Shown here: positions 1 to 64,000 of the stretch, one piece after another
Numbering within the stretch: position 1 is the first letter of the stretch
How the letters are laid out: every line of letters begins with the position of its first letter
NCBI GenBank assembly: GCA_021108035.1
Contig: JAIORQ010000068.1
Location: 1 to 64,000 of the forward strand
DNA length: 64,000 nt
Direction: 5' to 3'
DNA from: Bacteroidales bacterium
Lineage (GTDB): Bacteria; Bacteroidota; Bacteroidia; Bacteroidales; JAADGE01
Made by a program: the position numbers and the translations under genes
Notes under the pieces: generated by a model
What the model was told of the DNA's origin: nothing
The model's database searches: none
Seen by the model: the letters and a program-made list of their open reading frames with translations, nothing else

Positions 1-58
1 TATATTAATACTGCGAAAGGTTTGCAACGATAAGTCCGGCAAAGAAAAAATGCAGGTT
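1..58. repeat. Right-hand part of a hairpin MITE (family 1)
   Basis: The first 54 bases are identical to 27682-27735, which lie inside a complete hairpin element. Here the half-hairpin is followed at once by the element's end motif (tgcaggtta), so this copy lacks the second internal hairpin of the other copy. Its left half lies outside the window. Confidence 0.75.
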
Positions 59-120
59 AAATGAAACCCTTTTACTTTACGGATATACTTCACTTTTGTA
101 TAATAACAAAAAACAGATGA

Positions 121-181
121 TATTTTTGGAGTTGTATTCCAATATTATCCGATAATTTTGGAATACAACTCCAAAAATATC
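121..181 (+). promoter_or_regulatory. Long promoter palindrome upstream of the broken DUF4143 gene
   Basis: Arms of about 22 bases (atatttttggagttgtattc and its complement) are separated by about 15 bases. The right arm opens with TAATTTTG (153-160), which fits the Bacteroidota -7 consensus TAnnTTTG. A second -7-like TATCTTTG lies at 214-221. The layout resembles an operator lying over a promoter and matches the palindrome in front of the DUF4143 gene at 23181. Confidence 0.55.
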
Positions 182-661
182 CAATTTCCCTGTTTCAATA
201 AAGTTAAAAGTGTTATCTTTGTGTTAAAAGTTCTTCAAAAAAGTTTTCATATTCAAACAATTACTCCTTTTTATAAAAACCATAAAAAAGAAATTATAAA
301 AATGCCTAAACTTTATTTTAATGATAACGGTTTAAGAAATTCATTTTTAGATAATTATAATACAATTGAAAACAAAACAGATAAAGGACAACTATTAGAA
401 AATTATGTATATATCAGACTGTCTGAACTTTATTCAGACAGTAATATTCATTTTTGGAGAACTTCAACCGGAAATGAAATAGATTTTATCATAAATGAAA
501 GCAATATTTCAAGGAAAGCTTACGAAGTCAAATTTTCATCTAAAAATATCAACAAAAACAAATACAAAAAATTCAGAACCTTATATCCTGATTTTGATTT
601 TCAATTTATATCTTATAACTTTGACGAAACAGGCGTTTCAGTTCCGGTATTAAAACTTTAA
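158..661 (+). pseudogene. DUF4143 ATPase, C-terminal fragment
   Basis: From about residue 25 onward this matches the C-terminal DUF4143 domain of AAA+ ATPases of the COG1373 type: KSFHIQTITPFYKNHKKEI, then MPKLYFNDNGLRNSF, GQLLENYVY, FWRTSTGNEIDFII and YEVKFSS. The same features, including the FWRT...E(I/V)D signature, end the full ATPases at 21489 and 23181. The whole AAA+ half with Walker A and B is missing (about 250 residues), and the upstream palindrome and promoter are joined directly to the tail. The first residues of the open frame are probably former promoter DNA. The frame ends six bases before rlmH, so transcripts from the relic promoter could enter rlmH. Confidence 0.8.
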
Positions 662-667
662 CAAACC

Positions 668-1141
668 ATGAAACTATCTTTATTCTTTACAGGAAAAACA
701 TCTTCAGATTATTTGGAAAAAGGAATAGCTGAATATGAGAAAAGAATAAAGAGATATATTGAGTTTGAAATTAAGACGATTAAGGATATAAAGGCAAGTA
801 AAAGTATGCCGGTCAAAACTGTTAAAATTAAAGAAGGAGAACAAATTCTGAAACATATTAAAAATACTGATGTATTAATTTTACTTGATGAAAAAGGGAA
901 GTTACATACATCAAAAGAATTTGCTCAATATATTAATCATAAAAACAGCACAAGAGTTAAACATTTAATATTCTTAATCGGTGGTGCTTACGGTTTTTCA
1001 GAGCAAATTTATAAAAGAGCAAACGGAAAAATTTCTTTATCAAAAATGACTTTTTCGCATCAACCGATTAGATTGCTGTTTGCTGAACAATTATATCGAG
1101 CATTTACAATAATTAAAGGAGAACCTTATCATAATGAATAA
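668..1141 (+). CDS. rlmH: 23S rRNA (pseudouridine-1915-N3)-methyltransferase RlmH
   Basis: RlmH is the SPOUT-fold methyltransferase that methylates pseudouridine 1915 in helix 69 of 23S rRNA using S-adenosylmethionine. The 157-residue length is typical. Recognisable segments are VLILLDEKGK, the SAM-knot region FLIGGAYGFSEQIYKRA at about 102-118, SLSKMTFSHQPIRLLFAEQL and the terminal FTIIKGEPYH. The start ATG at 668 gives the usual MKL N-terminus. The last eight bases overlap the ATG of the sensor kinase at 1134, so the two are probably translated together. The call is secure. Confidence 0.97.
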   Translation: MKLSLFFTGKTSSDYLEKGIAEYEKRIKRYIEFEIKTIKDIKASKSMPVKTVKIKEGEQILKHIKNTDVLILLDEKGKLHTSKEFAQYINHKNSTRVKHLIFLIGGAYGFSEQIYKRANGKISLSKMTFSHQPIRLLFAEQLYRAFTIIKGEPYHNE

Positions 1142-4100
1142 AAATTATAAACACCTTACATTTTTAATAATTGCAATATTATTATTTGCTCTTTCTTATT
1201 TTATTTACAAAATTGAAAAAAGAAAAGCAACTGATTATGTTGATACAGAACTTATCGAAAAACGAATTCAGGAACTTGAAAGTGAGCTTAAAATAATTAT
1301 TTCAGAAACTGAAAAAAGCATAACAGAACATAAAGAAGAACTGAAAGAATCTTCAAACAGCATATTATTCGATATAATTGATATTAAAGCCGGAAATAAC
1401 TTCTCAATTCTTGTTTATCAAAACGATTCTCTAAAATATTGGTCAAATAATTCCGTTCCGATTCCTTATAAATATTCAGAAGCATCTTTCTCAAACAAAC
1501 GGCTTGTAAAGTTAGAAAACGGATGGTATGATATCATTAAGGAAGAAAATGAAGACTTTTTGATTGTCGGATTACTTAAAATAAAAAACGGCTTCTTTTA
1601 TGAAAACCAACACTTAAACCGCGACTATACACTTGGTATTAATATACCTTCAACATATGTCATTTCTGAAAAACCAATATCAATAGGGGTTGATATAAAA
1701 TCAGAATCAGGTGAGTATTTATTTTCATTAATACTGCCGATTGAAAACAATAATTCGGAAAATACCAAATCAGATTTACCCGCAAGTATATTTTTTCTGA
1801 GTATCGTTTTTTTACTGATTTTTTTAAGCAAACAGAATCAACATTTTTCAGAGTATAATTATTCATATTTATATTCTTCTTTAATTTCGGCAGGAGTTGT
1901 TTTTTTATTTATATTAATTATAAAATTTCAGGTAACGTATTATATTTTCAATTCAAATTCTTTTAATCAAAATATTTTCATTAATAATTTACCACTGTTA
2001 ACTATTGGAGAAATCTTTCTGTTTTCTGTTGTTTTATTGTTTATCATAAATAATTTATTCAGAATTATTCCTTTAGAAAGTCTTATTGAAAGTTTAGTTA
2101 AAAAAAGCAAATATATTCTGACAGCAATTTTTACCGGTATCATATTATTAATTTTTATATATTTTACATATATAAATAATATTGTTGAAGATATGATTGT
2201 TAAATCAGACATTTTTTTTAACATACAAAACATACTGACAATCAACATTATCAATATTACTGCACATTTAATCATTGGTATATTATATGCATCATTCCTG
2301 TTGCTTCTTGATCATTTTATCAGGTTTTCGGAAAGATTATCTACGGTCCGGCATATATTAATTTCTGTTTTATTTGCAGAGATTATTTTAATATCAACAA
2401 ATTATTTTAGAATCTGTCCGGGGAATTTATTTGAATCTCTTTCATTTTTTATTATTACAATAACAATAGTCCTTATAAGATTTTACAAACAAGAATATTC
2501 CTATTATTCAATTATTATCTTGATTTTTTTGCTTACAGTATTTACCGTAATATTTGAAAATAAACATACACAAATCAAAGAAAATTACAAGCAAGAAAAT
2601 CTGATTTCTCTACTGGCAAATGAAAGAGATGAAATGGCTGAACAATTTTTGACGGAAATAAATGAACGCTTAAATGCTGATACAGGAATCGTAAATATAC
2701 TAAGAAACATTAATGAGAATCAATATCAAATTATTTTTAATTATTTGAAACGCAAATACTTTTACGGATATTGGGAAAAGTATGATTTGGAACTTGTTCT
2801 GTGCGGAAATTCAGAATTTTACAGAGATGAAAATCAAACTGCAAATTGTGAAGGGTTTTACACTGAAGAATTTAACCAAAGCGGTGTAAAAATTGACAAT
2901 ACATCTTTTTGGCATATGAATTACAATACCGGAAAAATCACCTATACCGGTTTTGTTGATGTGCCCGATGAAATTGATAAGCGAAGCCTGATACTTTATA
3001 TAACTTTAAGTGAAAAATTAATATCAAAGTCTTTGGGTTATCCCAAACTATTGATTGATAAAAGTTCTGTAATTAAATCTGAATTTGAAGATTACTCCTA
3101 TGCAAAATATACAACCGGAGTACTGGCAGTTAAATACGGTAAATATCAATACGATTTGATTGAAAATGATTTTTCAGAATCCGATGAAAAAAAATATTTT
3201 AAAGAACTTAACGGATACAAACATCTGATATTAACAAATAAATCCGGTCAAAAGTTTATACTCAGCCGTATAATACCCCAAGTGTATGATTTGATAATTT
3301 CATTTGCATATCTGTTTGTATTGTATAATTTTCTGATTTTTATTGCGATACTAATATTCAATCACAAATTTGTGTTAAAGCGTTTAAATTTTGATTTTAA
3401 AAATCAAATCAGATTCTCAATGATTTTAATTCTGCTTATTTCTTTCTTTCTTTTTGGAGCAGGAACAATTTATTATGCCGTTAAAGAAAATAAAAGAGTA
3501 AATAATAAAGAAATGACTGATAAGGTTCAATCAGTGTTGATAGAATTAACGCATAAGTTGTATGAAGAAGATAAATTAACACCGGAATGGCATACTGATA
3601 AATATGACCATTTAGATGAATTATTAATCAAATTTTCTCAAGTATTTTTTTCAGACATAAATTTATATGATTTAAACGGAAACTTGCTTGCAACATCAAG
3701 ATCAGAAATTTTTAACAGAGGACTTACAGGAAAACAAATGAACAGTAAGGCTTTTAAAATGATGGTAATCAATAAAAAAACAGAATTTATACAAAAAGAA
3801 AACATAGGTGAATTGGAATTTTCTTCCATATATATACCCTTTAAAAATGTCAGGAACAAAATCACAGCATATATTAATTTGCCGTATTTCAGTAAAAATG
3901 ATACACTCCAAAAAAACCTGTCAAATGTTTTAATTGCTACTGTTAATTTATATGTAGTTCTTTTTCTGATTACAATCTTTTTGGCATTTTTTATATCAAC
4001 TGAAATTACTCGCCCTATCAGAATGTTACAAAGTAAGTTTAAAGCACTGCAATTGGGGAAAAAACATCAAGAAATAATTTACAATAAAAAAGATGAAATA

Positions 4101-4853
4101 GGAAATCTGGTGAATGAATATAACTTGATGGTAAGCAAATTAGAGATTAGTGCAAAGAAACTTGCAGAATCAGAGAGAGAAAGTGCATGGAGAGAAATGG
4201 CAAAACAAATTGCTCATGAAATAAAGAATCCCCTCACGCCTATGAAACTCAGCATACAATTATTACAAAAAACTTGGTACGATAATCCTGAAAACCATAA
4301 AGATTTTGAAAACAGATTAAACAATGTTTCAGAAACCTTAATAGAACAAATAAATACCTTATCAACCATAGCTTCGGAATTTTCTTCTTTTGCTAAAATG
4401 CCCAAAACTCGTAAAGAAGAAGTTGATATTGCCAAAAAACTAAAAACAGTAACAGGTCTTTTTGAGAATACAAAGAACATTGATATTACACTGAAATTAA
4501 ATAACAATGAAAATATACAAATAATTGCAGATAAAGAACAAGTATCAAGAGTATTTATAAATTTAATTAAAAACGCTGTTCAATCAATACCAAAAGACAA
4601 GAAAGGAAAAATAAATATTGAACTTACAACATATTCATCAAAAGCAAAAATAAAAATTGAAGATAACGGAAACGGAATACCTGATGATAAAAAAGAAAGG
4701 TTATTTGAACCCAGTTTTACAACAAAAACAACGGGCATGGGAATAGGTCTTGCAATTGTGAAAAACATAGTAAACAGTGCAGGCGGAGATATTTGGTTTG
4801 AGTCGGAAGAAAATATCGGAACAATATTTTATGTTGAATTTTTAAAGGTGTAA
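1134..4853 (+). CDS. NtrY-like membrane sensor histidine kinase
   Basis: This is a 1239-residue, many-pass membrane kinase. One transmembrane helix lies at about 7-28, a block of eight or so between about 215 and 475, further helices near 720-745 and 760-785, and a last one at about 930-955 followed by a HAMP region starting RPIRMLQSKF. The HisKA box is MAKQIAHEIKNPLTPMK with the phospho-acceptor at His1028, and the HATPase domain shows INLIKNAVQSIP (N box), DNGNGIPDD (G1) and TTGMGIGLAIVKN (G2). The HEIKNPLTP box and HAMP-first arrangement are those of NtrY-type kinases, but no PAS domain or NtrX-type regulator is visible. It overlaps rlmH by eight bases. No partner response regulator is adjacent, so its target is unknown. 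Confidence 0.9.
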   Translation: MNKNYKHLTFLIIAILLFALSYFIYKIEKRKATDYVDTELIEKRIQELESELKIIISETEKSITEHKEELKESSNSILFDIIDIKAGNNFSILVYQNDSLKYWSNNSVPIPYKYSEASFSNKRLVKLENGWYDIIKEENEDFLIVGLLKIKNGFFYENQHLNRDYTLGINIPSTYVISEKPISIGVDIKSESGEYLFSLILPIENNNSENTKSDLPASIFFLSIVFLLIFLSKQNQHFSEYNYSYLYSSLISAGVVFLFILIIKFQVTYYIFNSNSFNQNIFINNLPLLTIGEIFLFSVVLLFIINNLFRIIPLESLIESLVKKSKYILTAIFTGIILLIFIYFTYINNIVEDMIVKSDIFFNIQNILTINIINITAHLIIGILYASFLLLLDHFIRFSERLSTVRHILISVLFAEIILISTNYFRICPGNLFESLSFFIITITIVLIRFYKQEYSYYSIIILIFLLTVFTVIFENKHTQIKENYKQENLISLLANERDEMAEQFLTEINERLNADTGIVNILRNINENQYQIIFNYLKRKYFYGYWEKYDLELVLCGNSEFYRDENQTANCEGFYTEEFNQSGVKIDNTSFWHMNYNTGKITYTGFVDVPDEIDKRSLILYITLSEKLISKSLGYPKLLIDKSSVIKSEFEDYSYAKYTTGVLAVKYGKYQYDLIENDFSESDEKKYFKELNGYKHLILTNKSGQKFILSRIIPQVYDLIISFAYLFVLYNFLIFIAILIFNHKFVLKRLNFDFKNQIRFSMILILLISFFLFGAGTIYYAVKENKRVNNKEMTDKVQSVLIELTHKLYEEDKLTPEWHTDKYDHLDELLIKFSQVFFSDINLYDLNGNLLATSRSEIFNRGLTGKQMNSKAFKMMVINKKTEFIQKENIGELEFSSIYIPFKNVRNKITAYINLPYFSKNDTLQKNLSNVLIATVNLYVVLFLITIFLAFFISTEITRPIRMLQSKFKALQLGKKHQEIIYNKKDEIGNLVNEYNLMVSKLEISAKKLAESERESAWREMAKQIAHEIKNPLTPMKLSIQLLQKTWYDNPENHKDFENRLNNVSETLIEQINTLSTIASEFSSFAKMPKTRKEEVDIAKKLKTVTGLFENTKNIDITLKLNNNENIQIIADKEQVSRVFINLIKNAVQSIPKDKKGKINIELTTYSSKAKIKIEDNGNGIPDDKKERLFEPSFTTKTTGMGIGLAIVKNIVNSAGGDIWFESEENIGTIFYVEFLKV

Positions 4854-4948
4854 GCAACTTTTATCAAATAACTTTGGTCATAACATAAAATTATCGTATA
4901 TTTTGCGTTTCTACCAAAGAAATATTAAACTGTTTAAAATTGATAAAA

Positions 4949-5932
4949 ATGACCATAAAAACATTATACACAAGCCTACTTTTTTTAATTATTTCAATTA
5001 CTTCATTCAGTCAAAATCTTAAAGAAGTTAATACAATAATTAATGAAGAAAAAGAAATTACTACTGCTAATATTACTCCTGATAACAAATTTATTATTTG
5101 CGGATTTAAAACCGGTAAAATAATAGTTTATGAAACATTAACAGGAAAAATTGCTTATGAGCTAAACAGACATAAAGGTGAAATCTATTCAATTTCTTTT
5201 GATAAAAAGGGGAAATATTTTGTTTCAGCCTGTCTTGACAGGTCTGCTATTGTATGGAGTATAAACTCAGGAAAACAACTAAAGTCTTTTACAGAAAACG
5301 GAGATGCCGTTTGGACAGCAGAATTTACACCCGATAACAAATATATTGTAACCGGGGGGACAGACCAAGTTATAAGTGTTTGGGAATTAATTTCAACAAA
5401 AAGATACAGAACATTATGGGGGCATAAAGACAGGGTATATTCATTAAAAGTAACTAAAAAAGGAGATAAAGTTTATAGTGTTTCAGGAGACAATTCTATT
5501 AAAGTATGGGATATTTCTAAACAACTATTATTAAAAACTATTAATTCTGCACACACCAACGATATTACATCTATTGCTCTTAGTTCTGATGAAACATTCT
5601 TTGTTACAGGTGCAAAAGACAATACTGTTAAAATATGGGACTTTAATACATTTGATGAATTAGCAACAATGAGAGGTCATATGTGGCATATTAAGAAAGT
5701 TGACATCAGCCCTGATTCTAAATATATAGTAAGCAGTTCTTGGGATAATACATTTAAATTATGGAGTGTTGAAACAAAATCCGAAATAAGATCTTTTGAA
5801 TCTCATCAATTTCCTGTAATTGATGTTGCCTTCAGCAAAGACGGAAAATACTTAATTTCATGTGATGAAAATAAAGTAATTATTTGGGATACGGGAATGA
5901 ATATTAATATTGAGACTTCTGAGTCGAATTAA
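4949..5932 (+). CDS. Secreted WD40 beta-propeller protein
   Basis: Starting at ATG 4949 gives a clear signal peptide (MTIKTLYTSLLFLIISITSF then SQ). A TTG three codons upstream is the only alternative. The mature part is one propeller of about seven WD40 blades, seen as repeated endings such as SAIVWSI, QVISVWEL, NSIKVWDI, NTVKIWDF and NTFKLWSV, with GH or SH dipeptides before each blade (LWGHKDRVYSL, MRGHMWHIKKV). No enzyme domain is present. Such propellers are protein-interaction scaffolds; in Bacteroidota exported versions are common and mostly uncharacterised. It stands alone, with 95 bases to the upstream kinase and a convergent Fic gene downstream. Confidence 0.9.
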   Translation: MTIKTLYTSLLFLIISITSFSQNLKEVNTIINEEKEITTANITPDNKFIICGFKTGKIIVYETLTGKIAYELNRHKGEIYSISFDKKGKYFVSACLDRSAIVWSINSGKQLKSFTENGDAVWTAEFTPDNKYIVTGGTDQVISVWELISTKRYRTLWGHKDRVYSLKVTKKGDKVYSVSGDNSIKVWDISKQLLLKTINSAHTNDITSIALSSDETFFVTGAKDNTVKIWDFNTFDELATMRGHMWHIKKVDISPDSKYIVSSSWDNTFKLWSVETKSEIRSFESHQFPVIDVAFSKDGKYLISCDENKVIIWDTGMNINIETSESN

Positions 5933-5988
5933 GAAACAGATTGAAAGAGGTTGAAGAAGATTGAGTTTTTCAGTTCACTTCAACTTTA

Positions 5989-6792
5989 TCAATATAAGAA
6001 CATAAACCCTTGTTTATTGTTTTTGATTTTTGGCTTGTTTTTTAATATATTTATTTGAGCTTTTAAATGTTTTTTAGTTTGCTCAAACATAAAATCATAA
6101 AAAATATTAATATCTTCTTTTTTCCTTGTGTTTTCAAGTGCAGAATAATAATTAATCTTATCTTGATTATAAATAACTGAAAGCGGCAATTTATGATAAT
6201 GTTGCACATAATTCATTAACAGTCTTGACAGTCTTCCGTTACCGTCAGCAAAAGGATGTATTGAAACCATCTGAAAATGTGCATCAAAAGATAATTTGTA
6301 AATATCAATAAAATCTTTCGATTTATTAATATTTAAATTTATATAAGATATTAGTTTTCTTACATAATCAGGAACTTTTTTATAGTCAATAAATGTTCTG
6401 TTTCCTGCTCTTACTGTTAATTTTCTGTATTCACCTTTTGAAGAATCAAAATCACCTGCTATTGAAGATATTTTGCTTCCGGTATTCTTCATAATAAATT
6501 CAGATGTTTTTTTAATTATTTCCTCAGAAAGCAATTCTTTACTTTTTGCAATATCTAAAATATAATTTAAAGCCGCATAATGATCTACAGCCATATAAGT
6601 ATCATTCAAAGGTTTAGAATGAGGTGTAAGTTTTTCATCGAGTAAAAGAATTGTTTCTGCTTCGGTAAGTGAAGAGCCTTCTATTGAATTAGAATGATGA
6701 ACAAGAGCATAATTATTAAATTTCTCAAAATTCAATATATGTTCTTTTGTTAAAGAAAAATACTTATCTAATATTTGAATGAATTCTTTCAT
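5989..6792 (-). CDS. Fic-domain protein AMP-transferase (class II)
   Basis: The catalytic Fic motif HPFADGNGR lies at residues 179-187, with the invariant His179, the acidic residue and the anion-binding NGR. Fic enzymes usually move AMP from ATP onto a hydroxyl side chain of a target protein. An N-terminal inhibitory motif (S/T)xxxE(G/N) is seen as SNSIEG at 34-39, whose Glu normally blocks productive ATP binding. That makes this a class II, self-inhibited Fic. At 267 residues it is a single-domain housekeeping-type Fic without export signal or fused DNA-binding domain. No antitoxin gene is adjacent, as expected when the inhibitor is intramolecular. The substrate cannot be told from sequence. 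Confidence 0.92.
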   Translation of the reverse strand: MKEFIQILDKYFSLTKEHILNFEKFNNYALVHHSNSIEGSSLTEAETILLLDEKLTPHSKPLNDTYMAVDHYAALNYILDIAKSKELLSEEIIKKTSEFIMKNTGSKISSIAGDFDSSKGEYRKLTVRAGNRTFIDYKKVPDYVRKLISYINLNINKSKDFIDIYKLSFDAHFQMVSIHPFADGNGRLSRLLMNYVQHYHKLPLSVIYNQDKINYYSALENTRKKEDINIFYDFMFEQTKKHLKAQINILKNKPKIKNNKQGFMFLY

Positions 6793-6879
6793 TGTTTATT
6801 CAGTAAAAAACTTTACTGTAAAATTACACTATAAAACTATAAAACACAAACATACAAATAAATAATGTAGTAACTAAAA

Positions 6880-6911
6880 ACAACAGAGCAAATTTAACTC
6901 TGTTGTTTTTG
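6880..6911. terminator. Bidirectional hairpin terminator
   Basis: Arms aacaacagag and ctctgttgtt close on a short A/T loop and are followed by T-runs on both strands. On the minus strand it sits 40-75 bases beyond the stop codon of the T9SS tail relic at 6954, so it probably belonged to that lost gene. Confidence 0.75.
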
Positions 6912-6953
6912 AAATTGAACCTGTTATTTAAAAATTGTTACCTGCTTGTTAAT

Positions 6954-7060
6954 TTATTGTTTAATTATCATCTCTGTTTTAATAACTGCACCATTCACAT
7001 CTTTTATTTTCAACATATATAAACCTTTTTCAATAACATCTTTAAATATGATGTCTTATA
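6954..7060 (-). pseudogene. Relic of a T9SS C-terminal sorting tail
   Basis: Minus-strand reading gives IIFKDVIEKGLYMLKIKD, NGAVIKTEMIIKQ and a stop. This is the end of a type A T9SS C-terminal sorting domain (KGLYMLKI...G....EKIIK pattern). Nothing upstream in 7061-7262 continues the protein, so only the last ~30 residues of a secreted protein remain. A closely similar tail is at 24374. Apart from this relic, 6793-7262 shows no gene. Confidence 0.7.
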
Positions 7061-7262
7061 AGAAAAAATAGATAAAGAATAAGTTGAAAATTTTTAAAAT
7101 ATACCATAAGCATGCAATATTAAACTGTGATCAAAACTAACTTTTTTACTAATTTCTTACCCAAATTCAATATATTTTATCTGAATTATATGTAGAGCTT
7201 GGGTTTTAAGCATTTATAAAGGTTTGTATTAGAAATAAATTAAAATAATAAAAGAAAGAAAA

Positions 7263-7739
7263 TTATTTATTTTCCAGAACTGCATCAATATTTAGTTTAC
7301 TGTTGTGACCGTTAGCACTCACGTGAGAACTAGAACAAACATAAGTAGTATATTTTTTAGCAATTTCATCAAGAGTAATGATTTTATCAAACTCTACCTT
7401 ACAACTCTCCTTAAAGTCATCTCCAACAGCGTAAGTTGTTTTTCCAACAACAAGTATTTTATCTATTTCGCCAGTAGCATCTGATTTAATACGAATAATT
7501 TCATAATCTTGAGAAGTAATTTCATCATCTTTCCCATAAATAGTAGTAGTATAACGAACTTGGAAAGTTTCTTTATCAACTCCAACCACTACACCTTCAT
7601 AGATTTGCTTATTAGAAACGTAAGGCCATTCTTTTGTGGTATTTGTATCTTGATTAGTAGAACCATTATTTTGAGCAGTAGCAACGCCATAGCTCATTAG
7701 TAAGCAGGCAACAATTATTGTCAAATTTTTGAGTTTCAT
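7263..7739 (-). CDS. Small secreted protein, unknown function
   Basis: I do not recognise a family. The 158-residue product begins with a signal peptide (MKLKNLTIIVACLLMSYGVA, cleavage after TAQ). The mature part is beta-rich and polar: YEGVVVGVDKETFQVRYTTT, a charged stretch with DDEITSQDYEIIRIK, then VVGKTTYAVGDDF. Two cysteines are visible in the mature chain (ESCKVEF and YVCSSSHV), which may pair after export. It is the last gene of a minus-strand series of exported proteins, but a TAnnTTTG element just upstream suggests its own promoter with a leader of only about a dozen bases. An extracytoplasmic location is the only firm inference. Confidence 0.7.
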   Translation of the reverse strand: MKLKNLTIIVACLLMSYGVATAQNNGSTNQDTNTTKEWPYVSNKQIYEGVVVGVDKETFQVRYTTTIYGKDDEITSQDYEIIRIKSDATGEIDKILVVGKTTYAVGDDFKESCKVEFDKIITLDEIAKKYTTYVCSSSHVSANGHNSKLNIDAVLENK

Positions 7740-7758
7740 ATTATTTTATTTTTGGTAT

Positions 7759-7766
7759 CAAAGATA
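7759..7766 (-). promoter_or_regulatory. -7 promoter element TATCTTTG
   Basis: On the minus strand this reads TATCTTTG, a full match to the Bacteroidota -7 consensus TAnnTTTG, 20 bases before the ATG at 7739. No clear -33 TTTG was identified. Confidence 0.5.
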
Positions 7767-7774
7767 CAATTCTT

Positions 7775-8425
7775 TTACTTTTTAAAGATGTTTAACGCAC
7801 TAAAAAACCTTCTTCTGTTGTATTCCCTCTTTTTAATTCTATAAATCCTTTTTGATTCTTCTGCTTCGGGCATATACAAAAAAGGACCTACTGTTAAGGT
7901 TCTCATCATTAGATTTTCAGAAGTAAATAAATAAAAGTCTCTATATGCTCCGGATGCTATTGCTCCCGGCTTTCTTATTAATTCCAATCTGTTTTTTTTG
8001 TCCCATACAAGACTTTGAATAAACCAAAACACTTGAATATTATCATCATATACTGAATCCACAAGGAAAGAGTTATCACCATACAAAATTTCCTTTTTGG
8101 GGTCAAAGGCTAAATGTTCATAAATTACTTTTGATCTCCATGCTTGATCAAAATCATTAAACGGTCCTATGTTAATAATGTTATTATCAAGGCTTTGATA
8201 AAGATTTTTTCTGTATTCAGACTCACTGCCGTGCAATAGTTTTCTTTTTACTTCGGGAATAATAAATGAAACATAACCTGTGCTGTCGTCTTCTACTTCC
8301 CTGATACGAATTTGAAACCAATACACAAGTCTGTTTTCATCAATACTATTAGAGAAATTTACTTGTGAACTAAGATCTGTGTATAATAGGGATAATATAA
8401 ACCCAAGCAATATAATTTTTTTCAT
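7775..8425 (-). CDS. Secreted SPOR-like repeat protein
   Basis: A 216-residue exported protein with signal peptide MKKIILLGFILSLLYTDLSS. The mature chain has two modules, each opening with a YWFQIRI or VFWFIQSL beta strand and closing with a glycine-proline-phenylalanine strand followed by a helix (NIGPFNDFDQAWRSKVIY and VGPFLYMPEAEESKRIY). The strand-helix-strand arrangement ending in (I/V)GPF plus an alanine-containing helix is that of SPOR peptidoglycan-binding repeats, but the match is weak. The gene at 8558 has the same arrangement, so the two are probable paralogues. Binding to denuded peptidoglycan is an inference only. Confidence 0.6.
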   Translation of the reverse strand: MKKIILLGFILSLLYTDLSSQVNFSNSIDENRLVYWFQIRIREVEDDSTGYVSFIIPEVKRKLLHGSESEYRKNLYQSLDNNIINIGPFNDFDQAWRSKVIYEHLAFDPKKEILYGDNSFLVDSVYDDNIQVFWFIQSLVWDKKNRLELIRKPGAIASGAYRDFYLFTSENLMMRTLTVGPFLYMPEAEESKRIYRIKKREYNRRRFFSALNIFKK

Positions 8426-8557
8426 GATTTTTTTGTTTTTAATTATAAAATAGGAACACAGGTATCTTTCTGCATGTTTATTATTTGTTAGTCATGCTCT
8501 TCTGTGTTAAAATTGTTTATTATGTGTATTTCAAAATTTTAAATATTACCATATCTG

Positions 8558-9100
8558 TCAATATAAGTTCAAAAAAAACCCATTCTTAATATCTGTTTTG
8601 GTATTAAACGGTCCGATTAATACTCCTTTCTGTTTTAATTTTTTAAGGAATACATTTTTAAAGGTCGCAAGACTTCCGATATTAATATTTTCACCAACAT
8701 CTACTCTTTTAAAAATTCCGGAATTATCAGTTTCTTCAAGAGTAATCGAAAAAAACAAATATTTATCGTTTGCATTATTCATTTTTTCTTTTGAGTACAT
8801 TTCTCTGAAGATGTTAACGGCAAATTCAGCATCAGCTTTAGACATGAAAGGACCGATAAACAAAATACTTTTTTTAAGATTCTTTTTTATCAACTTTTTA
8901 AACTCTTTAACAGTCCCTTCTTTAATTTTGGCATTAATATTTAATATCTTTAAGCCTTCTTCCCATTCATATTCATACAGTTCAATTGAGAACCAATAGT
9001 ATGTTTTTTCTTCAATATTCTCAATAGGAACAGAATAGGAATTACCTAATGTAAAACAGAGGATTATTACTATAAATATTGTTTTTTTTATAATCTGCAT
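8558..9100 (-). CDS. Secreted SPOR-like repeat protein (paralogue)
   Basis: The product is 180 residues with signal peptide MQIIKKTIFIVIILCFTLGN. Two modules repeat the plan of the neighbour at 7775: TYYWFSIELYEYE ... ILFIGPFMSKADAEFAVNIF and YLFFSITLEE ... GVLIGPFNTKTDIKNGFF. The second module is cut short soon after its GPF strand, so the last helix of a canonical SPOR fold is incomplete. It lies 17 bases downstream of the gene starting at 9984, so both are likely in one transcript. No catalytic residues are evident; a cell-wall or scaffold role is inferred from the SPOR-like pattern. Confidence 0.6.
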   Translation of the reverse strand: MQIIKKTIFIVIILCFTLGNSYSVPIENIEEKTYYWFSIELYEYEWEEGLKILNINAKIKEGTVKEFKKLIKKNLKKSILFIGPFMSKADAEFAVNIFREMYSKEKMNNANDKYLFFSITLEETDNSGIFKRVDVGENINIGSLATFKNVFLKKLKQKGVLIGPFNTKTDIKNGFFLNLY

Positions 9101-9117
9101 AGAACCTAATTTTAATA

Positions 9118-9984
9118 TTACTTAACATTCACTTTCACCGTTGAATTTAATATCCACTTTCTTATCAAATCATCATTATGTGTAATATCTGCAATGTAGT
9201 AGAAACTACTTTTAAAGGCATTTGATTCAAAGATTCTTTCTATCATAACATAACCGTCAATATAGTTTGAATGAATAAAATACAGTTTATTATCTCTTGA
9301 AAATAAAAACCCAACATGATTGTATAAGCCGACAAAATAGAGTCCCGGTTTAAGTTTGCTTTCTAAAGATTTATAAAAGTTAAAAATATCATATATTTCA
9401 TAAATTGTGTCTGTATTAAAATACAATAAATTTGAGTCCGGCTCAAATGTTTTAGCTTCATTATGCGGAGCTTGTTGAGCTAATTTATAACGATCTATAT
9501 TCAAGCCCATATGTTTTAATGTTGTAGAAACAAAATATCCGCAGGCAATAACACCTTTATTAGGTGTATTTGTATAGCCGTTGAAATCCCATTCTGTTCC
9601 GTACCAAAAAGGGATAATATTATTTAAAAGGTAATCTGTAAAAATATATCTTGCAGAATCAATAATCTGTTGCTTATCAAAACTATCCTTTGTAGCTAAA
9701 TATTTGTTTTTCAAGTCAATTCTTATTGCCGAGATTGTTTTTTTCAGACTTATGTAATTGCCTTTCGGAAAAAAATTAATGCCTAAAGATGCTGAGTCAA
9801 TAGTATGATTAAAATAATCTTCATCCATAATTAAAGTATCAATTTCAATACTATCCGTTATTGAAAAAATACTATCTTGTTTTAAAGTATCGATCTTATT
9901 CTGTGTATTATTTTCTTGCGAACATGAAATTTGTGAAAAGCTTAAAGACAGAAGTAATGTTAGAAGTATTAGCAGTTTGTCCAT
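9118..9984 (-). CDS. Lipoprotein with NlpC/P60-like fold
   Basis: The N-terminus MDKLLILLTLLLSLSFSQIS followed by CSQ is a lipoprotein signal with lipobox Cys. Around residues 140-225 the chain shows the hallmarks of a papain-like NlpC/P60 or CHAP hydrolase: a Cys at a helix start (GVIACGYFVSTTLKHMGL), then PGLYFVGLYNHVGFLFSR with a His, and a downstream YFIHSNYID segment. This would make it a surface amidase or peptidase, possibly acting on peptidoglycan. The order Cys-His-polar is right, but the family assignment comes from motifs only. It clusters with SPOR-like and transglutaminase-like exported proteins, which fits an envelope-associated role. Confidence 0.6.
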   Translation of the reverse strand: MDKLLILLTLLLSLSFSQISCSQENNTQNKIDTLKQDSIFSITDSIEIDTLIMDEDYFNHTIDSASLGINFFPKGNYISLKKTISAIRIDLKNKYLATKDSFDKQQIIDSARYIFTDYLLNNIIPFWYGTEWDFNGYTNTPNKGVIACGYFVSTTLKHMGLNIDRYKLAQQAPHNEAKTFEPDSNLLYFNTDTIYEIYDIFNFYKSLESKLKPGLYFVGLYNHVGFLFSRDNKLYFIHSNYIDGYVMIERIFESNAFKSSFYYIADITHNDDLIRKWILNSTVKVNVK

Positions 9985-10048
9985 AAAGGTTTAAATTACG
10001 AATGAATATTGATTTTAATTCTTGAATTTGCAATTTTGATTCATATAA

Positions 10049-11296
10049 TTAATGATAATCTCCTTTCAAAATCGAATGAAAATACCATCTCTCACCAACT
10101 TGTTTTAATTTTAGTGCATATTCAGAATTAATTCTATATACTAAATAATTAACTCTGTTTGGATATTCAAAGCTCATTAAATTAAGCAGTCTTCCGGAAT
10201 AATCACCGTTCCATTTAGATAGTATAGTTAACAGTTCATTTGCATTTTCTATTTCATTAAATGATCTAAACTTCTTTTTTGAGAAAACTGTTCTGTTGAA
10301 TTTAGCTAAATCATTATATTTAAAAGAAGATAAACAATATTTTACAGTACTGTTTTTGTCTTTAAGATTTATCTTAATCGGAAGTTTGAATCTATAATCA
10401 TTTGTAACCATTTTATAGGAAACAAATGGTGAATGATCAATGAAAAAATTCAATTGACAGGCACTCTTTGCTTTAATTTTATATTTAAAACTGTATAAAT
10501 TATTATTTTTTGTAAATTCAATCTTCTTTAATTCAGTTCTGCCGCATGTCCCCCAATTATATTTTGCAACAGATATTGAACTTATTTCTTTTTCGGATAT
10601 GAATGAAACATTTAATACTGTGTCTGTAATATTACCGTTCATTGGTTTCAAATCAGTAACATTATAATCTAAAAATCCTCTTTTAATTATAGGATAATCA
10701 ATAAATGTTTGTTCATCAACAACAGGAGACAACAATTGCCATTCCTCATTTTCAGGGTAATGATTATAAATAAAGATATCAGGCGGGCATAAAAAATACC
10801 GCTCATTTCTTCTTTTTGTAAACTTACCCCAACCAACTGCTCCTGCTGCCCAAGTTACATCCAACAAATATTTTTTATTGTTAATTTCAACAGCATTCCA
10901 TGCATGATTAGCAAAAAACGGCATTCCCACTTCACTAATTCTTGTTTTTGCATATCCGCTTAATTTCCAACTTTTAATTCCGGAACTGTCGCAAAGTTCT
11001 TTGAACAAATCAGAATAGTCAGAACATACTCCTTTTTTTCTTGTGAGAGTTTCAATATTGTTCTTATTGTGTGAATAATCAACAGCATATTCAATATTTT
11101 CAGTTATCCAATAGAATATTGCCCTTACTTTATCTTCTTCCTTTTCAAATTTGTCTGTTAAATCATGGGCTAAATGGCCAACTGTATAGTTTTCGATGTA
11201 TTTTACGGTTTTTGCAAATGCATCAATTTCAGAATAATTTTGTGCAAGAATATTAAATTTATAAAAAATTAAAATTAATAATACAAACTTCTTCAT
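10049..11296 (-). CDS. Secreted transglutaminase-like protein
   Basis: The start at 11296 is preferred to one 14 codons upstream because it puts a signal peptide first (MKKFVLLILIFYKFNILAQ). The transglutaminase core is clear: KKGVCSDYSDLFKELCDSSG carries the catalytic Cys, ANHAWNAVEINNKKYLLDVT the catalytic His, and the Asp of LLDVTWA completes the triad. The remaining ~230 residues form a beta-rich domain with TDTVLNVSFISEKEIS, seen in related Bacteroidota proteins after the same core. These enzymes are usually proteases or amide-forming enzymes acting outside the cytoplasm. Substrate unknown. It is transcribed with the surrounding minus-strand exported genes. Confidence 0.85.
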   Translation of the reverse strand: MKKFVLLILIFYKFNILAQNYSEIDAFAKTVKYIENYTVGHLAHDLTDKFEKEEDKVRAIFYWITENIEYAVDYSHNKNNIETLTRKKGVCSDYSDLFKELCDSSGIKSWKLSGYAKTRISEVGMPFFANHAWNAVEINNKKYLLDVTWAAGAVGWGKFTKRRNERYFLCPPDIFIYNHYPENEEWQLLSPVVDEQTFIDYPIIKRGFLDYNVTDLKPMNGNITDTVLNVSFISEKEISSISVAKYNWGTCGRTELKKIEFTKNNNLYSFKYKIKAKSACQLNFFIDHSPFVSYKMVTNDYRFKLPIKINLKDKNSTVKYCLSSFKYNDLAKFNRTVFSKKKFRSFNEIENANELLTILSKWNGDYSGRLLNLMSFEYPNRVNYLVYRINSEYALKLKQVGERWYFHSILKGDYH

Positions 11297-11458
11297 TATA
11301 AGAATAAAATGAAAATAACAGATTGATATTAGCTTCAACTAGCTACAAACCAGCCAAATAAAAGTAATCAAGGCTTTAGTTTAGGTATTCTATGGTATTT
11401 GTATTTAATTCATCTTTTAAGCGGTACTAACCTCTATAAAGCAAATGATCTGCAACTC

Positions 11459-11485
11459 CCTTTTAACGGTTGTAACCGTTTAAAG
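11459..11485. repeat. Perfect-loop hairpin between genes
   Basis: Arms ccttttaacggtt and aaccgtttaaagg (one mismatch) are separated by only two bases. It follows the stop codon of the minus-strand gene at 11487 but has no T-run, so it may be an RNA-stabilising hairpin or a weak terminator. Confidence 0.45.
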
Positions 11486-11486
11486 G

Positions 11487-13940
11487 TTAATTTAGAACTT
11501 TAATTATTAATCCTTCACAAGATTGCATAGTAGACTCTAAAACTATTTGATTTCTGGTTCCGCCTCCTTCTATTAATAAAGCAACTGTGTTTGGCCCTGA
11601 ATAACCTGTATTATGGGCATATAAGAGAATTACATTTTCCTGATCTTCTTTAAGTTCAACAGATATTCTTTTTTTACCTGCAGTCAAAGTATGACCTGAC
11701 AAAATAGTTTCTCCGTTTAGAATTAATGAAACTATGTCACCATCCACAAGTCTGTGGTCATATGCAGAAATTGTCAGATAGCGGCTGTTCACTGTAATTG
11801 TTTTAATATAATTTACCGGTTTTCCTTCAAATGTTTTACGAACATAACTAAAATTATAGCTCTTAGAATAATTATCTTTACTGATATTTTTTTTGTTAAT
11901 TACACTAAAATTTTCACTCTGTATATAGTTTTCTTTGTTTTTGGAGTCTGTTAATCTTATCCTATAATTTTCACTGACTCCAATATTGTTTGGCAGATCA
12001 TAAAAATTGCATTGTTTAGAATCTTTTGAAATTAAACCAAAGGATTTAATAAAAGAATTTCCATTATATAAATCAATTTTAATATTTCCTTCAGAATAAA
12101 ACTTCCATGAAATCTCAATATTTTCACCTTTTTCAATTTCAGATGATGAATTAGGAAAGAAAATTCTTGAATCTGAATTTAATTCAGTAAAACTTTTCGT
12201 AATTTTTTCTTCAGGGACTCCATACTCATATAAAAATTCATCAACAGCAACCTCATTATCAATTTTTTGCCCATATCCGTCAATAGGTAAGCTCAGTTTT
12301 CTGCTATTAGCTTCAAATAAAATCTCTGCTTTATATAATTTCTCTTGAATAGGCTTGAAGCTTATTTCAATATTGCGAGCATAATAATTAATATTATCAG
12401 AACCAATTCTTTTATCAAATGGTTTAAGAGTAAAACTTTTTTCTGAATTAGTATCTGTAAATGAAAATGCACTACTTCCAACTAATTTAACATTAACTTT
12501 TTGTTCACTGTCTCCATAGTTCCTAAACAAGAATTTTAACTTTTTCGTTTTACCTATTTCAACAAAACCAAATTTTTCAGAACTTTGTGTAATTTGAATA
12601 TCAGAAGCCAGTTTTCCTTTACCTAAAAACATAACAACATCTCCTGTTTTATTGCCGTTGACAATCAAACTTCTGAATTGCCTGTTTTCTAATGAGGGAA
12701 AATAATAAAACTTAATAGTTTTTCTTTCTTCCGGACCAAGTGTAAAGTCATTTTCTATACCTTTTTCAAATTGGAAACAATCTGTACATTCTCCATTATC
12801 ATATATTGATTGAAGTTTTACAGAGACATCTACTTCACCTTCGTTTGTTATAGTAATCTCTTTTTCATTACTTCTTCCAATAATAACGTCACCAAAATCG
12901 AGTGTATGTGATGAACCGGGATTTTCATTCCACCCCTTGCTTTTAGAGCTCAAAACCAGTTTTGCAGGTTTAAGTATTTTAAAATTTTCGCTTTTATATG
13001 AGACCTCAGGGTTATTAATATCCCTAATTTCAAAACAAAAATCAATATGTTTTCCTCCAATTTCTTTTGGAATTTTAATAGTATATTCATTCAGTCCTAT
13101 TTTACTTTTCTCATTTGGGTAAAAAGTATGAATAGTTCCTCCGTTCCATAAGTTAATTGATATTTGTATTTTGCTTTCGTAATTACTTTTCCACTTAATT
13201 TTTTCAGATCTGCCGGCAACGATTTGACTATTACTTGACATATTCAATATCTTTAAAGAGTTTGACTCTTTATATTGCATATAAAAATCATCAATATACA
13301 CCCCTTCTTCAGTATCACGATTATCAGAATGAAACCAAAAAACAATCCTAAATTTCAGTTCATCAATATATTCTGTTAAATCAATTACGTCAGATTTTGT
13401 CCACTTTTTTACTTTACTGTCTTTATGAAATAATTCAATGTTATTTCCGTCTTCTGTTTCAAAAAGAACTTTGAAATAGTCATTTCTCTTTCCAACAGGA
13501 TCACCAACTATAGATGGAATTAAGTAATAAAAACTAAATACACATGTATCAAGTTTTTTTGATTCATTAAACCAAGGTGTTTTAAGTTTTGTGTCAAAAT
13601 TTGCCTGATAATGCAACCTCTTTGTTATTAATGAATATGTATAGAATTTCTCATTTATGGCACAGTACAACATCCTTTTACCGCTAAATGATTCTCTCAA
13701 CTTTAAATTTGTTAAATTAGAAACTGCTAAATATTCACTCGCAAAATAATATTCCTCTTTATCTTCTGAAACTACACCCCATCCATCCCCTTCACACGTC
13801 CATTTTTCAGGAATTTTCTTTAAATCTACTATATTAAAATTCTCTTTAAAAACTTGAACTACTTGAGCAGAAACTGATAAATTTATTATTACAATGAGTA
13901 TTAAAAAATAGAAGAATGATCTAGTAGCAAAATGCAACAT
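11487..13940 (-). CDS. Large secreted multidomain adhesin-like protein
   Basis: An 817-residue exported protein. After the signal peptide (FYFLILIVIINLSVSAQ) a jelly-roll region at about 30-230 ends in EEGVYIDDFYMQY, like MAM or choice-of-anchor domains. Two Kre9/KNH-type Ig-like domains follow, one at about 235-330 (AGRSEKIKWKS, IQISINLWNGG) and one at about 600-690 (ISWKFYSEGNIKIDLYNG). Between them are two HYDIN/ASPM-like domains (LDFGDVIIGRSNEKEITITN and FGFVEIGKTKKLKFLFRN). The end carries a beta domain (LTISAYDHRLVDGDIVSLIL) found in other Bacteroidota surface proteins. No T9SS sorting tail is visible. The build suggests a surface binding protein; the ligand is unknown. Confidence 0.75.
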   Translation of the reverse strand: MLHFATRSFFYFLILIVIINLSVSAQVVQVFKENFNIVDLKKIPEKWTCEGDGWGVVSEDKEEYYFASEYLAVSNLTNLKLRESFSGKRMLYCAINEKFYTYSLITKRLHYQANFDTKLKTPWFNESKKLDTCVFSFYYLIPSIVGDPVGKRNDYFKVLFETEDGNNIELFHKDSKVKKWTKSDVIDLTEYIDELKFRIVFWFHSDNRDTEEGVYIDDFYMQYKESNSLKILNMSSNSQIVAGRSEKIKWKSNYESKIQISINLWNGGTIHTFYPNEKSKIGLNEYTIKIPKEIGGKHIDFCFEIRDINNPEVSYKSENFKILKPAKLVLSSKSKGWNENPGSSHTLDFGDVIIGRSNEKEITITNEGEVDVSVKLQSIYDNGECTDCFQFEKGIENDFTLGPEERKTIKFYYFPSLENRQFRSLIVNGNKTGDVVMFLGKGKLASDIQITQSSEKFGFVEIGKTKKLKFLFRNYGDSEQKVNVKLVGSSAFSFTDTNSEKSFTLKPFDKRIGSDNINYYARNIEISFKPIQEKLYKAEILFEANSRKLSLPIDGYGQKIDNEVAVDEFLYEYGVPEEKITKSFTELNSDSRIFFPNSSSEIEKGENIEISWKFYSEGNIKIDLYNGNSFIKSFGLISKDSKQCNFYDLPNNIGVSENYRIRLTDSKNKENYIQSENFSVINKKNISKDNYSKSYNFSYVRKTFEGKPVNYIKTITVNSRYLTISAYDHRLVDGDIVSLILNGETILSGHTLTAGKKRISVELKEDQENVILLYAHNTGYSGPNTVALLIEGGGTRNQIVLESTMQSCEGLIIKVLN

Positions 13941-14003
13941 ATTATTTTAGCTTAATTTTTCATAATTGGAATAACATTATTCCTTTCTTTCAATAATTAT
14001 TTT

Positions 14004-16226
14004 TTATTTATCTGCAGGTTTTAAAATATATTGATATTCACCATCACCAATTTTGTATTTAATTAATCGGTTTTTTAGATTAATATCATTTTTTTCTTTT
14101 ATTTTATTATTTTCAAACATAATTGACTCTTTTCGCTTCAACTCTTCTTCTTTTACTTTTTCTTTAGCATTGTATATTGCTTGTTCTCTTAAATTTTCAT
14201 TGTACTTAATGTTATTTGGGAGTGGCTTTCCACTCATTGCAGCTCCAACTATTAAACCGGGGAGAAGTCCTACAAGACCACCTGCAAGTGCTGCTATAGG
14301 AATTAACTCAGCACCATCAGTTACACCAGCATAAATACCAGTCCCAACAGCACATATTCCAATAGTTGTCCAAAATGGTCCCATTCCACGTTTTTCCTTT
14401 TTAAAATCAGGTCTTATATAATAATCTGACCAATCTAAATCAGATTGGTAGGATACTTGTTTTAAAGAAAGTTTCTTTGCTTGATTAACTATTACAGTTG
14501 TTTTTTTCTTTTCTTTCACAGGTACTTCAAATTTTTCATCTACATAGCCTTCTCTTTTTACAATAACTTCAATATCATCATTTTTTTCAATATTATTTAA
14601 TTCAATATTACCGCTGCCTTTATATTCACCTTCAATATATATTTTTGCATCATTATCTGTCTCAATTGTCAAACTACCAAATCTTTCATTTGGATTGTAT
14701 CCAAAATTATAATTATTAATAGACATTATTGTTGTATTATCATAGTCATAAAGCATATCTGAAAATTTATTCAGCTCTTCTTGACTCTGGTATTTTGATG
14801 CATACTCTAATGATTTAATCATATAATCATTCGAAAAATAATATTTCACGAAACCCTTCCTTTTATTTAAAGAAACAATATTAAGCATAGTCATTCCATT
14901 ATGCTCTTTTATCAGAAAATTTTTATCAGCATTAAATATTTTAAAAAGATTCTTTAGACAACCTTCAGCATCAGATACAACAGCTGTTATCTGCAAATAA
15001 TTTACAGAGATATTTGACTCATTATCAAGAATTAACATATCCATGATGAGTTTCTTATTCTTCATTATTGAATATTCAACCAGTGTAACACCATCAATTA
15101 TTATATCTGATATTATTTTTTTTTCAATACTTCTGTTAATAAATGATCTATCATTATTTTCAATTGCAACTTTAAGTTCCTTTATATAATCTTCCTTAAT
15201 ACTTATCTTTTTATGTTTTATGTCATTATTATTTGGCTTTAAATGTGAAGCAATACAAATAGAAGAATATTTATCAATAATATCACCAGCTACTTCGGAC
15301 ATTAAAATGTGTGCTTCAGCATTATGAGGATTTTGTATTATTCCATCAGATAAAAACTTTTCAGTTGCATTTAATAACTCTTCAAAATTATACTTCTTAT
15401 ATAAAGAGTATTTTCGAAAAGCAATCTTTATATAATCAGGGTCCGTATTATCTACCGTATAATTCAAAGATCCGTTATTTTTTATAAAGCAATCAGGATT
15501 TAACCATTTTGTATCATCGATAGAATAATTATTCTTTATATAATCGTAACAGCATTTACTGAAGTTATATTTTTCAAAGTAGTTTATTTCATCTTTTTCA
15601 GAAATGGAATGCGAAAATGCATTTAAGTAGTTTTTCATTGCTTCGGAATTTTCAACCAACATCTTTTCTTTGATTGGTATTAATTTTGACTCAAGTTCGT
15701 ATCTTAATTGTTTCTCTGCATCCCTCCTTGCTTCTTCAATCTTTTTTTCTCTATTTTCTTTAATAGTCTCCAAAACTGCATCCTTTGTACCTTCTTTTAA
15801 TAATACATCTGCATATTGATTCCCAGTTGATAAATTAACATTATGTTCCTTAAGTTTCCTTTCAAAAAACTTTGTTATTTCATCAATATCTCGTTCTAAT
15901 CTTATTTCATTATCTACTCGAAGAGTTTTACAGGCAGCATCTATTTCTGATTTTTTATATTGATACTCTTTAATTAACTGCTCGGGGCCATGGCTAGGCA
16001 AATTAAAATTTGAGTATCTTTCTAATTTATTTGGTAAATTTTTATTCTTCCTTATAGTTGTCAAAAAATTATCAAAAATTATGGCATCATCAATTGTTTG
16101 ATTTGACACATTAAAATTCTCACGAATAATCCCTCTATATATAGGGTTATTCAAAGGGTGGTCATAAGTTTGAGCATTAAGATTTATTGTTAATAAAATA
16201 AATAAATAAAATAGTAAATGTTTCAT
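14004..16226 (-). CDS. Exported PEGA-domain protein with C-terminal membrane region
   Basis: The ATG at 16226 begins a signal peptide (MKHLLFYLFILLTINLNAQ); an upstream ATG at 16250 would overlap the preceding gene's end. A helical region follows (about 60-200, coiled-coil rich, with ENREKKIEEARRDAEKQL), then a repeat-like helical part resembling ankyrin or TPR units (AHILMSEVAGDII, MTMLNIVSLNKRKG). A PEGA domain at about 520-590 is clear: GSLTIETDNDAKIYIEGEYK and DIEVIVKREGYVDEKFEV. A hydrophobic glycine-rich stretch (about 625-680) suggests membrane insertion. PEGA domains are extracytoplasmic beta modules. It lies directly downstream of the propeller gene at 16247. Role unknown. Confidence 0.75.
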   Translation of the reverse strand: MKHLLFYLFILLTINLNAQTYDHPLNNPIYRGIIRENFNVSNQTIDDAIIFDNFLTTIRKNKNLPNKLERYSNFNLPSHGPEQLIKEYQYKKSEIDAACKTLRVDNEIRLERDIDEITKFFERKLKEHNVNLSTGNQYADVLLKEGTKDAVLETIKENREKKIEEARRDAEKQLRYELESKLIPIKEKMLVENSEAMKNYLNAFSHSISEKDEINYFEKYNFSKCCYDYIKNNYSIDDTKWLNPDCFIKNNGSLNYTVDNTDPDYIKIAFRKYSLYKKYNFEELLNATEKFLSDGIIQNPHNAEAHILMSEVAGDIIDKYSSICIASHLKPNNNDIKHKKISIKEDYIKELKVAIENNDRSFINRSIEKKIISDIIIDGVTLVEYSIMKNKKLIMDMLILDNESNISVNYLQITAVVSDAEGCLKNLFKIFNADKNFLIKEHNGMTMLNIVSLNKRKGFVKYYFSNDYMIKSLEYASKYQSQEELNKFSDMLYDYDNTTIMSINNYNFGYNPNERFGSLTIETDNDAKIYIEGEYKGSGNIELNNIEKNDDIEVIVKREGYVDEKFEVPVKEKKKTTVIVNQAKKLSLKQVSYQSDLDWSDYYIRPDFKKEKRGMGPFWTTIGICAVGTGIYAGVTDGAELIPIAALAGGLVGLLPGLIVGAAMSGKPLPNNIKYNENLREQAIYNAKEKVKEEELKRKESIMFENNKIKEKNDINLKNRLIKYKIGDGEYQYILKPADK

Positions 16227-16246
16227 AATGTTGAGTTTATTGTTAA

Positions 16247-17293
16247 TCAATTAATAGTTTCAATTCGATACATTTCAAGATAACCAAACATTCCCACAAT
16301 AAGATGTTTTTCATCCTTTGTAAATATGGTTTTAGAGTTACCGTGTTTAAATGAATGTTCAAATTCGAATATAGTTTCAGGTTTCTTTAATTTTCCTATT
16401 ACAATATTTTTTATACTTGTATAAGCAAAATAATTTTCTGAAACTGACATACCATAACAACCTTTATTTTTCTCTGCAAATATTTCTGCTTCAATAACAT
16501 TACTATCAATATTATAAATATAGCTTTTTCTCCCATTACATCGTAGTATCGCTATATTTCTTTTATTAATAGAAATATCATATATTGTATTAAGTTTAGG
16601 AGTAGTGTTTATTATTTGACCTGTAGAACAATCTACATTGCGGACAAGTTTCCCGGGATCTTGAGTCATTAAAGCATTTTTTCCATTATTATAAAAAAAG
16701 CATGCACTTGCTAATAGTTTAGCCCCTTCCCATTTGTAACTTTCTGAATTTCTTAATACTTTTTCTCCAATTTTACCGGATAAATGATAAAATCTATTGT
16801 CTCTATATAAATATTCATCATCTGCAATAAACTTATTAGAAATCGAATCATAAATTAAAAATTCTGAAAAAATTGATACATTATCATATTCTTTATAATA
16901 ATCATTAAAAATATATTCAACTTGCTTTCCTGTATTTACATTCCAAATGTAAAACGAATTATATAAACTGTTAATGAATATTAAATGTTTACTGTCTCTG
17001 CTAAAAGTAATACATCCAACATCATCTTTCCACATACCTCCATTTACAGTTTCAAGTTCTATTTTTACTAATTTCTCATTATTTATTTTGTATAATTGCC
17101 TTTTACGTGTTTTGCCGGATACTAATATTATACCTAAATATTTACCATTTGGGCTTATAGCCATTTTTCGCACATGTCCAACCTCCTTTCCCTGAAGTAA
17201 TTCAGTTTCAAATATTTTTTCTAAAGTTATTTGTCCAAGTACTGTAAAAACAGTCACAATAATTATAGATATTGTTAAAATAGTTTTTCTCAT
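16247..17293 (-). CDS. Exported beta-propeller protein
   Basis: The 348-residue product begins with a signal peptide (MRKTILTISIIIVTVFTVLG). Repeated strands such as RKMAISPNGKYLGIILVSG, VGCITFSRDSKHLIFINS, NSFYIWNVNTGKQVEYI and TIFTKDEKHLIVGMFGYLEM are degenerate WD40-type blades. It is less regular than the propeller at 4949 and lacks GH dipeptides. No catalytic motif is seen. It ends four bases into the non-preferred upstream start of the PEGA gene, and the two are probably co-transcribed. Together with that gene it may form an exported scaffold pair. Confidence 0.75.
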   Translation of the reverse strand: MRKTILTISIIIVTVFTVLGQITLEKIFETELLQGKEVGHVRKMAISPNGKYLGIILVSGKTRKRQLYKINNEKLVKIELETVNGGMWKDDVGCITFSRDSKHLIFINSLYNSFYIWNVNTGKQVEYIFNDYYKEYDNVSIFSEFLIYDSISNKFIADDEYLYRDNRFYHLSGKIGEKVLRNSESYKWEGAKLLASACFFYNNGKNALMTQDPGKLVRNVDCSTGQIINTTPKLNTIYDISINKRNIAILRCNGRKSYIYNIDSNVIEAEIFAEKNKGCYGMSVSENYFAYTSIKNIVIGKLKKPETIFEFEHSFKHGNSKTIFTKDEKHLIVGMFGYLEMYRIETIN

Positions 17294-17312
17294 AATAATT
17301 AATTATATAGTT

Positions 17313-17486
17313 TTAATAAATTATAATCGTCTCCAGCTTGTCAGCCTCATCATAAATAAATTTCATCTTCTTACCCTCTTCACTTTTCCATATTTCTTCA
17401 TTTTTCTTTCCAACGTTTAACTTAAATATTAAGCCCAATTCCGAATACTCAATTATTCTGTTTTCTATGTAAAATTTTTCATTCCA
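17313..17486 (-). pseudogene. Third, broken copy of the 19215 family
   Basis: The minus strand reads YIENRIIEYSELGLIFKLNV, then KKNEEIWKSEEGKKMKFIYD, then ADKLETIIIY and a stop. This aligns with the gene at 19215 (RENRIIEYKELGMLFKF ... VKKNEEIWKSGEGRKMKFVY ... DKLETVIIF) but lacks the ~55 residues between FKL and KKNEE. No start codon or upstream part remains. The deletion joins the two halves in frame. Confidence 0.75.
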
Positions 17487-17489
17487 GGT

Positions 17490-18239
17490 TTACATCTCAA
17501 TATATTCGAACCTCAATGTATCTGAATCTTCCGGATTTGAATGCATATAAAAAATAGCATTCATTGGCAATCCCTTTTCATCGTATGTATAATCGTAGTT
17601 ATACAATTCTGAAACATAAATATCTTGAGGAGGATATTGAGGATAAGAATAATGATATATAAATATGGCATAGCCATCTTCCGTTTCAACATCAGAACTT
17701 TGTCCTATGCAATGGTTCGGTTGATACTTCCAGTAATTAATATAATTTGGATTAATAAAAGGTTCCAAAACAGAAAGTGCATTTGTATTTGTGTCATACT
17801 TATAGATGATATTCCCGGAATATTCTCCGTCTCCGCCGTAAAAATCAATTCGTGAGAGATTATCGACTTCATAGAATAATTCTGTAATTCCTGTTATTGA
17901 ATCAGGTAGTGATTTGTAATAAGTTATTTTTATACATTTGCCTTCTTCATTATATTCATAAAGACTATTACCCCAGAATTTTTGATTATTTACGGGTTGT
18001 TGTTTTTCGATATAGAAAGTATCAACATTTCCGTTTAGATTGAAATATATTACTTTGTTGAGAACAGTATCTTGATAAATAAATTCATATTGCAAATTAT
18101 TATTCAGATAAATATACTTTGTTAAGTAGGTTGTATCTGACGATAGATTATCTTCCGAAATTATAATCTCATTTTCTTTTTTGCACGAGAATTGAAATAC
18201 AGCAATTGAAGTAATAAGAACTATAAGTACCTTTTTCAT
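17490..18239 (-). CDS. Lipoprotein, unknown function
   Basis: A 249-residue lipoprotein: MKKVLIVLITSIAVFQFSC with lipobox Cys followed by KKENE, a usual Bacteroidota surface-lipoprotein start. The mature chain is rich in Tyr and Asn and consists of repeated strands such as YIYLNNNLQYEFIYQDTVLN, KCIKITYYKS, GNIIYKYDTNTN and YDYTYDEKGLPMNAIFYMHS. This resembles the YD/RHS-like beta strands often seen in DUF4595-type lipoproteins, but I cannot assign a family firmly. It starts one base after the stop of the fragment at 18241, so it was probably translationally coupled to a full-length copy of that gene. Confidence 0.75.
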   Translation of the reverse strand: MKKVLIVLITSIAVFQFSCKKENEIIISEDNLSSDTTYLTKYIYLNNNLQYEFIYQDTVLNKVIYFNLNGNVDTFYIEKQQPVNNQKFWGNSLYEYNEEGKCIKITYYKSLPDSITGITELFYEVDNLSRIDFYGGDGEYSGNIIYKYDTNTNALSVLEPFINPNYINYWKYQPNHCIGQSSDVETEDGYAIFIYHYSYPQYPPQDIYVSELYNYDYTYDEKGLPMNAIFYMHSNPEDSDTLRFEYIEM

Positions 18240-18240
18240 A

Positions 18241-18429
18241 TCAAAATATTATAATAGTTTCTAACTTGTCAATTTCATCATAAACAAACTTCATCTTCCT
18301 ACCTTTTTTACTTTTCCAAATTTCTTCATTTTTCTTAACTTCTGAAGGTTGTATATTGCCCATTCTAAAATGAATTTGTTCTTTTTCAAGTCCGGGATAA
18401 ATGCTTTTTGATTTATCTCCTTTTATCAC
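18241..18429 (-). pseudogene. Second, N-terminally truncated copy of the 19215 family
   Basis: Its 62 residues match the last 62 of the 154-residue gene at 19215: IKGDKSKSIYPGLEKEQIHF, RMGNIQPSEVKKNEEIWKS, GRKMKFVYDEIDKLETIIIF. The first ~90 residues are absent. The apparent ATG replaces an internal Ile region of the full gene, so independent function is doubtful. The 118 bases upstream (18430-18547) show no coding sequence. Confidence 0.75.
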
Positions 18430-18547
18430 TTGGTTTATTAAATTGAAATAATTGTTACTTTAGAATTTACATCTACTGATATTTTATCCTTAATCTCAAT
18501 TTGCGACTTTGCTTACATGGTTTTTCAGCTATGTTATTCACAAATAT

Positions 18548-19096
18548 TTATTGATCAATTAAGCTTCCTTTATAATATAGTGAAATATCAACACCTCTAG
18601 GATCTTTACCATTAAATGTAATAGTATAATTGTTTTCAACCTTTGTAATACTCAATTCACCATCATAAAATTCATGATATGGTATATCATTCTCATCACC
18701 ATCCGGATGTGTTCGTCTTTCACTCATCTCGCATTCACCTATTATTCCGGCTTCTTCAACTGTATTTTCTAACCATTCAACAGCATTATATGTTCCTTGA
18801 ACATCATTCGATGCTGAAATAATATCTTCAAACCAAAATTCATGTCCTGTTCCACTCTTTCCGGAATTAGAATCATAGTTAATTGTTTTTGAATATAGAG
18901 AAATTGAAAAATAATGTAACTCTCCTGAACTTCCATCATAATCTATTATACCCCAAGACAAATCATAAATTTCTCCATTGTATTCAATTTGGTTTATTTT
19001 AACTTCTTCTTCATCTTCAATATCTTTTTTGCAATCTGAAAAAAATAACAAACTTGCTAATACTGTTAAAACTTGAATGCTTTTTTTAATTTTCAT
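18548..19096 (-). CDS. Lipoprotein, unknown function
   Basis: A 182-residue lipoprotein with MKIKKSIQVLTVLASLLFFSD followed by the lipobox Cys and KKDIEDEEE, the acidic tether typical of exported Bacteroidota lipoproteins. The mature chain is beta-rich and acidic: IEYNGEIYDLSWGIIDYDGS, HYFSISLYSKTINYD, GELSITKVENNYTITFNGKD and IS LYYKGSLI-type strands. It resembles small immunoglobulin-like lipoproteins without an assigned function. It lies downstream of the complete 19215 gene, just as the lipoprotein at 17490 lies downstream of that gene's fragment. Confidence 0.7.
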   Translation of the reverse strand: MKIKKSIQVLTVLASLLFFSDCKKDIEDEEEVKINQIEYNGEIYDLSWGIIDYDGSSGELHYFSISLYSKTINYDSNSGKSGTGHEFWFEDIISASNDVQGTYNAVEWLENTVEEAGIIGECEMSERRTHPDGDENDIPYHEFYDGELSITKVENNYTITFNGKDPRGVDISLYYKGSLIDQ

Positions 19097-19098
19097 AA

Positions 19099-19170
19099 CT
19101 AAAATTTTTTAAGATTAAGTAAAATTGCTGTAATTGTGATTACTAATAATATTAAATTTAGGTTTTTCAT
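19099..19170 (-). CDS. Possible 23-residue membrane peptide
   Basis: A minus-strand ORF with ATG at 19170 encodes MKNLNLILLVITITAILLN and a short basic end. It is almost entirely one hydrophobic helix. It sits just upstream of the lipoprotein gene at 19096 and could be a small membrane peptide or a signal-peptide relic. Its short length makes chance likely. Confidence 0.25.
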   Translation of the reverse strand: MKNLNLILLVITITAILLNLKKF

Positions 19171-19214
19171 AATTCTTTGTTTTTATAATTAAAAAATAGT
19201 TTCAATCTGTTTCA

Positions 19215-19679
19215 TTAAAATATTATCACAGTCTCCAATTTATCATCCCCTCCATAAACAAACTTCATCTTCCTGCCCTCTCCACTTTTCCAAATCTCTT
19301 CATTTTTCTTTACTTCAGAAGGTTGTATTTGTCCCATTCTAAAATGTACTTGTTGTTTATTAAGCCTGGGATAAATGCTTTTTGATTTATCTCCTTTTAT
19401 TGGTTTTTTTATGGTTATAAATGAAACAACAGGGTTTTTCTTTCCGTCATTAAAAACTTTTAGAAACTTAAAGAGCATTCCCAATTCTTTATATTCAATT
19501 ATTCTGTTTTCTCTGTCGTCAGTAACATCTGTATCAGGCTCTCCTAATTGTCTTTTTATTTCTTTTAAAGTCGTTTTTTCGTTTTCGATTCCTCCTACAC
19601 CAATAAAAGGTATTAAACTATTTATCGGTTCAATATATTTATGACTGTATTTTTGTTTTTGAAAAACTGATTTAAACAT
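19215..19679 (-). CDS. Conserved-looking 154-residue protein, complete member of a local family
   Basis: I do not recognise a family. No signal peptide is seen. The N-terminal half contains GVGGIENEKTTLKEIKRQLG, followed by EPDTD and IIEYKELGMLFKF. That helix-LGEPD-strand arrangement resembles BLIP/SmpA-like folds, where a helix with a conserved GxP turn precedes strands. The C-terminal half has IYPRLNKQQVHFRMGQIQPS and EEIWKSGEGRKMKFVYGG. Two truncated copies lie downstream at 18241 and 17313. The pattern of one intact gene plus decaying tandem copies is typical of duplicated immunity or accessory genes, but nothing shows such a role here. Confidence 0.65.
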   Translation of the reverse strand: MFKSVFQKQKYSHKYIEPINSLIPFIGVGGIENEKTTLKEIKRQLGEPDTDVTDDRENRIIEYKELGMLFKFLKVFNDGKKNPVVSFITIKKPIKGDKSKSIYPRLNKQQVHFRMGQIQPSEVKKNEEIWKSGEGRKMKFVYGGDDKLETVIIF

Positions 19680-19756
19680 ATTGAGCTTATTTAAAGGTGT
19701 TTTTAGTTATCTTCAAAACTAAATCATAACTACCTTTTAAAAAAGCAATGTTCAAT

Positions 19757-19812
19757 TTGTTTATTAAGCCCCCCGATTTTTTGATAAGCCCCCCTGTTTT
19801 TTGATTGACGGG
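19757..19812. repeat. Cassette-boundary repeat, copy 1 (with a partial tandem copy)
   Basis: The core gataagccccc(c)tgttttttgatt ... ggg is shared with 21285-21319 and 22745-22778. A partial copy (ttattaagccccccgatttt) precedes it in tandem. It stands between the minus-strand gene at 19215 and the first DUF4143 ATPase, 128 bases before its ATG. C- and G-runs could pair as a weak hairpin followed by T-rich DNA. Confidence 0.7.
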
Positions 19813-19890
19813 AAAATTCTTTTTTGGGAATTAACAAATTAATTTTTTAAATAAGGGTCACTATTTTACATTAATTGATATTTTTTGCAC

Positions 19891-19898
19891 TATCTTTG
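19891..19898 (+). promoter_or_regulatory. -7 promoter element TATCTTTG
   Basis: A full match to TAnnTTTG, 42 bases before the ATG at 19941. A near-repeat of the surrounding DNA (actatctttgttacaaa, then actatctctttattacaaa) follows 31 bases on and may be a direct-repeat operator. No long inverted repeat is seen here, unlike at the other family members. Confidence 0.5.
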
Positions 19899-19940
19899 TT
19901 ACAAATAAATATAATATTTACTATCTCTTTATTACAAAAA

Positions 19941-21284
19941 ATGATAATAGAAAGAAAAGCATACGAAATACTGCTTAGATGGAAACATCTGTCAAACAGA
20001 AAACCTTTGCTTATAAGAGGAGCAAGACAAGTCGGAAAAACTACATTAATAAGGCAGTTTGCTAAAGAATTCAGTATTTATATAGAACTAAACCTTGAAA
20101 AAGATTCGGAACGTGAATTATTCGAAATTGAAGACATTAACAAATTATTAAGTGCAGCATATATCTTAAAAGGTGTAAAACCTAAAAACAAAAGTACTTT
20201 ATTATTTATTGATGAAATTCAAGAATCTCCGAAAGCAATTCAAAAATTAAGATACTTTTATGAAGAAAAACCTGATATTTTTGTTATTGCAGCAGGTTCT
20301 TTATTAGAGTTTGCATTAAGCAAAGTTCCGGCATTTCCGGTAGGAAGAATTGATTATTTATATTTACATCCGATAAATTTTGAGGAATATCTGTCAGCAA
20401 TAAAAAATGATGAAGCAATTAAAATATTAAATACATATCCTATACCGGAGTATGCACATAAACAAATATTAAGACTGTTTCATGATTTTATTATTATCGG
20501 CGGTATGCCCGAAATTGTCAAGCAATACATTATTTCCGGAAATATTGCGACATTATCAAAAAGCTATAATAAGTTATGGCAATCTTTTAAAGATGATACA
20601 GAAAAATATGCTAAAAACAATACCAATCAAAAAATAATCAGGCATGTTATTGAAACTGCACCTTATGAAACAGACAGGATAAAATTTGAAGGTTTCGGAA
20701 ATTCTGTTTACCGTTCGCGGGAAGTCGGAGAAGCATTACGGTCATTAGATAAAGCAAAGATTATTCAACTTATTTATCCTGCAACTAACACAGAACCACC
20801 TGTAAATACTGACTTCAAAAAAAGACCGCGATTACAGTTTATTGATACCGGACTTATAAATCATGTTTTAATGTTACAAGGAGAGATGATAGCTTTAAAT
20901 GACTTTAACAACTTTTACAAAGGAAAAGTTATACAACATATGGTTTCTCAAGAACTTATGTCTGTACATGAAGAAACAGAATATAAACCTCACTTTTGGG
21001 TAAGAGAAAAGAAAGACAGTAATTCTGAAGTTGATTTAGTTTATCAATACGGAAAATACATCTTTCCGATTGAGATAAAATCAGGAAAACAGGGGCGATT
21101 AAGGTCTTTGCATCAATTTATTGAACGGACAAATCATTCGTATGCAATACGACTGTATGCAGGGAAATTCAATATTGAAAAAACAAAAACACCGGGAGGA
21201 AAAAAATATTTATTAATGAATTTACCCTATTATCTCGGCTCAAAGATTCCTGAATATATTAAATATTTTATTGAAAATTATTGA
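19941..21284 (+). CDS. AAA+ ATPase with C-terminal DUF4143 domain (A)
   Basis: ATG 19941 is preferred over an upstream TTG because it gives the family N-terminus MIIERKAYEILLRWKHLS right before the Walker A motif RGARQVGKTTLIRQF (about residue 27-41). Walker B is LLFIDEIQESPKAI, followed by AAGSLLEFAL and the VGRIDYLYLHPINFEEYL segment of the AAA_14 core. The DUF4143 domain shows KRPRLQFIDTGLINHVL, HFWVREKKDSNSEVDLVY and FPIEIKSGKQGRLRSL; the last resembles a nuclease-fold core (E...D...ExK). COG1373 ATPases of this type are widely expanded in Bacteroidota and archaea and have no agreed function. The stop abuts repeat copy 2. Confidence 0.9.
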   Translation: MIIERKAYEILLRWKHLSNRKPLLIRGARQVGKTTLIRQFAKEFSIYIELNLEKDSERELFEIEDINKLLSAAYILKGVKPKNKSTLLFIDEIQESPKAIQKLRYFYEEKPDIFVIAAGSLLEFALSKVPAFPVGRIDYLYLHPINFEEYLSAIKNDEAIKILNTYPIPEYAHKQILRLFHDFIIIGGMPEIVKQYIISGNIATLSKSYNKLWQSFKDDTEKYAKNNTNQKIIRHVIETAPYETDRIKFEGFGNSVYRSREVGEALRSLDKAKIIQLIYPATNTEPPVNTDFKKRPRLQFIDTGLINHVLMLQGEMIALNDFNNFYKGKVIQHMVSQELMSVHEETEYKPHFWVREKKDSNSEVDLVYQYGKYIFPIEIKSGKQGRLRSLHQFIERTNHSYAIRLYAGKFNIEKTKTPGGKKYLLMNLPYYLGSKIPEYIKYFIENY

Positions 21285-21319
21285 CTTTTTGATAAGCCCC
21301 CTGTTTTTTGATTAAAGGG
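21285..21319. repeat. Cassette-boundary repeat, copy 2
   Basis: It begins at the first base after the TGA of ATPase A. The shared core is gataagccccctgttttttg followed by attaaaggg. Position directly behind a stop codon would also suit a weak terminator (CCC...GGG then TTTTGTT). Confidence 0.75.
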
Positions 21320-21425
21320 TTTTGTTATTACTCCTCTTTTTCAGATACCGTTCTATCTTTTTGAGAAAATTCAAATCAGAAAACAGCAAAATTTCTTTTG
21401 TTTGTAATAAATAATAACTACATTG

Positions 21426-21491
21426 CACTTTAATTTTTATTCAATATTTATATTATTATACTTTAATTTATATTGAATATATATTAAAGTG
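21426..21491 (+). promoter_or_regulatory. Palindrome overlapping the start of ATPase B
   Basis: Arms of about 29 bases (cactttaatttttattcaat... and ...attgaatatatattaaagtg) have a few A/T mismatches and a spacer of about 8. The right arm ends on the GTG at 21489. No clean TAnnTTTG lies inside it. The place and size match the palindromes at 121 and 23131 but the sequence is different. Confidence 0.55.
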
Positions 21492-22745
21492 TATTTATGT
21501 TTTACTAATTCAGGTAAATTGTTTAAACGAAAAAAATACTACGAAATAAAGCCGTGGCTTAATACACACGATATTATTGTTATACACGGCAGCCGACAAA
21601 CCGGCAAAACTACTTTGCTGAAATTATTTATGCAGGACATTCCCGAAAACAATTTCGAATATCTTGATTTAGAAGATAGTCGTTTGTTAGAAATTTGTGA
21701 GCAAGGATATGAAAATATCATAAATTATTTGCTGCAAAAAGGTTCATTAAAACAACAAAAACGTTTTTATCTTTTAATTGATGAAATCCAATATCTTAAA
21801 AACCCGTCTTCATTGTTAAAATTGTTACATGATCATCATCCTGAAATAAAACTTATTGTAACAGGCTCGTCAAGTTTTGAAATAAAAAGTAAATTTAAAG
21901 ATTCTCTTGTCGGACGAACAATTAATTTTGAACTTTATCCGCTTGATTTTGAGGAATTTCTAATTTTTAAAAAAAGGAAATATGATTTACGTAAGCCGAT
22001 AAGTTCTAAACTTATTATTGAAGACCTGATTAAACTGTATAAAGAATATATTATTTTCGGAGGATATCCGAAAATTGTTCTTACAGAAACAATATTAATG
22101 AAAGAAAAATATTTGCAACAAATAATTGACACCTATATTAAGAGTGACATAAGAGATTTAGCAAAGATTAGGCATATTGATAAATTTAATAAATTACTTC
22201 GTGTACTTGCAAACCAAAGTGGAGAATTGCTTAATATAAATGAACTTTCAAATACTGCAAGAATAGCAAAGCAAACTGTTGAACAATACTTATTTATACT
22301 TGAAAATACATACATAATTCAACTTGTAAAGCCTTTTTCAAAAAATGTTCGTTCTGAATTATTTAAAACACCCAAAATTTTCTTTGTTGATACAGGAATA
22401 TTAAATATGTTGAATTTAAAATATTTACCAAAGGAAATAAGCGGTAATGCTTTTGAGACTTCTGTTTTTTCAGAATTTTTAAAAAACACAGAAAAAGACA
22501 GCATAAATTTTTGGAGAACACAGGATAAAAAAGAGATTGATTTTGTTATTTTACAAAAAGATACAATTTCACTTTTTGAAGTTAAAATAAATGCTCTTAA
22601 ATTTAAGAAAACGCCGATGAAATATTTTGCAAGCAAATATAATCCGCTAAATATGAATTGCATAAGTTTAACAGGTAAATTATCTGAAAATAACTTATCA
22701 ATCGGAAACATAAAACCGTGGGATTTATATACGGAATGCTTTTAG
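21489..22745 (+). CDS. AAA+ ATPase with C-terminal DUF4143 domain (B)
   Basis: The reading frame opens at GTG 21489; the family-like N-terminus (FKRKKYYEIKPWLN) starts later, at TTG 21519-21521, so the true start is uncertain. Walker A is IHGSRQTGKTTLLKLF, Walker B LLIDEIQYLKNPSS, followed by VTGSSSFEIKSKFKDSLVGR and LYPLDFEEFLIF. The linker has a winged-helix-like NELSNTARIAKQTVEQYL. The DUF4143 part shows FKTPKIFFVDTGILNML, GNAFETSVFSEFL, FWRTQDKKEIDFVI and LFEVKINALKF, with the acidic pair and ExK of a PD-(D/E)xK-like fold. Sequence identity to A and C is limited, so these are old paralogues rather than recent copies. The stop abuts repeat copy 3. Confidence 0.9.
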   Translation: MYLCFTNSGKLFKRKKYYEIKPWLNTHDIIVIHGSRQTGKTTLLKLFMQDIPENNFEYLDLEDSRLLEICEQGYENIINYLLQKGSLKQQKRFYLLIDEIQYLKNPSSLLKLLHDHHPEIKLIVTGSSSFEIKSKFKDSLVGRTINFELYPLDFEEFLIFKKRKYDLRKPISSKLIIEDLIKLYKEYIIFGGYPKIVLTETILMKEKYLQQIIDTYIKSDIRDLAKIRHIDKFNKLLRVLANQSGELLNINELSNTARIAKQTVEQYLFILENTYIIQLVKPFSKNVRSELFKTPKIFFVDTGILNMLNLKYLPKEISGNAFETSVFSEFLKNTEKDSINFWRTQDKKEIDFVILQKDTISLFEVKINALKFKKTPMKYFASKYNPLNMNCISLTGKLSENNLSIGNIKPWDLYTECF

Positions 22746-22778
22746 TTTTAATAAGCCCCCTGTTTTCTGATTGAAGGG
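22745..22778. repeat. Cassette-boundary repeat, copy 3
   Basis: It begins on the last base of the TAG of ATPase B. The core aataagccccctgttttctg followed by attgaaggg differs from copy 2 at only a few positions. The following 150 bases (22779-22928) hold no gene. Confidence 0.75.
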
Positions 22779-22928
22779 AGTTTTATTTTTTAAAAATTTG
22801 CAAGTTGTACTTAAAAGTTTTAGACTTAAAAATAAAATTAAAACTAATATTTTAAAATATTACTTTAAATTATTAGTCTTAATTCATGTCTTTGCAGTAT
22901 TATGACACAAAAAACTTATCCCGGAAAA

Positions 22929-23066
22929 TATAGCCTTAAATCCGCAAGTCATCGTATCACTACCTAAATAAACAGACAGTTAAATGCAAATCTGTTTCAC
23001 GTAAATTGAAACAGTGATACGATGACTATCAACATTTTAGATATAGACTTGCGGATTTAAGGTATA
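22929..23066. mobile_element. 138-bp nested palindromic element
   Basis: Outer arms tatagccttaaatccgcaag / cttgcggatttaaggtata (one mismatch) bound the element. Immediately inside, gtcatcgtatcact pairs with agtgatacgatgac, and the centre holds a third hairpin (ctgtttcac / gaaacag). The whole could fold into one long cruciform. There is no coding capacity. It lies 115 bases before ATPase C and looks like a MITE or other non-autonomous element. Confidence 0.6.
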
Positions 23067-23130
23067 GTAATTAATTTAGCAGACTTTATTGCAAGTTTCA
23101 ATTAATAATAAAAAAATATTACTTTTTGCG

Positions 23131-23170
23131 ATTATATTAGCCAAAAGTTATTACTTTTGGCTAATATAAT
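23131..23170 (+). promoter_or_regulatory. Perfect palindrome over the promoter of ATPase C
   Basis: Perfect 17-bp arms (attatattagccaaaag / cttttggctaatataat) flank a 6-base spacer. TACTTTTG at 23152-23159 matches the -7 consensus and straddles spacer and right arm. The ATG follows at 23181. A dimeric regulator here would block transcription, and self-control by the ATPase is possible. Confidence 0.6.
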
Positions 23171-23180
23171 ACCGAAAGTT

Positions 23181-24302
23181 ATGATTAAAAGACAAGTTGA
23201 AACAAATATTAAAAAACGAATTAATTCCGAGAAAGCCATTGTTTTGCTCGGTCCGAGACAAACAGGAAAGACAACTTTGCTCGAAAAAATTGCTTCTGAA
23301 ACCGGAGAATACTTGCTCCTTGATTGTGATGATATATTAATACACGAGAAATTAGAAAATGCTAATACCGAAAGCCTGAAACAAATTATCGGAAAGCATA
23401 AAATTGTATTTATAGATGAGGCTCAACGTGTAAAAAACATAGGTCTTATTTTAAAAATTATTATTGACCGTATAAAAGGTATAAAATTACTTGTAAGCGG
23501 CTCGTCAGCATTAGAACTTGCCAACGAAATAAATGAACCGCTTACAGGCAGAAAGTGGGAATATATGCTTTACCCCGTAAGCTGGCAGGAGTTTAGGGAG
23601 CATACGGGTTATCTTAAATCCCAACAACAATTAGAACAACGTCTTGTTTTCGGAATGTATCCTGAAGTAATAAATAATCCGGGTGATGAAGAAGAGGTAT
23701 TAAAACAATTAAGCGGTAGTTATCTTTATAAAGATTTATTATCATTAAAAAACATTCGCAAACCGGATTTGCTTCCTAAATTACTAAAAGCTATGGCTCT
23801 GCAAGTAGGCAGTGAAGTATCAAACAATGAATTATCAAAGCTGTTGCAAGTCAGCAAAGATACAATTGAAACTTATATTGATTTATTAGAGAAAGCTTAT
23901 ATTACTTATCGTCTTGAACCGTTAAGCAGAAATTTACGAAATGAAATCAGTACAAATCGTAAAATTTATTTTTATGATAACGGAATCAGGAATGCATTAA
24001 TTGCAAATTATAATCCTGTCGGTATGCGGCAAGACATAGGAATATTGTGGGAAAACTTTCTGATGAGTGAGCGAAAAAAATTATTACATTATAACAGAAT
24101 TTCTGCAAATACTTACTTTTGGAGGACTAAACAACAACAAGAAGTTGACTATGTTGAAGAACGAGGCGGGAAAATTTATGCATACGAATTCAAATGGAAT
24201 CCAAGAAAACAACCAAAATTTTCAAAAACTTTTATTAATGCATATCAAGCTGAATTACAATTAGTAAATAAAGATAATTTTGAGGAATTTTTAATATTAT
24301 GA
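23181..24302 (+). CDS. AAA+ ATPase with C-terminal DUF4143 domain (C)
   Basis: ATG 23181 gives MIKRQVETNIKKRINSEKAI before Walker A LLGPRQTGKTTLLEKI; an upstream TTG at 23157 lies within the promoter palindrome and is unlikely. Walker B is IVFIDEAQRVKNIG, then VSGSSALELANEINEPLTGR and LYPVSWQEFREHTG. A helix-turn-helix-like linker reads NNELSKLLQVSKDTIETYID. The DUF4143 domain has NRKIYFYDNGIRNALI, FWRTKQQQEVDYVE and YAYEFKW, with the E(V)D...ExK pattern. A degraded copy of its Walker A region lies 340 bases downstream at 24643. It lacks a copy of the cassette-boundary repeat after its stop, unlike A and B. Confidence 0.9.
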   Translation: MIKRQVETNIKKRINSEKAIVLLGPRQTGKTTLLEKIASETGEYLLLDCDDILIHEKLENANTESLKQIIGKHKIVFIDEAQRVKNIGLILKIIIDRIKGIKLLVSGSSALELANEINEPLTGRKWEYMLYPVSWQEFREHTGYLKSQQQLEQRLVFGMYPEVINNPGDEEEVLKQLSGSYLYKDLLSLKNIRKPDLLPKLLKAMALQVGSEVSNNELSKLLQVSKDTIETYIDLLEKAYITYRLEPLSRNLRNEISTNRKIYFYDNGIRNALIANYNPVGMRQDIGILWENFLMSERKKLLHYNRISANTYFWRTKQQQEVDYVEERGGKIYAYEFKWNPRKQPKFSKTFINAYQAELQLVNKDNFEEFLIL

Positions 24303-24318
24303 AATATAAAACTAAAAA

Positions 24319-24350
24319 ATAACAGAACCGAAAATGACCCTGTTATTTTA
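24319..24350. terminator. Hairpin terminator
   Basis: Arms aataacag and ctgttatt are separated by 13 bases, with A/T runs on both sides. It could serve ATPase C on the plus strand and the T9SS tail relic on the minus strand. It resembles the hairpin at 6880, which also lies behind a T9SS tail. Confidence 0.6.
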
Positions 24351-24373
24351 AATTGTCGCTTATATTTATTAAT

Positions 24374-24499
24374 CTACTGCTTTATAACTTTTTCTGTTTG
24401 AATAACAAACCCGTTTTCATCTTTTATTTTCAGCATATATAAGCCCTTTGCAAAATCTTTTATATTTAATCTTACATTATTACTTTCAAAATTTCTCAT
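24374..24499 (-). pseudogene. Relic of a T9SS C-terminal sorting tail
   Basis: The minus strand reads VRLNIKDFAKGLYMLKIKDE, NGFVIQTEKVIKQ and a stop, the end of a type A T9SS sorting domain. It is close to the relic at 6954 (both have KGLYMLKIKD and end IIKQ/VIKQ). The rest of the protein is gone; a hairpin element begins 12 bases upstream. Confidence 0.7.
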
Positions 24500-24510
24500 A
24501 TATGTGTTTT

Positions 24511-24592
24511 AGTGTCGGTGTGAATTTGTTAATTGGCTGATTATAAGTCAATAATCTTATTATCTTTTTGCAAAAGTATTCACACCGACACT
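24511..24592. repeat. 82-bp inverted-repeat element
   Basis: Perfect 15-bp arms agtgtcggtgtgaat and attcacaccgacact enclose 52 bases of non-coding A/T-rich DNA. The arms are more GC-rich than their surroundings. It cuts off the upstream part of the T9SS tail relic and may be the insertion or deletion junction that broke it. Confidence 0.55.
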
Positions 24593-24642
24593 TTTCGGAG
24601 AGGTCTCAATCTTCAATAAAAAACATTACTTTATACAATTAT

Positions 24643-24712
24643 TTTGCACGGTCTGAAAAAAACAGGAAAGTCGATTTTACCGGAAAAAATTGCTTCTGAA
24701 ACCGAAGCCTTC
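24643..24712 (+). pseudogene. Degraded Walker A fragment of a DUF4143 ATPase
   Basis: The segment reads HGLKKTGKSILPEKIASETE in one frame and aligns with ATPase C bases 23246-23312 (LGPRQTGKTTLLEKIASETG), including an identical aaaattgcttctgaaacc stretch. No further part of the gene is present. It is a remnant of a fourth or fifth family copy. Confidence 0.7.
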
Positions 24713-24733
24713 GCTTCAAGCGAAGGCTTCGGT
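24701..24733. repeat. 33-base perfect palindrome
   Basis: Arms of 16 bases (accgaagccttcgctt / aagcgaaggcttcggt) have a single-base centre. It is GC-rich for this genome and interrupts the Walker A remnant right after the last bases shared with ATPase C. It could be a small palindromic insert or a terminator-like hairpin. Confidence 0.6.
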
Positions 24734-24812
24734 CTGCAAACTGCACAAGTCTAAACAATTATTTCTTCAATTCTATTTCATTATTCATCAGATGAATTTA
24801 TTATACAAGATG

Positions 24813-26915
24813 CTATATTTGAATCAAAATCAAAGTTCCGGATAATCTTTCATCTGAAATTGATTTATCCTTAATCTCAATCACAATTTCTTTATTATAA
24901 AGTTTATTAATCAAAGAAATTTGTTCTTGTATAGTTTTAATGCCGTAACCGGATTCAGGCTTCGGATTTTCAAGATTGGATCGTTTTATGCCTAAGCCGT
25001 TATCTTCAACAGAAATTAAAATGTTTTCATCTTCTTGCTTTACAGAGATTACAATTTTACCTTTGTTGTCAATTCCTTTAAAAGCATGCTTAACACAATT
25101 TTCGGCAAAGCCTTGAATAAGCATTTTAGGAATTTGAATTTTATCGGTGTTTATTTCTTCTGAAACAGTAATCTTAAAGCCAAATAATGTTTTAAATCTG
25201 CTTTTTTGAAACTCAAGATAATCTTCGGTAAATTGAAGCTCATCACTTAAAGGGCGAAATATCTTATCAGAAAAAGCTAAAGATGAACGCATTAAACGTG
25301 AAAAACGTTCAAACAAGTCGTAAGCTGTTATCTTATCTTCTTTATAAATTTTACTTGCTACAACATTTAAAGCATTAAAAGTAAAATGCGGGTCTAACTG
25401 GTTTTGGGTTTTTTTAAGTTGGAGGTTTACGATACGATTTTTTAGTTCGTTTTGCCTTTTTGTAATACGTTTAGGGATTAATTGTACAAGCCAAACAAAG
25501 ACAACTGAAAAAATATACACTAAAATCCAAAAAGGATATTTAAACCAATAATTCGGATTCCGGTAGTAATCTGAAAAATAGAATTTTGATTTTGTGGGAA
25601 TAATCAATTTAATAACATTACCGGCAACTTTTGAGGAAATTTCAATAAAGCCTCCAAAATCGTAATCAACAGGAATTTTTACCGGATTCTTTAAATTATT
25701 CCTGTACAGATATAGTGAATTATCTGCAAAATTTTTAAAAAAATATTCTTCTTTACCGTCTTTATCTATGTCAATAGTATAGGGACGAAAATACATATCT
25801 ATTTTTTTTGACAAGTTTGTCTGTTCTAATATATGTTTATCCGGATAAAATTCATAATACTTTATTTGATCATTACTGTATTCGGCAATAAAGAAGTGGT
25901 CTTTATTACCGATATTTACTTTCATTAAGTTCTTGCTTATATAATTATCAGGAATAATTAATGAATCTATAATTTCTCCTTGCATATTTAAATACAATAT
26001 TTTACTTTCTTCTCCGTAAGTTCCGGCGTTTGTAAATAATGCAATATAATTTTCCTCATACTTGTATATGTCCGGTATTGAACTTGGTTTTCCTAAAAAA
26101 GATTTCGGTTTTGTAATAAGTTTTAAATCTTTATCATATGCAAAAAACCATGAACATGTATCTCTGTATTCATAAAGAAAACCTTCATGACAATTGTCTG
26201 TGGCTATGGAACCTGAAAGGAAAAAGGGCTCTCCTGAATCTGTAAAAAACGATTTTACAACTTGTTTTGCTCCTACATTAAGAGAAGAAATTAATGAATC
26301 ATTTGCAAAATCATATCTGAATATCTTTCTCGGATATAATGCATAAGCACCAATTACTGAAAAATATATTTCTTTAATATTGTCATTATTTATATCACCG
26401 GAAGTCAGCCAATAATAATCGTAATCTTTTTTCTCACTTAAACCGATTGTAGTAATAAATCGTTCTTTTAATAAAAAGTCTAATTTGTCATAATTGAATA
26501 TACTTAAAAACAGGGAATCTTTATTTTGCGAAAAATATATAATCTCTTTAACAGAATCATTGTTAATATCTTTACAATAAATTTTATTGCCTGTTATATT
26601 TTCAGGCATATAATATTGAGAGTTAAATTGTCCGCAATGTTCCATATCAGAATTATATATCTGCATTGCTAAGGTAGACTTTGTAAAGTTGTACAATTTT
26701 ATATACTCTTCTTTGCCGTCATTATTCAGATCTTTATAGGTATTAACAGCATTATTATTAATTGTTGTATGGTTTAATTTAACTTGGTATTTTTTTAAAT
26801 CAATGGGGTTTATTAAAATAAAAATAAGGGAGGGAACAAGTGCAAGCAATAAAACAGAAATTAAATTGCTTTTAAAGAATGTTTTGAATTTTTTTATGAA
26901 TTGTGTATTTTTCAA
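24813..26915 (-). CDS. LytS/YehU-type sensor kinase with FG-GAP-like ectodomain
   Basis: After an N-terminal transmembrane helix (about 15-35) comes an extracytoplasmic domain of ~430 residues with repeated FG-GAP/EF-like motifs: KDLNNDGKEEYIKLYN, KDINNDSVKEIIYF, GDINNDNIKEIYFSV and IDIDKDGKEEYFFKN. A second helix (FWILVYIFSVVFVWLVQLIP, about 475-495) leads to the His_kinase core with QNQLDPHFTFNALNVVASKI (His in DPHF), the PLSDELQFTEDYLEFQKSRF segment and an ATPase domain with FAENCVKHAFKG and EDNGLGIKR. LytS-type kinases pair with LytTR response regulators, and one lies at 27889, separated by about 970 bases of mobile debris. The ligand of the FG-GAP-like domain is unknown. Confidence 0.9.
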   Translation of the reverse strand: MKNTQFIKKFKTFFKSNLISVLLLALVPSLIFILINPIDLKKYQVKLNHTTINNNAVNTYKDLNNDGKEEYIKLYNFTKSTLAMQIYNSDMEHCGQFNSQYYMPENITGNKIYCKDINNDSVKEIIYFSQNKDSLFLSIFNYDKLDFLLKERFITTIGLSEKKDYDYYWLTSGDINNDNIKEIYFSVIGAYALYPRKIFRYDFANDSLISSLNVGAKQVVKSFFTDSGEPFFLSGSIATDNCHEGFLYEYRDTCSWFFAYDKDLKLITKPKSFLGKPSSIPDIYKYEENYIALFTNAGTYGEESKILYLNMQGEIIDSLIIPDNYISKNLMKVNIGNKDHFFIAEYSNDQIKYYEFYPDKHILEQTNLSKKIDMYFRPYTIDIDKDGKEEYFFKNFADNSLYLYRNNLKNPVKIPVDYDFGGFIEISSKVAGNVIKLIIPTKSKFYFSDYYRNPNYWFKYPFWILVYIFSVVFVWLVQLIPKRITKRQNELKNRIVNLQLKKTQNQLDPHFTFNALNVVASKIYKEDKITAYDLFERFSRLMRSSLAFSDKIFRPLSDELQFTEDYLEFQKSRFKTLFGFKITVSEEINTDKIQIPKMLIQGFAENCVKHAFKGIDNKGKIVISVKQEDENILISVEDNGLGIKRSNLENPKPESGYGIKTIQEQISLINKLYNKEIVIEIKDKSISDERLSGTLILIQI

Positions 26916-27064
26916 TTTTAGAATTGTTTATATGTTACTTAACAAAAAATTGTATGGTCAGTTTTCCTTTCAGTTATTCTTTTTTTGTTGCGAATATATG
27001 AATGTTTTTCACTTTCAAGTTATGCTTTAATTACTTCTTTGTAAATTTGTAAAAAAAATAAAGT

Positions 27065-27238
27065 ATGAAAACTATATTAAAATCTCCGTTAACAGAATTA
27101 CTATTAGAAATGCTGAAATTATTTTCAAATCCTGTTTCTGATAAGGATTTGCTTGCATTAAAAAAGTTTCTTTTTCAATATTTTGCTGATAAAGCAATTA
27201 ATTCGGAAGAACTTAAAACAATACTTAATAAACAATAA
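27065..27238 (+). CDS. Small helical protein, 57 residues
   Basis: ATG 27065 opens a frame MKTILKSPLTELLLEMLKLF, then SNPVSDKDLLALKKFLFQYF, ending in LNKQ. It is amphipathic and helical, like small antitoxin or addiction-module proteins that accompany PIN or RelE toxins. It converges with the PIN pseudogene instead of preceding it, so pairing is uncertain. A plausible ribosome-binding A/G stretch is present just upstream (aaaaaaataaagt). I do not recognise a family. Confidence 0.45.
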   Translation: MKTILKSPLTELLLEMLKLFSNPVSDKDLLALKKFLFQYFADKAINSEELKTILNKQ

Positions 27239-27305
27239 ACATTTTGTATTATTTGTTAAGGCTTTGCAAAAATGTTCTCTAAACATCCAATTTTTTTCAA
27301 CCGGT

Positions 27306-27620
27306 TTATTCCGAATACTCATTTAATATTTTTTTGAAATCATGAAGCTTCACAATATTAATTTTTGGAAAGTTGATGTTTTTAAGAACATTAAAGTGCT
27401 TATCATTTGTAACCAATAAATCACAATTACTTGCAAAAGCACAATCAACAAATTTATTATCGTCAGGGTCTTCTGTAATAAAATTTGTTTTGTAATAAAT
27501 TATTGTCGGAAATACATTTGAAAGTTCTAATAATGTTCTGATAACTTAATTGGCAGTATCAGGACTGATTTTTTTACTTATAATTTCTTCATATTCTGAT
27601 AATATTTCATTTGTTATATA
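27306..27620 (-). pseudogene. PIN-domain toxin (COG1569-like), broken
   Basis: Reading the minus strand gives ITNEILSEYEEIISKKISPD, an in-frame TAA after DTAN, then VIRTLLELSNVFPTI, FITEDPDDNKFVDCAFAS, CDLLVTNDKHFNVLKNI and a stop. The order of acidic residues (E...EDPDDNKFVDCA...TNDKHF) is that of PIN-family ribonuclease toxins of type II toxin-antitoxin systems. The first ~40 residues, with the N-terminal active-site Asp, are missing: the MITE at 27619 sits at the break. Both the stop and the truncation make it dead. Confidence 0.85.
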
Positions 27621-27845
27621 TAGCCTGCATTATTCATGCGTTTTTTCTTTGTCGGAATTGAGGCGACAAACCTTGAAGCTGTATATTAATACTGCGAAAG
27701 GTTTGCAACGATAAGTCCGGCAAAGAAAAAATGCACCTTTGGTAAAAACTTTAAAAAATCAGTTTTTATTAAAGAGATGCGTAAAAATTTGATAATCTGC
27801 AATATAACTGATTTTTTAAAATTTTTATGAATAATGCAGGTTATA
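27619..27845. mobile_element. 227-bp hairpin MITE (family 1)
   Basis: Terminal repeats tatagcctgcattattcat and atgaataatgcaggttata (19 bp, one mismatch) bound the element. Inside, a 38-bp imperfect inverted repeat (27638-27675 with 27698-27735) forms hairpin 1, and aaaaactttaaaaaatcagt (27744-) with its complement near 27806-27827 forms hairpin 2. There is no ORF. A 54-base internal stretch is identical to window position 1-54, showing a second copy. It truncates the PIN toxin gene. Confidence 0.75.
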
Positions 27846-27888
27846 AATTTTCTGCATAATTTTGTTTATTTATTTGATAAATATACAA

Positions 27889-28602
27889 TTAATATTTTAA
27901 AGATTTCAAAAAAGTTTTCGAAACATCAAATTTCACTACCAAATCGACTGCACTTACAATACAATATTTTTCTTTTTTATTAATTTCTTTAAGGTAATTA
28001 TTGTTTACAACAGTTTGCCTGTTTATTCTTACAAATTGATTATTCCCTAACTTATCATGTAAACGACCTAAATTATATGCAGACAGATATCCTTTACCGT
28101 CTGTAAGTTTAATTTTTGTATAATTCCCTTCGGCGGTTAATGAGAAAATTTCATCATAATTCACATAAATTAATCCGTCTTTAACCGGCAGACTTATTTT
28201 ATCTTTTTTTGGAGATTCATCATTCTCTATCTTATTAAGATATGAAATAATATGATCAATTGTATGATTTAATTCTTTTCTGTTAACCGGTTTAAGAAGA
28301 TAACTGAAAGGATTAAATTTGGCAGCTTCCAGTGCAAACTTTTTATGGGCTGATACATATACAACAGGAAGTGTAGGATGATATTCTCGCAAATTTTCAA
28401 GAATCTCTAAACCATTATAATTCGGCATTTGAATATCAGTGAAAACGGCATCAGGATTTAAAAATGCAATTGAAGATTCTAACTTTCGCGGATCTTGCAG
28501 TGTTTTAATAATCTCAACTTTTCCGGTATCAGTCAGTAAACAGGAAAGAATATCCAAAGCTTCTTCTTCATCGTCTAAAAGAATGACCTTTAATTTGTTC
28601 AT
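27889..28602 (-). CDS. LytTR-family response regulator
   Basis: The receiver domain (about 1-120) shows the acidic pocket LLDDEEEALD, the phospho-acceptor Asp in AVFTDIQMPNYNGLEIL and the Lys switch in FSYLLKPVNRKEL. The LytTR DNA-binding domain (about 140-237) shows ISLPVKDGLIYVNYDEIFSL, EGNYTKIKLTDGKGYLS and FVRINRQTVVNNNYLKEI. It is 237 residues, the usual AlgR/LytR size. Upstream of the LytS-type kinase at 24813 on the same strand, it is its natural partner even though MITE and toxin debris now lie between. Target promoters cannot be inferred. Confidence 0.93.
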   Translation of the reverse strand: MNKLKVILLDDEEEALDILSCLLTDTGKVEIIKTLQDPRKLESSIAFLNPDAVFTDIQMPNYNGLEILENLREYHPTLPVVYVSAHKKFALEAAKFNPFSYLLKPVNRKELNHTIDHIISYLNKIENDESPKKDKISLPVKDGLIYVNYDEIFSLTAEGNYTKIKLTDGKGYLSAYNLGRLHDKLGNNQFVRINRQTVVNNNYLKEINKKEKYCIVSAVDLVVKFDVSKTFLKSLKY

Positions 28603-28925
28603 AAGCCAAAAATAAAAATTATATTGATTAATTCAGTATATTTGTACTATTATTTAACATTAATTAAACTGTAAATCATTCTTTAAAATATTGAATTTCA
28701 GAGAGTTTAGTGTGGCACGGTTCACTTATATAAGTGCATCTAACTTAATACAAAATAATAATAATCAAAAGCATTCGTGCATTAACAGCTTTTAGAAATA
28801 AGGTATTAACTGAATTTGTGATTCTTTGGGCTTTTATGCCTTTGCGGCAATATTATAAACTTATTTATTCAAAAATATTTCATAAAAAATCATAAAATCT
28901 GCGTCTGTTTTAAATTTATACTCAC
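28603..28925. other. Intergenic region between divergent genes
   Basis: 323 bases without a gene. A plus-strand -7-like TATATTTG lies at 28637-28644, giving a leader of about 270 bases for the gene at 28926. A perfect 14-base palindrome (cacttatataagtg, 28723-28736) lies in that leader and may be an operator. Nothing else is evident. Confidence 0.5.
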
Positions 28926-31496
28926 ATGAACAACATATACAACAAAACCTTTGACGAGAAAGATAAATTGTTAAGTCAACAATCCGAAAAGGAAGATTCT
29001 TTCAGCATATTACAGCATATCATTGAAAACGGAAAAGTTGTTTATTTATATCCGGATTTCAATTTTGAGGCTTTTGCAAGTTCCGTAAAATTATATTTGC
29101 ACAATGAGTTAAAACAAGAGACTAACAGTCAGAATATTAACGACACCATAATTGAGATCAAATACTTCTCACCTGAAAGCATTGCAAACAAATTGAATGT
29201 TGCTTCTAAATTCAAACTTCTGCTTTTGCAATATGAAAATTTATTATATTTTAATATTGATTTGTCTGAAACAACTGACAATCCTGAAGAAAAACCTTCA
29301 AAAATCAGCTTATCATCTTTTTTAAATGACTCTTATAAAAAGGAACTGTCTGTTTTTATATATGAAAAAATTTATTCAAACTACAGTAAGAAAAATCCTG
29401 AAAAAAAATTAGATTTTAACAACATATTTATTGAAGAAACACACCTAAACGAAAGATTATTTATTCATAATATAACCGAAAAAGAAACTGTACTCTGCAA
29501 GCTGAATATTTCTTCTTTTAAAAGTGATGACACAAATAAATTTAAAGATATTGAAAATTCATCTTTCATAGTAAGCGATTCTGACATTTGTGCAGTTGCT
29601 TTCAATAAAAAAGGTGAGTTACTTTATTTTGAATCATTAAGTCAAAAATTTAACATTACAAAACGAATAGGAAAAAACGCAATAAATTACGGAACAATTA
29701 CTTGGTATCCCAAGAGAAGTAACTCTGCTCTCTTTAATGATCTGAAAAACATTCAAGATTTTATCGGAAATTCAAGAATAAGAGAAGTTGCCCGTTTGTG
29801 CTGTATAAACGAAGATTACAGTACCGCTGAAAACTTTTTCCTGTTATTATCAGAAAAAGAAAAAAATCCGTTTAACCTACTTTCACTCTTATTTATAAAA
29901 AGCAAAAAAAATCAAGATTCAGTTGAAAAATATATTTCAGAAATTGATTTTAGACAGATGATAAGTGAAATACTGAATACCGAAGATTCTGAACGCAGAA
30001 TATTGGAATTATTTGAAAATTGGGATATAGACTATAATGATAAAATAACTTTTCTGCAACTTTTTGCCGGCAATGCTGATAATGCTGAAGAAAAGGAAAA
30101 GATATTGCCTTTTTATGAAAATATCAGAACTGAATTTAAAAAGAAAAACAAAGATATTATCAATCAAACAGTTTTTGATATTAACTATTCGGAATTCTTA
30201 ATAAACTCCGGTTACAAAAGAAAAGCTGTTCGAATTTTAAAAAAGCTTTTAAAGAAATTGCCAGATGAAACTGTTTCAGACCTTCTGCCTTCAAAAACTC
30301 TGAATTTAACCGGCAATAAAAGCGGACAACTTCTGAAAATTACAATATTTGATTTAATTACAAAAGCTAAAGGGCAGGAAGACTCTGCCGAGGAGATACA
30401 AAAAACCGTACAATTACAACCTTTAAACTTTGAAAGATTAAATAATTTGGCTGCTTCAAGAGATAAAGATTTGAAAAAAAAGGCAGCAGATATAATAACA
30501 ATTCTTAACAAAGACGGATTGTTTGGCAATACTCTGTTAAATTATAACTCAAACTATAATAGTCTTCCGGAAAAAATAATTAATAATACCGTCAGACATC
30601 CGGCAACACTAAAAAAAGGCAGCTTTTATTCTGTTCAAAAGTGGTTATCAAAAATGAAAGAGGACGATTACTCGAATGTAATTAACTATTCTGAAAAAAT
30701 TACAAATAAGAATTATAAGGATTTATTTGAATTGCTTGAAAACATTAGAGATATTTTCAATATTAACGATATAGAATATTTTGTTTCCAAAGGAGAAAGA
30801 TCAATCGGTATTATCGGATACGAAGGAAATCCTCCTTTTGTGGTTTTCGGGCATAATCATCTTAATGAAAATTCCGATTTATATCTGAATATGAACGAAT
30901 TGCAATTTATTATCGCATCAGAATTTGCTCATATATATTTTAAACATTCTAAAATAACTTCTCAAGATGTTTGGAGAGGTGTGGCAGATAAAGGTTCATT
31001 TTTAATTGATGCTCTTTTGGCTGTTGTTCCGGCAGCAGGTATTGTCGGCAAATCAATTAAAAATCTTCAGAAACTCAGCGGACTGACAAAAATTATCAGA
31101 ACATCAAATCAAGTTGTTTCAAATGTAAAAAACGCATACGATGCAGCATTAAAAGTAACAGATTTTTATCGAAAAAAGATTAAAACTTCTTCAAAGAATG
31201 AAAAAGAACAAAAATTATTAGCAGCTTCAAGGCTTATGCAATTTACTGCAGACAGAGCAGGTATGGCTGTTTCAGGAAACTTAAAATCTGCTGTAAGGTC
31301 GATCTTTATAACCGGTAAATATAATTTCGGATTGTTTGATGAAGCAAAAAATACATCTTTAAAAGAATTGATCTTAAAAGAAAATAACGACGGATCGTTT
31401 AAAAATCAAGAACTTGCTGTCAGATTAGCAAATCTGTTTTCTTTTTATATTTCTGATGATTATCAACAAATCAGAAAGATGCTTACAGAAAAATAA
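28926..31496 (+). CDS. 856-residue cytoplasmic protein with degenerate M48-like peptidase domain
   Basis: I do not recognise the full-length family. There is no signal peptide. The N-terminal ~300 residues are mixed alpha/beta. The middle (about 290-560) is helical and TPR/HEAT-like (SEKEKNPFNLLSLLFIKS, LKKLLKKLPDETVSDL, ERLNNLAASRDKDLKKKAAD). Near residue 655-670 the stretch FIIASEFAHIYFKHSKIT mimics the zinc-binding helix of M48 peptidases (HExxH...H), but the first His is Ser (SEFAH), so the metal site is incomplete. A hydrophobic loop (about 695-715) and VKNAYDAALKVTDFYRKKIK follow, then GRAGMAVSG-like DRAGMAVSGNLKSAVRSIF, which also occurs in M48 proteins (ADRxA). It is probably a non-catalytic relative. 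Confidence 0.6.
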   Translation: MNNIYNKTFDEKDKLLSQQSEKEDSFSILQHIIENGKVVYLYPDFNFEAFASSVKLYLHNELKQETNSQNINDTIIEIKYFSPESIANKLNVASKFKLLLLQYENLLYFNIDLSETTDNPEEKPSKISLSSFLNDSYKKELSVFIYEKIYSNYSKKNPEKKLDFNNIFIEETHLNERLFIHNITEKETVLCKLNISSFKSDDTNKFKDIENSSFIVSDSDICAVAFNKKGELLYFESLSQKFNITKRIGKNAINYGTITWYPKRSNSALFNDLKNIQDFIGNSRIREVARLCCINEDYSTAENFFLLLSEKEKNPFNLLSLLFIKSKKNQDSVEKYISEIDFRQMISEILNTEDSERRILELFENWDIDYNDKITFLQLFAGNADNAEEKEKILPFYENIRTEFKKKNKDIINQTVFDINYSEFLINSGYKRKAVRILKKLLKKLPDETVSDLLPSKTLNLTGNKSGQLLKITIFDLITKAKGQEDSAEEIQKTVQLQPLNFERLNNLAASRDKDLKKKAADIITILNKDGLFGNTLLNYNSNYNSLPEKIINNTVRHPATLKKGSFYSVQKWLSKMKEDDYSNVINYSEKITNKNYKDLFELLENIRDIFNINDIEYFVSKGERSIGIIGYEGNPPFVVFGHNHLNENSDLYLNMNELQFIIASEFAHIYFKHSKITSQDVWRGVADKGSFLIDALLAVVPAAGIVGKSIKNLQKLSGLTKIIRTSNQVVSNVKNAYDAALKVTDFYRKKIKTSSKNEKEQKLLAASRLMQFTADRAGMAVSGNLKSAVRSIFITGKYNFGLFDEAKNTSLKELILKENNDGSFKNQELAVRLANLFSFYISDDYQQIRKMLTEK

Positions 31497-31693
31497 ACCT
31501 CCGGACGTTTTAACTCCGGAGCGTTTATTAAGCAAAAAAAGCCGGCAATACCCACATAAAATTTTCAAAAAATCGCAAACCGGCAACTGCAGAAATACAA
31601 CAGCATTTTTTTATTAACATAAAAACGAATATTTTTGTAAAAAAAGACAGTTCTTTTACATAATGAATTATCAGGCAAGCTAAAGACAATTTA
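31497..31693. other. Non-coding stretch with two inverted repeats
   Basis: Directly after the stop at 31496, ctccgg...ccggag (about 31499-31521) forms a terminator-like hairpin followed by a short T-rich run. A second pair (gccgg at 31541 with ccggc near 31580) brackets an A/T-rich stretch. No coding sequence for the missing front part of the RHS gene at 31694 is visible here. Confidence 0.45.
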
Positions 31694-32980
31694 GTGTACA
31701 TATCAGCTGAAGGAGAGCATATAATCGGATACAACGGTTTAGAAGTTAATAAAACCATTGTTAGAGATGACAATTTTAATTTCACCGGAGCATTACCCTC
31801 ACAAAGTGTTAAGTACTATTACAACCCAAATGTTGATGAAATAATTGCATATCGCGAAATTGACCGCAAACACTACGAATTAAAAGACCACCTCGGCAAT
31901 GTACGCGTAACCCTGAGCGACCGCAAAAGTGCAATTAGCAACCTTGGCATAATTAACGATGCCGTAATAAGAGCCGTAAACAACTATTACCCCTTCGGTA
32001 TGTTGCAACCGGAAAGATGTGCCAACACTAACGGAGAGTATCGTTACGGCTTCCAAGGGCAAGAGATGGACACAGAAATGCACGGTGAAGAAAAAGGAAA
32101 AGAGACCTATAACTACAAATACCGTATTCATGACCCGAGGTTGGGCAGGTTCTTGAGTATTGACCCGCTTGTTGCTGATTATCCTTGGAATTCGCCTTAT
32201 GCGTTTAGTGAGAATAGGGTGATTGATGGTATTGATTTGGAAGGGTTGGAGTATTACAACAAAACAGCAAGTATTGGAACTGGTTCTCATGGATTTAGTG
32301 GAAATAAACTTAATAGTTATGTTAAAATTAGTGATTTACATAAACCTACTCAAGAATTTTTCAATGATTTATTAGATGATTCTAATCTAAATAGAGGTGA
32401 CAATAAATATTATGTATCAGATATAAGTTGGCATCCAGATTTTGAAAAAACGAAAAGAGAGATAAGATTTACAGGGAAATGGCATTTTGGCAGAGCAAAT
32501 ATCAACCATGGTGCTTCAAAGGGTGTAAAAGCTGGTGTTGGTGTTGCTGTGGTATTAGTAATGGCAGCTGAAATTGTTAACGGAGTAGATAAAGCTAATA
32601 TAAATAAAGACTTTAAAATGCTTAAAAAACAAGGTGGAGATTTACAAAACTCAATAACACTTGTAAATAATGCGAATTCAATGGGACTTATACCACTCCA
32701 ATTCAGAAGTATTCAGGGTAAGCTAGATTTAGTAAATTATATTTTTAACACAGTAGATGAAAATAACTATGGGGATGATAATTTAGCAGTTTTAGGTAAA
32801 TGGTTATATGATAATAGAGAGACGATAATAGATGGCAAGTTCCTCCCTAAATCTATTCATAATAGTAGTGTTGAAGAATCTGATTATCCCTTAAAGAATG
32901 ACTTATTTTGGTCAAGACAAAATGAAGATTACTATAAAGAATCGAATACTCCTGATTTAAAAGAAATTGATATTGATTAA
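31694..32980 (+). CDS. RHS-repeat core and C-terminal tip, N-terminally truncated
   Basis: The frame opens at GTG 31694 in the middle of an RHS core. Visible are YELKDHLGNVRVTLSDRKS, NNYYPFGMLQPERC, YRYGFQGQEMD and the conserved core end YRIHDPRLGRFLSIDPL followed by YPWNSPYAFSENRVIDGIDL. After the boundary motif comes a ~230-residue variable tip beginning LEGLEYYN, with one hydrophobic segment (VKAGVGVAVVLVMAAEIV). RHS proteins are long shell-forming carriers whose tip is a toxin. The hundreds of residues that should precede the core, and any signal peptide, are missing, so this is an orphan or dead cassette. The tip matches no toxin family I know. A MORN-like lipoprotein follows at once. 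Confidence 0.8.
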   Translation: MYISAEGEHIIGYNGLEVNKTIVRDDNFNFTGALPSQSVKYYYNPNVDEIIAYREIDRKHYELKDHLGNVRVTLSDRKSAISNLGIINDAVIRAVNNYYPFGMLQPERCANTNGEYRYGFQGQEMDTEMHGEEKGKETYNYKYRIHDPRLGRFLSIDPLVADYPWNSPYAFSENRVIDGIDLEGLEYYNKTASIGTGSHGFSGNKLNSYVKISDLHKPTQEFFNDLLDDSNLNRGDNKYYVSDISWHPDFEKTKREIRFTGKWHFGRANINHGASKGVKAGVGVAVVLVMAAEIVNGVDKANINKDFKMLKKQGGDLQNSITLVNNANSMGLIPLQFRSIQGKLDLVNYIFNTVDENNYGDDNLAVLGKWLYDNRETIIDGKFLPKSIHNSSVEESDYPLKNDLFWSRQNEDYYKESNTPDLKEIDID

Positions 32981-32984
32981 GGTT

Positions 32985-33569
32985 ATGAAACAATATATTT
33001 TAATATTCAGTTTATCCTTGATATTTGGATGTAATATTTTTACTGTAGAAAGGAGTGATTACAGGCGAAGTGGAAAAATTAAACAAAGATGTAATTATAT
33101 TGCAGGAACAAGTATTAAGCATGGTAAGTGTGTCGTTTTTACAGTGGATGGTGATACTCTTAATCTATTAAATTACAAAAATAATAAATTACATGGTCTA
33201 CAATATACTTTTTATGATAATCATAATCTTTTTTCACAAATAAATTTTAAAAATGGAATGTCTCATGGGATAAAAAAAGTATTTTATGAAAATGGAGTAT
33301 TAGAGTATAAAGTAGAATTTAAAAAGGGATTATTATGGAATGTTTTTATACAAAATGATATAACAGGAAAAATATTACCTAAGAATAAATTTATAAACGG
33401 AAATGGATACATTTGTTTATATTCTGATAAAGGGGAATTATATGAGCACGGAAATGTAATAAATGGGAAAGCACATGGCTGGTGGACTACAATAACAAGT
33501 GGCGGAAATGTTGATTCTTCTTTCTATGAAAACGGAATATGGGATGGATTAGAAATTGATTTGTTTTAA
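32985..33569 (+). CDS. MORN/YwqK-like lipoprotein next to the RHS tip
   Basis: ATG 32985, five bases after the RHS stop, gives a lipoprotein signal (MKQYILIFSLSLIFG then Cys); an earlier start would overlap the RHS end. The mature chain has MORN/YwqK-type repeats: YKNNKLHGLQYTFYDN, FKNGMSHGIKKVFYENGVLE, YEHGNVINGKAHGWW and YENGIWDGLEI. YwqK-like proteins are often annotated as antitoxin-like partners in polymorphic toxin loci. Position directly behind the RHS tip, on the same transcript, suggests an immunity role, but that is inferred from context alone. Confidence 0.7.
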   Translation: MKQYILIFSLSLIFGCNIFTVERSDYRRSGKIKQRCNYIAGTSIKHGKCVVFTVDGDTLNLLNYKNNKLHGLQYTFYDNHNLFSQINFKNGMSHGIKKVFYENGVLEYKVEFKKGLLWNVFIQNDITGKILPKNKFINGNGYICLYSDKGELYEHGNVINGKAHGWWTTITSGGNVDSSFYENGIWDGLEIDLF

Positions 33570-33585
33570 ATTGTATAACTCTTTG

Positions 33586-33645
33586 CTAAGCGAAGAATAA
33601 AATAAAAGTAGGGTGCTAAGCGTAGTTTTTTTCAACTACGCTTTT
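33586..33645. repeat. TA-island repeat R, copy 1, containing a hairpin terminator
   Basis: It shares the run gcgaagaataaaataaaagt followed by agggtgctaagcgta with 34538-34595. The end (gcgtagtttttttcaactacgc then tttt) is a rho-independent terminator for the RHS-lipoprotein pair. Confidence 0.75.
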
Positions 33646-33962
33646 ACATATTTGTAGTTTTTAACTACATAAATGTGAAGCATTTACACAAAACCCGAAC
33701 TGTAATGTAAGCCGGCTGTTTAATATAATACCAAATTATAAGACACTTTTTTAAATGATTATTGTATTTGAATATTGATTATTTTATAACCGGGCTTTGC
33801 GGTTTTTATCGGGGGTTGCTTGGGTGTTTTATAATTTTGATTATGTTATAACAGCTTTGAGGTGATGTGTTTGTGCAAGTTATTTATTTAATCTTCTATT
33901 TGTCCAATAAGTATTTTAAGTTCTTTATCTGAAATTGTATCTTTTTCAGAGTAACAAGTACA
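33646..33962. other. Gene-free region left of the orphan antitoxin
   Basis: 317 bases. Minus strand 33891-33958 can be read as SEKDTISDKELKILIGQIED followed by a stop, perhaps the end of a lost toxin partner of the gene at 33963, but there is no start and the frame is not that of the antitoxin. Nothing else is seen. Confidence 0.35.
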
Positions 33963-34193
33963 TTATAGCTCATTCAAAAAATCTTTGGCTGTTTGTAATT
34001 TAATCTTTCCTTCACTGTGAAGTTTTGACTCAATTAAAGCTTCTTTAAGACCTTCGAGAATTTCTTCTTTCGTAGGTTCAGGTTCTTCAAAGTCAAAATC
34101 TTTAAATTTGCTTTTCATTATCTCCCAATCTTTTATTGGAATAAAAACACCGGTATATTTTCCTGTATTATCTGTCAGATATTGTAATCTCAT
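33963..34193 (-). CDS. Orphan type II antitoxin-like protein
   Basis: A 76-residue protein: MRLQYLTDNTGKYTGVFIPI then KDWEIMKSKFKDF, and a helical acidic C-terminus (PEPTKEEILEGLKEALIES, LQTAKDFLNEL). This matches the small Phd-like antitoxins common in Bacteroidota, with a beta N-terminus for DNA binding and a toxin-wrapping C-terminal helix (a family judgment from pattern). A toxin gene should follow on the minus strand, but only a stop-ended fragment is found at 33891-33958. The antitoxin therefore looks orphaned. Confidence 0.65.
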   Translation of the reverse strand: MRLQYLTDNTGKYTGVFIPIKDWEIMKSKFKDFDFEEPEPTKEEILEGLKEALIESKLHSEGKIKLQTAKDFLNEL

Positions 34194-34205
34194 AGAATAT
34201 TTTAT

Positions 34206-34368
34206 TTAAAAAGTATAAGTCTGTTTTGCTTGAAAATCACGAATTAATGCATCAATAACCATAAACATTTGATTTTTATTGTCCTCCGGCATTTTTCCAA
34301 AGTTCATTTTGTGAAAAACCATTATTTTTTATGAGTGTTGTTATTTGTTCTCCCGATGTCATATTCAT
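34206..34368 (-). pseudogene. HTH antitoxin relic with a frameshift
   Basis: Minus-strand frame 1 reads MNMTSGEQITTLIKNNGFSQ then NELWKNAGGQ and a stop. The next frame reads MPEDNKNQMFMVIDALIRDF then QAKQTYTF and a stop. The first piece is the start of an XRE-like helix-turn-helix, and the second is the usual C-terminal helix of such Bacteroidota regulators (ending FQAKQxY). About 40 residues of the helix-turn-helix are missing between them and the frames differ by one base. Confidence 0.6.
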
Positions 34369-34537
34369 CAGTAATAAGTCATAAATAATAGGGTATTGCA
34401 AAGATAAGTGATAAAAATATCAAAAACAAATCAAAAAATGCCTCTCAATCCTAAAAGTCCTAAACCACTATGGCATAATCCCCAATAAAAGACAACCAAA
34501 TAAACTGTCCCTTCTACAACGATAAAACCCTGCTAAT

Positions 34538-34640
34538 GCGAAGAATAAAATAAAAGTAGGGTGCTAAGCGTAATTTTTTTCAACTACGCTTTTTCATTAT
34601 TGACAATTTCCGTATTCGGTCGGCTTCCGAAATAATCGGA
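34538..34640. repeat. TA-island repeat R, copy 2, with hairpin terminator
   Basis: The first 57 bases match copy 1 at 33590-33645 nearly exactly, including the hairpin gcgtaatttttttcaactacgc. Homology to copy 3 (35483-35560) continues past the hairpin (gacaatttccg... / gacagtttccg...). The rest, 34369-34537, has no gene. Confidence 0.7.
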
Positions 34641-34660
34641 ACAAGTCTTGCTGCTGTTGT

Positions 34661-34703
34661 TCTGTCATAACCGCCGTCATTTTATCATAATTGTTGTTTT
34701 ATC
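34661..34703. repeat. Repeat S, copy 1, left part (split by the MITE)
   Basis: It matches 36251-36293 (tctgtcataaccgccgtcat then tttatcataattgttgtttta). The matching right part continues at 35160-35191 after the MITE and one target duplication. Confidence 0.8.
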
Positions 34704-35151
34704 GGCTAAATTTCTTTTTGAGGTGCTGTGAAAAATACATTCCAGTCCCATTAGGGACTAAATATTGGTAAAAAAAAACAATTCGTTTACCCTCCGTGCC
34801 GTTAGGTACGGTATATAACATACACTTACAAAACCGGATTTTAAGACAAAAAATATTTTTTAAATTAATATCCCGTACCTAACGGCACGGCAACCAATCA
34901 AGCTTAAACTTTTTTACCAATATGGTAATTGCTGTTGCAATTAATCTAACGGGACAAGCTTATATAAAATTAACCATAATAAAACTTTATTACCTTATTG
35001 ATATTTCTTGTGTTATTCATTTATATCTGAAGACAGTATAAAAAGAATCTATCCTATCACCAAAGAGTATATATGTCTGAATAATTGAACTCATACTTTC
35101 ACTCTAAAATGTGCAACTATTTTTCACAGCACCTCAAAAAGAAATTTAGCC
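34704..35151. mobile_element. 448-bp MITE with 34-bp perfect terminal inverted repeats
   Basis: The ends begin ggctaaatttctttttgagg and are identical inverted over 34 bp. An 8-bp direct repeat gttttatc (34696-34703 and 35152-35159) flanks the element as a target duplication. Two internal inverted copies of ggtaaaaaa ... ccgtgccgttaggtacgg (about 34768-34811 and 34869-34924) add further hairpins. There is no ORF. An 8-bp duplication suits families such as IS1595, IS66 or IS256, but no transposase is in the window. Confidence 0.9.
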
Positions 35152-35159
35152 GTTTTATC

Positions 35160-35191
35160 TCAATCGACCTGTCATTTTTATCGTTTTATTA
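35160..35191. repeat. Repeat S, copy 1, right part
   Basis: It continues repeat S after the MITE and matches 36294-36327 (caatcgacctgtcattttta then tcgttttattat). Joined to 34661-34703 with one target copy it restores the same spacing as copy 2. Confidence 0.8.
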
Positions 35192-35201
35192 TTTTTTGTC
35201 G

Positions 35202-35209
35202 TATTTTTG
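35202..35209 (+). promoter_or_regulatory. -7 promoter element TATTTTTG
   Basis: It matches TAnnTTTG 24 bases before the ATG at 35233, suggesting a leader of about 15 bases for the antitoxin gene. Confidence 0.5.
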
Positions 35210-35232
35210 CAGTATAACCAAATTTAAATATT

Positions 35233-35436
35233 ATGGCATTTGTAATTATTAACGATAAAATTAAAGGAGCAAAGGAATTTTTGGCATTCCTTAAAACATT
35301 GCCTTTCGCAAAAGTTGTTGAAGAAACAGAAAAAAAACCGAATGCAAAAACAAGAAGAGCAATGAAAGAAGCAGAACAAGACAAAGTATATAAAGCAGAC
35401 AGCGTTGAAGATTTAATTGAACAACTTAATAATTAA
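35233..35436 (+). CDS. Type II antitoxin, partner of a truncated YafQ-like toxin
   Basis: The product is 67 residues: MAFVIINDKIKGAKEFLAFL, KTLPFAKVVEETEKKPNAKT, then helices ending YKADSVEDLIEQLNN. The acidic C-terminal helix and short length are those of RelB/DinJ-like antitoxins, which sequester RelE/YafQ toxins and repress their own operon. The cognate toxin starts two bases after the stop but is cut after about ten recognisable residues. The antitoxin is intact and has a plausible promoter, so it may persist as a solitary regulator. Confidence 0.65.
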   Translation: MAFVIINDKIKGAKEFLAFLKTLPFAKVVEETEKKPNAKTRRAMKEAEQDKVYKADSVEDLIEQLNN

Positions 35437-35438
35437 CA

Positions 35439-35537
35439 TGTTTGAATTAAGATACACCGGACTTTTCAAACGAGACTTTAAACGAATAAAAATTAAGATG
35501 CTAAGACGTAGTTTTTTAACTGCGCTTTTTTATTTTT
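35439..35537 (+). pseudogene. YafQ/RelE-like toxin, truncated by repeat R
   Basis: ATG 35439 reads MFELRYTGLFKRDFKRIKIK and then continues into unrelated residues to a stop at 35537. The first ~18 residues match the N-terminus of YafQ-type ribonuclease toxins (YxLxYTxxFKKDxKRxKK). From about 35483 the DNA is repeat R copy 3, so the catalytic part has been replaced by the repeat. Confidence 0.7.
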
Positions 35538-35560
35538 GACAGTTTCCGCCGAAAGTCGGA
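35483..35560. repeat. TA-island repeat R, copy 3
   Basis: It aligns with 34541-34620 through gaataaaa...gatgctaag, a hairpin (cgtagttttttaactgcgc then T-run) and gacagtttccg...gtcgg. It is the most diverged of the three copies. The following 35561-35777 holds no gene. Confidence 0.65.
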
Positions 35561-35777
35561 CACAGTTTTACTGTCATTTCGGAAGGCTGTAAAGGGAACT
35601 TTTGGTCGCAGCCTGCAGAGTTCCTTTTAGTTGATTTAGGGGTAACTAATAAACAAAAGTATCAGCATATATCTATTTACACAAAAAAATCTGTTCACAA
35701 AGTTTTTAAAACAGCATGTTATTTCAATTCCACAAAAAAAAGTATTACATTTGAAGTGATTTAACAAATTTAAAATA

Positions 35778-35981
35778 ATGATGACTATAACGATAAAAGA
35801 CGGTAAGCTTTCTAAAACAAATTTTAATTCTACTCAAGATTTATTTATTTATTTAAGAAAAGAATTAACACCTTTAAAATTATACCTTATTGATGAAGAT
35901 TACCTTTCTGAAGAATCTTTGAAAAAAATTGAGATGTCAAGAAACAATCCTAATAAAAAATTAACAGATTTTCAAGGATGA
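35778..35981 (+). CDS. Type II antitoxin of an intact TA pair
   Basis: A 67-residue protein, MMTITIKDGKLSKTNFNSTQ then DLFIYLRKELTPLKLYLIDE, ending in KIEMSRNNPNKKLTDFQG. The family is not one I can name, but the size, the beta N-terminus and the C-terminal disordered tail are those of antitoxins. Its TGA overlaps the ATG of the RelE-like toxin (ATGA at 35978-35981), the coupling typical of antitoxin-toxin operons in which the antitoxin comes first. It is the only pair in the island with both members complete. Confidence 0.7.
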   Translation: MMTITIKDGKLSKTNFNSTQDLFIYLRKELTPLKLYLIDEDYLSEESLKKIEMSRNNPNKKLTDFQG

Positions 35982-36214
35982 AAGTTTTAGAGGAGGACGG
36001 GATAATTGAATATATCAAAAAAAGAAATTTGGTAAAACCATATCTCAAAGCAAAAGAATATATGGAAACCGGATTTTATGAGTTAGTAGATTTACGAAAA
36101 AGAAAACCTAAAAGCGTCAATATCTTTTATTTCAAAATAACTAAAAAATACAGAGCAATCGGTTATATTGAAAGCAATACCTTTATAATTACTGAAATCT
36201 CTGACCATCAATAA
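35978..36214 (+). CDS. RelE/HigB-like toxin
   Basis: The product is 78 residues: EDGIIEYIKKRNLVKPYLKA, KEYMETGFYELVDLRKRKPK, then VNIFYFKITKKYRAIGYIES and ITEISDHQ. The helix pair, the LRKRKPK basic stretch and the closing FRITKKYRAxGxI...I..HQ strands match a Bacteroidota subgroup of RelE-superfamily ribosome-dependent mRNA interferases. Basic residues and the final His are in the usual catalytic places. It overlaps its antitoxin by four bases. Repeat S copy 2 follows 36 bases downstream. Confidence 0.75.
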   Translation: MKVLEEDGIIEYIKKRNLVKPYLKAKEYMETGFYELVDLRKRKPKSVNIFYFKITKKYRAIGYIESNTFIITEISDHQ

Positions 36215-36250
36215 AATCCCCCACTCGGCGGCGGTTCCAACCACCGTCTT

Positions 36251-36327
36251 TCTGTCATAACCGCCGTCATTTTATCATAATTGTTGTTTTACAGCAATCA
36301 ACCTGTCATTTTTATCGTTTTATTATC
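36251..36327. repeat. Repeat S, copy 2 (uninterrupted)
   Basis: It is the unbroken counterpart of the sequence split by the MITE at 34704. The region attgttgttttacagcaatc then aacctgtcattttta shows the empty site at the place where copy 1 carries the insertion. Confidence 0.8.
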
Positions 36328-36338
36328 CAAAAAACCAT

Positions 36339-36830
36339 TTAGACAGATTTTTCCGATATATCAGCAAGCTCAACAGTTATACCGATTGATTTAACCATAG
36401 GAAGATCCTTTTCTCTCATTCCGTGTTTTATGATAAAAATATACTCTCCTTTCTCAGGAAATTTGATATATGGTTTATATATAAATTTATTTTCAATAAA
36501 CGTGCTTTTTTCTTTCCCGAACCACTTCCCGATTTCACCGGCAATATAATACATTATTGTATCATTTTGTATATTACCGGAAGGTGATTCAACAGAAATA
36601 AACAACCACAAGTTATTTGTCAAAAATGTTTCTTTTATATCTGCGTTAATAAAAACATTGCAAAAGCTTTCAGTTTCAGAAATTGTTGCTTTAAAAATTA
36701 CTGAATCTGCAATTTCCCAACTCTCTGATATAATTTCTTTATTTTCGCTGTACAATGTTCTTTCATCACAAGAACTAAAAATTATGATAATTGCAAACAG
36801 AATCGGAATAAAATGTAACTTGTAATTCAT
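36339..36830 (-). CDS. gldH: Gliding-motility lipoprotein GldH
   Basis: GldH is an outer-periplasmic lipoprotein required for gliding and T9SS-linked functions in Flavobacterium and found across Bacteroidota. The product is 163 residues with lipoprotein signal MNYKLHFIPILFAIIIIFSS then Cys. The body shows family features: SWEIADSVIFKATISETES, the NLWLFISVESPSGNIQNDTI strand pair, EIGKWFGKEKS and YIFIIKHGMREKDLPMVKSI close to the end. It lies 32 bases downstream of ricT, the order holB-ricT-gldH being common in the phylum. Its presence supports the phylum assignment. Confidence 0.9.
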   Translation of the reverse strand: MNYKLHFIPILFAIIIIFSSCDERTLYSENKEIISESWEIADSVIFKATISETESFCNVFINADIKETFLTNNLWLFISVESPSGNIQNDTIMYYIAGEIGKWFGKEKSTFIENKFIYKPYIKFPEKGEYIFIIKHGMREKDLPMVKSIGITVELADISEKSV

Positions 36831-36862
36831 TAGACAACTATTTGTTTTTTAAAATCCTCTTA

Positions 36863-37999
36863 TTACTTCTTCCTGTAATTTCTTTTTTGGTCAAAGTTCT
36901 TTTTTCTCTTCTTACGTTTTTTCTTCTTATCATAAAATCTGTTAATACTTTCTTGCCCCACAACATCATTGAAATCAAATGAATGAAAATTGGTTTCATC
37001 GGAAATTTTTAGTTTTTCCGGCTTTTTTCCTTCTTTATTCATTTCAATAATCTCATATACTCTTTCAAGACTGATTGCTGTTACATTATCAGGCGCATCT
37101 TTTTTAAATGAATACCAAATTAATTGCTTGAAAACATCAATTTTCATAAAATATACAGTGCCTTTTTCCGTTTCTAATCTTGTTTTTGGCGGGAAAAAAT
37201 CCAAAGCCTCTTTGTAACAGTCTTTTTCAAAATTCAAACAACATTTCAATTTTCCGCATTGGCCTGCTAATTTTTGAGGATTCATGGACAATTGTTGTTC
37301 TCTTGCAGTATCTGTAGTTACCGAAACAAAATCCGACATCCAAGAAGCACAACATAATTCTCTGCCGCATGAACCAATTCCTCCGATTCTTCCGGCTTCT
37401 TGCCTTGCTCCTATTTGCCTCATCTCAACTCTTATCTTAAATTTATCAGCCAAAATTCTAATCAGTTCCCTGAAATCAACCCTGTTATCAGCTATATAAT
37501 AAAATATTGCCTTTGTACCGTCTCCTTGAAATTCTACATCTCCTATCTTCATCTTAAGTTCAAGATCTTTCGTTATTCTTCTTGCTTTAAGCATAACATC
37601 ATCTTCTCTTTGAGTGGCTTTTTCCCATTTTTCGATGTCTGCCGGTTTTATTTTCCTGTAAACAATACGTAACTTGCCGTTATACGGAACTCCTTTTCGT
37701 TTCATCTGTTCCCTTATAAGTTCGCCTGTTAATGAAACAGTTCCAATATCATGCCCGGGTGAAGCTTCAACAGCCACCATATCTCCTTCTGTGAGAATTA
37801 ATTTATTAACGTTTTTGTAGAATGCTTTTCGTGTGTTCTTAAATCGAACTTCAACTATATCGGGAGTATTTAATGTTTCAGGATATTTACTGAGATCGTT
37901 ATAAACATTTAATTTATTGCAGCTGTGGGGATTACAATACCTTCCTGATTTTAGTGCTTGTGAAGCACATCCTCTTAATGTATGATCTTCTGTCTTCAT
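36863..37999 (-). CDS. ricT: PSP1-domain protein RicT (YaaT homologue)
   Basis: RicT binds RicA and RicF in Bacillus as an Fe-S protein affecting RNase Y and phosphorelay. The Bacteroidota orthologue is conserved but less studied. The PSP1 core includes VEVRFKNTRKAFYKNVNKL and GDMVAVEASPGHDIGTVSLT. The Cys-rich signature is complete: GGIGSCGRELCCASWMSDF and AGQCGKLKCCLNFEKDCYKE. A basic tail (KKKKRKKRKKNFDQKRNYRK) follows, as is common in this phylum. The 378-residue length fits. It lies between holB and gldH, all three on the minus strand. Confidence 0.92.
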   Translation of the reverse strand: MKTEDHTLRGCASQALKSGRYCNPHSCNKLNVYNDLSKYPETLNTPDIVEVRFKNTRKAFYKNVNKLILTEGDMVAVEASPGHDIGTVSLTGELIREQMKRKGVPYNGKLRIVYRKIKPADIEKWEKATQREDDVMLKARRITKDLELKMKIGDVEFQGDGTKAIFYYIADNRVDFRELIRILADKFKIRVEMRQIGARQEAGRIGGIGSCGRELCCASWMSDFVSVTTDTAREQQLSMNPQKLAGQCGKLKCCLNFEKDCYKEALDFFPPKTRLETEKGTVYFMKIDVFKQLIWYSFKKDAPDNVTAISLERVYEIIEMNKEGKKPEKLKISDETNFHSFDFNDVVGQESINRFYDKKKKRKKRKKNFDQKRNYRKK

Positions 38000-38147
38000 A
38001 ATACTGTTTAATTAAACAGTAAAGAAGGTCTCTGTTCCTTTATACGGATTATTTATTTAATATTGCTTTATATGTATATATTTTGAACCGGCTTAATTAA
38101 ATAAATTATATATGATTAATATTTTTTTACTTGGAACAACCAACTTT

Positions 38148-39296
38148 TTACTGTGGTTTAACTTTTAATAATCTTGCAATTTTTAAAGCAAGATCCAGAA
38201 AAATGAGCTTATTATAACCATTTCTCTCAATATGATTATATGCTTGTGTAAACTCATTAGTTATATCGTTTATATTATTTTTATTTATAAATATGTTAAA
38301 TTTTTCAGAGAATTGCTCCTCCTTATTTGTCAAATATATAATATTATTTTTGTTTTCAGGGCTTATATTTAAAATAAAATTTTCCCTTGTCAGTCTTAAT
38401 GAATATTCCAAAAAACGTTTTTGATTTTCTCTGCCGATCCCGGAAATATCATCAGTCCATTCCATCAACTCATTAACTTTCACACCGTATGACAATCTCA
38501 TTAATTTAGTAAAACGAATAAAATTATCAGATTCAATATTTTCTTCCCTGTTCTTAATTAATTCATCAGCAGTTAAAAAATTACCGTTTGATATTCTTAC
38601 AATTTCTTTAACCTTTTCGTCTGCAAAGTTATATTTTTCTTTGATACTTTCAAACATACTTTCAGAACTTATTTTTGGTATTTTTACAAGTTGAGTTCTG
38701 GAAAGTATTGTATTGATAATTTTTTCAGTATCTTCAGAAACAAGAATAAATACTGTTTTCGGCGGAGGTTCTTCAATCATTTTCAGCAGCTTATTTGATG
38801 CTGTAACATTCATTCTTTCAGGAATCCAAATTATCATTACCTTATACTCGGATTCATAAGATTTAAAATTCAGTTTTTTTATAATTTCTGCGCTTTCTTG
38901 TGTAAAAATTCCTGCTTGTTGGTTTTCTACTCCTGTTATCTCAAGCCATTTCTCAAATCCGTGATACGGAAAACCTAAAATAAACTTCCTCCATTGATTA
39001 ATAAAATCATCACTCACAGGTTTTGTTATCTTTTTCGTTCTTACAACAGGATAAACGAAATGCAAGTCCGGATGAATTAATTTCATATATTTCTTGCAAG
39101 AAATACATTCACCGCATGAATCTGTCTCCGATTTGTTCCGGCAAGATAAATATTGAGCATAAGCAATGGCTAAAGCTAATTTTCCGTTCCCTTCAGGACC
39201 CGCGAATAACCATGCATGACTAATACGTTTGTTTTTAACAGTATTAAGAAGTTTCTCTTTTACCTTTTTTTGTCCTGCAATATCTTTAAAAAACAT
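38148..39296 (-). CDS. holB: DNA polymerase III delta-prime subunit
   Basis: The clamp-loader subunit delta-prime. An N-terminal AAA+ fold begins MFFKDIAGQKKVKEKLLNTV, with ISHAWLFAGPEGNGKLALAI (P-loop), the zinc-binding CRNKSETDSCGECISC cysteines, then KVMIIWIPERMNVTASNKLL and the conserved KMIEEPPPKTVFILVSED and ILSRTQLVKIP. The C-terminal part is the collar domain. At 382 residues it is normal. ORF start at the ATG 39296 faces the divergent O-methyltransferase gene. Confidence 0.93.
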   Translation of the reverse strand: MFFKDIAGQKKVKEKLLNTVKNKRISHAWLFAGPEGNGKLALAIAYAQYLSCRNKSETDSCGECISCKKYMKLIHPDLHFVYPVVRTKKITKPVSDDFINQWRKFILGFPYHGFEKWLEITGVENQQAGIFTQESAEIIKKLNFKSYESEYKVMIIWIPERMNVTASNKLLKMIEEPPPKTVFILVSEDTEKIINTILSRTQLVKIPKISSESMFESIKEKYNFADEKVKEIVRISNGNFLTADELIKNREENIESDNFIRFTKLMRLSYGVKVNELMEWTDDISGIGRENQKRFLEYSLRLTRENFILNISPENKNNIIYLTNKEEQFSEKFNIFINKNNINDITNEFTQAYNHIERNGYNKLIFLDLALKIARLLKVKPQ

Positions 39297-39297
39297 T

Positions 39298-39305
39298 TAC
39301 TTTTG
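39298..39305 (+). promoter_or_regulatory. -7 promoter element TACTTTTG
   Basis: It matches TAnnTTTG and lies 65 bases upstream of the O-methyltransferase ATG at 39370, just outside the start of the divergent holB gene. Confidence 0.5.
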
Positions 39306-39369
39306 TTTTTATTTTCAAAATTATAATTAAATTTCTGAATTCCATATTAAAAACAATAATTTATAAAAC

Positions 39370-39996
39370 ATGACAATTGAAAAATATATTAATAATCACA
39401 GTGATCCGGAAGATGAAATACTTATTGAGTTAACAAGAGAAACAAATTTAAAAGTCCCCGGATCAAGAATGCTTTCCGGCTACATGCAAGGAAAAGTTAT
39501 TGAGCATATTAGTAAAATGATAAAACCTGAAAAAATTTTAGAAATCGGCACTTATACAGGATATTCTGCCATTTGTTGGGCAAAAGGTTTAAAAGAGAAC
39601 GGGATAATTCATACCATTGAAATAAATGATGAACGAAAATCAATAATTAATAAATATTTCAAGAAAGCAAATGTTAAATCAAAAATAAAACTTCATATTG
39701 GTGATGCTCTGAAAATAATCCCGACATTAGATGATAATTTCGACATCGTTTTTATTGATGCAGATAAACCAAGCTATCTGAAATATTATAAATTGGTTAT
39801 TAATAAAGTAAAAAAAGGTGCTTATATTATTGCCGATAACGTACTATGGGGCGGAAAAGTTATTGAAGACAAAGAAATTACAGACGAATCAACTAAAGGT
39901 ATAATTGAATTCAACAAATATGTTAAGCAAGATACAAATGTTGAAAATATAATACTGCCGATTAGAGACGGCATAATGTTGATAAGGAAAAAATGA
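39370..39996 (+). CDS. O-methyltransferase (caffeoyl-CoA/catechol type)
   Basis: A SAM-dependent class I methyltransferase of the Methyltransf_3 family, acting on an as yet unknown hydroxyl. Signature segments are MLSGYMQGKVIEHISKMIKP, glycine motif I EKILEIGTYTGYSAICWAKG, motif II IHTIEINDERKSII, KLHIGDALKIIPTLDDNFD, the metal-binding VFIDADKPSYLKYY, and ADNVLWGGKVIEDK with a second acidic metal ligand. The 208-residue length is normal. The stop is followed by the degraded MITE copy, so its 3' region has been altered. It is divergent from holB. Confidence 0.93.
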   Translation: MTIEKYINNHSDPEDEILIELTRETNLKVPGSRMLSGYMQGKVIEHISKMIKPEKILEIGTYTGYSAICWAKGLKENGIIHTIEINDERKSIINKYFKKANVKSKIKLHIGDALKIIPTLDDNFDIVFIDADKPSYLKYYKLVINKVKKGAYIIADNVLWGGKVIEDKEITDESTKGIIEFNKYVKQDTNVENIILPIRDGIMLIRKK

Positions 39997-40219
39997 AGTT
40001 ATGCTCAATTTTTATACAAGCTTGTCCCGTTAGATTAATTGCAACAGCAATTACTATATTAATTTAGAATATCTTTTGTTTGAAATATGGTTTCGTAAAT
40101 GTATGTTATATACCGTACCTAACGGCACTGATGAGTAAACAAATTGTTTTTTACCAATATTTAGTCCGGCTGACGGACTGAAATGTATTTTTCACAGCAC
40201 CTCAAAATAAGATTTAACC
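39997..40219. mobile_element. Truncated second copy of the 34704 MITE (reverse orientation)
   Basis: Read on the minus strand from 40219 inward it follows the left part of the 34704 element: an end ggttaaatcttattttgagg with tgctgtgaaaaatac, then ...ggactaaatattggtaaaaa, gtgccgttaggtacggtata and attgctgttgcaattaatct. It lacks the second internal hairpin and the right terminal repeat and ends against the stop of the O-methyltransferase gene. No target duplication is visible. Confidence 0.75.
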
Positions 40220-40436
40220 TCAAAAATTATTAAGTGCTGATTTTTTAAAAATAAAAAATTTATTAATTTTGGTGTTTATAGCTTTATTTTTCTGCTGAAA
40301 AATTAATGTTACAATAAATGGCTTTAGTTTAAAATAACTGTGATATTTGTACATAAGTAGCTTTTAAGCTATACAAACCGCTTAAAGGTTAATACCGGAA
40401 TCACATATATTTTAAACCACAGCTTAATAAATATTT
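40220..40436. other. Upstream region of the GAF-SpoIIE-SiaB-SiaC operon
   Basis: 217 bases with no gene. TAATTTTG (40261-40268) matches the -7 consensus; this would give a leader of about 160 bases. A short inverted repeat (tagctttt / aagcta, about 40352-40365) lies in it. Nothing else is obvious. Confidence 0.45.
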
Positions 40437-42542
40437 ATGATGCTGAAAAAGAACTCATCAATTTTAAAAATTACAATATTACTGTTAACTATAGTAATTG
40501 TAAGCATAATACATTTATATTTTACTTATTATATTGAAAACAAAAGAGAATCAGCAAGTAATTCAATAAAGCTGATTGAACGCAACGATATCTTACTTAA
40601 AGAAATTATTATCTCAACTAAAAAATTACAAAGCTCAAAATACGATTTTAACACTGAACAAATTTCAAATGCTGTAAATCTCTTTGACTATTCACTTTCA
40701 TTATTAGTAACAGGTGGTAAATCAATAAATTTTGAAAATAACTTTGAAATTTCACCTCCCGACAATAAAACTAAAAAAGAAATTGAAAATATTGAAAGAT
40801 ACTGGTCAGAATTCAGAACAAAACTGAATGATTTGATTAAAGGACAATCTTCTGATATTGAACACAGCTTCAATATAATTGAAAACATTTCATTACTAAT
40901 ACAAAACAAACATAATGATATAATTTCCGATTTTCAGTACAAGCAAGTCAATTACAGTATTTTCAAAAATATTTTGAGTATTGTTTCAATAATTATTTAT
41001 ATTATTTTAATTATTATTTTATTTCTTTTTATTAAAAACACGTTTTTAAAACCGGTTAATTCTATTGAGAATGTAATTGATGACCTTACTGAAGGTAAAA
41101 CAAATATTGAAATAAATACAGATGATAAGAATGATTTTTCTGAAATATATTCTAAACTGAACAATCTAAACTATAAAATAAGTGAAATTTCTGATTTCGT
41201 AAATCATCTTGTTAAAGATAACTATGAGATAAAATTTAAGGACAATAATAAACAAAACATATTAGAATTATCACTAATTAAATTGCGTAATAAATTAAAA
41301 GAAAATATTAAATTAAATAAAAACCGTCAGGAGGAAGAACACCTGAGACAATGGTTCGCTGACGGCCAAGCAAAGTTCAATGATATATTACGAGAGTCCT
41401 CTTCCGGGATGAAAACGCTTGCAGAAGCATCCTTAACAAATTTAGTTAAATTCTTTAATGCTGCTCAAGGCGGGTTCTTTATTTTAAATGATGAAGAACA
41501 ACCTCCCTGTCTTGAATTAACCTCTGCATTTGCCTATGACAGAATAAAAGCTTTAACAAAAACCATAAATCTCGGTGATGGTCTGGTTGGTATGTGTGCT
41601 TTGGAAAAAAACACTATTTGGTTGAATAATGTACCTGAAGGATATATGGAAATTGAATCCGGACTTGGAGAATCGCCTCCGACCAACATATTGATTATAC
41701 CTGTTAAAACAGACGAGAACCTATTAGGAGTCATTGAAATAGCCTCATTTAATGAATTTAATAAAAATGAAGTACAATTTATTGAAAACATTGCCGAAGA
41801 TATTGCATCAACACTCGAAACTACAAAAATCAGTGATCGAACTTCAGAACTGTTAGAAGAATCTCAAAAAAAATCTGACGAATTAGCAATGCGGGATTCT
41901 GAAATGTCCGATAAAATTGCAGAACTAAGAGTTGCACAAAAAGAAACCAGAAAAAGTGAAACTGAAATGTCAAGCCTGATTACAGCGGTTGACAAAGTAT
42001 TATTCAAACTTGAACTGTCATTAACAGGAAGAATAATAATTTCCAACAGCCTGTTTTTAAACAAAATAAACTTCAGACTTGACGAATTAAAAACAAAAAG
42101 CATTTTTGATTTAACAGATAAACTTGATAAAAATGAAAAAGATGATATTTTAAAAAATATCAAAAATAATGAATCAGTTCAAAAAAATTTAACTCTTGTT
42201 TCAAAACAAGACTCAAAAATCAAAATTTCTTCTCTTTTTTCTGCAATAAAAAATGAAGCAGGTATAATTGTAAGGATCTTGTTCCTTGGAGCAAATATTA
42301 GTTACAGAGAAGAATTAGAGAAAAAAAATGAAACTCTTGTTAATGAATTACAGTATAAGACAAAGATTATTAATAAAAAAGAAATTGAATTAAGTGAAAG
42401 TTTAAACCAATTGAAAAATTATTCAAAAAAATCAAATGTCGATTATCAAAAACTTATAGAAAGAGAAAAACAAATTAAACAAAAATTCGAATCTGAAATT
42501 GATAAGAAATATTTCAAATGGATAAAAAATATTTCAACCTGA
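40437..42542 (+). CDS. Membrane GAF sensor without output domain
   Basis: A 701-residue receptor. Helices at about 9-33 and 177-203 bracket an extracytoplasmic domain of ~140 residues. A HAMP region follows (about 205-260). The GAF domain (about 325-465) shows SLTNLVKFFNAAQGGFFIL, NDEEQPPC, INLGDGLVGMCALEKNTIWL and LLGVIEIASFNEF. Long coiled coils and a PAS-like segment (about 515-610) complete it. No kinase, phosphatase or cyclase domain is present. Its GAF is strongly similar to that of the next protein, so it appears to be a duplicated receptor that lost its output. It may form heterodimers with the neighbour. Confidence 0.85.
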   Translation: MMLKKNSSILKITILLLTIVIVSIIHLYFTYYIENKRESASNSIKLIERNDILLKEIIISTKKLQSSKYDFNTEQISNAVNLFDYSLSLLVTGGKSINFENNFEISPPDNKTKKEIENIERYWSEFRTKLNDLIKGQSSDIEHSFNIIENISLLIQNKHNDIISDFQYKQVNYSIFKNILSIVSIIIYIILIIILFLFIKNTFLKPVNSIENVIDDLTEGKTNIEINTDDKNDFSEIYSKLNNLNYKISEISDFVNHLVKDNYEIKFKDNNKQNILELSLIKLRNKLKENIKLNKNRQEEEHLRQWFADGQAKFNDILRESSSGMKTLAEASLTNLVKFFNAAQGGFFILNDEEQPPCLELTSAFAYDRIKALTKTINLGDGLVGMCALEKNTIWLNNVPEGYMEIESGLGESPPTNILIIPVKTDENLLGVIEIASFNEFNKNEVQFIENIAEDIASTLETTKISDRTSELLEESQKKSDELAMRDSEMSDKIAELRVAQKETRKSETEMSSLITAVDKVLFKLELSLTGRIIISNSLFLNKINFRLDELKTKSIFDLTDKLDKNEKDDILKNIKNNESVQKNLTLVSKQDSKIKISSLFSAIKNEAGIIVRILFLGANISYREELEKKNETLVNELQYKTKIINKKEIELSESLNQLKNYSKKSNVDYQKLIEREKQIKQKFESEIDKKYFKWIKNIST

Positions 42543-42574
42543 TATAAAATTTCAGTAAATAATTAACAAACTTA

Positions 42575-45181
42575 ATGACAAATGCAAAAAAAAATAAGAC
42601 CGGATTATTTAAATCTCGATCGAAAATAAATTTTGCCGTAAGCGGTTTTATTTTAGGAGCATTATTTCCGATGCTTGCATGGTCTTTATATTTATTAGCG
42701 AATGAATATTCGTTTTCCTTTTCAGGAATTTCTCAAATCCATATCGAAAACCCCTTAAATTACATCATTGATTTGACCCCCTTTATATTGGGTTTAATCT
42801 TTTATTTTATTTCTGATTTTTTTTTAAAAGAAAGGATTCAACTTAAAAAAGAATTAACCGAAAAAGATCAAATAATTGAACAATATTCAATTTTCGCAAA
42901 ACAAATCGGTGAAAAAAAAATTATATTTGATAACATTGAGACATCCGAAGAAGATACCCTAAATATTTCTCTGAAAAACATGAGAAAAAATTTTTTAACA
43001 GGTAAAAAAACTGAAACTAAACAAAATTGGGTTGCCGGCGGAAAAGAGATAATAACAGATATTATAAGGAAACATAATGATCTTAATGAATTAACCTATG
43101 ATGTATTAGTTAATCTTATAAATTATACAGATTCGGTACAAGGAGCATTCTATATATTCAATGATGAAGAGCAAATACTTGAAAATATTTCAACTTATGC
43201 TTATGACAGAAAAAAATTCGTTGATCAAAAATTTAAAATCGGAGAAGGATTAATTGGCCAAGCAGCATATGAAAAAAAATACATATACAGAAAAAGAATA
43301 CCGGAAACATACACTACATTATCATCCGGCCTCATTGGTGAACAAAAACCCAAAAGTTTACTGATAACACCTTTATTAGGAGATGAAAAAATTCAAGGAG
43401 TTATTGAAATTGCATCAGTAAAAGATGAGATTAATAAAGAAACTATTTCATTTCTAAATGAATTAAGTGAAATTATAGGACAAACAATATTTAATTTTAA
43501 AGCTAACTTAACAACTAAAAAATTACTCCGAGAATCGCAAACTTTAACTGAACAGCTTAAAAAAAATGACGAAGAACTCCGGAAAAATGCAAAAGAAATG
43601 GAGAAAACTCAAATTGAACTTCAAAGTTCAAATATTGAATTAGCAGAGAAAATTTCGGAAGTTGAGCAAGGACAAAAAAGATTAAATACATTATTGGAGA
43701 ACGCGTCTGAAGTAATTACTATATATAATAAGGCAGGGATAGTTCAATATGTAAGCCCGTCAATTAAAAGTATTCTTGGTTTTTCACCCGAAGAAATGCT
43801 TGGAATAAACCGTTTTGAAAGAGGAGATAAAATTCTGCAAGATGTATTTAATGAATTAATTCAAAAACCTGATATCATTAAAACCTTTGAATATCAATAC
43901 ACCAATAAAGATAAAAAAAGGCTGTGGCTTGAAACAAGCGGCAGAAACCTAATTAATAATCCCGCAATTAACGGCATTATTTTTAATACCAGAGACATTA
44001 CAATAAGAAAAGAAGCAGAAACGGCCAAAAGGCTGAGCAGTGAAATGCAAGCACTTTCTGAGAACAGTCCTGATATGATAATTCGTATAGGACTGCAAGG
44101 AGATTTCTACTATGCAAACCCAATGACCAAACAATTCATCGGAATTAATTCACACGATATTATAGGAAGTAACATTAATACTATAGATCTGGACGAGAAA
44201 ATTACAAACTTTTTTAAAGATGTTATTAATGATACAAAAATTGCCGAAAAAGAAATTCAAAAAGAAACAACTTTTAATATAAACAATATTAATCGTATTG
44301 TACAATTCAATGCTATTCCGGAATTTGACTCAGCCGGAAATGTAAGTACATTCTTATTAATAGCCCATGATATTACCGAAAGAAAAGAAATAGAACTGGA
44401 AATTGATAATAAAAATAAAAACATTACTGAGAGTATTAAGTATGCTCAAAGAATACAATCAGCAATTATCCCTAATTTAGATATTGTTAACAGATATTTG
44501 CCCGAATCATTCATTTTTTATAAACCAAGAGACGTTGTCAGCGGAGATTTACCTTGGTTCTTTTATAAAGAAAACGAAATATATTTGGCAGCCATTGATT
44601 GTACCGGACACGGGGTTCCCGGAACATTACTGTCATTTATCGGATATTTTTCATTAAACAATATTGTCAACCGTGAAGAAAAACTAAGTACAGGAGAAAT
44701 TTTAGATGAATTACATTATCAAGTAAGAAAAACACTAAAACAAGACTCTCCGGATTCAAAAGCAAGAGATGGCATGGATATTGCCTTATGTAAAATAAAT
44801 CATCAAGAAAATATTCTGGAATATGCCGGTGCTCACAGAGAGTTATTTTTACTGAGAGATAATGAAATTAAACGTTTTAGAGGAGACAGAAAAGCTGTGG
44901 GAGGTAAACCGATGGGAAAAAGAGAAGAAAAAAACTTTTCAACACACAAAATTAATATACAAAAAAAAGATAAAATTTTTATCTTTACAGACGGTTTACC
45001 GGATCAAATAGGAGGTGAAGACGGCAGAAAATATCAAGCCGGAAGGATCAGGGAACAAATTATTGAAAAAAATAATTTTTCAATGACAGAATATTATAAT
45101 TTCTTTGTAGATCAATTTTCGAAATGGAAAAAAGGATATAAGCAGATTGATGATATACTTTTAATTGGTATTGAATTCTAA
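42575..45181 (+). CDS. GAF-PAS-PAS-PP2C (SpoIIE) phosphatase, SiaA-like
   Basis: Two N-terminal helices (about 17-40 and 62-82) are followed by a GAF domain (about 165-310, GAFYIFNDEEQILENISTYA), coiled coil, PAS 1 (about 370-490, LLENASEVITIYNKAGIVQY), PAS 2 (about 495-610) and a SpoIIE-type PP2C domain (about 625-868). The phosphatase shows ESIKYAQRIQSAIIPNLDIV, KPRDVVSGDLPWFF, AIDCTGHGVPGTLLSFIG, ARDGMDIALC and FIFTDGLPDQIGG with metal-binding Asp residues. In Pseudomonas SiaA dephosphorylates SiaC; the SiaB and SiaC genes directly downstream (12 and 7 bases away) support the same role here, against phospho-SiaC. The input domains differ from SiaA. Confidence 0.9.
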   Translation: MTNAKKNKTGLFKSRSKINFAVSGFILGALFPMLAWSLYLLANEYSFSFSGISQIHIENPLNYIIDLTPFILGLIFYFISDFFLKERIQLKKELTEKDQIIEQYSIFAKQIGEKKIIFDNIETSEEDTLNISLKNMRKNFLTGKKTETKQNWVAGGKEIITDIIRKHNDLNELTYDVLVNLINYTDSVQGAFYIFNDEEQILENISTYAYDRKKFVDQKFKIGEGLIGQAAYEKKYIYRKRIPETYTTLSSGLIGEQKPKSLLITPLLGDEKIQGVIEIASVKDEINKETISFLNELSEIIGQTIFNFKANLTTKKLLRESQTLTEQLKKNDEELRKNAKEMEKTQIELQSSNIELAEKISEVEQGQKRLNTLLENASEVITIYNKAGIVQYVSPSIKSILGFSPEEMLGINRFERGDKILQDVFNELIQKPDIIKTFEYQYTNKDKKRLWLETSGRNLINNPAINGIIFNTRDITIRKEAETAKRLSSEMQALSENSPDMIIRIGLQGDFYYANPMTKQFIGINSHDIIGSNINTIDLDEKITNFFKDVINDTKIAEKEIQKETTFNINNINRIVQFNAIPEFDSAGNVSTFLLIAHDITERKEIELEIDNKNKNITESIKYAQRIQSAIIPNLDIVNRYLPESFIFYKPRDVVSGDLPWFFYKENEIYLAAIDCTGHGVPGTLLSFIGYFSLNNIVNREEKLSTGEILDELHYQVRKTLKQDSPDSKARDGMDIALCKINHQENILEYAGAHRELFLLRDNEIKRFRGDRKAVGGKPMGKREEKNFSTHKINIQKKDKIFIFTDGLPDQIGGEDGRKYQAGRIREQIIEKNNFSMTEYYNFFVDQFSKWKKGYKQIDDILLIGIEF

Positions 45182-45192
45182 AACAAAGCAGT

Positions 45193-45771
45193 ATGGACGG
45201 AAAAAATTCCAATAATGATTCTCTTAATTTTGTTTATGACTTTTATAAAAAAATGAAAAAAAGCAATATCAACCTCGCATATGAAGGTGAAATTTCTCAT
45301 GAAATTACAAAAGCTTTCAGCTCTTTGGCTGAAAGCCATATTGCAATTGATAATGAAACAAATTCATTACAAAGAAGAGTTTTTCACGTAATGGTTGAAT
45401 CTCTGCAAAATATAAGTAAACATTCTGCTGAGAGAAAAACACGATCTTCTATAATTGACGGACAAGGACTGTTTTTTGTTACTAAACATGAAAATGAATA
45501 TTGTATTACTACCGGTAATGTTGTTACGACAAAGGAAATACCTGATCTTGAAGAAAATTTAAAACAGATAAATACAAGTAATAAAATGAAATTAAAGGAA
45601 TTATACAAAACAAAAATAAAAAAAGGTCGTCTTTCAGACAAAGGCGGTGCAGGTTTAGGTTTCATTGATATGGCAAGAAAAACAGGAGAACAATTAATTT
45701 ATTCATTCTTGAAACTTAACGACAAAAAATCATATTTTATATTAACATCAACAATATCCAGAATAAAATAA
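45193..45771 (+). CDS. siaB: SiaB-family protein kinase (DUF6272)
   Basis: A 192-residue protein similar to SiaB, an atypical GHKL-like kinase that phosphorylates SiaC. Recognisable stretches are NFVYDFYKKMKKSNINLAYE, SHEITKAFSSLAESHIAID, RRVFHVMVESLQNISKHS (matching the Asn-box helix of HATPase-type kinases), then FFVTKHENEYCITTGNVV and DKGGAGLGFIDMARKTGEQL, the glycine-rich lid. It lies between the phosphatase and siaC with short spacings, so the three are expected to be one transcript. The call depends on the Asn helix, the GGAGLG lid and the context. Confidence 0.85.
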   Translation: MDGKNSNNDSLNFVYDFYKKMKKSNINLAYEGEISHEITKAFSSLAESHIAIDNETNSLQRRVFHVMVESLQNISKHSAERKTRSSIIDGQGLFFVTKHENEYCITTGNVVTTKEIPDLEENLKQINTSNKMKLKELYKTKIKKGRLSDKGGAGLGFIDMARKTGEQLIYSFLKLNDKKSYFILTSTISRIK

Positions 45772-45777
45772 TTAATT

Positions 45778-46167
45778 ATGCGAATAATAAAAATTGAAGG
45801 TACGGACGATACTCCTCAAGTTACATTAGATGCAAATCCTGAAAATCCGTTTATGGAAATTTCCGGAAGATCTTTACCGGAAGATGTTGTAGCATTTTAC
45901 GATCCTATTTTAGAATGGTTAGATGAATATGCTGAAAATCCACTTGAAAAAACAGTTTTAAATATAAAATTGGAATATTTCAATACTGCATCTTCAAAAC
46001 TTCTTTTAGACATTCTTCTGAAATTGGAAGATATGAATGACGCAGGTAAAGATGTTCTTGTAAGATGGCATTTTCCTGATGATGACGAAGATATGGAAGA
46101 AGCAGGAGAAGAATACGAAGACATTGTTGAAGTACCTTTTGAACAAGTAAGCTATTCTATTGATTAA
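45778..46167 (+). CDS. siaC: SiaC-family regulatory phosphoprotein (DUF1987)
   Basis: A 129-residue DUF1987 protein. In Pseudomonas, SiaC in the unphosphorylated form activates the diguanylate cyclase SiaD, and SiaB/SiaA add and remove a phosphate on a Thr. Here the motif KLEYFNTASSKLLLDI (Thr70 with Ser72/Ser73) is the likely phospho-acceptor segment. Other conserved parts are IEGTDDTPQVTLDANP, EISGRSLPEDVVAFYDPI and WLDEYAENPLEKTVL. The end is very acidic (PDDDEDMEEAGEEYEDI). No GGDEF protein is in the window, so the effector is unknown. It ends 108 bases before the TerB-like/ABC gene. Confidence 0.9.
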   Translation: MRIIKIEGTDDTPQVTLDANPENPFMEISGRSLPEDVVAFYDPILEWLDEYAENPLEKTVLNIKLEYFNTASSKLLLDILLKLEDMNDAGKDVLVRWHFPDDDEDMEEAGEEYEDIVEVPFEQVSYSID

Positions 46168-46275
46168 ATATCTGGTCAGTTGTATTTTATAATTCTGTTT
46201 ATTATTATTCATAATTAAATTTGAAACATCTGATTTTTCTTTTTCAAAAAATTTTCACACTAATATCATAATAAT

Positions 46276-49200
46276 ATGAGTGAAGAAATTTTAAAAGCTC
46301 TTATGCAACTGTTTGCAATTATTGCAAAACAAGATGAAGGAGTTGTTCAACAAGAAGAAAAGTTTGTAATGACTTTTCTTGCTTCACAATTAAGCAAATC
46401 TCAAGTAAACGAATACATGGATTTGTTTATTAAAAATACTGAGAAAGAAGAAAAGAAAAGAAAAAGAGACGAAAAGAAAAAAACTTCAACATCCGGACCC
46501 GTAAAAATGGTTGATTCTGTCAGGGTAATGGGAATATGCAGGAAGATTAACAGAACTCTTAACCATAAACAAAAAGTTATCGTTTTAGCTCGTTTGTTCG
46601 AGCTTATTAATACCGAAAAAAAACTCTCTGAACTAAGAATGGAGATTATCTCTGTTGTTGCTGATGCATTTAATTTATCAAATACAGAATATAAAGAGAT
46701 TAAAGATTTTGTCATTAAAGACGACCACAGAGAACTTGATTCAGAATCAATATTAATTATTAACGATAAGGAATATGAACATCAAAAGGCACAAGTTATT
46801 CCTTCAGAAAGTTTACACGGAAGTGTTATTATACTCCAAATAAGAAGTGTCGATCTGTATTTTGTAAAATATACAGGTAAACAAGACGTATTTCTTAACA
46901 GTACAACTGTTTACAATAACAGAATTTATTTATTTGCTCCCGGTAGTGTTATTAAATTACCAAAGGGTAAACCGATTCATTACAGTGATATTGTTGCAAC
47001 TTTTATGGAAGATCTTGAAATATCAAGGCTTTCATTTATTGTTCGTGATTTACAATTTACTTTTAAAACAGGTGATATTGGTATAAGAAACATAAATTTC
47101 TCTGTCGATCACGGTAAACTTGTAGGAATTATGGGAGCCAGCGGTTCCGGAAAAACAACTCTGGTAAATGCTCTGTCCGGAATTAACAAACCCTCAGTCG
47201 GTTTTGTAAAAATTAACGGAATTGATCTGCACCATAACCCCGGTGATCTTGAAGGAGTTATCGGTTATATTCCTCAAGACGACTTGCTTATTGAAGAACT
47301 AACAGTTTTTCAAAATTTATACTACAATGCAAAGTTATGTTTCAAAGATAAAAATGATAAAAAACTTACTGCGCTTGTAATTAAAACCTTAAAAGATCTC
47401 GGTTTATTTGATAAAAAAGATCTGAAAGTAGGTAACCCGATGAATAAAACAATCAGCGGAGGACAAAGAAAAAGATTAAATATTGCTCTGGAATTAATCA
47501 GAGAACCTTCGATTCTGTTTGTTGACGAACCCACATCCGGGTTATCATCCAGAGACTCTGAAAATGTAATGGAACTCTTAAGTGAATTAACTCAAAAAGG
47601 AAAACTGATCTTTGTAGTTATTCACCAACCTTCTTCAGATATCTATAAAATGTTCGACAGAATGTTAATCCTCGATCAAGGAGGATACATGGTTTATTAC
47701 GGGAATCCGGTTGAAGCAGTATCGCATTTCAAAACCATTGATAATCAGGTCAATGCAGAAGCAGGTGAATGTGGTATGTGCGGCAATGTAACACCTGAGT
47801 TAATTTTTGATATTATTGAAGCCGAGGTTGTTGATGAATTCGGACAATATACTGAAATAAGAAAAATCTCTGCATCTGAATGGGAAAAACAATATTTAGA
47901 AAAGGTAGCTAAAGAAAATATTGAAGTTATTAAAGACGAACCACCGGCAAACTTAAATATTCCCGGATGGTTCAAACAATTCAGAATTTTCCTTACTCGC
48001 GACCTTTTATCAAAGATCAGTAATACTCAATATATTGTTTTGAATTTACTCGAAGCTCCTCTATTAGGTTTTATTCTTGCTTTCTTAATAAGATATATTT
48101 CTGATCCCAATTCCTCTGTATATGTATTTTTTGATAATGAAAATATACCTCCGTATATATTTATGAGTATTGTTGTTGCATTATTCTTAGGGTTAACAGT
48201 AAGTGCTGAAGAAATTTTCAGAGACAGAAAAATATTAAAAAGAGAAAAATTCCTTAACCTCAGCAGATCGTCATATTTATTGGCGAAAATTACAATATTA
48301 ATAGTTATTTCCGCTATTCAATCAATATTATTTGTTATTATAGGAAACTCAATACTCGGTATTCAAGGCATGTATTTTGAATATTGGTTGGTGCTTTTCA
48401 CTACATTTGTATTTGCAAACTTTATGGGATTGAATATTTCTTCGGCTTTCAATTCAGCTGTTACTATCTATATCTTGATACCTTTGCTGATGATTCCGCA
48501 GATGGCACTCGGTGGTGCGATGTTCAGTTTCGACAAACTGAACCGAGCAATAGGCAGCGTAGATAAGGTTCCTGTAATTGCCGATATAATGGCATCAAGA
48601 TGGGCATATGAAGCCCTAATGGTACAACAATTCCAAGAGAATAAATTCGAAAAACAATACTACATATATAATCAAGTAAAGAGTACAGCTAATTTTAAAC
48701 AAGACAAGTTAATACCTAAACTTTCCGAAAGCATTGAATCATTTGAAATTCTGCAAGATGAAATTAATGATAAAAAAGGAGATCATGATTCAATTGTTAA
48801 AATCCAAAAAACGGAATTAGCTCTGCTTAAAAATGAAATTACCAAGGAAAACAAACAAATAATAAAACTCGCAAAAAAACTTAAAACTCATAAAGCAGGA
48901 AACGGCCTTAAACAAATAAATTTTGATGTATATTACGATGACTTTGATGTTTTAGCCGCAAATGATCAAGAAGTTAAAAAAGCTCTTGTGATTCCGAATG
49001 AATTGATCAATAAATTGAACATCAATGAATACGAAATTGAAGAACACGGTTATAAATTAATGGATCTTCTTGAAAACTGGAAATCATTTTACTTGGCAGT
49101 ATATTCAAGTGCAAATGAACTTAAAGAAGAATTAATTGAATATCAAGATGAACAATCAAAAGGCTATTTTGTACGTTTCAGAAATAAGTTCCATAATGAA

Positions 49201-49530
49201 CATCTTGATGATATTGTAAGAAATATATATGAAAAAAATAAAATTTTGCGTTTTAATGATAAACTTATTCGACAAGAAGAACCTATTTATTTAGAACCTG
49301 ATGATTCAAATTTTATAGGAATAAGATCTCATTTTTATGCACCGAATAAACATTTTCTCGGTAAAAATTACAATACATTTTGGTTTAATGTTATCATAAT
49401 TTGGGCTATGTCGTTACTATTATATATCCCGCTATATTACGATCATCTGAGGAAAATTGTTAATTTCTTCGGGAACTTTAAATTCAGTAAAAATAAAAAA
49501 AATAAAAAAGTCGAAAATCAAGAGGATTAG
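46276..49530 (+). CDS. TerB-like/FHA-like fused ABCG-type transporter
   Basis: This 1084-residue protein combines unusual modules. Residues 1-155 form a helical TerB-like domain (LFAIIAKQDEGVVQQEEKFV and KINRTLNHKQKVIVLARLFE). A beta domain at about 160-245 has an FHA-like pattern. The ABC ATPase (about 260-480) has GIMGASGSGKTTLVNALS, TISGGQRKRLNIALELI and ILFVDEPTSGLSSRDSENV. Then a CxxC pair (GECGMCGN), and ABC2 membrane helices at about 580-770 with VVALFLGLTVSAEEIFRDRK. A long coiled insertion (about 790-980) precedes a final helix (FWFNVIIIWAMSLLLYIPLY). It is an ABCG-like half-transporter or exporter. The FHA-like module could read a phosphoprotein state from the Sia operon just upstream; that is inference. 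Confidence 0.85.
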   Translation: MSEEILKALMQLFAIIAKQDEGVVQQEEKFVMTFLASQLSKSQVNEYMDLFIKNTEKEEKKRKRDEKKKTSTSGPVKMVDSVRVMGICRKINRTLNHKQKVIVLARLFELINTEKKLSELRMEIISVVADAFNLSNTEYKEIKDFVIKDDHRELDSESILIINDKEYEHQKAQVIPSESLHGSVIILQIRSVDLYFVKYTGKQDVFLNSTTVYNNRIYLFAPGSVIKLPKGKPIHYSDIVATFMEDLEISRLSFIVRDLQFTFKTGDIGIRNINFSVDHGKLVGIMGASGSGKTTLVNALSGINKPSVGFVKINGIDLHHNPGDLEGVIGYIPQDDLLIEELTVFQNLYYNAKLCFKDKNDKKLTALVIKTLKDLGLFDKKDLKVGNPMNKTISGGQRKRLNIALELIREPSILFVDEPTSGLSSRDSENVMELLSELTQKGKLIFVVIHQPSSDIYKMFDRMLILDQGGYMVYYGNPVEAVSHFKTIDNQVNAEAGECGMCGNVTPELIFDIIEAEVVDEFGQYTEIRKISASEWEKQYLEKVAKENIEVIKDEPPANLNIPGWFKQFRIFLTRDLLSKISNTQYIVLNLLEAPLLGFILAFLIRYISDPNSSVYVFFDNENIPPYIFMSIVVALFLGLTVSAEEIFRDRKILKREKFLNLSRSSYLLAKITILIVISAIQSILFVIIGNSILGIQGMYFEYWLVLFTTFVFANFMGLNISSAFNSAVTIYILIPLLMIPQMALGGAMFSFDKLNRAIGSVDKVPVIADIMASRWAYEALMVQQFQENKFEKQYYIYNQVKSTANFKQDKLIPKLSESIESFEILQDEINDKKGDHDSIVKIQKTELALLKNEITKENKQIIKLAKKLKTHKAGNGLKQINFDVYYDDFDVLAANDQEVKKALVIPNELINKLNINEYEIEEHGYKLMDLLENWKSFYLAVYSSANELKEELIEYQDEQSKGYFVRFRNKFHNEHLDDIVRNIYEKNKILRFNDKLIRQEEPIYLEPDDSNFIGIRSHFYAPNKHFLGKNYNTFWFNVIIIWAMSLLLYIPLYYDHLRKIVNFFGNFKFSKNKKNKKVENQED

Positions 49531-49582
49531 AACAAAAAAGAAAAAAAGATAAAGTATTTTTTTTAGATTTTTAAAATTTTAA

Positions 49583-49590
49583 TACCTTTG
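49583..49590 (+). promoter_or_regulatory. -7 promoter element TACCTTTG
   Basis: It matches TAnnTTTG and lies 32 bases upstream of the ATG at 49622. It suggests that the lipoprotein and the following secreted protein have a promoter separate from the transporter. Confidence 0.55.
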
Positions 49591-49621
49591 ATTGTTAAAT
49601 GCCTCAAAAAATCAAACTAAT

Positions 49622-50521
49622 ATGGCAAAAAAGATTTTACTTTTTTTATCAATCATAACAATTTTAGCTTCATGCGGCAACGGAGGTAATGACGGTACTA
49701 TTGAAGGACCTGTGGAAGATGACAGTATTAACAGAGTAGAAATTGACCCTGATCAAATAAACGGACTCATCGAAAGTTTTCCTTCGCCTATTGAAATGGC
49801 AGCCACAATTGAAGATATGCAAGTACCTTATTCAAAAAAGAACTTAGTCCCAACTGAAACTGCTGCTGACTTTGATTCAAATTTTGAAAAAGCTTTAGGT
49901 TTGGGAATGTTAAGTGCTGATTTGGGATATTTAAATGTTTACGGCAGAAAAAATGCAATTGTTGAATATTTAACATCTATTAAACGAATAGCTGATGCAT
50001 TGGATATTGATCAATTTTTTGAATTTCAAACTTTAAAAAGATTAGCAACCAACAGTACAAATCTTGATTCTTTAATGTTCCTTTCCGTTTCAAGTTATCA
50101 CGATATGGATGAGCATTTAAGAGAGACCAGAAGAAGCGATTTAAGTGCATTAATGATAACAGGAGTTTGGTTAGAAGGCCAATATCTCGCAAGTAAAGTA
50201 AATCAATTTAAAAGTGATAAAAGAACTGAAGAAATTATTGTAGGACAAAAAGATATTTTAAAAGAATTAATGACTGTTCTTGACTTTTTCAATAACAAAG
50301 CACGTTTTAAAAAAATGAACAAAGATTTTTCAGACCTGTCAACTTTATACGATAACGTTAAAATTGAATTTATTGAAGGAGAAACTACAATAACTTACGA
50401 TCAAGATTCTATCCCGTTGATTCAACCCGGAGATCGTACAATTATACATTATACAGAACAAGATCTTAACAAGATATCAAATAAAATTATAAACATTCGT
50501 AACAATTTAATATCACTATAA
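49622..50521 (+). CDS. Lipoprotein next to the TerB-like/ABC transporter
   Basis: ATG 49622 gives the lipoprotein signal MAKKILLFLSIITILASCG; a TTG ten codons upstream would start inside the promoter. The acidic tether (DDSINRVEIDPDQI) is followed by a mainly helical domain: NFEKALGLGMLSADLGYLNV, EYLTSIKRIADALDIDQFFE, DEHLRETRRSDLSALMITG and a C-terminal helix pair. I recognise no family, although DGK/ADLGYxxxYG patterns are common in Bacteroidota lipoproteins next to such transporters. Its stop overlaps the ATG of the next gene (TAATG at 50519-50523), so the pair is translationally coupled. Confidence 0.75.
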   Translation: MAKKILLFLSIITILASCGNGGNDGTIEGPVEDDSINRVEIDPDQINGLIESFPSPIEMAATIEDMQVPYSKKNLVPTETAADFDSNFEKALGLGMLSADLGYLNVYGRKNAIVEYLTSIKRIADALDIDQFFEFQTLKRLATNSTNLDSLMFLSVSSYHDMDEHLRETRRSDLSALMITGVWLEGQYLASKVNQFKSDKRTEEIIVGQKDILKELMTVLDFFNNKARFKKMNKDFSDLSTLYDNVKIEFIEGETTITYDQDSIPLIQPGDRTIIHYTEQDLNKISNKIINIRNNLISL

Positions 50522-50982
50522 TGAAAAAAATAGCAATTCTTATAGCAATAACAAGTTTTTTCATTTTTGCACCTCAAGAAGAGGCAAAAGCACAATGCAA
50601 ACAACAAAGAGTATATCATTGCGCAAGGCAAGGAGGAAATGCAATCTATCTGCGTGATTTTAACACAAAATTAAAAGCAGTCAGATCAGCAAGAGATATT
50701 AACGGTAATAAATGGCCTGTTGTTTTAAACAGAGGTACAAGATATCGTTTTATTCTTTGTACTCCGAGAGGCTTTGGTAATGATGTGAAATTAACTCTGT
50801 TTGATACCAGACATCCTGAATCAAAACCTTGGAATTCAACCGAAAAAAGCGGAAGAGATATGTTTGACTTTGTTTGTGAAAGATCCGGTGTTTATTACAT
50901 TTCTATAAGGTTTAAGGAAGGCAAAGGAAAAAGAAAGACTTGTGCTGTCGGAATATTGTCCTTTGTAGGCAAAAATCAATAA
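50521..50982 (+). CDS. Secreted protein with PPC-like fold
   Basis: A 153-residue protein with signal peptide MKKIAILIAITSFFIFAPQ and an A-K-A-Q cleavage region. The mature chain is beta-rich: NRGTRYRFILCTPRGFGNDV, KLTLFDTRHPESKPWNST, DMFDFVCERSGVYYISIRFK. That arrangement resembles a prepeptidase C-terminal (PPC) bacterial beta domain, which forms jelly-roll binding modules. Four Cys (CKQQ, HCARQ, LCTP, VCERS) and one more near the end suggest disulphides. It is the last gene of the operon and is followed by a strong terminator. Confidence 0.7.
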   Translation: MKKIAILIAITSFFIFAPQEEAKAQCKQQRVYHCARQGGNAIYLRDFNTKLKAVRSARDINGNKWPVVLNRGTRYRFILCTPRGFGNDVKLTLFDTRHPESKPWNSTEKSGRDMFDFVCERSGVYYISIRFKEGKGKRKTCAVGILSFVGKNQ

Positions 50983-51005
50983 TATACAATATCTATATCT
51001 TTAAT

Positions 51006-51046
51006 AAAGAGAGAGTGTATGTAACTACACTTTCTCTTTATTTTTT
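51006..51046. terminator. Strong hairpin terminator
   Basis: A 14-bp stem (aaagagagagtgta / tacactttctcttt, with one mismatch) and a 6-base loop are followed by attttttatt on the plus strand. The minus-strand side also carries A/T-rich flanks, so it may end the glucan phosphorylase transcript too. Confidence 0.85.
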
Positions 51047-51047
51047 A

Positions 51048-53582
51048 TTACAACCATTTTACAATCGGACAATCTTGTCGATGTGCCAAATATTTATTCT
51101 TCGGAAAAATTCTGAAAGCATAATTTAAACTTCCCGGTTTTGAAGGACTGAATTTAATGTTAAAATATACTGTTGAATTTTCAGATTTTTCTTGCTCTAA
51201 TTCAATAACTTTTGTAACTGCCAGTTCTCCAACCGAATTTGATTCACTTATAACAAACTCAACACCTATGTCTTCAGCTTTTAAACCGTTAATGTTAAGC
51301 AACAACTTTCCTGTATAAGTTTGTCCGGGTACTAACATATTTCCTGTTAATTCTGAAGTATCTGCAGAAATAAGTTCCATTTTTTTCCATTCTTTTCTAA
51401 TATTTTCTTTCCAACTTGATATTTTTTTTGCTGACAGATTATTTTCAGCTTTTATATCATTATATCTTTTTGCAATTTTTGTATAGTATCTTTCATTATA
51501 ATCTTCTATCATACGTTTAGTAGTGAAATTCGGAGCAATTTCGGAAACACACTTTTTTATATATTTAACCCATTCGACCGGGATGTTTTTCTCGTTTTTA
51601 TTATAATACAATGGTATTATTTCATTTTCAAGAATTTGATAAATTTGTTCAGCATCATATTCATTTTGCATATCTTGATTCTTATATGTCTTTTCTTGTG
51701 ATAAAGACCAACCTGCTCCTTCTTTATAGCCTTCAACCCACCAACCGTCAAGAACACTGAAATTCAGAACTCCGTTCATTACGGCTTTCATACCGCTTGT
51801 ACCTGAAGCTTCCAAAGGTCTTACAGGAGTATTTAACCAAACATCAACTCCTCTTACAAGCTCTTTTGCCAATGATATATCATAATTTTCCAAAAAGAGA
51901 ATTTTTCCTATAAACTCAGGTCTCATGGATATTTCAACAATTTGCTTGATTATTTCTTGCCCTCCTCCGTCATTCGGATGAGCTTTACCGGCAAATATAA
52001 ATTGAACCGGACGGTCAGAATCATTAATAATCTTACTTAATCTTTCAATATCTTTAAATAAGAGGGTTCCTCTTTTGTATGTTGCAAAACGTCTTGCAAA
52101 ACCAATCGTTAATACATTTTTACTTATGGTTCTTTTTATTTTTAATATATGTTTGGGATTTTCATTTCTGCTGATACTTACCGTATCTAACAAGCGATTA
52201 ATATATTCAAACAGTTGAGACTTGCTTCTCTTCCTTATTTCCCATATCTCTTCGTCAGATACTTTATAAACTTTGCTGAAATCAGGTTTACCGTCATCTC
52301 CTTGCAATAACTCTTTCCAATCTTTTGAAGCCCAAGTAGGATAATGAATTCCGTTTGTAACATATCCTATATGCAATTCTTCAGGAAAATAATCTTTCCA
52401 AAAGTTGCTGAAAATCAATTTTCTTGAAACTTCACCGTGAAGTTTACTTACTCCGTTAATTTCAAGACAAGTATTTGCAGCAAGAATGCTCATAGAAAAT
52501 TTCTCATCTTTGCTCTCCGGATTCTCTCTGCCGAGTTTAATAAATTTTTCCCATTTAATTCCCAATCTGTTCGGATAATCACCCATGTATTGCATCATTA
52601 TGTTTTCATTAAATGCATCATGTCCGGCCGGGACGGGAGTATGTGTAGTATATAAACTTGAGGCTCTGACTATTTCGAGAGCTTCATTGAAAGTTAACTT
52701 TTCATCAATAATATAATTCTTTAATCGTTCAATTCCGGCAAAAGCAGCATGTCCTTCATTTAAATGATAAATACTTTGGTTTATACCTAACAATTTTAAT
52801 GTTTTCACTCCGCCGATTCCTAAAATCATCTCTTGCCTTAATCTGTTCTTATTATTTCCTCCGTATAAACGATATGTAATTGCTTTATCTTCATCTGAAT
52901 TATCATTTCTGTCAGTATCCAATAAAAACAATCGAATTCTGCCTACATTTAACTGCCATATTTGAGCATATACTTTTCTTCCTTCCATTTCAACAGATAC
53001 AGTAAGAGCCTCTCCCTTATTATCTTTTACCAATTCTGCCGGAGTTTCCATAAATCTGTGAGATTCATAGATTTCATCTTGATCACCGTTCTTTGAAATT
53101 ATTTGCTTAAAATAACCTTGTCTGTAAAACAAACCTATTGCAACCATATCAAAACCTGAATCACTTGCTTGTTTCAAATAATCACCGGCTAATATACCCA
53201 AGCCGCCTGAATAAATATTAAGAACATTAGCCAAGCCGTATTCCATACTGAAATACGCAACAGACGGAAGATCTTTATCAAAAGGTTTATTAATATAATT
53301 TGAAAATTCTGTGATAACTTCTTTAAATTTTTTCAAAAATGTATTATCAATCTCAAGTTTTGAAAATCGTTCTTGAGATACATTTTTCAACATTAAAATC
53401 GGATCAATACATTCCGAAATTGTTTTATCATCATTGATATATTTAAATAACTCAACTGCATTAACATTCCATGACCACCAAATATTTCTTGACAGTTTTT
53501 CAAGTTCTTTTAATTTTCCGGTATAATGCGGTTGAATGCTTATTGTTCGCCAATTTGGTTGATTTTTCTTTTTTTTACTCAC
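51048..53582 (-). CDS. glgP: Alpha-glucan (glycogen) phosphorylase
   Basis: A PLP-dependent alpha-glucan phosphorylase of the short archaeal/bacterial family (alpha-glucan family phosphorylase, TIGR02094 type). It releases glucose-1-phosphate from glycogen. The N-terminal DUF3417-like domain shows ELEKLSRNIWWSWNVNAVEL. The catalytic core includes VAYFSMEYGLANVLNIYSGG, GDYLKQASDSGFDMVAIGLF, YHLNEGHAAFAGIERL, TTHTPVPAGHDAF, HGEVSRKLIFSNFW and the PLP-lysine motif EASGTSGMKAVMNGVLNFSV. The 844-residue length matches. Its start is preceded by a minus-strand -7 element. Confidence 0.95.
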   Translation of the reverse strand: MSKKKKNQPNWRTISIQPHYTGKLKELEKLSRNIWWSWNVNAVELFKYINDDKTISECIDPILMLKNVSQERFSKLEIDNTFLKKFKEVITEFSNYINKPFDKDLPSVAYFSMEYGLANVLNIYSGGLGILAGDYLKQASDSGFDMVAIGLFYRQGYFKQIISKNGDQDEIYESHRFMETPAELVKDNKGEALTVSVEMEGRKVYAQIWQLNVGRIRLFLLDTDRNDNSDEDKAITYRLYGGNNKNRLRQEMILGIGGVKTLKLLGINQSIYHLNEGHAAFAGIERLKNYIIDEKLTFNEALEIVRASSLYTTHTPVPAGHDAFNENIMMQYMGDYPNRLGIKWEKFIKLGRENPESKDEKFSMSILAANTCLEINGVSKLHGEVSRKLIFSNFWKDYFPEELHIGYVTNGIHYPTWASKDWKELLQGDDGKPDFSKVYKVSDEEIWEIRKRSKSQLFEYINRLLDTVSISRNENPKHILKIKRTISKNVLTIGFARRFATYKRGTLLFKDIERLSKIINDSDRPVQFIFAGKAHPNDGGGQEIIKQIVEISMRPEFIGKILFLENYDISLAKELVRGVDVWLNTPVRPLEASGTSGMKAVMNGVLNFSVLDGWWVEGYKEGAGWSLSQEKTYKNQDMQNEYDAEQIYQILENEIIPLYYNKNEKNIPVEWVKYIKKCVSEIAPNFTTKRMIEDYNERYYTKIAKRYNDIKAENNLSAKKISSWKENIRKEWKKMELISADTSELTGNMLVPGQTYTGKLLLNINGLKAEDIGVEFVISESNSVGELAVTKVIELEQEKSENSTVYFNIKFSPSKPGSLNYAFRIFPKNKYLAHRQDCPIVKWL

Positions 53583-53607
53583 AATTATTATGTTAAAATT
53601 CAGAAAA

Positions 53608-53615
53608 CAAAAATA
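53608..53615 (-). promoter_or_regulatory. -7 promoter element TATTTTTG
   Basis: On the minus strand it matches TAnnTTTG, 26 bases upstream of the phosphorylase ATG at 53582. Confidence 0.5.
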
Positions 53616-53710
53616 TCCTTTATTTCTTAATAGAAAAATGTACTCTTATAAAGAGCACTATTTTTTTGTGTCATTTAATATATTTGCAGATATTTGGAAT
53701 CTTACGGTTT

Positions 53711-53818
53711 GGCTATGCGTAGTGTGGAATTTTGAAACAATTAATTTTCAACTTACTGCCAATTTCGTTTAATGCTAAATACTTCATATTCAGCACAAAC
53801 CCCACATTACGTATAGCC
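53711..53818 (-). other. attC-like imperfect inverted repeat behind the R-M operon
   Basis: Arms ggctatgcgtagtgtgg (53711-53727) and ccacattacgtatagcc (53802-53818) enclose about 74 bases with weaker inner symmetry. On the minus strand it begins three bases after the stop of the methyltransferase. Size, placement and end pairing recall integron attC sites, though the core is not the canonical GTTRRRY. The right flank of the R-M operon has a matching core at 56574. Confidence 0.45.
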
Positions 53819-53821
53819 TTA

Positions 53822-55399
53822 TTATGCTTCGTATTTCTTAGTTAATATCTCATTTATTTCATTCAGATACTTTTCGTCAATCTTATTATTTATTACTGAA
53901 AATCTATAATTATGATATAATTCTATAATCTTTAATTCAGTTTCTTTTTCAAGTTTTGACAAATCTAACATTAAAGCATTATTTAAATCATTTGGCTCAA
54001 ACTTTTTCAAACCATCTCCATATTCTCTTCTATTATCATCAAATATTTGTTGAGCAACATCTGTCAATAAATACGCAAATAATAAATCTATATTAAGATT
54101 ATTGAATAAACTTTTTGTAGGATAGATACAGTGGAAAGTTGTCAAATTACTTATTCCTGCTTCATTCCTAATAAATTTCAAACCCGACCTATTAAAAACT
54201 CCTACCCAAATTGGTGACGGTGGACGGTTTTCTAATGAATACCAAGGATTACGCTTTGAAGTTAAATATTTTTTATTTATTTCGTTATTTTCTCCAACTT
54301 TAATGTAGGAAACAACATCTTCACTATTTGAGTTCTCTGTTCCATTAAATAGGAAAATATTAGCATTATTTTCTTTTAGAGTTAAAAAATGTTGATTTGT
54401 AAAGAAAGGGCTTTTAACATCTTTCGACCTCGTTATGCAGGGTAATAAATTTGATTTTTTAATACCGTATTTTATTGCTTTTTCTCGATTAAATGTAAAA
54501 TACATGTTTGCTCCTGTTGCAATACCTCTAACAACTTTTGCGACATTATTAAATGGGATAAGGTTTTTATAATTCTTACTCTTTTGTTTTTGATAATACG
54601 CTCTCCATTTAATATTAGGGTCTATTTCTTCTTTATTTAATTCTATCTGACCTGATAGGTTTGGATAATTTTGTATTATGTTAGAAATATTATCTAATTC
54701 TTTTCTATTTGTGATTGTAGAAAAATTAATTTTTGAATAATTATCATCTTTTGCAAGAAGCAAGATTGCACTTGTTGTTAAAGCATTATCAAAAACATTT
54801 TCTTTAAAATCAAATATGAAGATATGTCTTAATAGATTTGATTTTAAAAGATACTCTTTTACATATTTACCATAATCCGAATTCAAAAACTCAGATGGAA
54901 TGATGTAGGCTAATCGCCCTTTATCTTTGAGTTGATAAATTGATTTTAAAAGAAACAATGTGTAAATATTTGTAAATCCACTCAGTTGTATATTTAACCT
55001 TTTTTTGATTTCAGTAAGTGTTTTTATATTCTCGTAATCGTGGAATTTTAAATATGGTGGGTTACAAACAATAGTATCATATTTATTATTCCAATCATTG
55101 AATAAATAATCTTCAAGGTGTAATTCTAAATTTGGATTCTCTTGAAAATTATTCTTTGCAGTTTCAAATATTATGTCATCAATATCAAAACCTGTAATTG
55201 CAATATCTTCTCTTTGAATTAATGCTTTTCTCGTAAAAACACCTAGACCAAAAGCAGGTTCAAGTAATGTCGTAACATATTCAGCTTTCAGAAGCCAATC
55301 AACCATTAATTGGGCAATCGGCTCTGGTGTAAAAAATTGTGCGTATTTTTTACGATGTGATAAACTAACTTTTTTTGTATATTCTTTTTCTAAAATCAT
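53822..55399 (-). CDS. Type II DNA adenine-N6 methyltransferase
   Basis: An N6-adenine methyltransferase of the Eco57I/TaqI-type class. The SAM motif I is TLLEPAFGLGVFTRKAL, the catalytic motif IV is YDTIVCNPPYLKFHDY (NPPY), and TIYSLYQLKDKGRLAYIIPSE-type post-motif segments follow. The C-terminal half is the target-recognition region. Two ATGs are possible: 55414, inside the restriction gene, or 55399, one base after its stop (TAAGATG), which I prefer. It follows the putative restriction enzyme and presumably protects its site. The downstream repeat lies three bases behind its stop. Confidence 0.9.
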   Translation of the reverse strand: MILEKEYTKKVSLSHRKKYAQFFTPEPIAQLMVDWLLKAEYVTTLLEPAFGLGVFTRKALIQREDIAITGFDIDDIIFETAKNNFQENPNLELHLEDYLFNDWNNKYDTIVCNPPYLKFHDYENIKTLTEIKKRLNIQLSGFTNIYTLFLLKSIYQLKDKGRLAYIIPSEFLNSDYGKYVKEYLLKSNLLRHIFIFDFKENVFDNALTTSAILLLAKDDNYSKINFSTITNRKELDNISNIIQNYPNLSGQIELNKEEIDPNIKWRAYYQKQKSKNYKNLIPFNNVAKVVRGIATGANMYFTFNREKAIKYGIKKSNLLPCITRSKDVKSPFFTNQHFLTLKENNANIFLFNGTENSNSEDVVSYIKVGENNEINKKYLTSKRNPWYSLENRPPSPIWVGVFNRSGLKFIRNEAGISNLTTFHCIYPTKSLFNNLNIDLLFAYLLTDVAQQIFDDNRREYGDGLKKFEPNDLNNALMLDLSKLEKETELKIIELYHNYRFSVINNKIDEKYLNEINEILTKKYEA

Positions 55400-55400
55400 C

Positions 55401-56495
55401 TTAAAAATCTTCAATATTTAAAAGTGATTTTAAATTTTCAATATCTAAATATGCAGTCCCTTTTTCAAATGTAACATAAAACAATAAGCGTCCTCTTCCC
55501 ATTTCTCTTCTTACACTATTATGTTCAGGTTCGGTAACTTTATATGCTATCTGTTCGGTTTTTCGTGTATTTATTTTTATTGTAGTCTTATTCTGATTTT
55601 TAATGTCTTGACTAATCTCGTAATACTCACCCTCTTTATCGGGTTCTGTAATTAATTTAAGAATGTTTTTAAATGAGATACCATAAGATTTATCAAAAAA
55701 GACTTGAAAGTAATAATGTGGGACATTAAACTTCTCAGTCCATTTATATACAACCTTAACATCTTCAATTTTTGGTGTAATACTTAAATAATCACGTTTT
55801 TGAACAACTGTAATATTTTCTTTTAATTCCTTGAAAAGCAATGATAATTCTTGTAGTCTTTCTGTTGCTTTCCAACTTGGTCTTCTAAAAGTTACAGCAT
55901 TAATAGTTTCTTCATTAATTCCATTAAGAATTTCAATAAAATGTTTCTTTTTAGGATGTTCTAATAAATCATTGTATTCAGAGAGTATTTTATCTTTTAC
56001 CTCAATTGCTTTTTCAAGATGATTTTTTGTTCGGCTTTGCATTTCAGCTTCATACTTATCAATTAAAAAGGCACTTGAACGAATTTCCAAACCTGCAATT
56101 GCTTTCTTTACATAATTTTCAATTTCAACGTGGTTTATTTTGCTTATATCATATCCAAGAGCAATGTCAAAGTCCGTCTTTTGAAACACTAATAAATCAG
56201 GTCTTTTTCCAATAGTATCTAATTCGTCTTGAAACTCATTGTAAAATTTATCAAAACCTTCATCGCCAGCAATAAGGTCGTCTGATTTCCCATATCTAAC
56301 TGCAACATAATTTTTAGAAGTTTCATTAATAGCCCTGAAAATTAAATCTTCCGCCCAATCTCCTTGCTCTTTGTTTGTAATAAAATTTGATGATGCTTGG
56401 GTGGGTGGTGATGTTTTTTCTCTATCAATAGAAAAATTAACTATTGATGTAGGTATCAATTTAATAAGTTCTCTTATTTCCTCAAAATATGTCAT
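55401..56495 (-). CDS. Type II restriction endonuclease, probably AccI-like
   Basis: The product is 364 residues, with [20 protein letters not shown] and then a potential PD-(D/E)xK core in [15 protein letters not shown]. Length and the GDWAED and RPDLLVF segments are reminiscent of the AccI family (GT^MKAC cutters), but I cannot verify that, and the family name is tentative. The close link to the methyltransferase (stop to preferred ATG, one base) marks an R-M operon with the endonuclease first. No controller gene is present, although a palindrome covers a promoter upstream at 56618. Codon and AT use are not clearly different from neighbours. Confidence 0.7.
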
Positions 56496-56573
56496 TTATT
56501 TTCTCCTTTTAATATATTTAATTTACAAAGATAATCCATTTTCTTGTCGTCTGAAAATCTTTGTTTATATGAA

Positions 56574-56592
56574 GCCTAACATTCTGTATAAC
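56574..56592 (-). other. Partial match to the attC-like core, right flank of the R-M operon
   Basis: On the minus strand, gttatacagaatgttaggc aligns with ggctatacgtaatgtgggg of 53800-53818 (TATAC..AATGT..GG shared). Both point in the same direction, as cassette junctions would. No inverted partner arm is found here. Confidence 0.35.
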
Positions 56593-56617
56593 ATTAACTA
56601 AAACTTTTTCCGGTTGA

Positions 56618-56640
56618 TATATTTGCATTGTGCAAATATA
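56618..56640 (-). promoter_or_regulatory. Palindromic promoter of the R-M operon
   Basis: Perfect 10-bp arms (tatatttgca / tgcaaatata) flank ttg. TATATTTG occurs on both strands, each a -7 match; the minus-strand one serves the R-M operon with a leader of about 130 bases. The plus-strand one would fire away from it. Confidence 0.5.
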
Positions 56641-56733
56641 ATTCCTTGTTTTGTTACTTTTATACTTCAGTAAAGGTATTATTTTTCTGTCAAATTATCT
56701 GAATATTTTTTTTATGAAAAAAAATAGTAGGTT

Positions 56734-57126
56734 CTAAAAATTACTGCGTATATCTTCAGCAATTTTATTAAATTCATCTTCCGATAATTCCAGTTTAGGC
56801 CTTTTAATATTCAGTTCAGCCTCGTCATTAAAAGGAATAAGGTGAATGTGTGCATGAGGAACCTCAGTTCCGAGAACGAGAACTCCCACACGAATACATT
56901 CAATTGCTTTATCAATTGCTTTTGCAACTTTCTTTGCAAAAATATGCAAATCACCAATAGTTTGATCATCAAGATCAAATAAATAATCTGTTTCTTCCTT
57001 CGGTATAACTAAAGTATGCCCTTTAACCAAAGGATTTATATCTAAAAAAGCATAAAATTTTTCGTTTTCTGCAATTTTATAAGAAGGAATTTCACCTTTT
57101 ACGATTTTAGTAAATATTGTAGCCAT
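56734..57126 (-). CDS. HIT-family nucleotide hydrolase/transferase
   Basis: HIT proteins (Hint-type) hydrolyse or transfer nucleotidyl groups through a His triad. The product is 130 residues, starting ATIFTKIVKGEIPSYKIAEN, with FYAFLDINPLVKGHTLVIPK and the active-site motif VPHAHIHLIPF, an HxHxH-like triad. Length and order are typical for the branch annotated as histidine-triad protein. It lies 12 bases downstream of greA, so both are co-transcribed. Confidence 0.95.
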   Translation of the reverse strand: MATIFTKIVKGEIPSYKIAENEKFYAFLDINPLVKGHTLVIPKEETDYLFDLDDQTIGDLHIFAKKVAKAIDKAIECIRVGVLVLGTEVPHAHIHLIPFNDEAELNIKRPKLELSEDEFNKIAEDIRSNF

Positions 57127-57138
57127 AATATTTTAGGT

Positions 57139-57612
57139 TTAAAACGAAATATCAAGTATTTCAAAGATCATCTCGCCTGCCGGTACATTAACTTTCACTT
57201 TATCGCCTTTTTTCTTTCCTATAAGTCCTTTTGCAATAGGAGTGTCAACAGACATTTTTTTCTCTTTTAGATTTGCTTCTCTTTCGGAAACAATTGCATA
57301 CTCCATAACAGCACCTGTTTTAACATTCTTTATTTTAACCTTATTCATCAATTGAACTGTTTTTGTATCAATTTTAGATTCATCAATAACTCTGGCACCG
57401 CTTAATGTACCTTGCAATTGTGCAATTTTCATTTCCAAAAGTCCTTGTGCTTCTTTGGCAGCATCATATTCCGCATTTTCAGATAAATCACCTTTATCTC
57501 TTGCTTCAGCAATTTGCTTTGATATTTTTGACCTCTCAACAGTTATCAATTGTTCAACCTCTTCTTTGAGTTTCTTTAATCCTTCTTCTGACAAATAAGT
57601 TACAGTTGACAT
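57139..57612 (-). CDS. greA: Transcription elongation factor GreA
   Basis: GreA rescues backtracked RNA polymerase by stimulating transcript cleavage. The coiled-coil domain shows EGLKKLKEEVEQLITVERSK, IAEARDKGDLSENAEYDAAK (acidic tip D-x-S-E-N), and EAQGLLEMKIAQLQGTL. The C-terminal FKBP-like domain shows SVDTPIAKGLIGKKKGDKVK and VNVPAGEMIFEILDI. The 157-residue length is standard. Upstream is a terminator hairpin, possibly with a promoter in front of it. Confidence 0.97.
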   Translation of the reverse strand: MSTVTYLSEEGLKKLKEEVEQLITVERSKISKQIAEARDKGDLSENAEYDAAKEAQGLLEMKIAQLQGTLSGARVIDESKIDTKTVQLMNKVKIKNVKTGAVMEYAIVSEREANLKEKKMSVDTPIAKGLIGKKKGDKVKVNVPAGEMIFEILDISF

Positions 57613-57634
57613 AATCCTCTTTATTAATTAAATA

Positions 57635-57683
57635 TTAAAAAGAAAGAATCCCGGTGTATGATTCAAAATACAACAGGACTCTT
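57635..57683 (-). terminator. Hairpin terminator in the greA leader
   Basis: Arms aagaatcccggtgtat and atacaacaggactctt (a few mismatches) are followed on the minus strand by TTTCTTTTT. It ends the operon from 58089 or acts as an attenuator: a -7 match TAAATTTG (minus strand, 57692-57699) lies just upstream of it. Confidence 0.6.
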
Positions 57684-57759
57684 TCTGATTACAAATTTAC
57701 AACATAAATTAATTATATGCAAAAATTTCAGGTTTTTTACTGAAAACAAGCAATAAGAG

Positions 57760-58089
57760 CTATTTTTTTTTCTTTCTTTCCAAAATTATTGAACCAATTA
57801 CTTTTTCTTTAATATCAATTTCTGTATTTTCCTCTTCAATTCCGGAATTATTCGTTTTGGTTTTGTTATTATCAACAGCATTTTTTTCAAAATCGCCGGA
57901 TTGGTTCTCTTTATTTTTATTTGCTGTTACATGACTCAGCATTTTATCAATTTCGGTAAATTTTTTTTTGTTTTTTTTATCGTCAATCTTTATTTCGGGT
58001 TTCCTTTCTTTGTGTTTATTCTTTTTGTAATAAAACCAAAGCCCGACTGAAAGAATAATACCGACTATAATCCAAATTGAAATTGTCAT
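57760..58089 (-). CDS. Small membrane-anchored basic protein
   Basis: The 109-residue product has one N-terminal helix (ISIWIIVGIILSVGLWFYYK) and a long, very charged cytoplasmic tail, KKNKHKERKPEIKIDDKKN and later TKTNNSGIEEENTEIDIKEK. No conserved domain is recognised. It lies 9 bases downstream of the gene at 58099 and shares its Lys-rich character. Terminator and promoter placement suggest it ends that two-gene operon. Confidence 0.6.
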   Translation of the reverse strand: MTISIWIIVGIILSVGLWFYYKKNKHKERKPEIKIDDKKNKKKFTEIDKMLSHVTANKNKENQSGDFEKNAVDNNKTKTNNSGIEEENTEIDIKEKVIGSIILERKKKK

Positions 58090-58098
58090 ATTTAATAT

Positions 58099-59238
58099 CT
58101 ATTTATGATAGCGTTTGGGGTATTCATGTGAATCGTGTTTACTTGATTTCTTCTTTAAAAAAAATAAAATATTAAATCGCTTTCTGTTTCTTTTCTTTTG
58201 TGCATTATTGTTTTGTCTTATCTGTTTTCTGACTTTAGAGTTTTGCAACTTAAAACTTCGTTTTTTTCTTAATATTAAAAGTTTTTCGGTAAATTTTTCT
58301 TGCTTTCTTCGAGCTTTATTAAAAATTATTTTTTCAGTACCTTTTAAATGCATCCCTTTCCCCTTGTTCAAGATAACCTTTTCATTATCTGACAATTCAT
58401 ATCTTCGTCTTAATCTGTCTTCTTTGCGATCGAATTTAATGCTTGTTTTATTCTTTTTAATTGCTTCCCTTTTTGCTTCCCTTTTATACCTTTTGTTCAC
58501 AATTTGATATTTTCGTGCATCCGAAACAGTATCTGAAGGTGAAGTCTCTGATTTATTCAATCTGTCAAATCTTAAAGTCTTTCTGTATCTTGTGTTCTTT
58601 CTGTTTATTAGCTTTTTCCTGTATTTAAAAGGTTTACTTCTTGCTTTTTTATAAATTAACCTTTCATACAGATTCCTTTTCTTTTTTAATTTTATGGCAA
58701 TTTCAACTTCTTTTCTTGTAAAAGAAAACCTTTTCTTTGTTTTATAATGTTCTTCATCATAATCATCCCAATCTCTTAATAATGAATCCTGATCACTGTA
58801 ATTCATTTTATTCCATTTTAACAAAGAAATTCTTTGAGGTTTCGTCGAGGAATCGCCGGAACTTGCTGAATCATTCTTATTCTTTTTAAATAAACTGAAT
58901 CGTTTTTTATTGTTTGTTGAATCTGTATTCAAACTATCATTTATAATTGAATCATTTTTATTCTTTTTAAAAAAATTAAAAAAACGTTTTTTGGATTTTT
59001 CGCCTTCTGCAGAATCCGGAACTTGTTCTTCATCTTCAATTATTAAATCATCATCTTCCGATTTTTCTTTTTTCTTGAAAAAACTAAAAAGTTTAAATTT
59101 TTTTTTTACTTCTGTTTCAGTAGTATCTGATGTATTAACAAGCGGTATTGAATCAGTTTCTTGAGCATTCAAACAAACAGAAATCAATAAAATGAAATTA
59201 AGAAGGATTATATATCTAAATTTTGTTGTAAATTGCAT
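58099..59238 (-). CDS. Secreted, very basic repetitive protein
   Basis: The product starts with a signal peptide (MQFTTKFRYIILLNFILLIS then VCLNAQ). The mature 350 residues are exceptionally Lys/Arg-rich, with repeated FFKKKEKSEDDD, FFNFFKKNKNDS, RFSLFKKNKNDSASS and later RKYQIVNKRYKREAKREAI, KRRFNILFFLKKKSSK. Acid patches are restricted to the first third. I recognise no family; charge and low complexity may reflect binding to nucleic acid, lipopolysaccharide or cell wall. The upstream partner at 57760 lies next to it. Translation is likely since it is a long clean frame. Confidence 0.6.
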   Translation of the reverse strand: MQFTTKFRYIILLNFILLISVCLNAQETDSIPLVNTSDTTETEVKKKFKLFSFFKKKEKSEDDDLIIEDEEQVPDSAEGEKSKKRFFNFFKKNKNDSIINDSLNTDSTNNKKRFSLFKKNKNDSASSGDSSTKPQRISLLKWNKMNYSDQDSLLRDWDDYDEEHYKTKKRFSFTRKEVEIAIKLKKKRNLYERLIYKKARSKPFKYRKKLINRKNTRYRKTLRFDRLNKSETSPSDTVSDARKYQIVNKRYKREAKREAIKKNKTSIKFDRKEDRLRRRYELSDNEKVILNKGKGMHLKGTEKIIFNKARRKQEKFTEKLLILRKKRSFKLQNSKVRKQIRQNNNAQKKRNRKRFNILFFLKKKSSKHDSHEYPKRYHK

Positions 59239-59379
59239 TATCTTAAAAAGAATAATATATCAAATTTAGTGCTAATTATTTTAAGAATAGTAACTATTTA
59301 TAAAAACGTATAAATTTTTAATATATTTGGCCGTTGTTTTTGCTTTATTTTATGATTCTGAATTTATAAAATTTAACAG

Positions 59380-59829
59380 ATGAAAAATAAGTATATTAGT
59401 TTAAAATCCGAAAAAATAATTATTTTATTTTTATTCATAATAAGTTTTTTCTCCTGTAATGAGAATAAGAGTAAAATACCTAACGTTTATGTTGAAATAT
59501 ATTTAGACCTGACCGACCCGCTTTACAGCAGTTTGACAATTCCCGGAAATTATTTGTATGTAACAGGAGGGGTAAACGGAATAATAGCATATCATACCAT
59601 AGACGATGAATTTCGAGCATATGAAAGAACCTGTCCTTATGATCCTGAATGCGGTAAAGTATTTGTTGATGAATATAGTTTCAATGCAGTTGATTCAATA
59701 TGTTGCAAATCAGAATTTTCATTACTCTCTGAAGGTGTTGCAGTTCAAGGACCGGCAAAAAATCCCTTAAAACAATATAAATGCATTTATAATCAGAATT
59801 CAAAAATATTATGTATTAAGAATCAGTAG
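59380..59829 (+). CDS. Rieske-fold-like lipoprotein without the usual cluster ligands
   Basis: The signal ends in FLFIISFFSC with lipobox Cys. The body resembles a Rieske [2Fe-2S] fold: YVTGGVNGIIAYHTIDDE, ERTCPYDPECGKVFVDEY, then CCKSEFSLLSEGVAVQGPA and KNPLKQYKC. In Rieske proteins the ligands are CxH and CxxH. Here Cys occurs, but the His residues are absent (TCPYDPEC; CCKSEF). It therefore may hold no cluster, or another metal, although a disulphide or cysteine-ligated site is possible. Such ferredoxin-like Bacteroidota lipoproteins are common and unstudied. Confidence 0.65.
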   Translation: MKNKYISLKSEKIIILFLFIISFFSCNENKSKIPNVYVEIYLDLTDPLYSSLTIPGNYLYVTGGVNGIIAYHTIDDEFRAYERTCPYDPECGKVFVDEYSFNAVDSICCKSEFSLLSEGVAVQGPAKNPLKQYKCIYNQNSKILCIKNQ

Positions 59830-59856
59830 CATTGATACAAAAATTTGAAAAAAAAT

Positions 59857-62433
59857 CTAAATCTTTACCCCAACAATCAAAATATCATCCACCTGCTCAA
59901 AAGTATTTCCTGCTTTATCTTTATAAGATTGCCATTTGCTTAATGTGGTTTTGAGAATTTCTTCTTGCTCGCTCATTGGTTTTTCATGAATCTCAAACAA
60001 CATATTTCTAAACCGTTTTGACATATATTTTCGTCCTTTTTCTCCTCCGAATTGATCCTGAAATCCGTCCGAATAAGCATAAAACAGATCACCTTTTTTA
60101 ATATCAATAATATGGTTATGAAAATTGGGTTCGTTATGATGAATACCGATTGGCATTCGGTCCGCTTTTATAAGATCAACAGTTCCGTCTGAAATTCTCA
60201 TTAACGGATTATTTGCACCTGCATATTGTAACTTCATATTCTCTGTATCAATAATAATCAATACCATATCCATTCCGTCTTTTTGCTCAAGTTCTTTGCC
60301 GGTTTGACCTAATGATTTTTTTACTTTGTTTCTTAATCTGTCAAGAATTCTTCCTGCATTGTCAAACCTTGTTTTTGTTATTACCTCGTTTAAAGAAGAT
60401 ATTCCCAACATGCTCATAAATGCTCCGGGAACACCGTGTCCTGTACAATCTGCAATAGCAATAACAACATTAAAACCTATTCGTTTTATCCAGTAAAAAT
60501 CACCGCTTACAATATCTTTAGGTTTATAAAAAATGAAATAATCGGATAAACCGGCAGCTTTAAGATCAATCGCCGGTAAAACGGCTTTTTGAATTCTTTC
60601 AGCATATTTAATACTGTCAGTTATTTCTTCATTTGTTCTTTCAATTTCAATTTTTTGATCTGTAATTTGTTTATTTGCTTTTTCAAGATACTCTTTTTGT
60701 GAAGTAATTTCTTCATTTTGCTGGTTCAGTTCATCGTTATTATGTTCAATTTGTTCCTTTTGTGCTTTTAATTTAATATTTTTCCTTCTTGCTGAAATTA
60801 AGCTGTATATAATTAATGCCAGTATTACTAATACAAATCCGAAAGTCCAAAGAAATCTCTTTTTTTCATCTTCTTGTTTTTCAATCGTTAATTGTTTCTT
60901 TTCATTTTTTATTTTTAAAAATTTTATTTCTTTTTGTTTATGCTTTTCTTTTATTTCTTTTTGTTTTAAAACAAGATTCTGAATTGCCTTGTCATGTTCT
61001 AAATTCTTTATTTGTTGCTCTTTAAACAAAGCATTTCTTTTTTGCATTTCCAAAGCCAATGTTTTTAATGCCGTTTCTTTTTCAGATTTTGCAAGTTCTC
61101 TTTCCTTATTTGCAAGTTTTAAATCTTGCTCTCTTTTTTCAGCTTCCAATTTCATCTGTTTCAGCAACATATCTTTAACCTCTTCATCTGCTAATTTTAA
61201 ATGCAATTCCTTTTCTGAATTTTCCAGTTCATATATTCTTTGAGACATCATTTGTTCAGATATCCTCTTCTCAACCAATAAAGAATCTCTGATTTCCAAA
61301 TGCTTTTTATAAAAATCCAGAGCTTTTTGAAAATCATCAAGTGCCTGCAGAATAGTCGAGTATGTTCTGTAATTATTTTTCAATACTACTTTATCTTCTG
61401 ATTTTTCTGCATCTTCAATTGACTCAATGCTGTATTCGGTTGCATTATATAAATCGTCTTTTTGATAATATACAAGAGCAATTATATTGTTTATAATTGC
61501 TCTTTGTCTGTAATTACTGTCAATCTCGCATATTTCTCGTGCTTTAATAAATGAAACAATTGATTCGTCATAATCTCCTTTGTTCTGAAGGCATATACCA
61601 ATATTAGTATGTGTTATTGCACTGAATTTATTATCTGTATCTGCATTATTTGATTCCTCATCAGCCTTTTTAAAAGCATTTAAAGCAGATTGATTTTCTT
61701 TTAATCTCACATACAAGTAACCGATATTATTTTGTATTACAGCTTTTTTCTTAAAATCATTTTGGGATTCATAAATTGAATATAACTCATTATTATGTTT
61801 TACGGCATCTCTGAATAATCCTTTCTTCTTTGAAATTTGTATCAGTTTATTTAAAGATAATATAATGTTTGCTGTATCTTTTTTGCTTAAGGAATTATTG
61901 TAATTCTGCATAAAAAACCCGGCTGCACTGTCATATTTTTTCGTTCGAAAATATGAATCGCCTATATAATTCGCAATCTTTTGATTGAATAAATAAGTTT
62001 TTTCAGATTTTGGTTTTATACTGTCGCACAAATTAAAATAGATGAGAGATTTATTATAAGCTTTTGAATTAAAACATATTAAAGCAATTTTATAATAAAT
62101 ATTGCTGATTTTTGATGTATTTCCGGTTTTTTTATAATTAGAAGCAGAACGCAAAAAGTATTGAAATGCAGTTTTTTTATCATCATTTTTTAAAAAAATT
62201 TCGGCTGATAATAAATTACAATCTCCTTCTAATTCTTTATTTGAAATTTGTGAAGTATATGATAATGCTTTAGAAATGTATTCAATTGATTTATTGAAAT
62301 TTTCATTTTTAAACTCAATAAGAGCAGAATCTTTGAGTTGAATAACTTGTTTTTCAAGCTGATTTTGCCCGAATAAATCAAAGAAAACTAAACTGAAAAA
62401 AATTATTGTTATATATTTAATACTTACTTTCAC
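59857..62433 (-). CDS. TPR-membrane-SpoIIE phosphatase
   Basis: The product is 858 residues: signal/anchor (YITIIFFSLVFFDLFGQ), about nine TPR units (about 40-400, e.g. AVIQNNIGYLYVRLKENQSA and ITHTNIGICLQNKGDYDESI), a long coiled coil (400-530), one helix (FLWTFGFVLVILALIIYSLI) and a second coiled coil. The C-terminal PP2C domain shows ESIKYAERIQKAVLPAIDLK, KDIVSGDFYW, VIAIADCTGHGVPGAFMSML, QKDGMDMVLIIIDT and LFYAYSDGFQDQFGGEKG. It is a membrane phosphatase with an extracytoplasmic TPR sensor. Its gene lies 12 bases downstream of the TonB-dependent receptor, suggesting that receptor input and this phosphatase share a signal. No kinase or substrate is adjacent. Confidence 0.92.
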   Translation of the reverse strand: MKVSIKYITIIFFSLVFFDLFGQNQLEKQVIQLKDSALIEFKNENFNKSIEYISKALSYTSQISNKELEGDCNLLSAEIFLKNDDKKTAFQYFLRSASNYKKTGNTSKISNIYYKIALICFNSKAYNKSLIYFNLCDSIKPKSEKTYLFNQKIANYIGDSYFRTKKYDSAAGFFMQNYNNSLSKKDTANIILSLNKLIQISKKKGLFRDAVKHNNELYSIYESQNDFKKKAVIQNNIGYLYVRLKENQSALNAFKKADEESNNADTDNKFSAITHTNIGICLQNKGDYDESIVSFIKAREICEIDSNYRQRAIINNIIALVYYQKDDLYNATEYSIESIEDAEKSEDKVVLKNNYRTYSTILQALDDFQKALDFYKKHLEIRDSLLVEKRISEQMMSQRIYELENSEKELHLKLADEEVKDMLLKQMKLEAEKREQDLKLANKERELAKSEKETALKTLALEMQKRNALFKEQQIKNLEHDKAIQNLVLKQKEIKEKHKQKEIKFLKIKNEKKQLTIEKQEDEKKRFLWTFGFVLVILALIIYSLISARRKNIKLKAQKEQIEHNNDELNQQNEEITSQKEYLEKANKQITDQKIEIERTNEEITDSIKYAERIQKAVLPAIDLKAAGLSDYFIFYKPKDIVSGDFYWIKRIGFNVVIAIADCTGHGVPGAFMSMLGISSLNEVITKTRFDNAGRILDRLRNKVKKSLGQTGKELEQKDGMDMVLIIIDTENMKLQYAGANNPLMRISDGTVDLIKADRMPIGIHHNEPNFHNHIIDIKKGDLFYAYSDGFQDQFGGEKGRKYMSKRFRNMLFEIHEKPMSEQEEILKTTLSKWQSYKDKAGNTFEQVDDILIVGVKI

Positions 62434-62445
62434 AATTCTTGAGTA

Positions 62446-64000
62446 TCAGTTTAATAAAAAAGTCATCCCAAATCTGATATTTCTTCCTAACTGAGGATTA
62501 TATCTTAAATCAACATCATATCCTGTCCCGTCAATTCCGCTGTGTGTTTTATCCAATAAATTATTAATTTTAAAAAAAATGTTCAAGTTTTTATGGAATC
62601 GAAAACCTCCTGTCAAATCTATTGTAAAAAATCCGTTCGATTCCGAATAATCACCAAAAATAAACGAACCGTAATTAGTCTTGAATATTTTTTGTACTCT
62701 GCTCATCCACGTAGTCTGAACAATTAAATATGTTCTTCTTGAAGGCGATAAGCTTACTTTTCCTTTACCGATATATGAAGGCATAGTTCTGAAAAACTCA
62801 ATTACATCGCCATCCGGTAATATTTCTCTGCCTTTAGTAATAGTTCCTATGAGTTCAACTTTTAATTTATATTTATTTACAGGATTAATTATTACTAAAG
62901 ACCCGTCTAAACCGAATAACTTAGATTCGGCACCTTCACTGTTTATATATGTTCTTGCAGGTTCTACTGTATCATTTACTGCATTCGGCAAATTTAATTC
63001 TTTGGGATTCACATATGCGGTAGTTATAATATTATCTGTTTTATTATAATAAAAAGCTAAATTAACAAACACTTTATCTTTTATTAACTTTCTTCTGATA
63101 CCAAATTCATAAGCTCTGAAAAATTCCGGTTTTAAATCAGTATTCGGAACGACCGCATAGAATATACTGTCAACACCAATAGGATATGCCAAAGAATTAT
63201 AAACAACATTTCCTGCCGGTGCTTTAAATGCTCGTCCGTATGAAGCTCTTACTGTAGTTTTGCTGTCTAACTTATATAAAACTGCAGCTCTCGGATTAAA
63301 ACTTGAAGCCTCATATAAACTGTTATAATCATGGCGAATGCCTCCCATTACAATAAACTTATTAAACTCAAAATAAGTTTGTATAAATTCAGAGATATTA
63401 AAAAAACTGTAAGGGTTTAAACCGAAACTTTTATAATCTTCAAAGTCTCCGGGTTTTTCAATAATCTTGTTATATTGCTCTTTTTCAAAAGGTTCAAGTA
63501 AGTAATTTGTATAAGGCAAATCTACTGACAATTGAAAGGAAATACCTCCGGTTATCTCAAAATATTTTCCGAAATAAGTTATAACTTCTTCTCCGAAAAT
63601 ATCATTTGAAGCTGAATACTGATATACTTTATCATGTTCCGGAATAAATGTTACTCCGTAACTTGAATTATTATCCATTGAATAATTCATGAAGGACAAA
63701 TTTGTAGTTGTATTAAATCGATCAATATCTTTAATGAAACTTAATGTAACCCTGTTAATGATATCGCCGAAATAATTTTGCGGATTGTTATATTTATACA
63801 AAAATGGTGTCTTTCCTATTGAACTGTGAGTTTTCCTTGCCATATTTTGATAAGATATTCCAAACCCCCTGTATCTCAAATCTAATCCTACAATATGGCT
63901 TTCAGTCGAAATATTTGAAAAAGCCGGTTTCGATAAAGTCCCTTCATAATTATATTTAAATAAATCACTTTGATCTAAACCCAATGAAGAAATCAATGCA
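62446..64000 (-). CDS. TonB-dependent receptor, C-terminal part (runs off the window)
   Basis: The frame is open to the window edge, so the N-terminus and the plug lie outside. The visible part is the barrel of a TonB-dependent outer-membrane receptor, with strands such as TVRASYGRAFKAPAGNVVYN, LKPEFFRAYEFGIRRKLIKD, VFVNLAFYYNKTDNIIT and the end FKINNLLDKTHSGIDGTGYD, closing on FGMTFLLN with the terminal aromatic region. It lacks a SusD partner nearby. The ligand is unknown. The TPR-SpoIIE gene follows after 12 bases. Confidence 0.85.
   Translation of the reverse strand, partial: ALISSLGLDQSDLFKYNYEGTLSKPAFSNISTESHIVGLDLRYRGFGISYQNMARKTHSSIGKTPFLYKYNNPQNYFGDIINRVTLSFIKDIDRFNTTTNLSFMNYSMDNNSSYGVTFIPEHDKVYQYSASNDIFGEEVITYFGKYFEITGGISFQLSVDLPYTNYLLEPFEKEQYNKIIEKPGDFEDYKSFGLNPYSFFNISEFIQTYFEFNKFIVMGGIRHDYNSLYEASSFNPRAAVLYKLDSKTTVRASYGRAFKAPAGNVVYNSLAYPIGVDSIFYAVVPNTDLKPEFFRAYEFGIRRKLIKDKVFVNLAFYYNKTDNIITTAYVNPKELNLPNAVNDTVEPARTYINSEGAESKLFGLDGSLVIINPVNKYKLKVELIGTITKGREILPDGDVIEFFRTMPSYIGKGKVSLSPSRRTYLIVQTTWMSRVQKIFKTNYGSFIFGDYSESNGFFTIDLTGGFRFHKNLNIFFKINNLLDKTHSGIDGTGYDVDLRYNPQLGRNIRFGMTFLLN

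Follow-up and report, generated by a model that had tools for sequence, protein, structure and literature searches.

DUF4143 ATPases as probable readers of private, promoter-phased operators through a linker winged helix

How do several DUF4143 ATPase genes coexist in one genome when each carries a different long inverted repeat at its promoter, and what reads these repeats? The question arises from a Bacteroidales contig (GCA_021108035.1, JAIORQ010000068.1), whose positions 1 to 64,000, the whole stretch of 64,000 nucleotides that was analysed, form the window. The sequence-only reading had placed such repeats at three ATPase promoters, before positions 190, 21489 and 23181. The window holds the following genes and protein features of this family:

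302-661, forward strand: remnant lacking the ATPase domain, with a broken HTH and just the C-terminal part of DUF4143; frame open from 158
19941-21284, forward strand: AAA_14-DUF4143 ATPase gene, 447 aa
21489-22745, forward strand: AAA_14-DUF4143 ATPase gene, possibly starting from the TTG at 21519 instead
23181-24302, forward strand: AAA_14-DUF4143 ATPase gene, 373 aa; PADLOC model PDC-S01
23769-23915, forward strand: predicted linker winged HTH of the 23181 gene, residues 197-245 (AlphaFold2, mean pLDDT 90.5)
23853-23861, forward strand: putative recognition triad S225-K226-D227, from residue-base covariation
24147-24194, forward strand: putative PD-(D/E)XK motif D323, E336, K338

The attribution to ATPase promoters holds at 21489 and 23181, but not at 190, where the gene is a remnant rather than a full ATPase: its Pfam match is to DUF4143 only (profile positions 50-159), it no longer encodes the HTH, and its frame (158-661) opens midway through the recognition helix; the operators upstream of it are retained. 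The copy at 19941-21284 was missing from that set of three. AAA_14 (PF13173) and DUF4143 (PF13635) both score above the Pfam gathering score in genes 19941, 21489 and 23181, and all three proteins match the HMMs of PDC-S01, a PADLOC candidate defence of AAA_14-DUF4143 type, with E values of 6e-181, 8e-86 and 2e-163, respectively. The available part of PMC12988326 ranks PDC-S01 fourth in frequency among prokaryotic defences, describes it as a fusion of an ATPase with a PD-(D/E)XK member, and states that validation is still pending for most such candidates. A D...ExK pattern is conserved in the window family as well (D323, E336 and K338 are invariant in 32 homologues), as expected for a putative PD-(D/E)XK nuclease.

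The promoter regions of these genes contain the following sites:

119-181: near-perfect 63-bp palindrome formed by operators 124-144 and 156-176, about 32 bp apart, 5' of the decapitated DUF4143 gene
152-159, forward strand: TAATTTTG, a Bacteroidota -7-like box (TAnnTTTG) within this palindrome, by direct reading
19895-19951: 33-bp direct repeat, without a palindrome, across the promoter and start of the 19941 ATPase gene
21426-21491: inverted repeat with 22-nt arms, also containing the 33-bp direct repeat 21425-21448 / 21458-21481
23126-23143: operator O1 of the 23181 gene, TTGCGATTATATTAGCCA
23151-23158, forward strand: TACTTTTG, -7 box (TAnnTTTG) at the linker/O2 boundary of the 23181 promoter
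23158-23175: operator O2 of the 23181 gene, TGGCTAATATAATACCGA, 32 bp downstream of O1

All three long inverted repeats that had been described are present and differ from one another, and two of them do enclose a TAnnTTTG element, as had been noted (TAATTTTG and TACTTTTG). The repeat at 119-181 has 31-nt arms that are 97% complementary around a 1-nt loop, that at 21426-21491 has arms with 91% complementarity and a 22-nt loop, and that at 23131-23170 has perfect 18-nt arms and a 4-nt loop, with an extended version (23115-23186) of 34-nt arms at 79%. Each exceeds chance, its score being reached by 0 of 100 dinucleotide shuffles of its own promoter. The large palindromes are paired smaller operators spaced 32-33 bp apart, which is clear at 119-181 and at the 23181 gene; at the 21489 gene the pair is visible only as the 33-bp direct repeat. 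The fourth copy, 19941-21284, has a 33-bp direct repeat with 18 of 22 matches. Of the three intact window genes, 19941 and 21489 have a combined array score no better than that of shuffles.

Inspection of the promoters of DUF4143 genes across this genome, a check proposed together with the initial observation, revealed that most carry such sites: a strong inverted repeat or a 32/33-bp repeat lies upstream of 26 of 32 distinct full-length genes (the 37 matches without fragments and ORFs under 320 aa) versus 14 of 192 control promoters of the same genome (P 2e-18). That the inverted repeats are dispersed REP- or MITE-like elements, or terminators, lying there by chance would fit the presence of such elements nearby (24701-24733, with five genome sites, and 22915-23070, with eight copies) and the terminator-like appearance of control promoters with strong repeats. 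However, the tested operators are single-locus, promoter-phased and different from gene to gene, and the palindrome score reached by 30 of 80 promoters was reached by none of 310 control segments. The nearby repeats are unrelated; this reading is largely refuted and we consider it hardly credible.

The window palindromes are part of a family-wide architecture. At least two palindromic operators of about 20 bp are found in 180 of 317 distinct homologues, while 137 (~43%) fall below the array threshold. A two-operator array is present in 135 of the 252 distinct genes of the first set, with a lag of 32 in 128 of the 135, against a shuffle rate of 0.08%, and in 45 of 66 held-out genes versus 0 of 660 shuffles. 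The shuffle rate, phase-lock, column ranking, residue-base and cross-clade analyses used 254 rows (252 distinct; one duplicate among 136 operator rows), whereas the distinct-gene counts (135/252 and 180/317) were redone without duplicates; the held-out sample comprised 70 loci, from which 66 new genes were used and two genes dropped as duplicates, the rest lacking a parsable new gene. Autocorrelation at lag 32 was 0.394 in 165 promoters, compared with 0.270 in same-locus segments and 0.297 in shuffles. The -7 box TAnnTTTG is phase-locked to the operators, starting at -15 to -13 or at +14 to +19 of the operator centre in nearly all cases, so that the sites overlap the gene's own promoter, as in HTH autoregulators.

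The letters of the operators are gene-specific, and their variation tracks residues 225-227, which open the recognition helix (226-238 in the AlphaFold2 model) of the winged helix between the ATPase and nuclease domains. By mean Z for operator bases, residues 227, 225 and 226 are the top three columns. Base -6 follows residue 227: lysine goes with G (46/48), asparagine with T (46/47) and glutamate with C (29/35), whereas A, V, S and Q are poor predictors. The usual amino acid-base contacts are K-G, N-A:T and E/D-C, and the operator code agrees with them. Among sequences less than 50% identical, residue 227 predicted base -6 in 99 of 123 cases (baseline 25), the next best of 372 columns attaining 45%, and in held-out genes it did so in 35 of 45 (baseline 16). 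For 87 disjoint nearest pairs the P value is 8e-9, with 3e-3 for the next column. Looser rules in held-out genes link residue 226 to base -7 (31/44) and residue 193 to base -1 (28/45). Thus, recognition-helix residues appear to specify the site, as in HTH regulators.

Could each operator instead be read by a separate regulator? Some plasmid copies do adjoin HTH genes, and binding by the ATPase itself is something we infer. Against this, adjacent recognition-helix residues of the ATPase have cross-clade predictive power for operator bases, far above any other column in the case of base -6, and the domain that covaries is part of the ATPase, not of a small separate protein of the C-protein or antitoxin type; we give a separate reader little chance. 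The same covariation argues against the palindromes acting as nucleic acid structures, either a cruciform or a 5'-leader RNA hairpin controlling expression. Long, near-perfect arms (31 nt at 119-181) and the complementarity that arms retain among homologues while their sequences change would suit such structures, but many operators recur in direct orientation at 32 bp, and the covariation points to reading by protein. Moreover, transcripts start about 7 nt downstream of the -7 box, and since this box sits at the operator boundary the transcript would often lack the left arm. The hairpin reading was rejected on the direct repeats and the residue code, an Rfam search of 19500-25000 gave no match, and structure-based control is very improbable.

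We then asked how private these addresses are. The two window operators searched genome-wide are present only at their own promoters, and neither lies before another gene. Neither of the two outcomes that had been named as counting against private operators, a lack of palindromes at most other family promoters or the same palindromes before unrelated genes, was observed. For the 23181 half-site, exact matches in the whole genome occur only at its own promoter, and up to two mismatches gave 30 matches versus 52 for the reversed control. When own-genome operators were compared with 464 kb of the genome, only scattered matches with 2-3 mismatches were found besides the own promoters. Private codes may also serve to avoid cross-talk between paralogues, as had been suggested; in a count made to gauge this, the residue triad is common to 2 of 52 within-genome pairs (at least 45% identity), versus about 2.4 expected from between-genome rates.

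Because of the residue-base covariation, its cross-clade and held-out prediction, and the uniqueness of the two window operators searched, it is very probable that the promoter of each ATPase gene is read by the ATPase itself, which supports the earlier proposal that the linker HTH recognises its own operator. We put at roughly 85% the probability that every DUF4143 ATPase controls the transcription of its own gene, through winged-HTH reading of phased operators. The winged HTH between the AAA_14 and PD-(D/E)XK-like domains would dimerise on ~20-bp palindromes with the scaffold TTT-code-RATT..AATY-code'-AAA, the code being set by residues 225 (reading -5), 226 (-7) and 227 (-6), with residue 193 acting beside the dyad. 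Two or more sites, spaced by 32 bp (three helical turns) on the same DNA face, straddle the -7 box, so that a cooperative oligomer would exclude RNA polymerase; the ATPase most likely acts as an autorepressor rather than, less probably, as an activator, and nucleotide state or an invader signal may control it. As code and operator change together, the copies would have private addresses, and an ATPase would be expected to switch its own gene but not those of its sisters.

Known systems offer partial parallels. According to the accessible text of PMC4492784, paralogous RepA ATPases (ParA-type Walker, repABC plasmids) are autorepressors, each of which, with ADP, specifically binds a palindromic operator of its own, so that several paralogous ATPases in one genome have their own operators, as here; RepA, however, is a plasmid partition protein, whereas DUF4143 ATPases have a nuclease-like domain and gave no evidence here of a partner or centromere. 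RptR, which represses a phage defence island, recognises tandem repeats that overlap the -10 box in the promoter of its own defence locus, according to the consulted part of PMC12255303, but it is a separate, small regulator whose 6-bp site is conserved, unlike a private code inside the ATPase itself. The literature on PDC-S01 and DUF4143, in the portions available to our search, yielded no description of operators or self-regulation.

The predicted fold brings in another comparison. P-loop ATPase, helical domain and winged helix follow one another in NB-ARC order, a STAND/NB-ARC likeness at fold level only: the modelled residues ~1-275 align best with the archaeal ATPases 2qen (Z 15.8) and 2fna (15.7), followed by NLRs and CED-4 (Z about 14-15), which like Apaf-1 are NB-ARC (STAND) ATPases. 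A search of solved structures by sequence gave nothing informative. The NB-ARC domain of Rx1 binds DNA, although the part of PMC4599002 at hand does not describe this as reading of private operators, in contrast to the readable base code of the DUF4143 winged helix. The winged helix is what senses nucleotide state in NB-ARC proteins; in DUF4143 ATPases it may still read DNA.

This fold also feeds the view that the ATPase-bound operators are an assembly, parking or target site (iteron, centromere or origin-like) and not a transcriptional switch. The fixed-period tandem arrays (32 bp; 22 bp in a proteobacterial set) are iteron-like, and the protein is AAA+/STAND-like, with archaeal ATPases, NLRs and ORC/Cdc6 as closest folds and a nuclease-like domain. 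Yet the arrays lie in the promoter, locked to the -7 box, and the two window operators are absent elsewhere in the genome, which makes a role outside transcription unlikely. Among 24 plasmid and phage loci from other phyla, four (Moraxella bovis, Azotobacter, Simkania and a phage MAG) reached a palindrome score of at least 10 (null 0.9%), and the phage MAG copy, with triad DPK, has the predicted GGATT half-site. A set of 10 proteobacterial loci, chosen from the 24 after reading the sequences, has 22-bp direct repeats rather than 32-bp palindromes; the remainder of the 24 are weak, and several other proteobacterial and Thermus plasmid loci have weak repeats only. Viral contigs contained no match to two operator patterns, as phage-borne copies or decoys; they held 27 distant homologues, 18 of them usable, of which six had an inverted repeat that no more than 1 of 50 shuffles equalled, with no 32-bp period.

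The family is reported among the commonest candidate defence genes of prokaryotes, its mechanism not known (PMC12988326, as far as its available text goes). Operators that are self-addressed and follow a simple residue-to-base code would be a first handle on its regulation: the code predicts binding sites from sequence and names mutations expected to switch specificity, and an NLR-like ATPase would be tied directly to sequence-specific DNA reading. It is possible, and we offer it tentatively, that these ATPases are NLR-like switches and that the resting ATPase is a phased oligomer silencing itself on its private array, from which activation by an invader pulls it, coupling sensing, derepression and a nuclease-like effector in one protein. 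If this is true, a three-residue private code would give each copy an independent address, so that dozens could coexist in one genome, and operators would be predictable from protein sequence over tens of thousands of genes.

The sequence-only reading had described three long inverted repeats in the window, in front of the DUF4143 ATPase genes at 190, 21489 and 23181, and all three are in place; the score of each is matched in 0 of 100 shuffles of its own promoter. For the first gene the inverted repeat (119-181) does stand in front, but the gene itself is only a remnant, with DUF4143 homology from profile position 50 onward and with the window starting where the contig starts. Read against the aligned helix, its translated frame (158-661) opens in the middle of the recognition helix of the intact copies, so that this copy has lost the winged helix (HTH) that would read the operators at 119-181. 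In the 4.96-Mb genome, the exact operator half-site of the intact gene at 23181 occurs only at 23131-23146 and 23155-23170, and the remnant operator occurs only in its own place, besides one match with three mismatches. The same palindromes in front of unrelated genes, which would have spoken against private operators, were not found for these two operators.

The genome has 37 PF13635 matches; 32 distinct full-length genes were compared with 192 controls, all of them promoters whose upstream DNA is free. Most promoters of the family carry such sites: at least one of three repeat signatures is present at 26/32 genes versus 14/192 controls (P = 2e-18), and six of the 32 show none of the three. 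An inverted-repeat score of 12 or more within -120 to +10 is reached by 13/32 genes (controls, 10/192). Direct repeats spaced 32 or 33 bp and matching at 17/22 positions or more mark 17/32 genes and 1/192 controls. Other repeats also lie near the ATPase genes. At 22915-23070 lies an element of ~125 nt, REP/MITE-like by appearance, that contains nested hairpins (AGTCATCG..CGATGACTATCA) and has seven further copies in the genome, each 67-77% identical to it. This copy and two of the others (beside loci C74 L011 and C14 L008) are no more than ~200 bp away from a DUF4143 gene, a nearness that may be chance. The perfect palindrome ACCGAAGCCTTCGCTT-x-AAGCGAAGGCTTCGGT at 24701-24733 is a dispersed element with three exact genome sites and two with one mismatch, and direct repeats AAGCCCCC..GTTTTTTGATT lie between or after ATPase genes at ~19770, ~21290 and ~22752.

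Across the family, inverted repeats scoring at least 12 occur at 30 of the 80 closest named loci versus 0/310 control segments from the same loci. The autocorrelation of 165 promoters peaks sharply at 32 bp (0.394 versus 0.297 in shuffles) and more weakly at 33 and 64 bp; the ~32-bp peak is present in all four promoter groups, three of which are small (8, 16 and 3 promoters), two of these peaking at 33 bp. Scanning for two operators spaced 31-33 bp returned arrays above the score threshold at 135/252 distinct genes, 128 with a lag of 32, and, among genes fetched later and held out, at 45/66 versus 0/660 shuffles. Relative to an operator centre, the -7 box (TAnnTTTG) starts either ~15 nt ahead or 14-19 nt further on, which places promoter and operators in one shared register.

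The letters of the operator covary with the protein. The 180 operator genes carry 75 distinct 5-nt half-site codes. When protein columns are ranked by their mutual information with the operator bases, residues 227, 225 and 226 (numbering of the 373-aa protein at 23181) have the highest mean Z.

Residue-to-base correspondences among 180 operator genes
Residue 227, base -6: K to G, 46/48; N to T, 46/47; E to C, 29/35
Residue 225, base -5: D to G, 133/138; S to C, 13/20
Residue 226, base -7: K to G, 55/67; S to T, 19/26
Residue 193, base -1: R to A, 69/78

Common ancestry was controlled for by restricting training to sequences less than 50% or less than 45% identical. Residue 227 then still predicts base -6 in 99/123 cases (25 by majority) and 95/104 (28 by majority), respectively, the next best of 372 columns reaching 45% in the 50% test. 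For base -5 the 50% test is non-discriminating (residue 225, 106/130; majority, 94; other columns near), whereas at 45% residue 225 predicts 78/104 versus 9. A comparison of 87 disjoint nearest pairs singles out column 227 (P = 8e-9), and for base -5 column 225 leads (P = 5e-5). Held-out predictions for bases -6, -5, -7 and -1 were correct in 35/45, 42/45, 31/44 and 28/45 (majority 16, 39, 21 and 20).

In the AlphaFold2 model (mean pLDDT 90.5), region 197-245 is a predicted winged HTH made of three helices (197-207, 215-222, 226-238) and a wing strand (242-245), with residues 225-227 starting the recognition helix and R193 immediately ahead of the first HTH helix. The closest solved folds are the archaeal ATPases 2qen and 2fna, followed by NLR and CED-4 NB-ARC parts. 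D323, E336 and K338, invariant in 32/32 homologues, form a putative PD-(D/E)XK-like set.

Promoter palindromes are also present on plasmids of Moraxella (with TATAAT at the centre), Azotobacter and Simkania. A phage MAG has one too, and there the DPK triad goes together with the predicted GGATT; several further loci beyond Bacteroidota have weak repeats. Ten mainly alphaproteobacterial loci, chosen after inspection, show 22-bp direct repeats (0.385 versus 0.252). At the proteobacterial loci L291, L292, L289 and L295, iteron-like 22-bp direct repeats at the ATPase promoter replace the 32-bp palindromes, which suggests the same control in another geometry. The distant homologue L380, on a viral contig, has a palindrome with 21-nt arms spanning its ATPase start (-41 to +3) and no 32-bp repeat.

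The accessible literature on DUF4143, PF13635, PF13173 and PDC-S01 yielded no operator description, which is no proof of absence as subscription papers were largely out of reach; the wider literature yielded analogues only. One study lists a 6.6 fold change, with plasmid present, for the Thermus DUF4143 gene TT_P0211 (PMC4406477), which would fit induction of a candidate operator-controlled gene. RepA of repABC plasmids is a working precedent for autorepression by an ATPase (PMC4492784). The analysis establishes the layout of the sites, their phase with the promoter, the residue-to-base code and the single-locus nature of two operators. We infer that the DUF4143 ATPase binds its operator, probably as a dimer and perhaps under nucleotide control, and that as a cooperative oligomer it would repress its own gene; autorepression fits sites that cover the -7 box and whose spacing within a pair is an integral number of helical turns.

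Follow-up and report, generated by a model that had tools for sequence, protein, structure and literature searches.

A SiaABC phosphorylation switch encoded with a TerB/FHA-like ABCG transporter and two envelope proteins in Bacteroidales

What does a Sia-type phosphorylation switch control when the gene after siaC encodes an ABC transporter? In the system known from Pseudomonas, SiaC binds and activates the diguanylate cyclase SiaD, and phosphorylation of a threonine releases it (PMC8457831). The locus considered here lies in a 64,000-nucleotide stretch (hereafter the window) of contig JAIORQ010000068.1 from a Bacteroidales bacterium (GCA_021108035.1), in which siaA-, siaB- and siaC-type genes are followed by an unusual ABCG-type transporter, a lipoprotein and a small secreted protein (Table 1). 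These last three open reading frames (46276-49530, 49592-50521 and 50521-50982) were confirmed at the positions given by a sequence-only reading of the window, which had suggested signal-controlled export.

Table 1. Features of the Sia-transporter locus, in window coordinates
Feature	Position	Strand	Basis
Membrane HAMP/GAF protein 5' of SiaA, possible sensor	40437..42542	+	GAF_2 2.6e-16
SiaA-like protein: membrane region, GAF, two PAS, C-terminal SpoIIE/PP2C phosphatase	42575..45181	+	Pfam, NCBIfam
SiaB family protein kinase	45193..45771	+	NCBIfam NF038262, Pfam DUF6272
SiaC, STAS-like phosphoprotein	45778..46167	+	Pfam SiaC 1.3e-38
TerB/FHA-like/ABCG transporter, 1084 aa	46276..49530	+	ORF list, Pfam, AlphaFold model, Foldseek
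TerB domain, residues 1-148, seven helices	46276..46719	+	Pfam TerB; AlphaFold helices
FHA-like beta domain, about residues 157-240, without pThr-binding residues	46744..46995	+	Foldseek; column counts
ABCG nucleotide-binding domain (NBD)	47041..47745	+	Pfam ABC_tran; motifs
CxxC motif, residues 499-502, between NBD and TMD, cytoplasmic	47770..47781	+	homologue alignment
ABC2_membrane region, residues 568-786	47977..48633	+	Pfam 4.6e-22; hydropathy TM segments
Long TM5/TM6 insertion, about residues 750-1034, predicted periplasmic, partly coiled-coil	48523..49377	+	hydropathy
Lipoprotein, helical, family unnamed	49592..50521 (likely start ATG 49622)	+	lipobox
Small secreted protein, signal peptide, probably beta-rich, family unnamed	50521..50982	+	conserved neighbour
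Terminator-like hairpin, 17-pair stem then T tract, 3' of operon	51003..51042	+	supportive only

The window encodes a SiaB-family kinase, a SiaC-family phosphoprotein and a PP2C phosphatase together and in conserved order. The SiaB protein scores 163.7 bits against the NF038262 cut-off of 85; the SiaA-like protein matches Pfam SpoIIE at residues 667-867 (2.6e-15) as well as PAS and GAF, and its C-terminal half matches the NCBIfam SiaA model at 7.8e-46, below that model's equivalog cut-off. SiaC carries the motif YFNTASSK, in which the threonine is equivalent to T68 of P. aeruginosa SiaC, and this phosphorylatable motif is kept, as YFNTASSK / YFNTSSSK, in all aligned SiaC sequences except a divergent one (L115). 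The HAMP/GAF protein has a homologue at the equivalent position in many relatives. The locus resembles P. aeruginosa SiaABCD in its PP2C-type SiaA, its SiaB kinase, the phospho-threonine motif of SiaC, the gene order, and the placing of an output gene directly after siaC; it differs in that this output slot holds the transporter and two envelope proteins rather than SiaD. Two terminator-like sites were found against 2.2 expected in shuffled sequences, and the hairpin beyond the last gene is taken as supportive only.

The architecture proposed for the transporter, a fusion of TerB-like, FHA-like and ABCG parts with a CxxC pair and a long insertion, was borne out by Pfam, the fold model, 101 homologues and hydropathy. 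Pfam TerB covers residues 8-143 and is found in 38 of 39 orthologues; its curated cut-off of 24.4 bits is exceeded by scores of 25.8 (at these residues) and 29.1 bits. Among the weak Foldseek matches of the N-terminal module is 2h5n (PG1108), a protein whose function is not known. We also note that one TerB helix contains K90-I91-x-R93-x5-Q99, which by eye, and without statistical support, resembles the SiaC-contact residues K77, V78, R80 and Q86 of SiaD. The ABC_tran match (residues 271-421, 3.5e-31) includes a Walker A motif, GASGSGKT, at 287 and the signature SGGQR at 394, and the single CxxC motif is identical in 101/101 homologues. The insertion of ~290 residues (about 746-1035) is flanked by transmembrane segments at 728-746 and 1035-1053, and it is long in distant homologues too. 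An NBD followed by an ABC2_membrane domain is the order of eukaryotic ABCG proteins (ABCG2, ABCG5/G8, White), and sequence similarity to these is clear, with ABCG2, G5 and G8 as PDB matches and TIGR00955 at 5.8e-77, though under its subfamily cut-off; unlike them, the protein has N-terminal TerB and FHA-like domains, a CxxC motif after the NBD, and the large loop before TM6. In the open-licence literature searched, no paper turned up that describes an ABCG protein with TerB and FHA-like parts, or that connects SiaC with a transporter.

The two downstream proteins had been described as a coupled lipoprotein and disulphide-rich secreted protein. The pairing stands, with a one-base overlap of the reading frames (TAATG) and a conserved order, but 'disulphide-rich' is generous for a mature protein with five cysteines, several of which are lost in divergent homologues. 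The lipoprotein has a clear lipobox (ILASC) and no family match in Pfam or NCBIfam; the secreted protein has no match in Pfam, NCBIfam or the PDB, and a search by sequence profile for structural relatives of either returned nothing credible. Each carries its own Sec-type signal and does not depend on an ABC transporter for passage through the inner membrane, which disfavours transporter cargo and makes accessories the more likely role.

The order of siaC, transporter, lipoprotein and secreted protein is conserved in relatives: with siaA and siaB in front, it recurs down to ~50% identity, which excludes chance. Counting only loci with enough flanking sequence, transporters of the orthologue clade (clade 1) neighbour SiaC in 52/52 cases, SiaB in 51/51 and PP2C in 46/49, with a lipoprotein homologue in 47/47 and a secreted-protein homologue in 37/37. 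The locus is carried by the cultured relatives Marinilabilia salmonicolor, Labilibacter, Plebeiobacterium and Natronoflexus. In a paralogous clade (clade 2) the arrangement is different: the order is lipoprotein, secreted protein, ABCG, and a convergent SiaC/SiaB pair of a separate subtype adjoins the transporter in 9/19, with PP2C beside it in none of the 19. That these loci have SiaB and SiaC but no PP2C points to SiaC as the contact. Presence or absence of the clade-2 transporter agrees with that of its SiaC subtype in 55 of 60 genomes (a hand count). The possibility, raised earlier, that the transporter occurs mostly away from Sia genes therefore does not hold for its own orthologue clade; it does hold for the most divergent paralogues, only 1/22 of which lies beside Sia genes.

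Co-occurrence extends this association beyond individual loci. Across 60 related genomes the ABCG family and SiaC are both present in 38 and both absent in 22, with none discordant (Fisher 7e-17; 9e-12 with one genome per family), while NiFe hydrogenase, used as a control, gave p = 0.18. Within a sample of the phylum, SiaC is present in 7/7 genomes that have the transporter, and in the genomes G108, G205 and G245 the only SiaC gene adjoins ABCG. No GGDEF domain was found in any of the 38 genomes with SiaC and ABCG, so the diguanylate cyclase SiaD cannot be the output of SiaC there; since almost no genome of the order as a whole has GGDEF (1/60), this is partly a lineage trait. At three loci from other lineages of the phylum (L155, L161 and L162) a GGDEF gene directly follows siaC, and the transporter fills the slot that a SiaD-like cyclase holds in those lineages.

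The conserved, shared operon suggests that the switch controls the transporter instead of a c-di-GMP-making enzyme. We favour, with a probability of roughly 0.6, a reading in which the SiaABC switch, the transporter and the two envelope proteins form one signalling-to-envelope operon and SiaC directly switches the transporter, as MlaF, an ABC ATPase, is under the control of the STAS protein MlaB, whose binding is weakened by the phosphomimetic change T52E (PMC7367683). SiaA, through its sensory GAF/PAS domains and phosphatase, and the kinase SiaB would set the phosphorylation of the conserved SiaC threonine; SiaC in one of its forms, most likely that without the phosphate, would dock on the transporter, probably at the cytoplasmic TerB/FHA-like module, and switch its ATPase, and the lipoprotein and secreted protein may work as envelope accessories with the large periplasmic loop. 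The transporter would in this way take the output role that SiaD has elsewhere. To the wider proposal, that a partner-switching module has been rewired from c-di-GMP synthesis to ABC gating, with SiaC and its dedicated kinase and phosphatase directly turning the exporter on or off in two or more SiaC-transporter pairs, each with its own arrangement, we give about even odds.

Co-expression alone might produce the same operon, if switch and transporter share only a physiological occasion, such as an envelope or surface change, and SiaC acts elsewhere without ever touching the transporter. SiaC must indeed have other targets, because the window's genome has many additional SiaC genes, several solitary, and those viewed are mostly without such a transporter partner; moreover, a profile of eight SiaD-type SiaC-docking stalks (Y..L...Y..LL....KITRIGD..Q.KL) gave no convincing match in the transporters. 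However, two arrangements with two SiaC subtypes, 60/60 co-occurrence and the single-SiaC genomes exceed what operon inertia predicts, and the slot after siaC is that of the SiaC target in Pseudomonas and of SiaD-like genes in other lineages, and we consider this explanation unlikely. A single artificial AlphaFold chain, made of SiaC, the 37-codon spacer (its stop codons translated as Q or W) and transporter residues 1-250, with paired rows supplied by in-frame relatives, gave a pTM of 0.68. This value comes without an interface readout and falls between our own estimates for partners that do not touch (about 0.52) and for a confidently predicted complex (0.78).

A second mode of control, in which the FHA-like domain recognises the phosphothreonine of SiaC, has a precedent in Rv1747, an FHA-ABC transporter controlled via pThr recognition, whose FHA I domain binds pThr237 of Rv2623 (PMC5549992). 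Residues 160-245 do look FHA-like in fold: in the AlphaFold model of residues 1-250 (pLDDT 88, pTM 0.86) the segment 159-235 is all-beta, and FHA domains make up nearly all of the first ~43 PDB matches found by Foldseek, mostly at probabilities of 0.8-1.0 and with E-values of 0.02-0.5, none below 0.02. Against phospho-reading, Pfam FHA (PF00498) has no match in 39 orthologues or in distant members, hhalign gives no profile match to canonical FHA domains, and the conserved GR, SxxH and S-T-N-G residues, including the Arg/Ser/Asn phosphate clamp, are absent from column counts over 101 homologues, matched by eye to canonical FHA domains of the same genome. In addition, in the published precedent SiaC binds its target in the unphosphorylated form, and T68 phosphorylation prevents rather than promotes SiaD binding (PMC8457831). 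We therefore reject a phospho-SiaC-reading FHA domain as it had been put forward, and regard gating of the Rv1747 type as improbable. The likeness to M. tuberculosis Rv1747 (with PknF) is one of layout, an FHA-type domain N-terminal to an exporter-type NBD and TMD with a kinase gene in the operon; here there is one FHA-like domain, with TerB in front and a long periplasmic loop behind, the kinase is of the Sia rather than the Hanks type, and two envelope partner genes are present.

Lastly, the transporter could sit on the sensor side, reporting envelope or transport state to SiaA and SiaB through its cytoplasmic module while the Sia output lies elsewhere, which fits the same synteny and the sensor role that ABC exporters have for signalling proteins in other bacteria, but SiaA is already equipped with GAF/PAS domains, another membrane GAF protein is encoded upstream and the clade-2 transporters stand beside SiaB/SiaC and never PP2C, making this the least probable account.

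Direct switching by SiaC thus remains the preferred reading, and control of transport by the neighbouring Sia genes, as first suggested, is supported by synteny, the independent arrangement seen in clade 2, the co-occurrence and the absence of SiaC's usual target. In the working model the locus would parallel MlaFEDB, in which a STAS-fold protein with a threonine at the phospho site controls an ABC transporter, but it has an ABCG-type half transporter rather than an MCE system, and its kinase and phosphatase genes are dedicated and adjoining, whereas phosphorylation of MlaB is a suggestion. DUF1987 proteins were proposed by the authors of the SiaC work to modulate adjacent proteins (PMC8457831). 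On what SiaC (DUF1987) does outside Pseudomonas, the present lineage offers a case with SiaC, without GGDEF, and with one transporter family that adjoins and co-occurs with it, and the locus makes testable the idea raised for MlaB that reversible threonine phosphorylation of a STAS protein may gate an ABC transporter.

Searches across whole genomes recovered 100 distinct loci of the transporter in addition to that of the window, and the transporter tree divides them into the window's orthologue clade (clade 1, 53 rows), a second, paralogous clade (clade 2, 23 rows) and a remainder of the most divergent paralogues (25 rows). When only loci with enough flanking sequence are counted, the neighbours of clade 1 transporters include SiaC in 52/52 and SiaB in 51/51, with the lipoprotein in 47/47, the secreted protein in 37/37 and a PP2C protein in 46/49, an association with the Sia genes far stronger than was apparent from sequence alone. 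The gene order siaC-transporter-lipoprotein-secreted protein, whose conservation the sequence-only reading proposed to check, recurs in clade 1; in clade 2 the order is lipoprotein-secreted protein-transporter, with a convergent SiaC/SiaB pair downstream in 9/19, and in the remainder the Sia link is seen in 1/22 (L115, a divergent pair with PP2C). The SiaC neighbouring clade 2 transporters is a separate subtype found in 33/60 relatives, and its presence or absence agrees with that of the second clade in 55/60 genomes (Fisher 2e-11, based on hand classification). At two loci, L059 and L078, a clade 1 transporter lies in divergent orientation beside this other SiaC/SiaB subtype, which has apparently replaced the usual siaABC. 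Given these arrangements in clade 2, at L059/L078 and at L115, the link between transporter and Sia genes arose or was re-made more than once.

The same association is seen across genomes. The transporter family is present in 38 of 60 related genomes and absent from 22, and SiaC is carried by exactly the same 38 (Fisher p = 7e-17; when each family is represented by a single genome, 9e-12; neither value is fully corrected for phylogeny). NiFe hydrogenase, a control family about as prevalent, does not match in this way (22/38 vs 8/22, p = 0.18). In an evenly chosen sample of 296 genomes from the phylum, the transporter occurs in seven (two with the distant form only) and SiaC in 17, and all seven transporter genomes are among the 17; three of the seven, all from one family (G108, G205 and G245), have a single SiaC each, which adjoins the transporter. 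The window genome itself has 19 SiaC family matches. Among those viewed (L152 and L165-L174), several SiaC genes are solitary, and others are fused to SiaB or, at L169, form a tandem triplicate; these lack a recognisable output gene.

The proposed build of the transporter, TerB and ABCG parts with a CxxC pair and a long insertion, is borne out by Pfam domains, motifs and hydropathy (Table). ABCG membership is indicated by TIGR00955 (NCBIfam, 5.8e-77) and by PDB comparison (ABCG2, ABCG5 and ABCG8), and the nucleotide-binding domain (NBD) carries Walker A GASGSGKT at 287 and the signature SGGQR at 394. The CxxC that lies between NBD and TMD does not vary among the 101 homologues compared (101/101), and the two pairs of an ABCG dimer could together make up a metal or redox site of four Cys. 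In the distant homologues, CxxC is retained in L145 and L147 and missing from L146. By hydropathy, the TM5-TM6 interval spans ~290 residues, whereas the corresponding loop of eukaryotic ABCG proteins is much shorter; distant homologues likewise have a long coiled stretch at this position.

The genes for the lipoprotein (lipobox LASC, with its start likely at 49622) and for the small secreted protein share one base (TAATG). Neither protein has a named family in Pfam or NCBIfam, or a relative in the PDB. Each has a Sec-type signal of its own, and so neither depends on the transporter for passage through the inner membrane. Since the two genes are kept after the transporter in clade 1 and before it in clade 2, the three genes are a constant core. 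The original observation of a fusion protein with two exported partners beside Sia genes is upheld. A terminator-like hairpin 3' of the secreted-protein gene is only supportive, because such matches are equally frequent in shuffled sequence. Elsewhere in the window, two genes that overlap resemble, by eye, a restriction-modification pair; one of them has an NPPY motif, as is typical of adenine-specific DNA methyltransferases.

Coordinates of features in the window and at related loci
Feature	Sequence	Position	Strand	Remark
Transporter ORF	window	46276-49530	+	1084 aa
TerB	transporter	residues 8-143		Pfam
ABC_tran	transporter	residues 271-421		Pfam
CxxC	transporter	residues 499-502 (47770-47781)		
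ABC2_membrane	transporter	residues 568-786		Pfam
Terminator-like hairpin	window	51003-51042		
Restriction-modification-like pair	window	53822-56495	-	
Distant homologue	L145	5193-8870		other class; TerB present
Distant homologue	L146	6704-10609		other class; TerB present
Distant homologue	L147	4923-8528		other class; TerB present
Stalk gene directly after siaC	L153	6091-7155		histidine kinase
Stalk gene directly after siaC	L155	6187-7023		GGDEF
Stalk gene directly after siaC	L156	5297-5773		membrane anchor
Stalk gene directly after siaC	L157	5706-5963		stalk alone, beside another gene
Stalk gene directly after siaC	L158	5503-5802		stalk alone, beside another gene
Stalk gene directly after siaC	L159	5967-7016		SpoIIE
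Stalk gene directly after siaC	L160	2022-3065		histidine kinase
Stalk gene directly after siaC	L161	4994-5758		GGDEF
Stalk gene directly after siaC	L162	5023-5517		GGDEF; frame broken

An AlphaFold model of transporter residues 1-250, built from 39 orthologues (pLDDT 88, pTM 0.86), has seven helices followed by a beta domain (159-235) that, as modelled, is FHA-like in shape, as had been suggested: of the first ~43 entries in a Foldseek search of the PDB, nearly all are FHA domains (E 0.02-0.5). The uncharacterised protein PG1108, among the weak matches, fits the helical part. The further suggestion that this domain reads phosphorylation is not supported. Pfam FHA matches neither any orthologue nor the distant members, and comparison by profile with the genus's own canonical FHA domains, which carry IGR, SxxH and GSTNG, fails. 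Column counts over 101 homologues show conservation of G201, N208, G223 and D238, and none of the phosphate-binding residues of FHA, as matched by eye, is conserved. Because the FHA shape comes without family match or phosphate-binding residues, the domain is probably a docking or spacer domain. In L145-L147 (1201-1301 aa), the region between TerB and NBD is longer than in the window transporter and, judged by eye, possibly holds several further FHA-like units; this would agree with a build shared with transporters of the FHA-ABC kind, such as Rv1747.

The target of SiaC in Pseudomonas is the diguanylate cyclase SiaD, whose helical stalk it binds when unphosphorylated; phosphorylation at T68 blocks this binding (PMC8457831). 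No GGDEF domain was found in any of the 38 SiaC-bearing relatives, which, as far as gene content can tell, excludes the known SiaC output there; the absence is partly a lineage trait, since GGDEF is nearly absent from the order as a whole (1 of 60 genomes). Outside the order, SiaC-bearing genomes without the transporter have GGDEF domains in 10/10. At some loci of other lineages the gene directly 3' of siaC encodes a GGDEF protein whose N-terminal part is a helical stalk, and at others a similar stalk stands alone or is fused to a histidine kinase, a SpoIIE domain or a membrane anchor (Table). These genes have a common motif (Y..L...Y..LL....KITRIGD..Q.KL), and it is possible that the stalk is a general SiaC-docking module. 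With such varied genes following siaC elsewhere, this position looks like an output slot whose contents can be exchanged; in the window's lineage it holds the transporter. A profile search did not find the stalk motif in the transporter, and any contact with SiaC must therefore differ.

The closest precedent for the mechanism comes from MlaB: this STAS protein binds the ATPase MlaF, and a phosphomimetic mutation in it weakens the binding (PMC7367683); the fold of SiaC is also STAS-like (PMC7647112, PMC8457831). When SiaC and residues 1-250 were folded as one linked chain, the pTM was 0.68, a value between those that we would expect in the absence of contact and for a confident complex; it carries no interface score and is not counted as evidence. 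We propose that SiaA and SiaB would set the phosphorylation of SiaC in answer to signals at GAF/PAS domains, that SiaC would dock on the transporter, with the TerB/FHA-like module as the probable site, and alter its ATPase, and that the lipoprotein and secreted protein would assist on the periplasmic side. The system is a SiaABC pathway whose likely output is the transporter.
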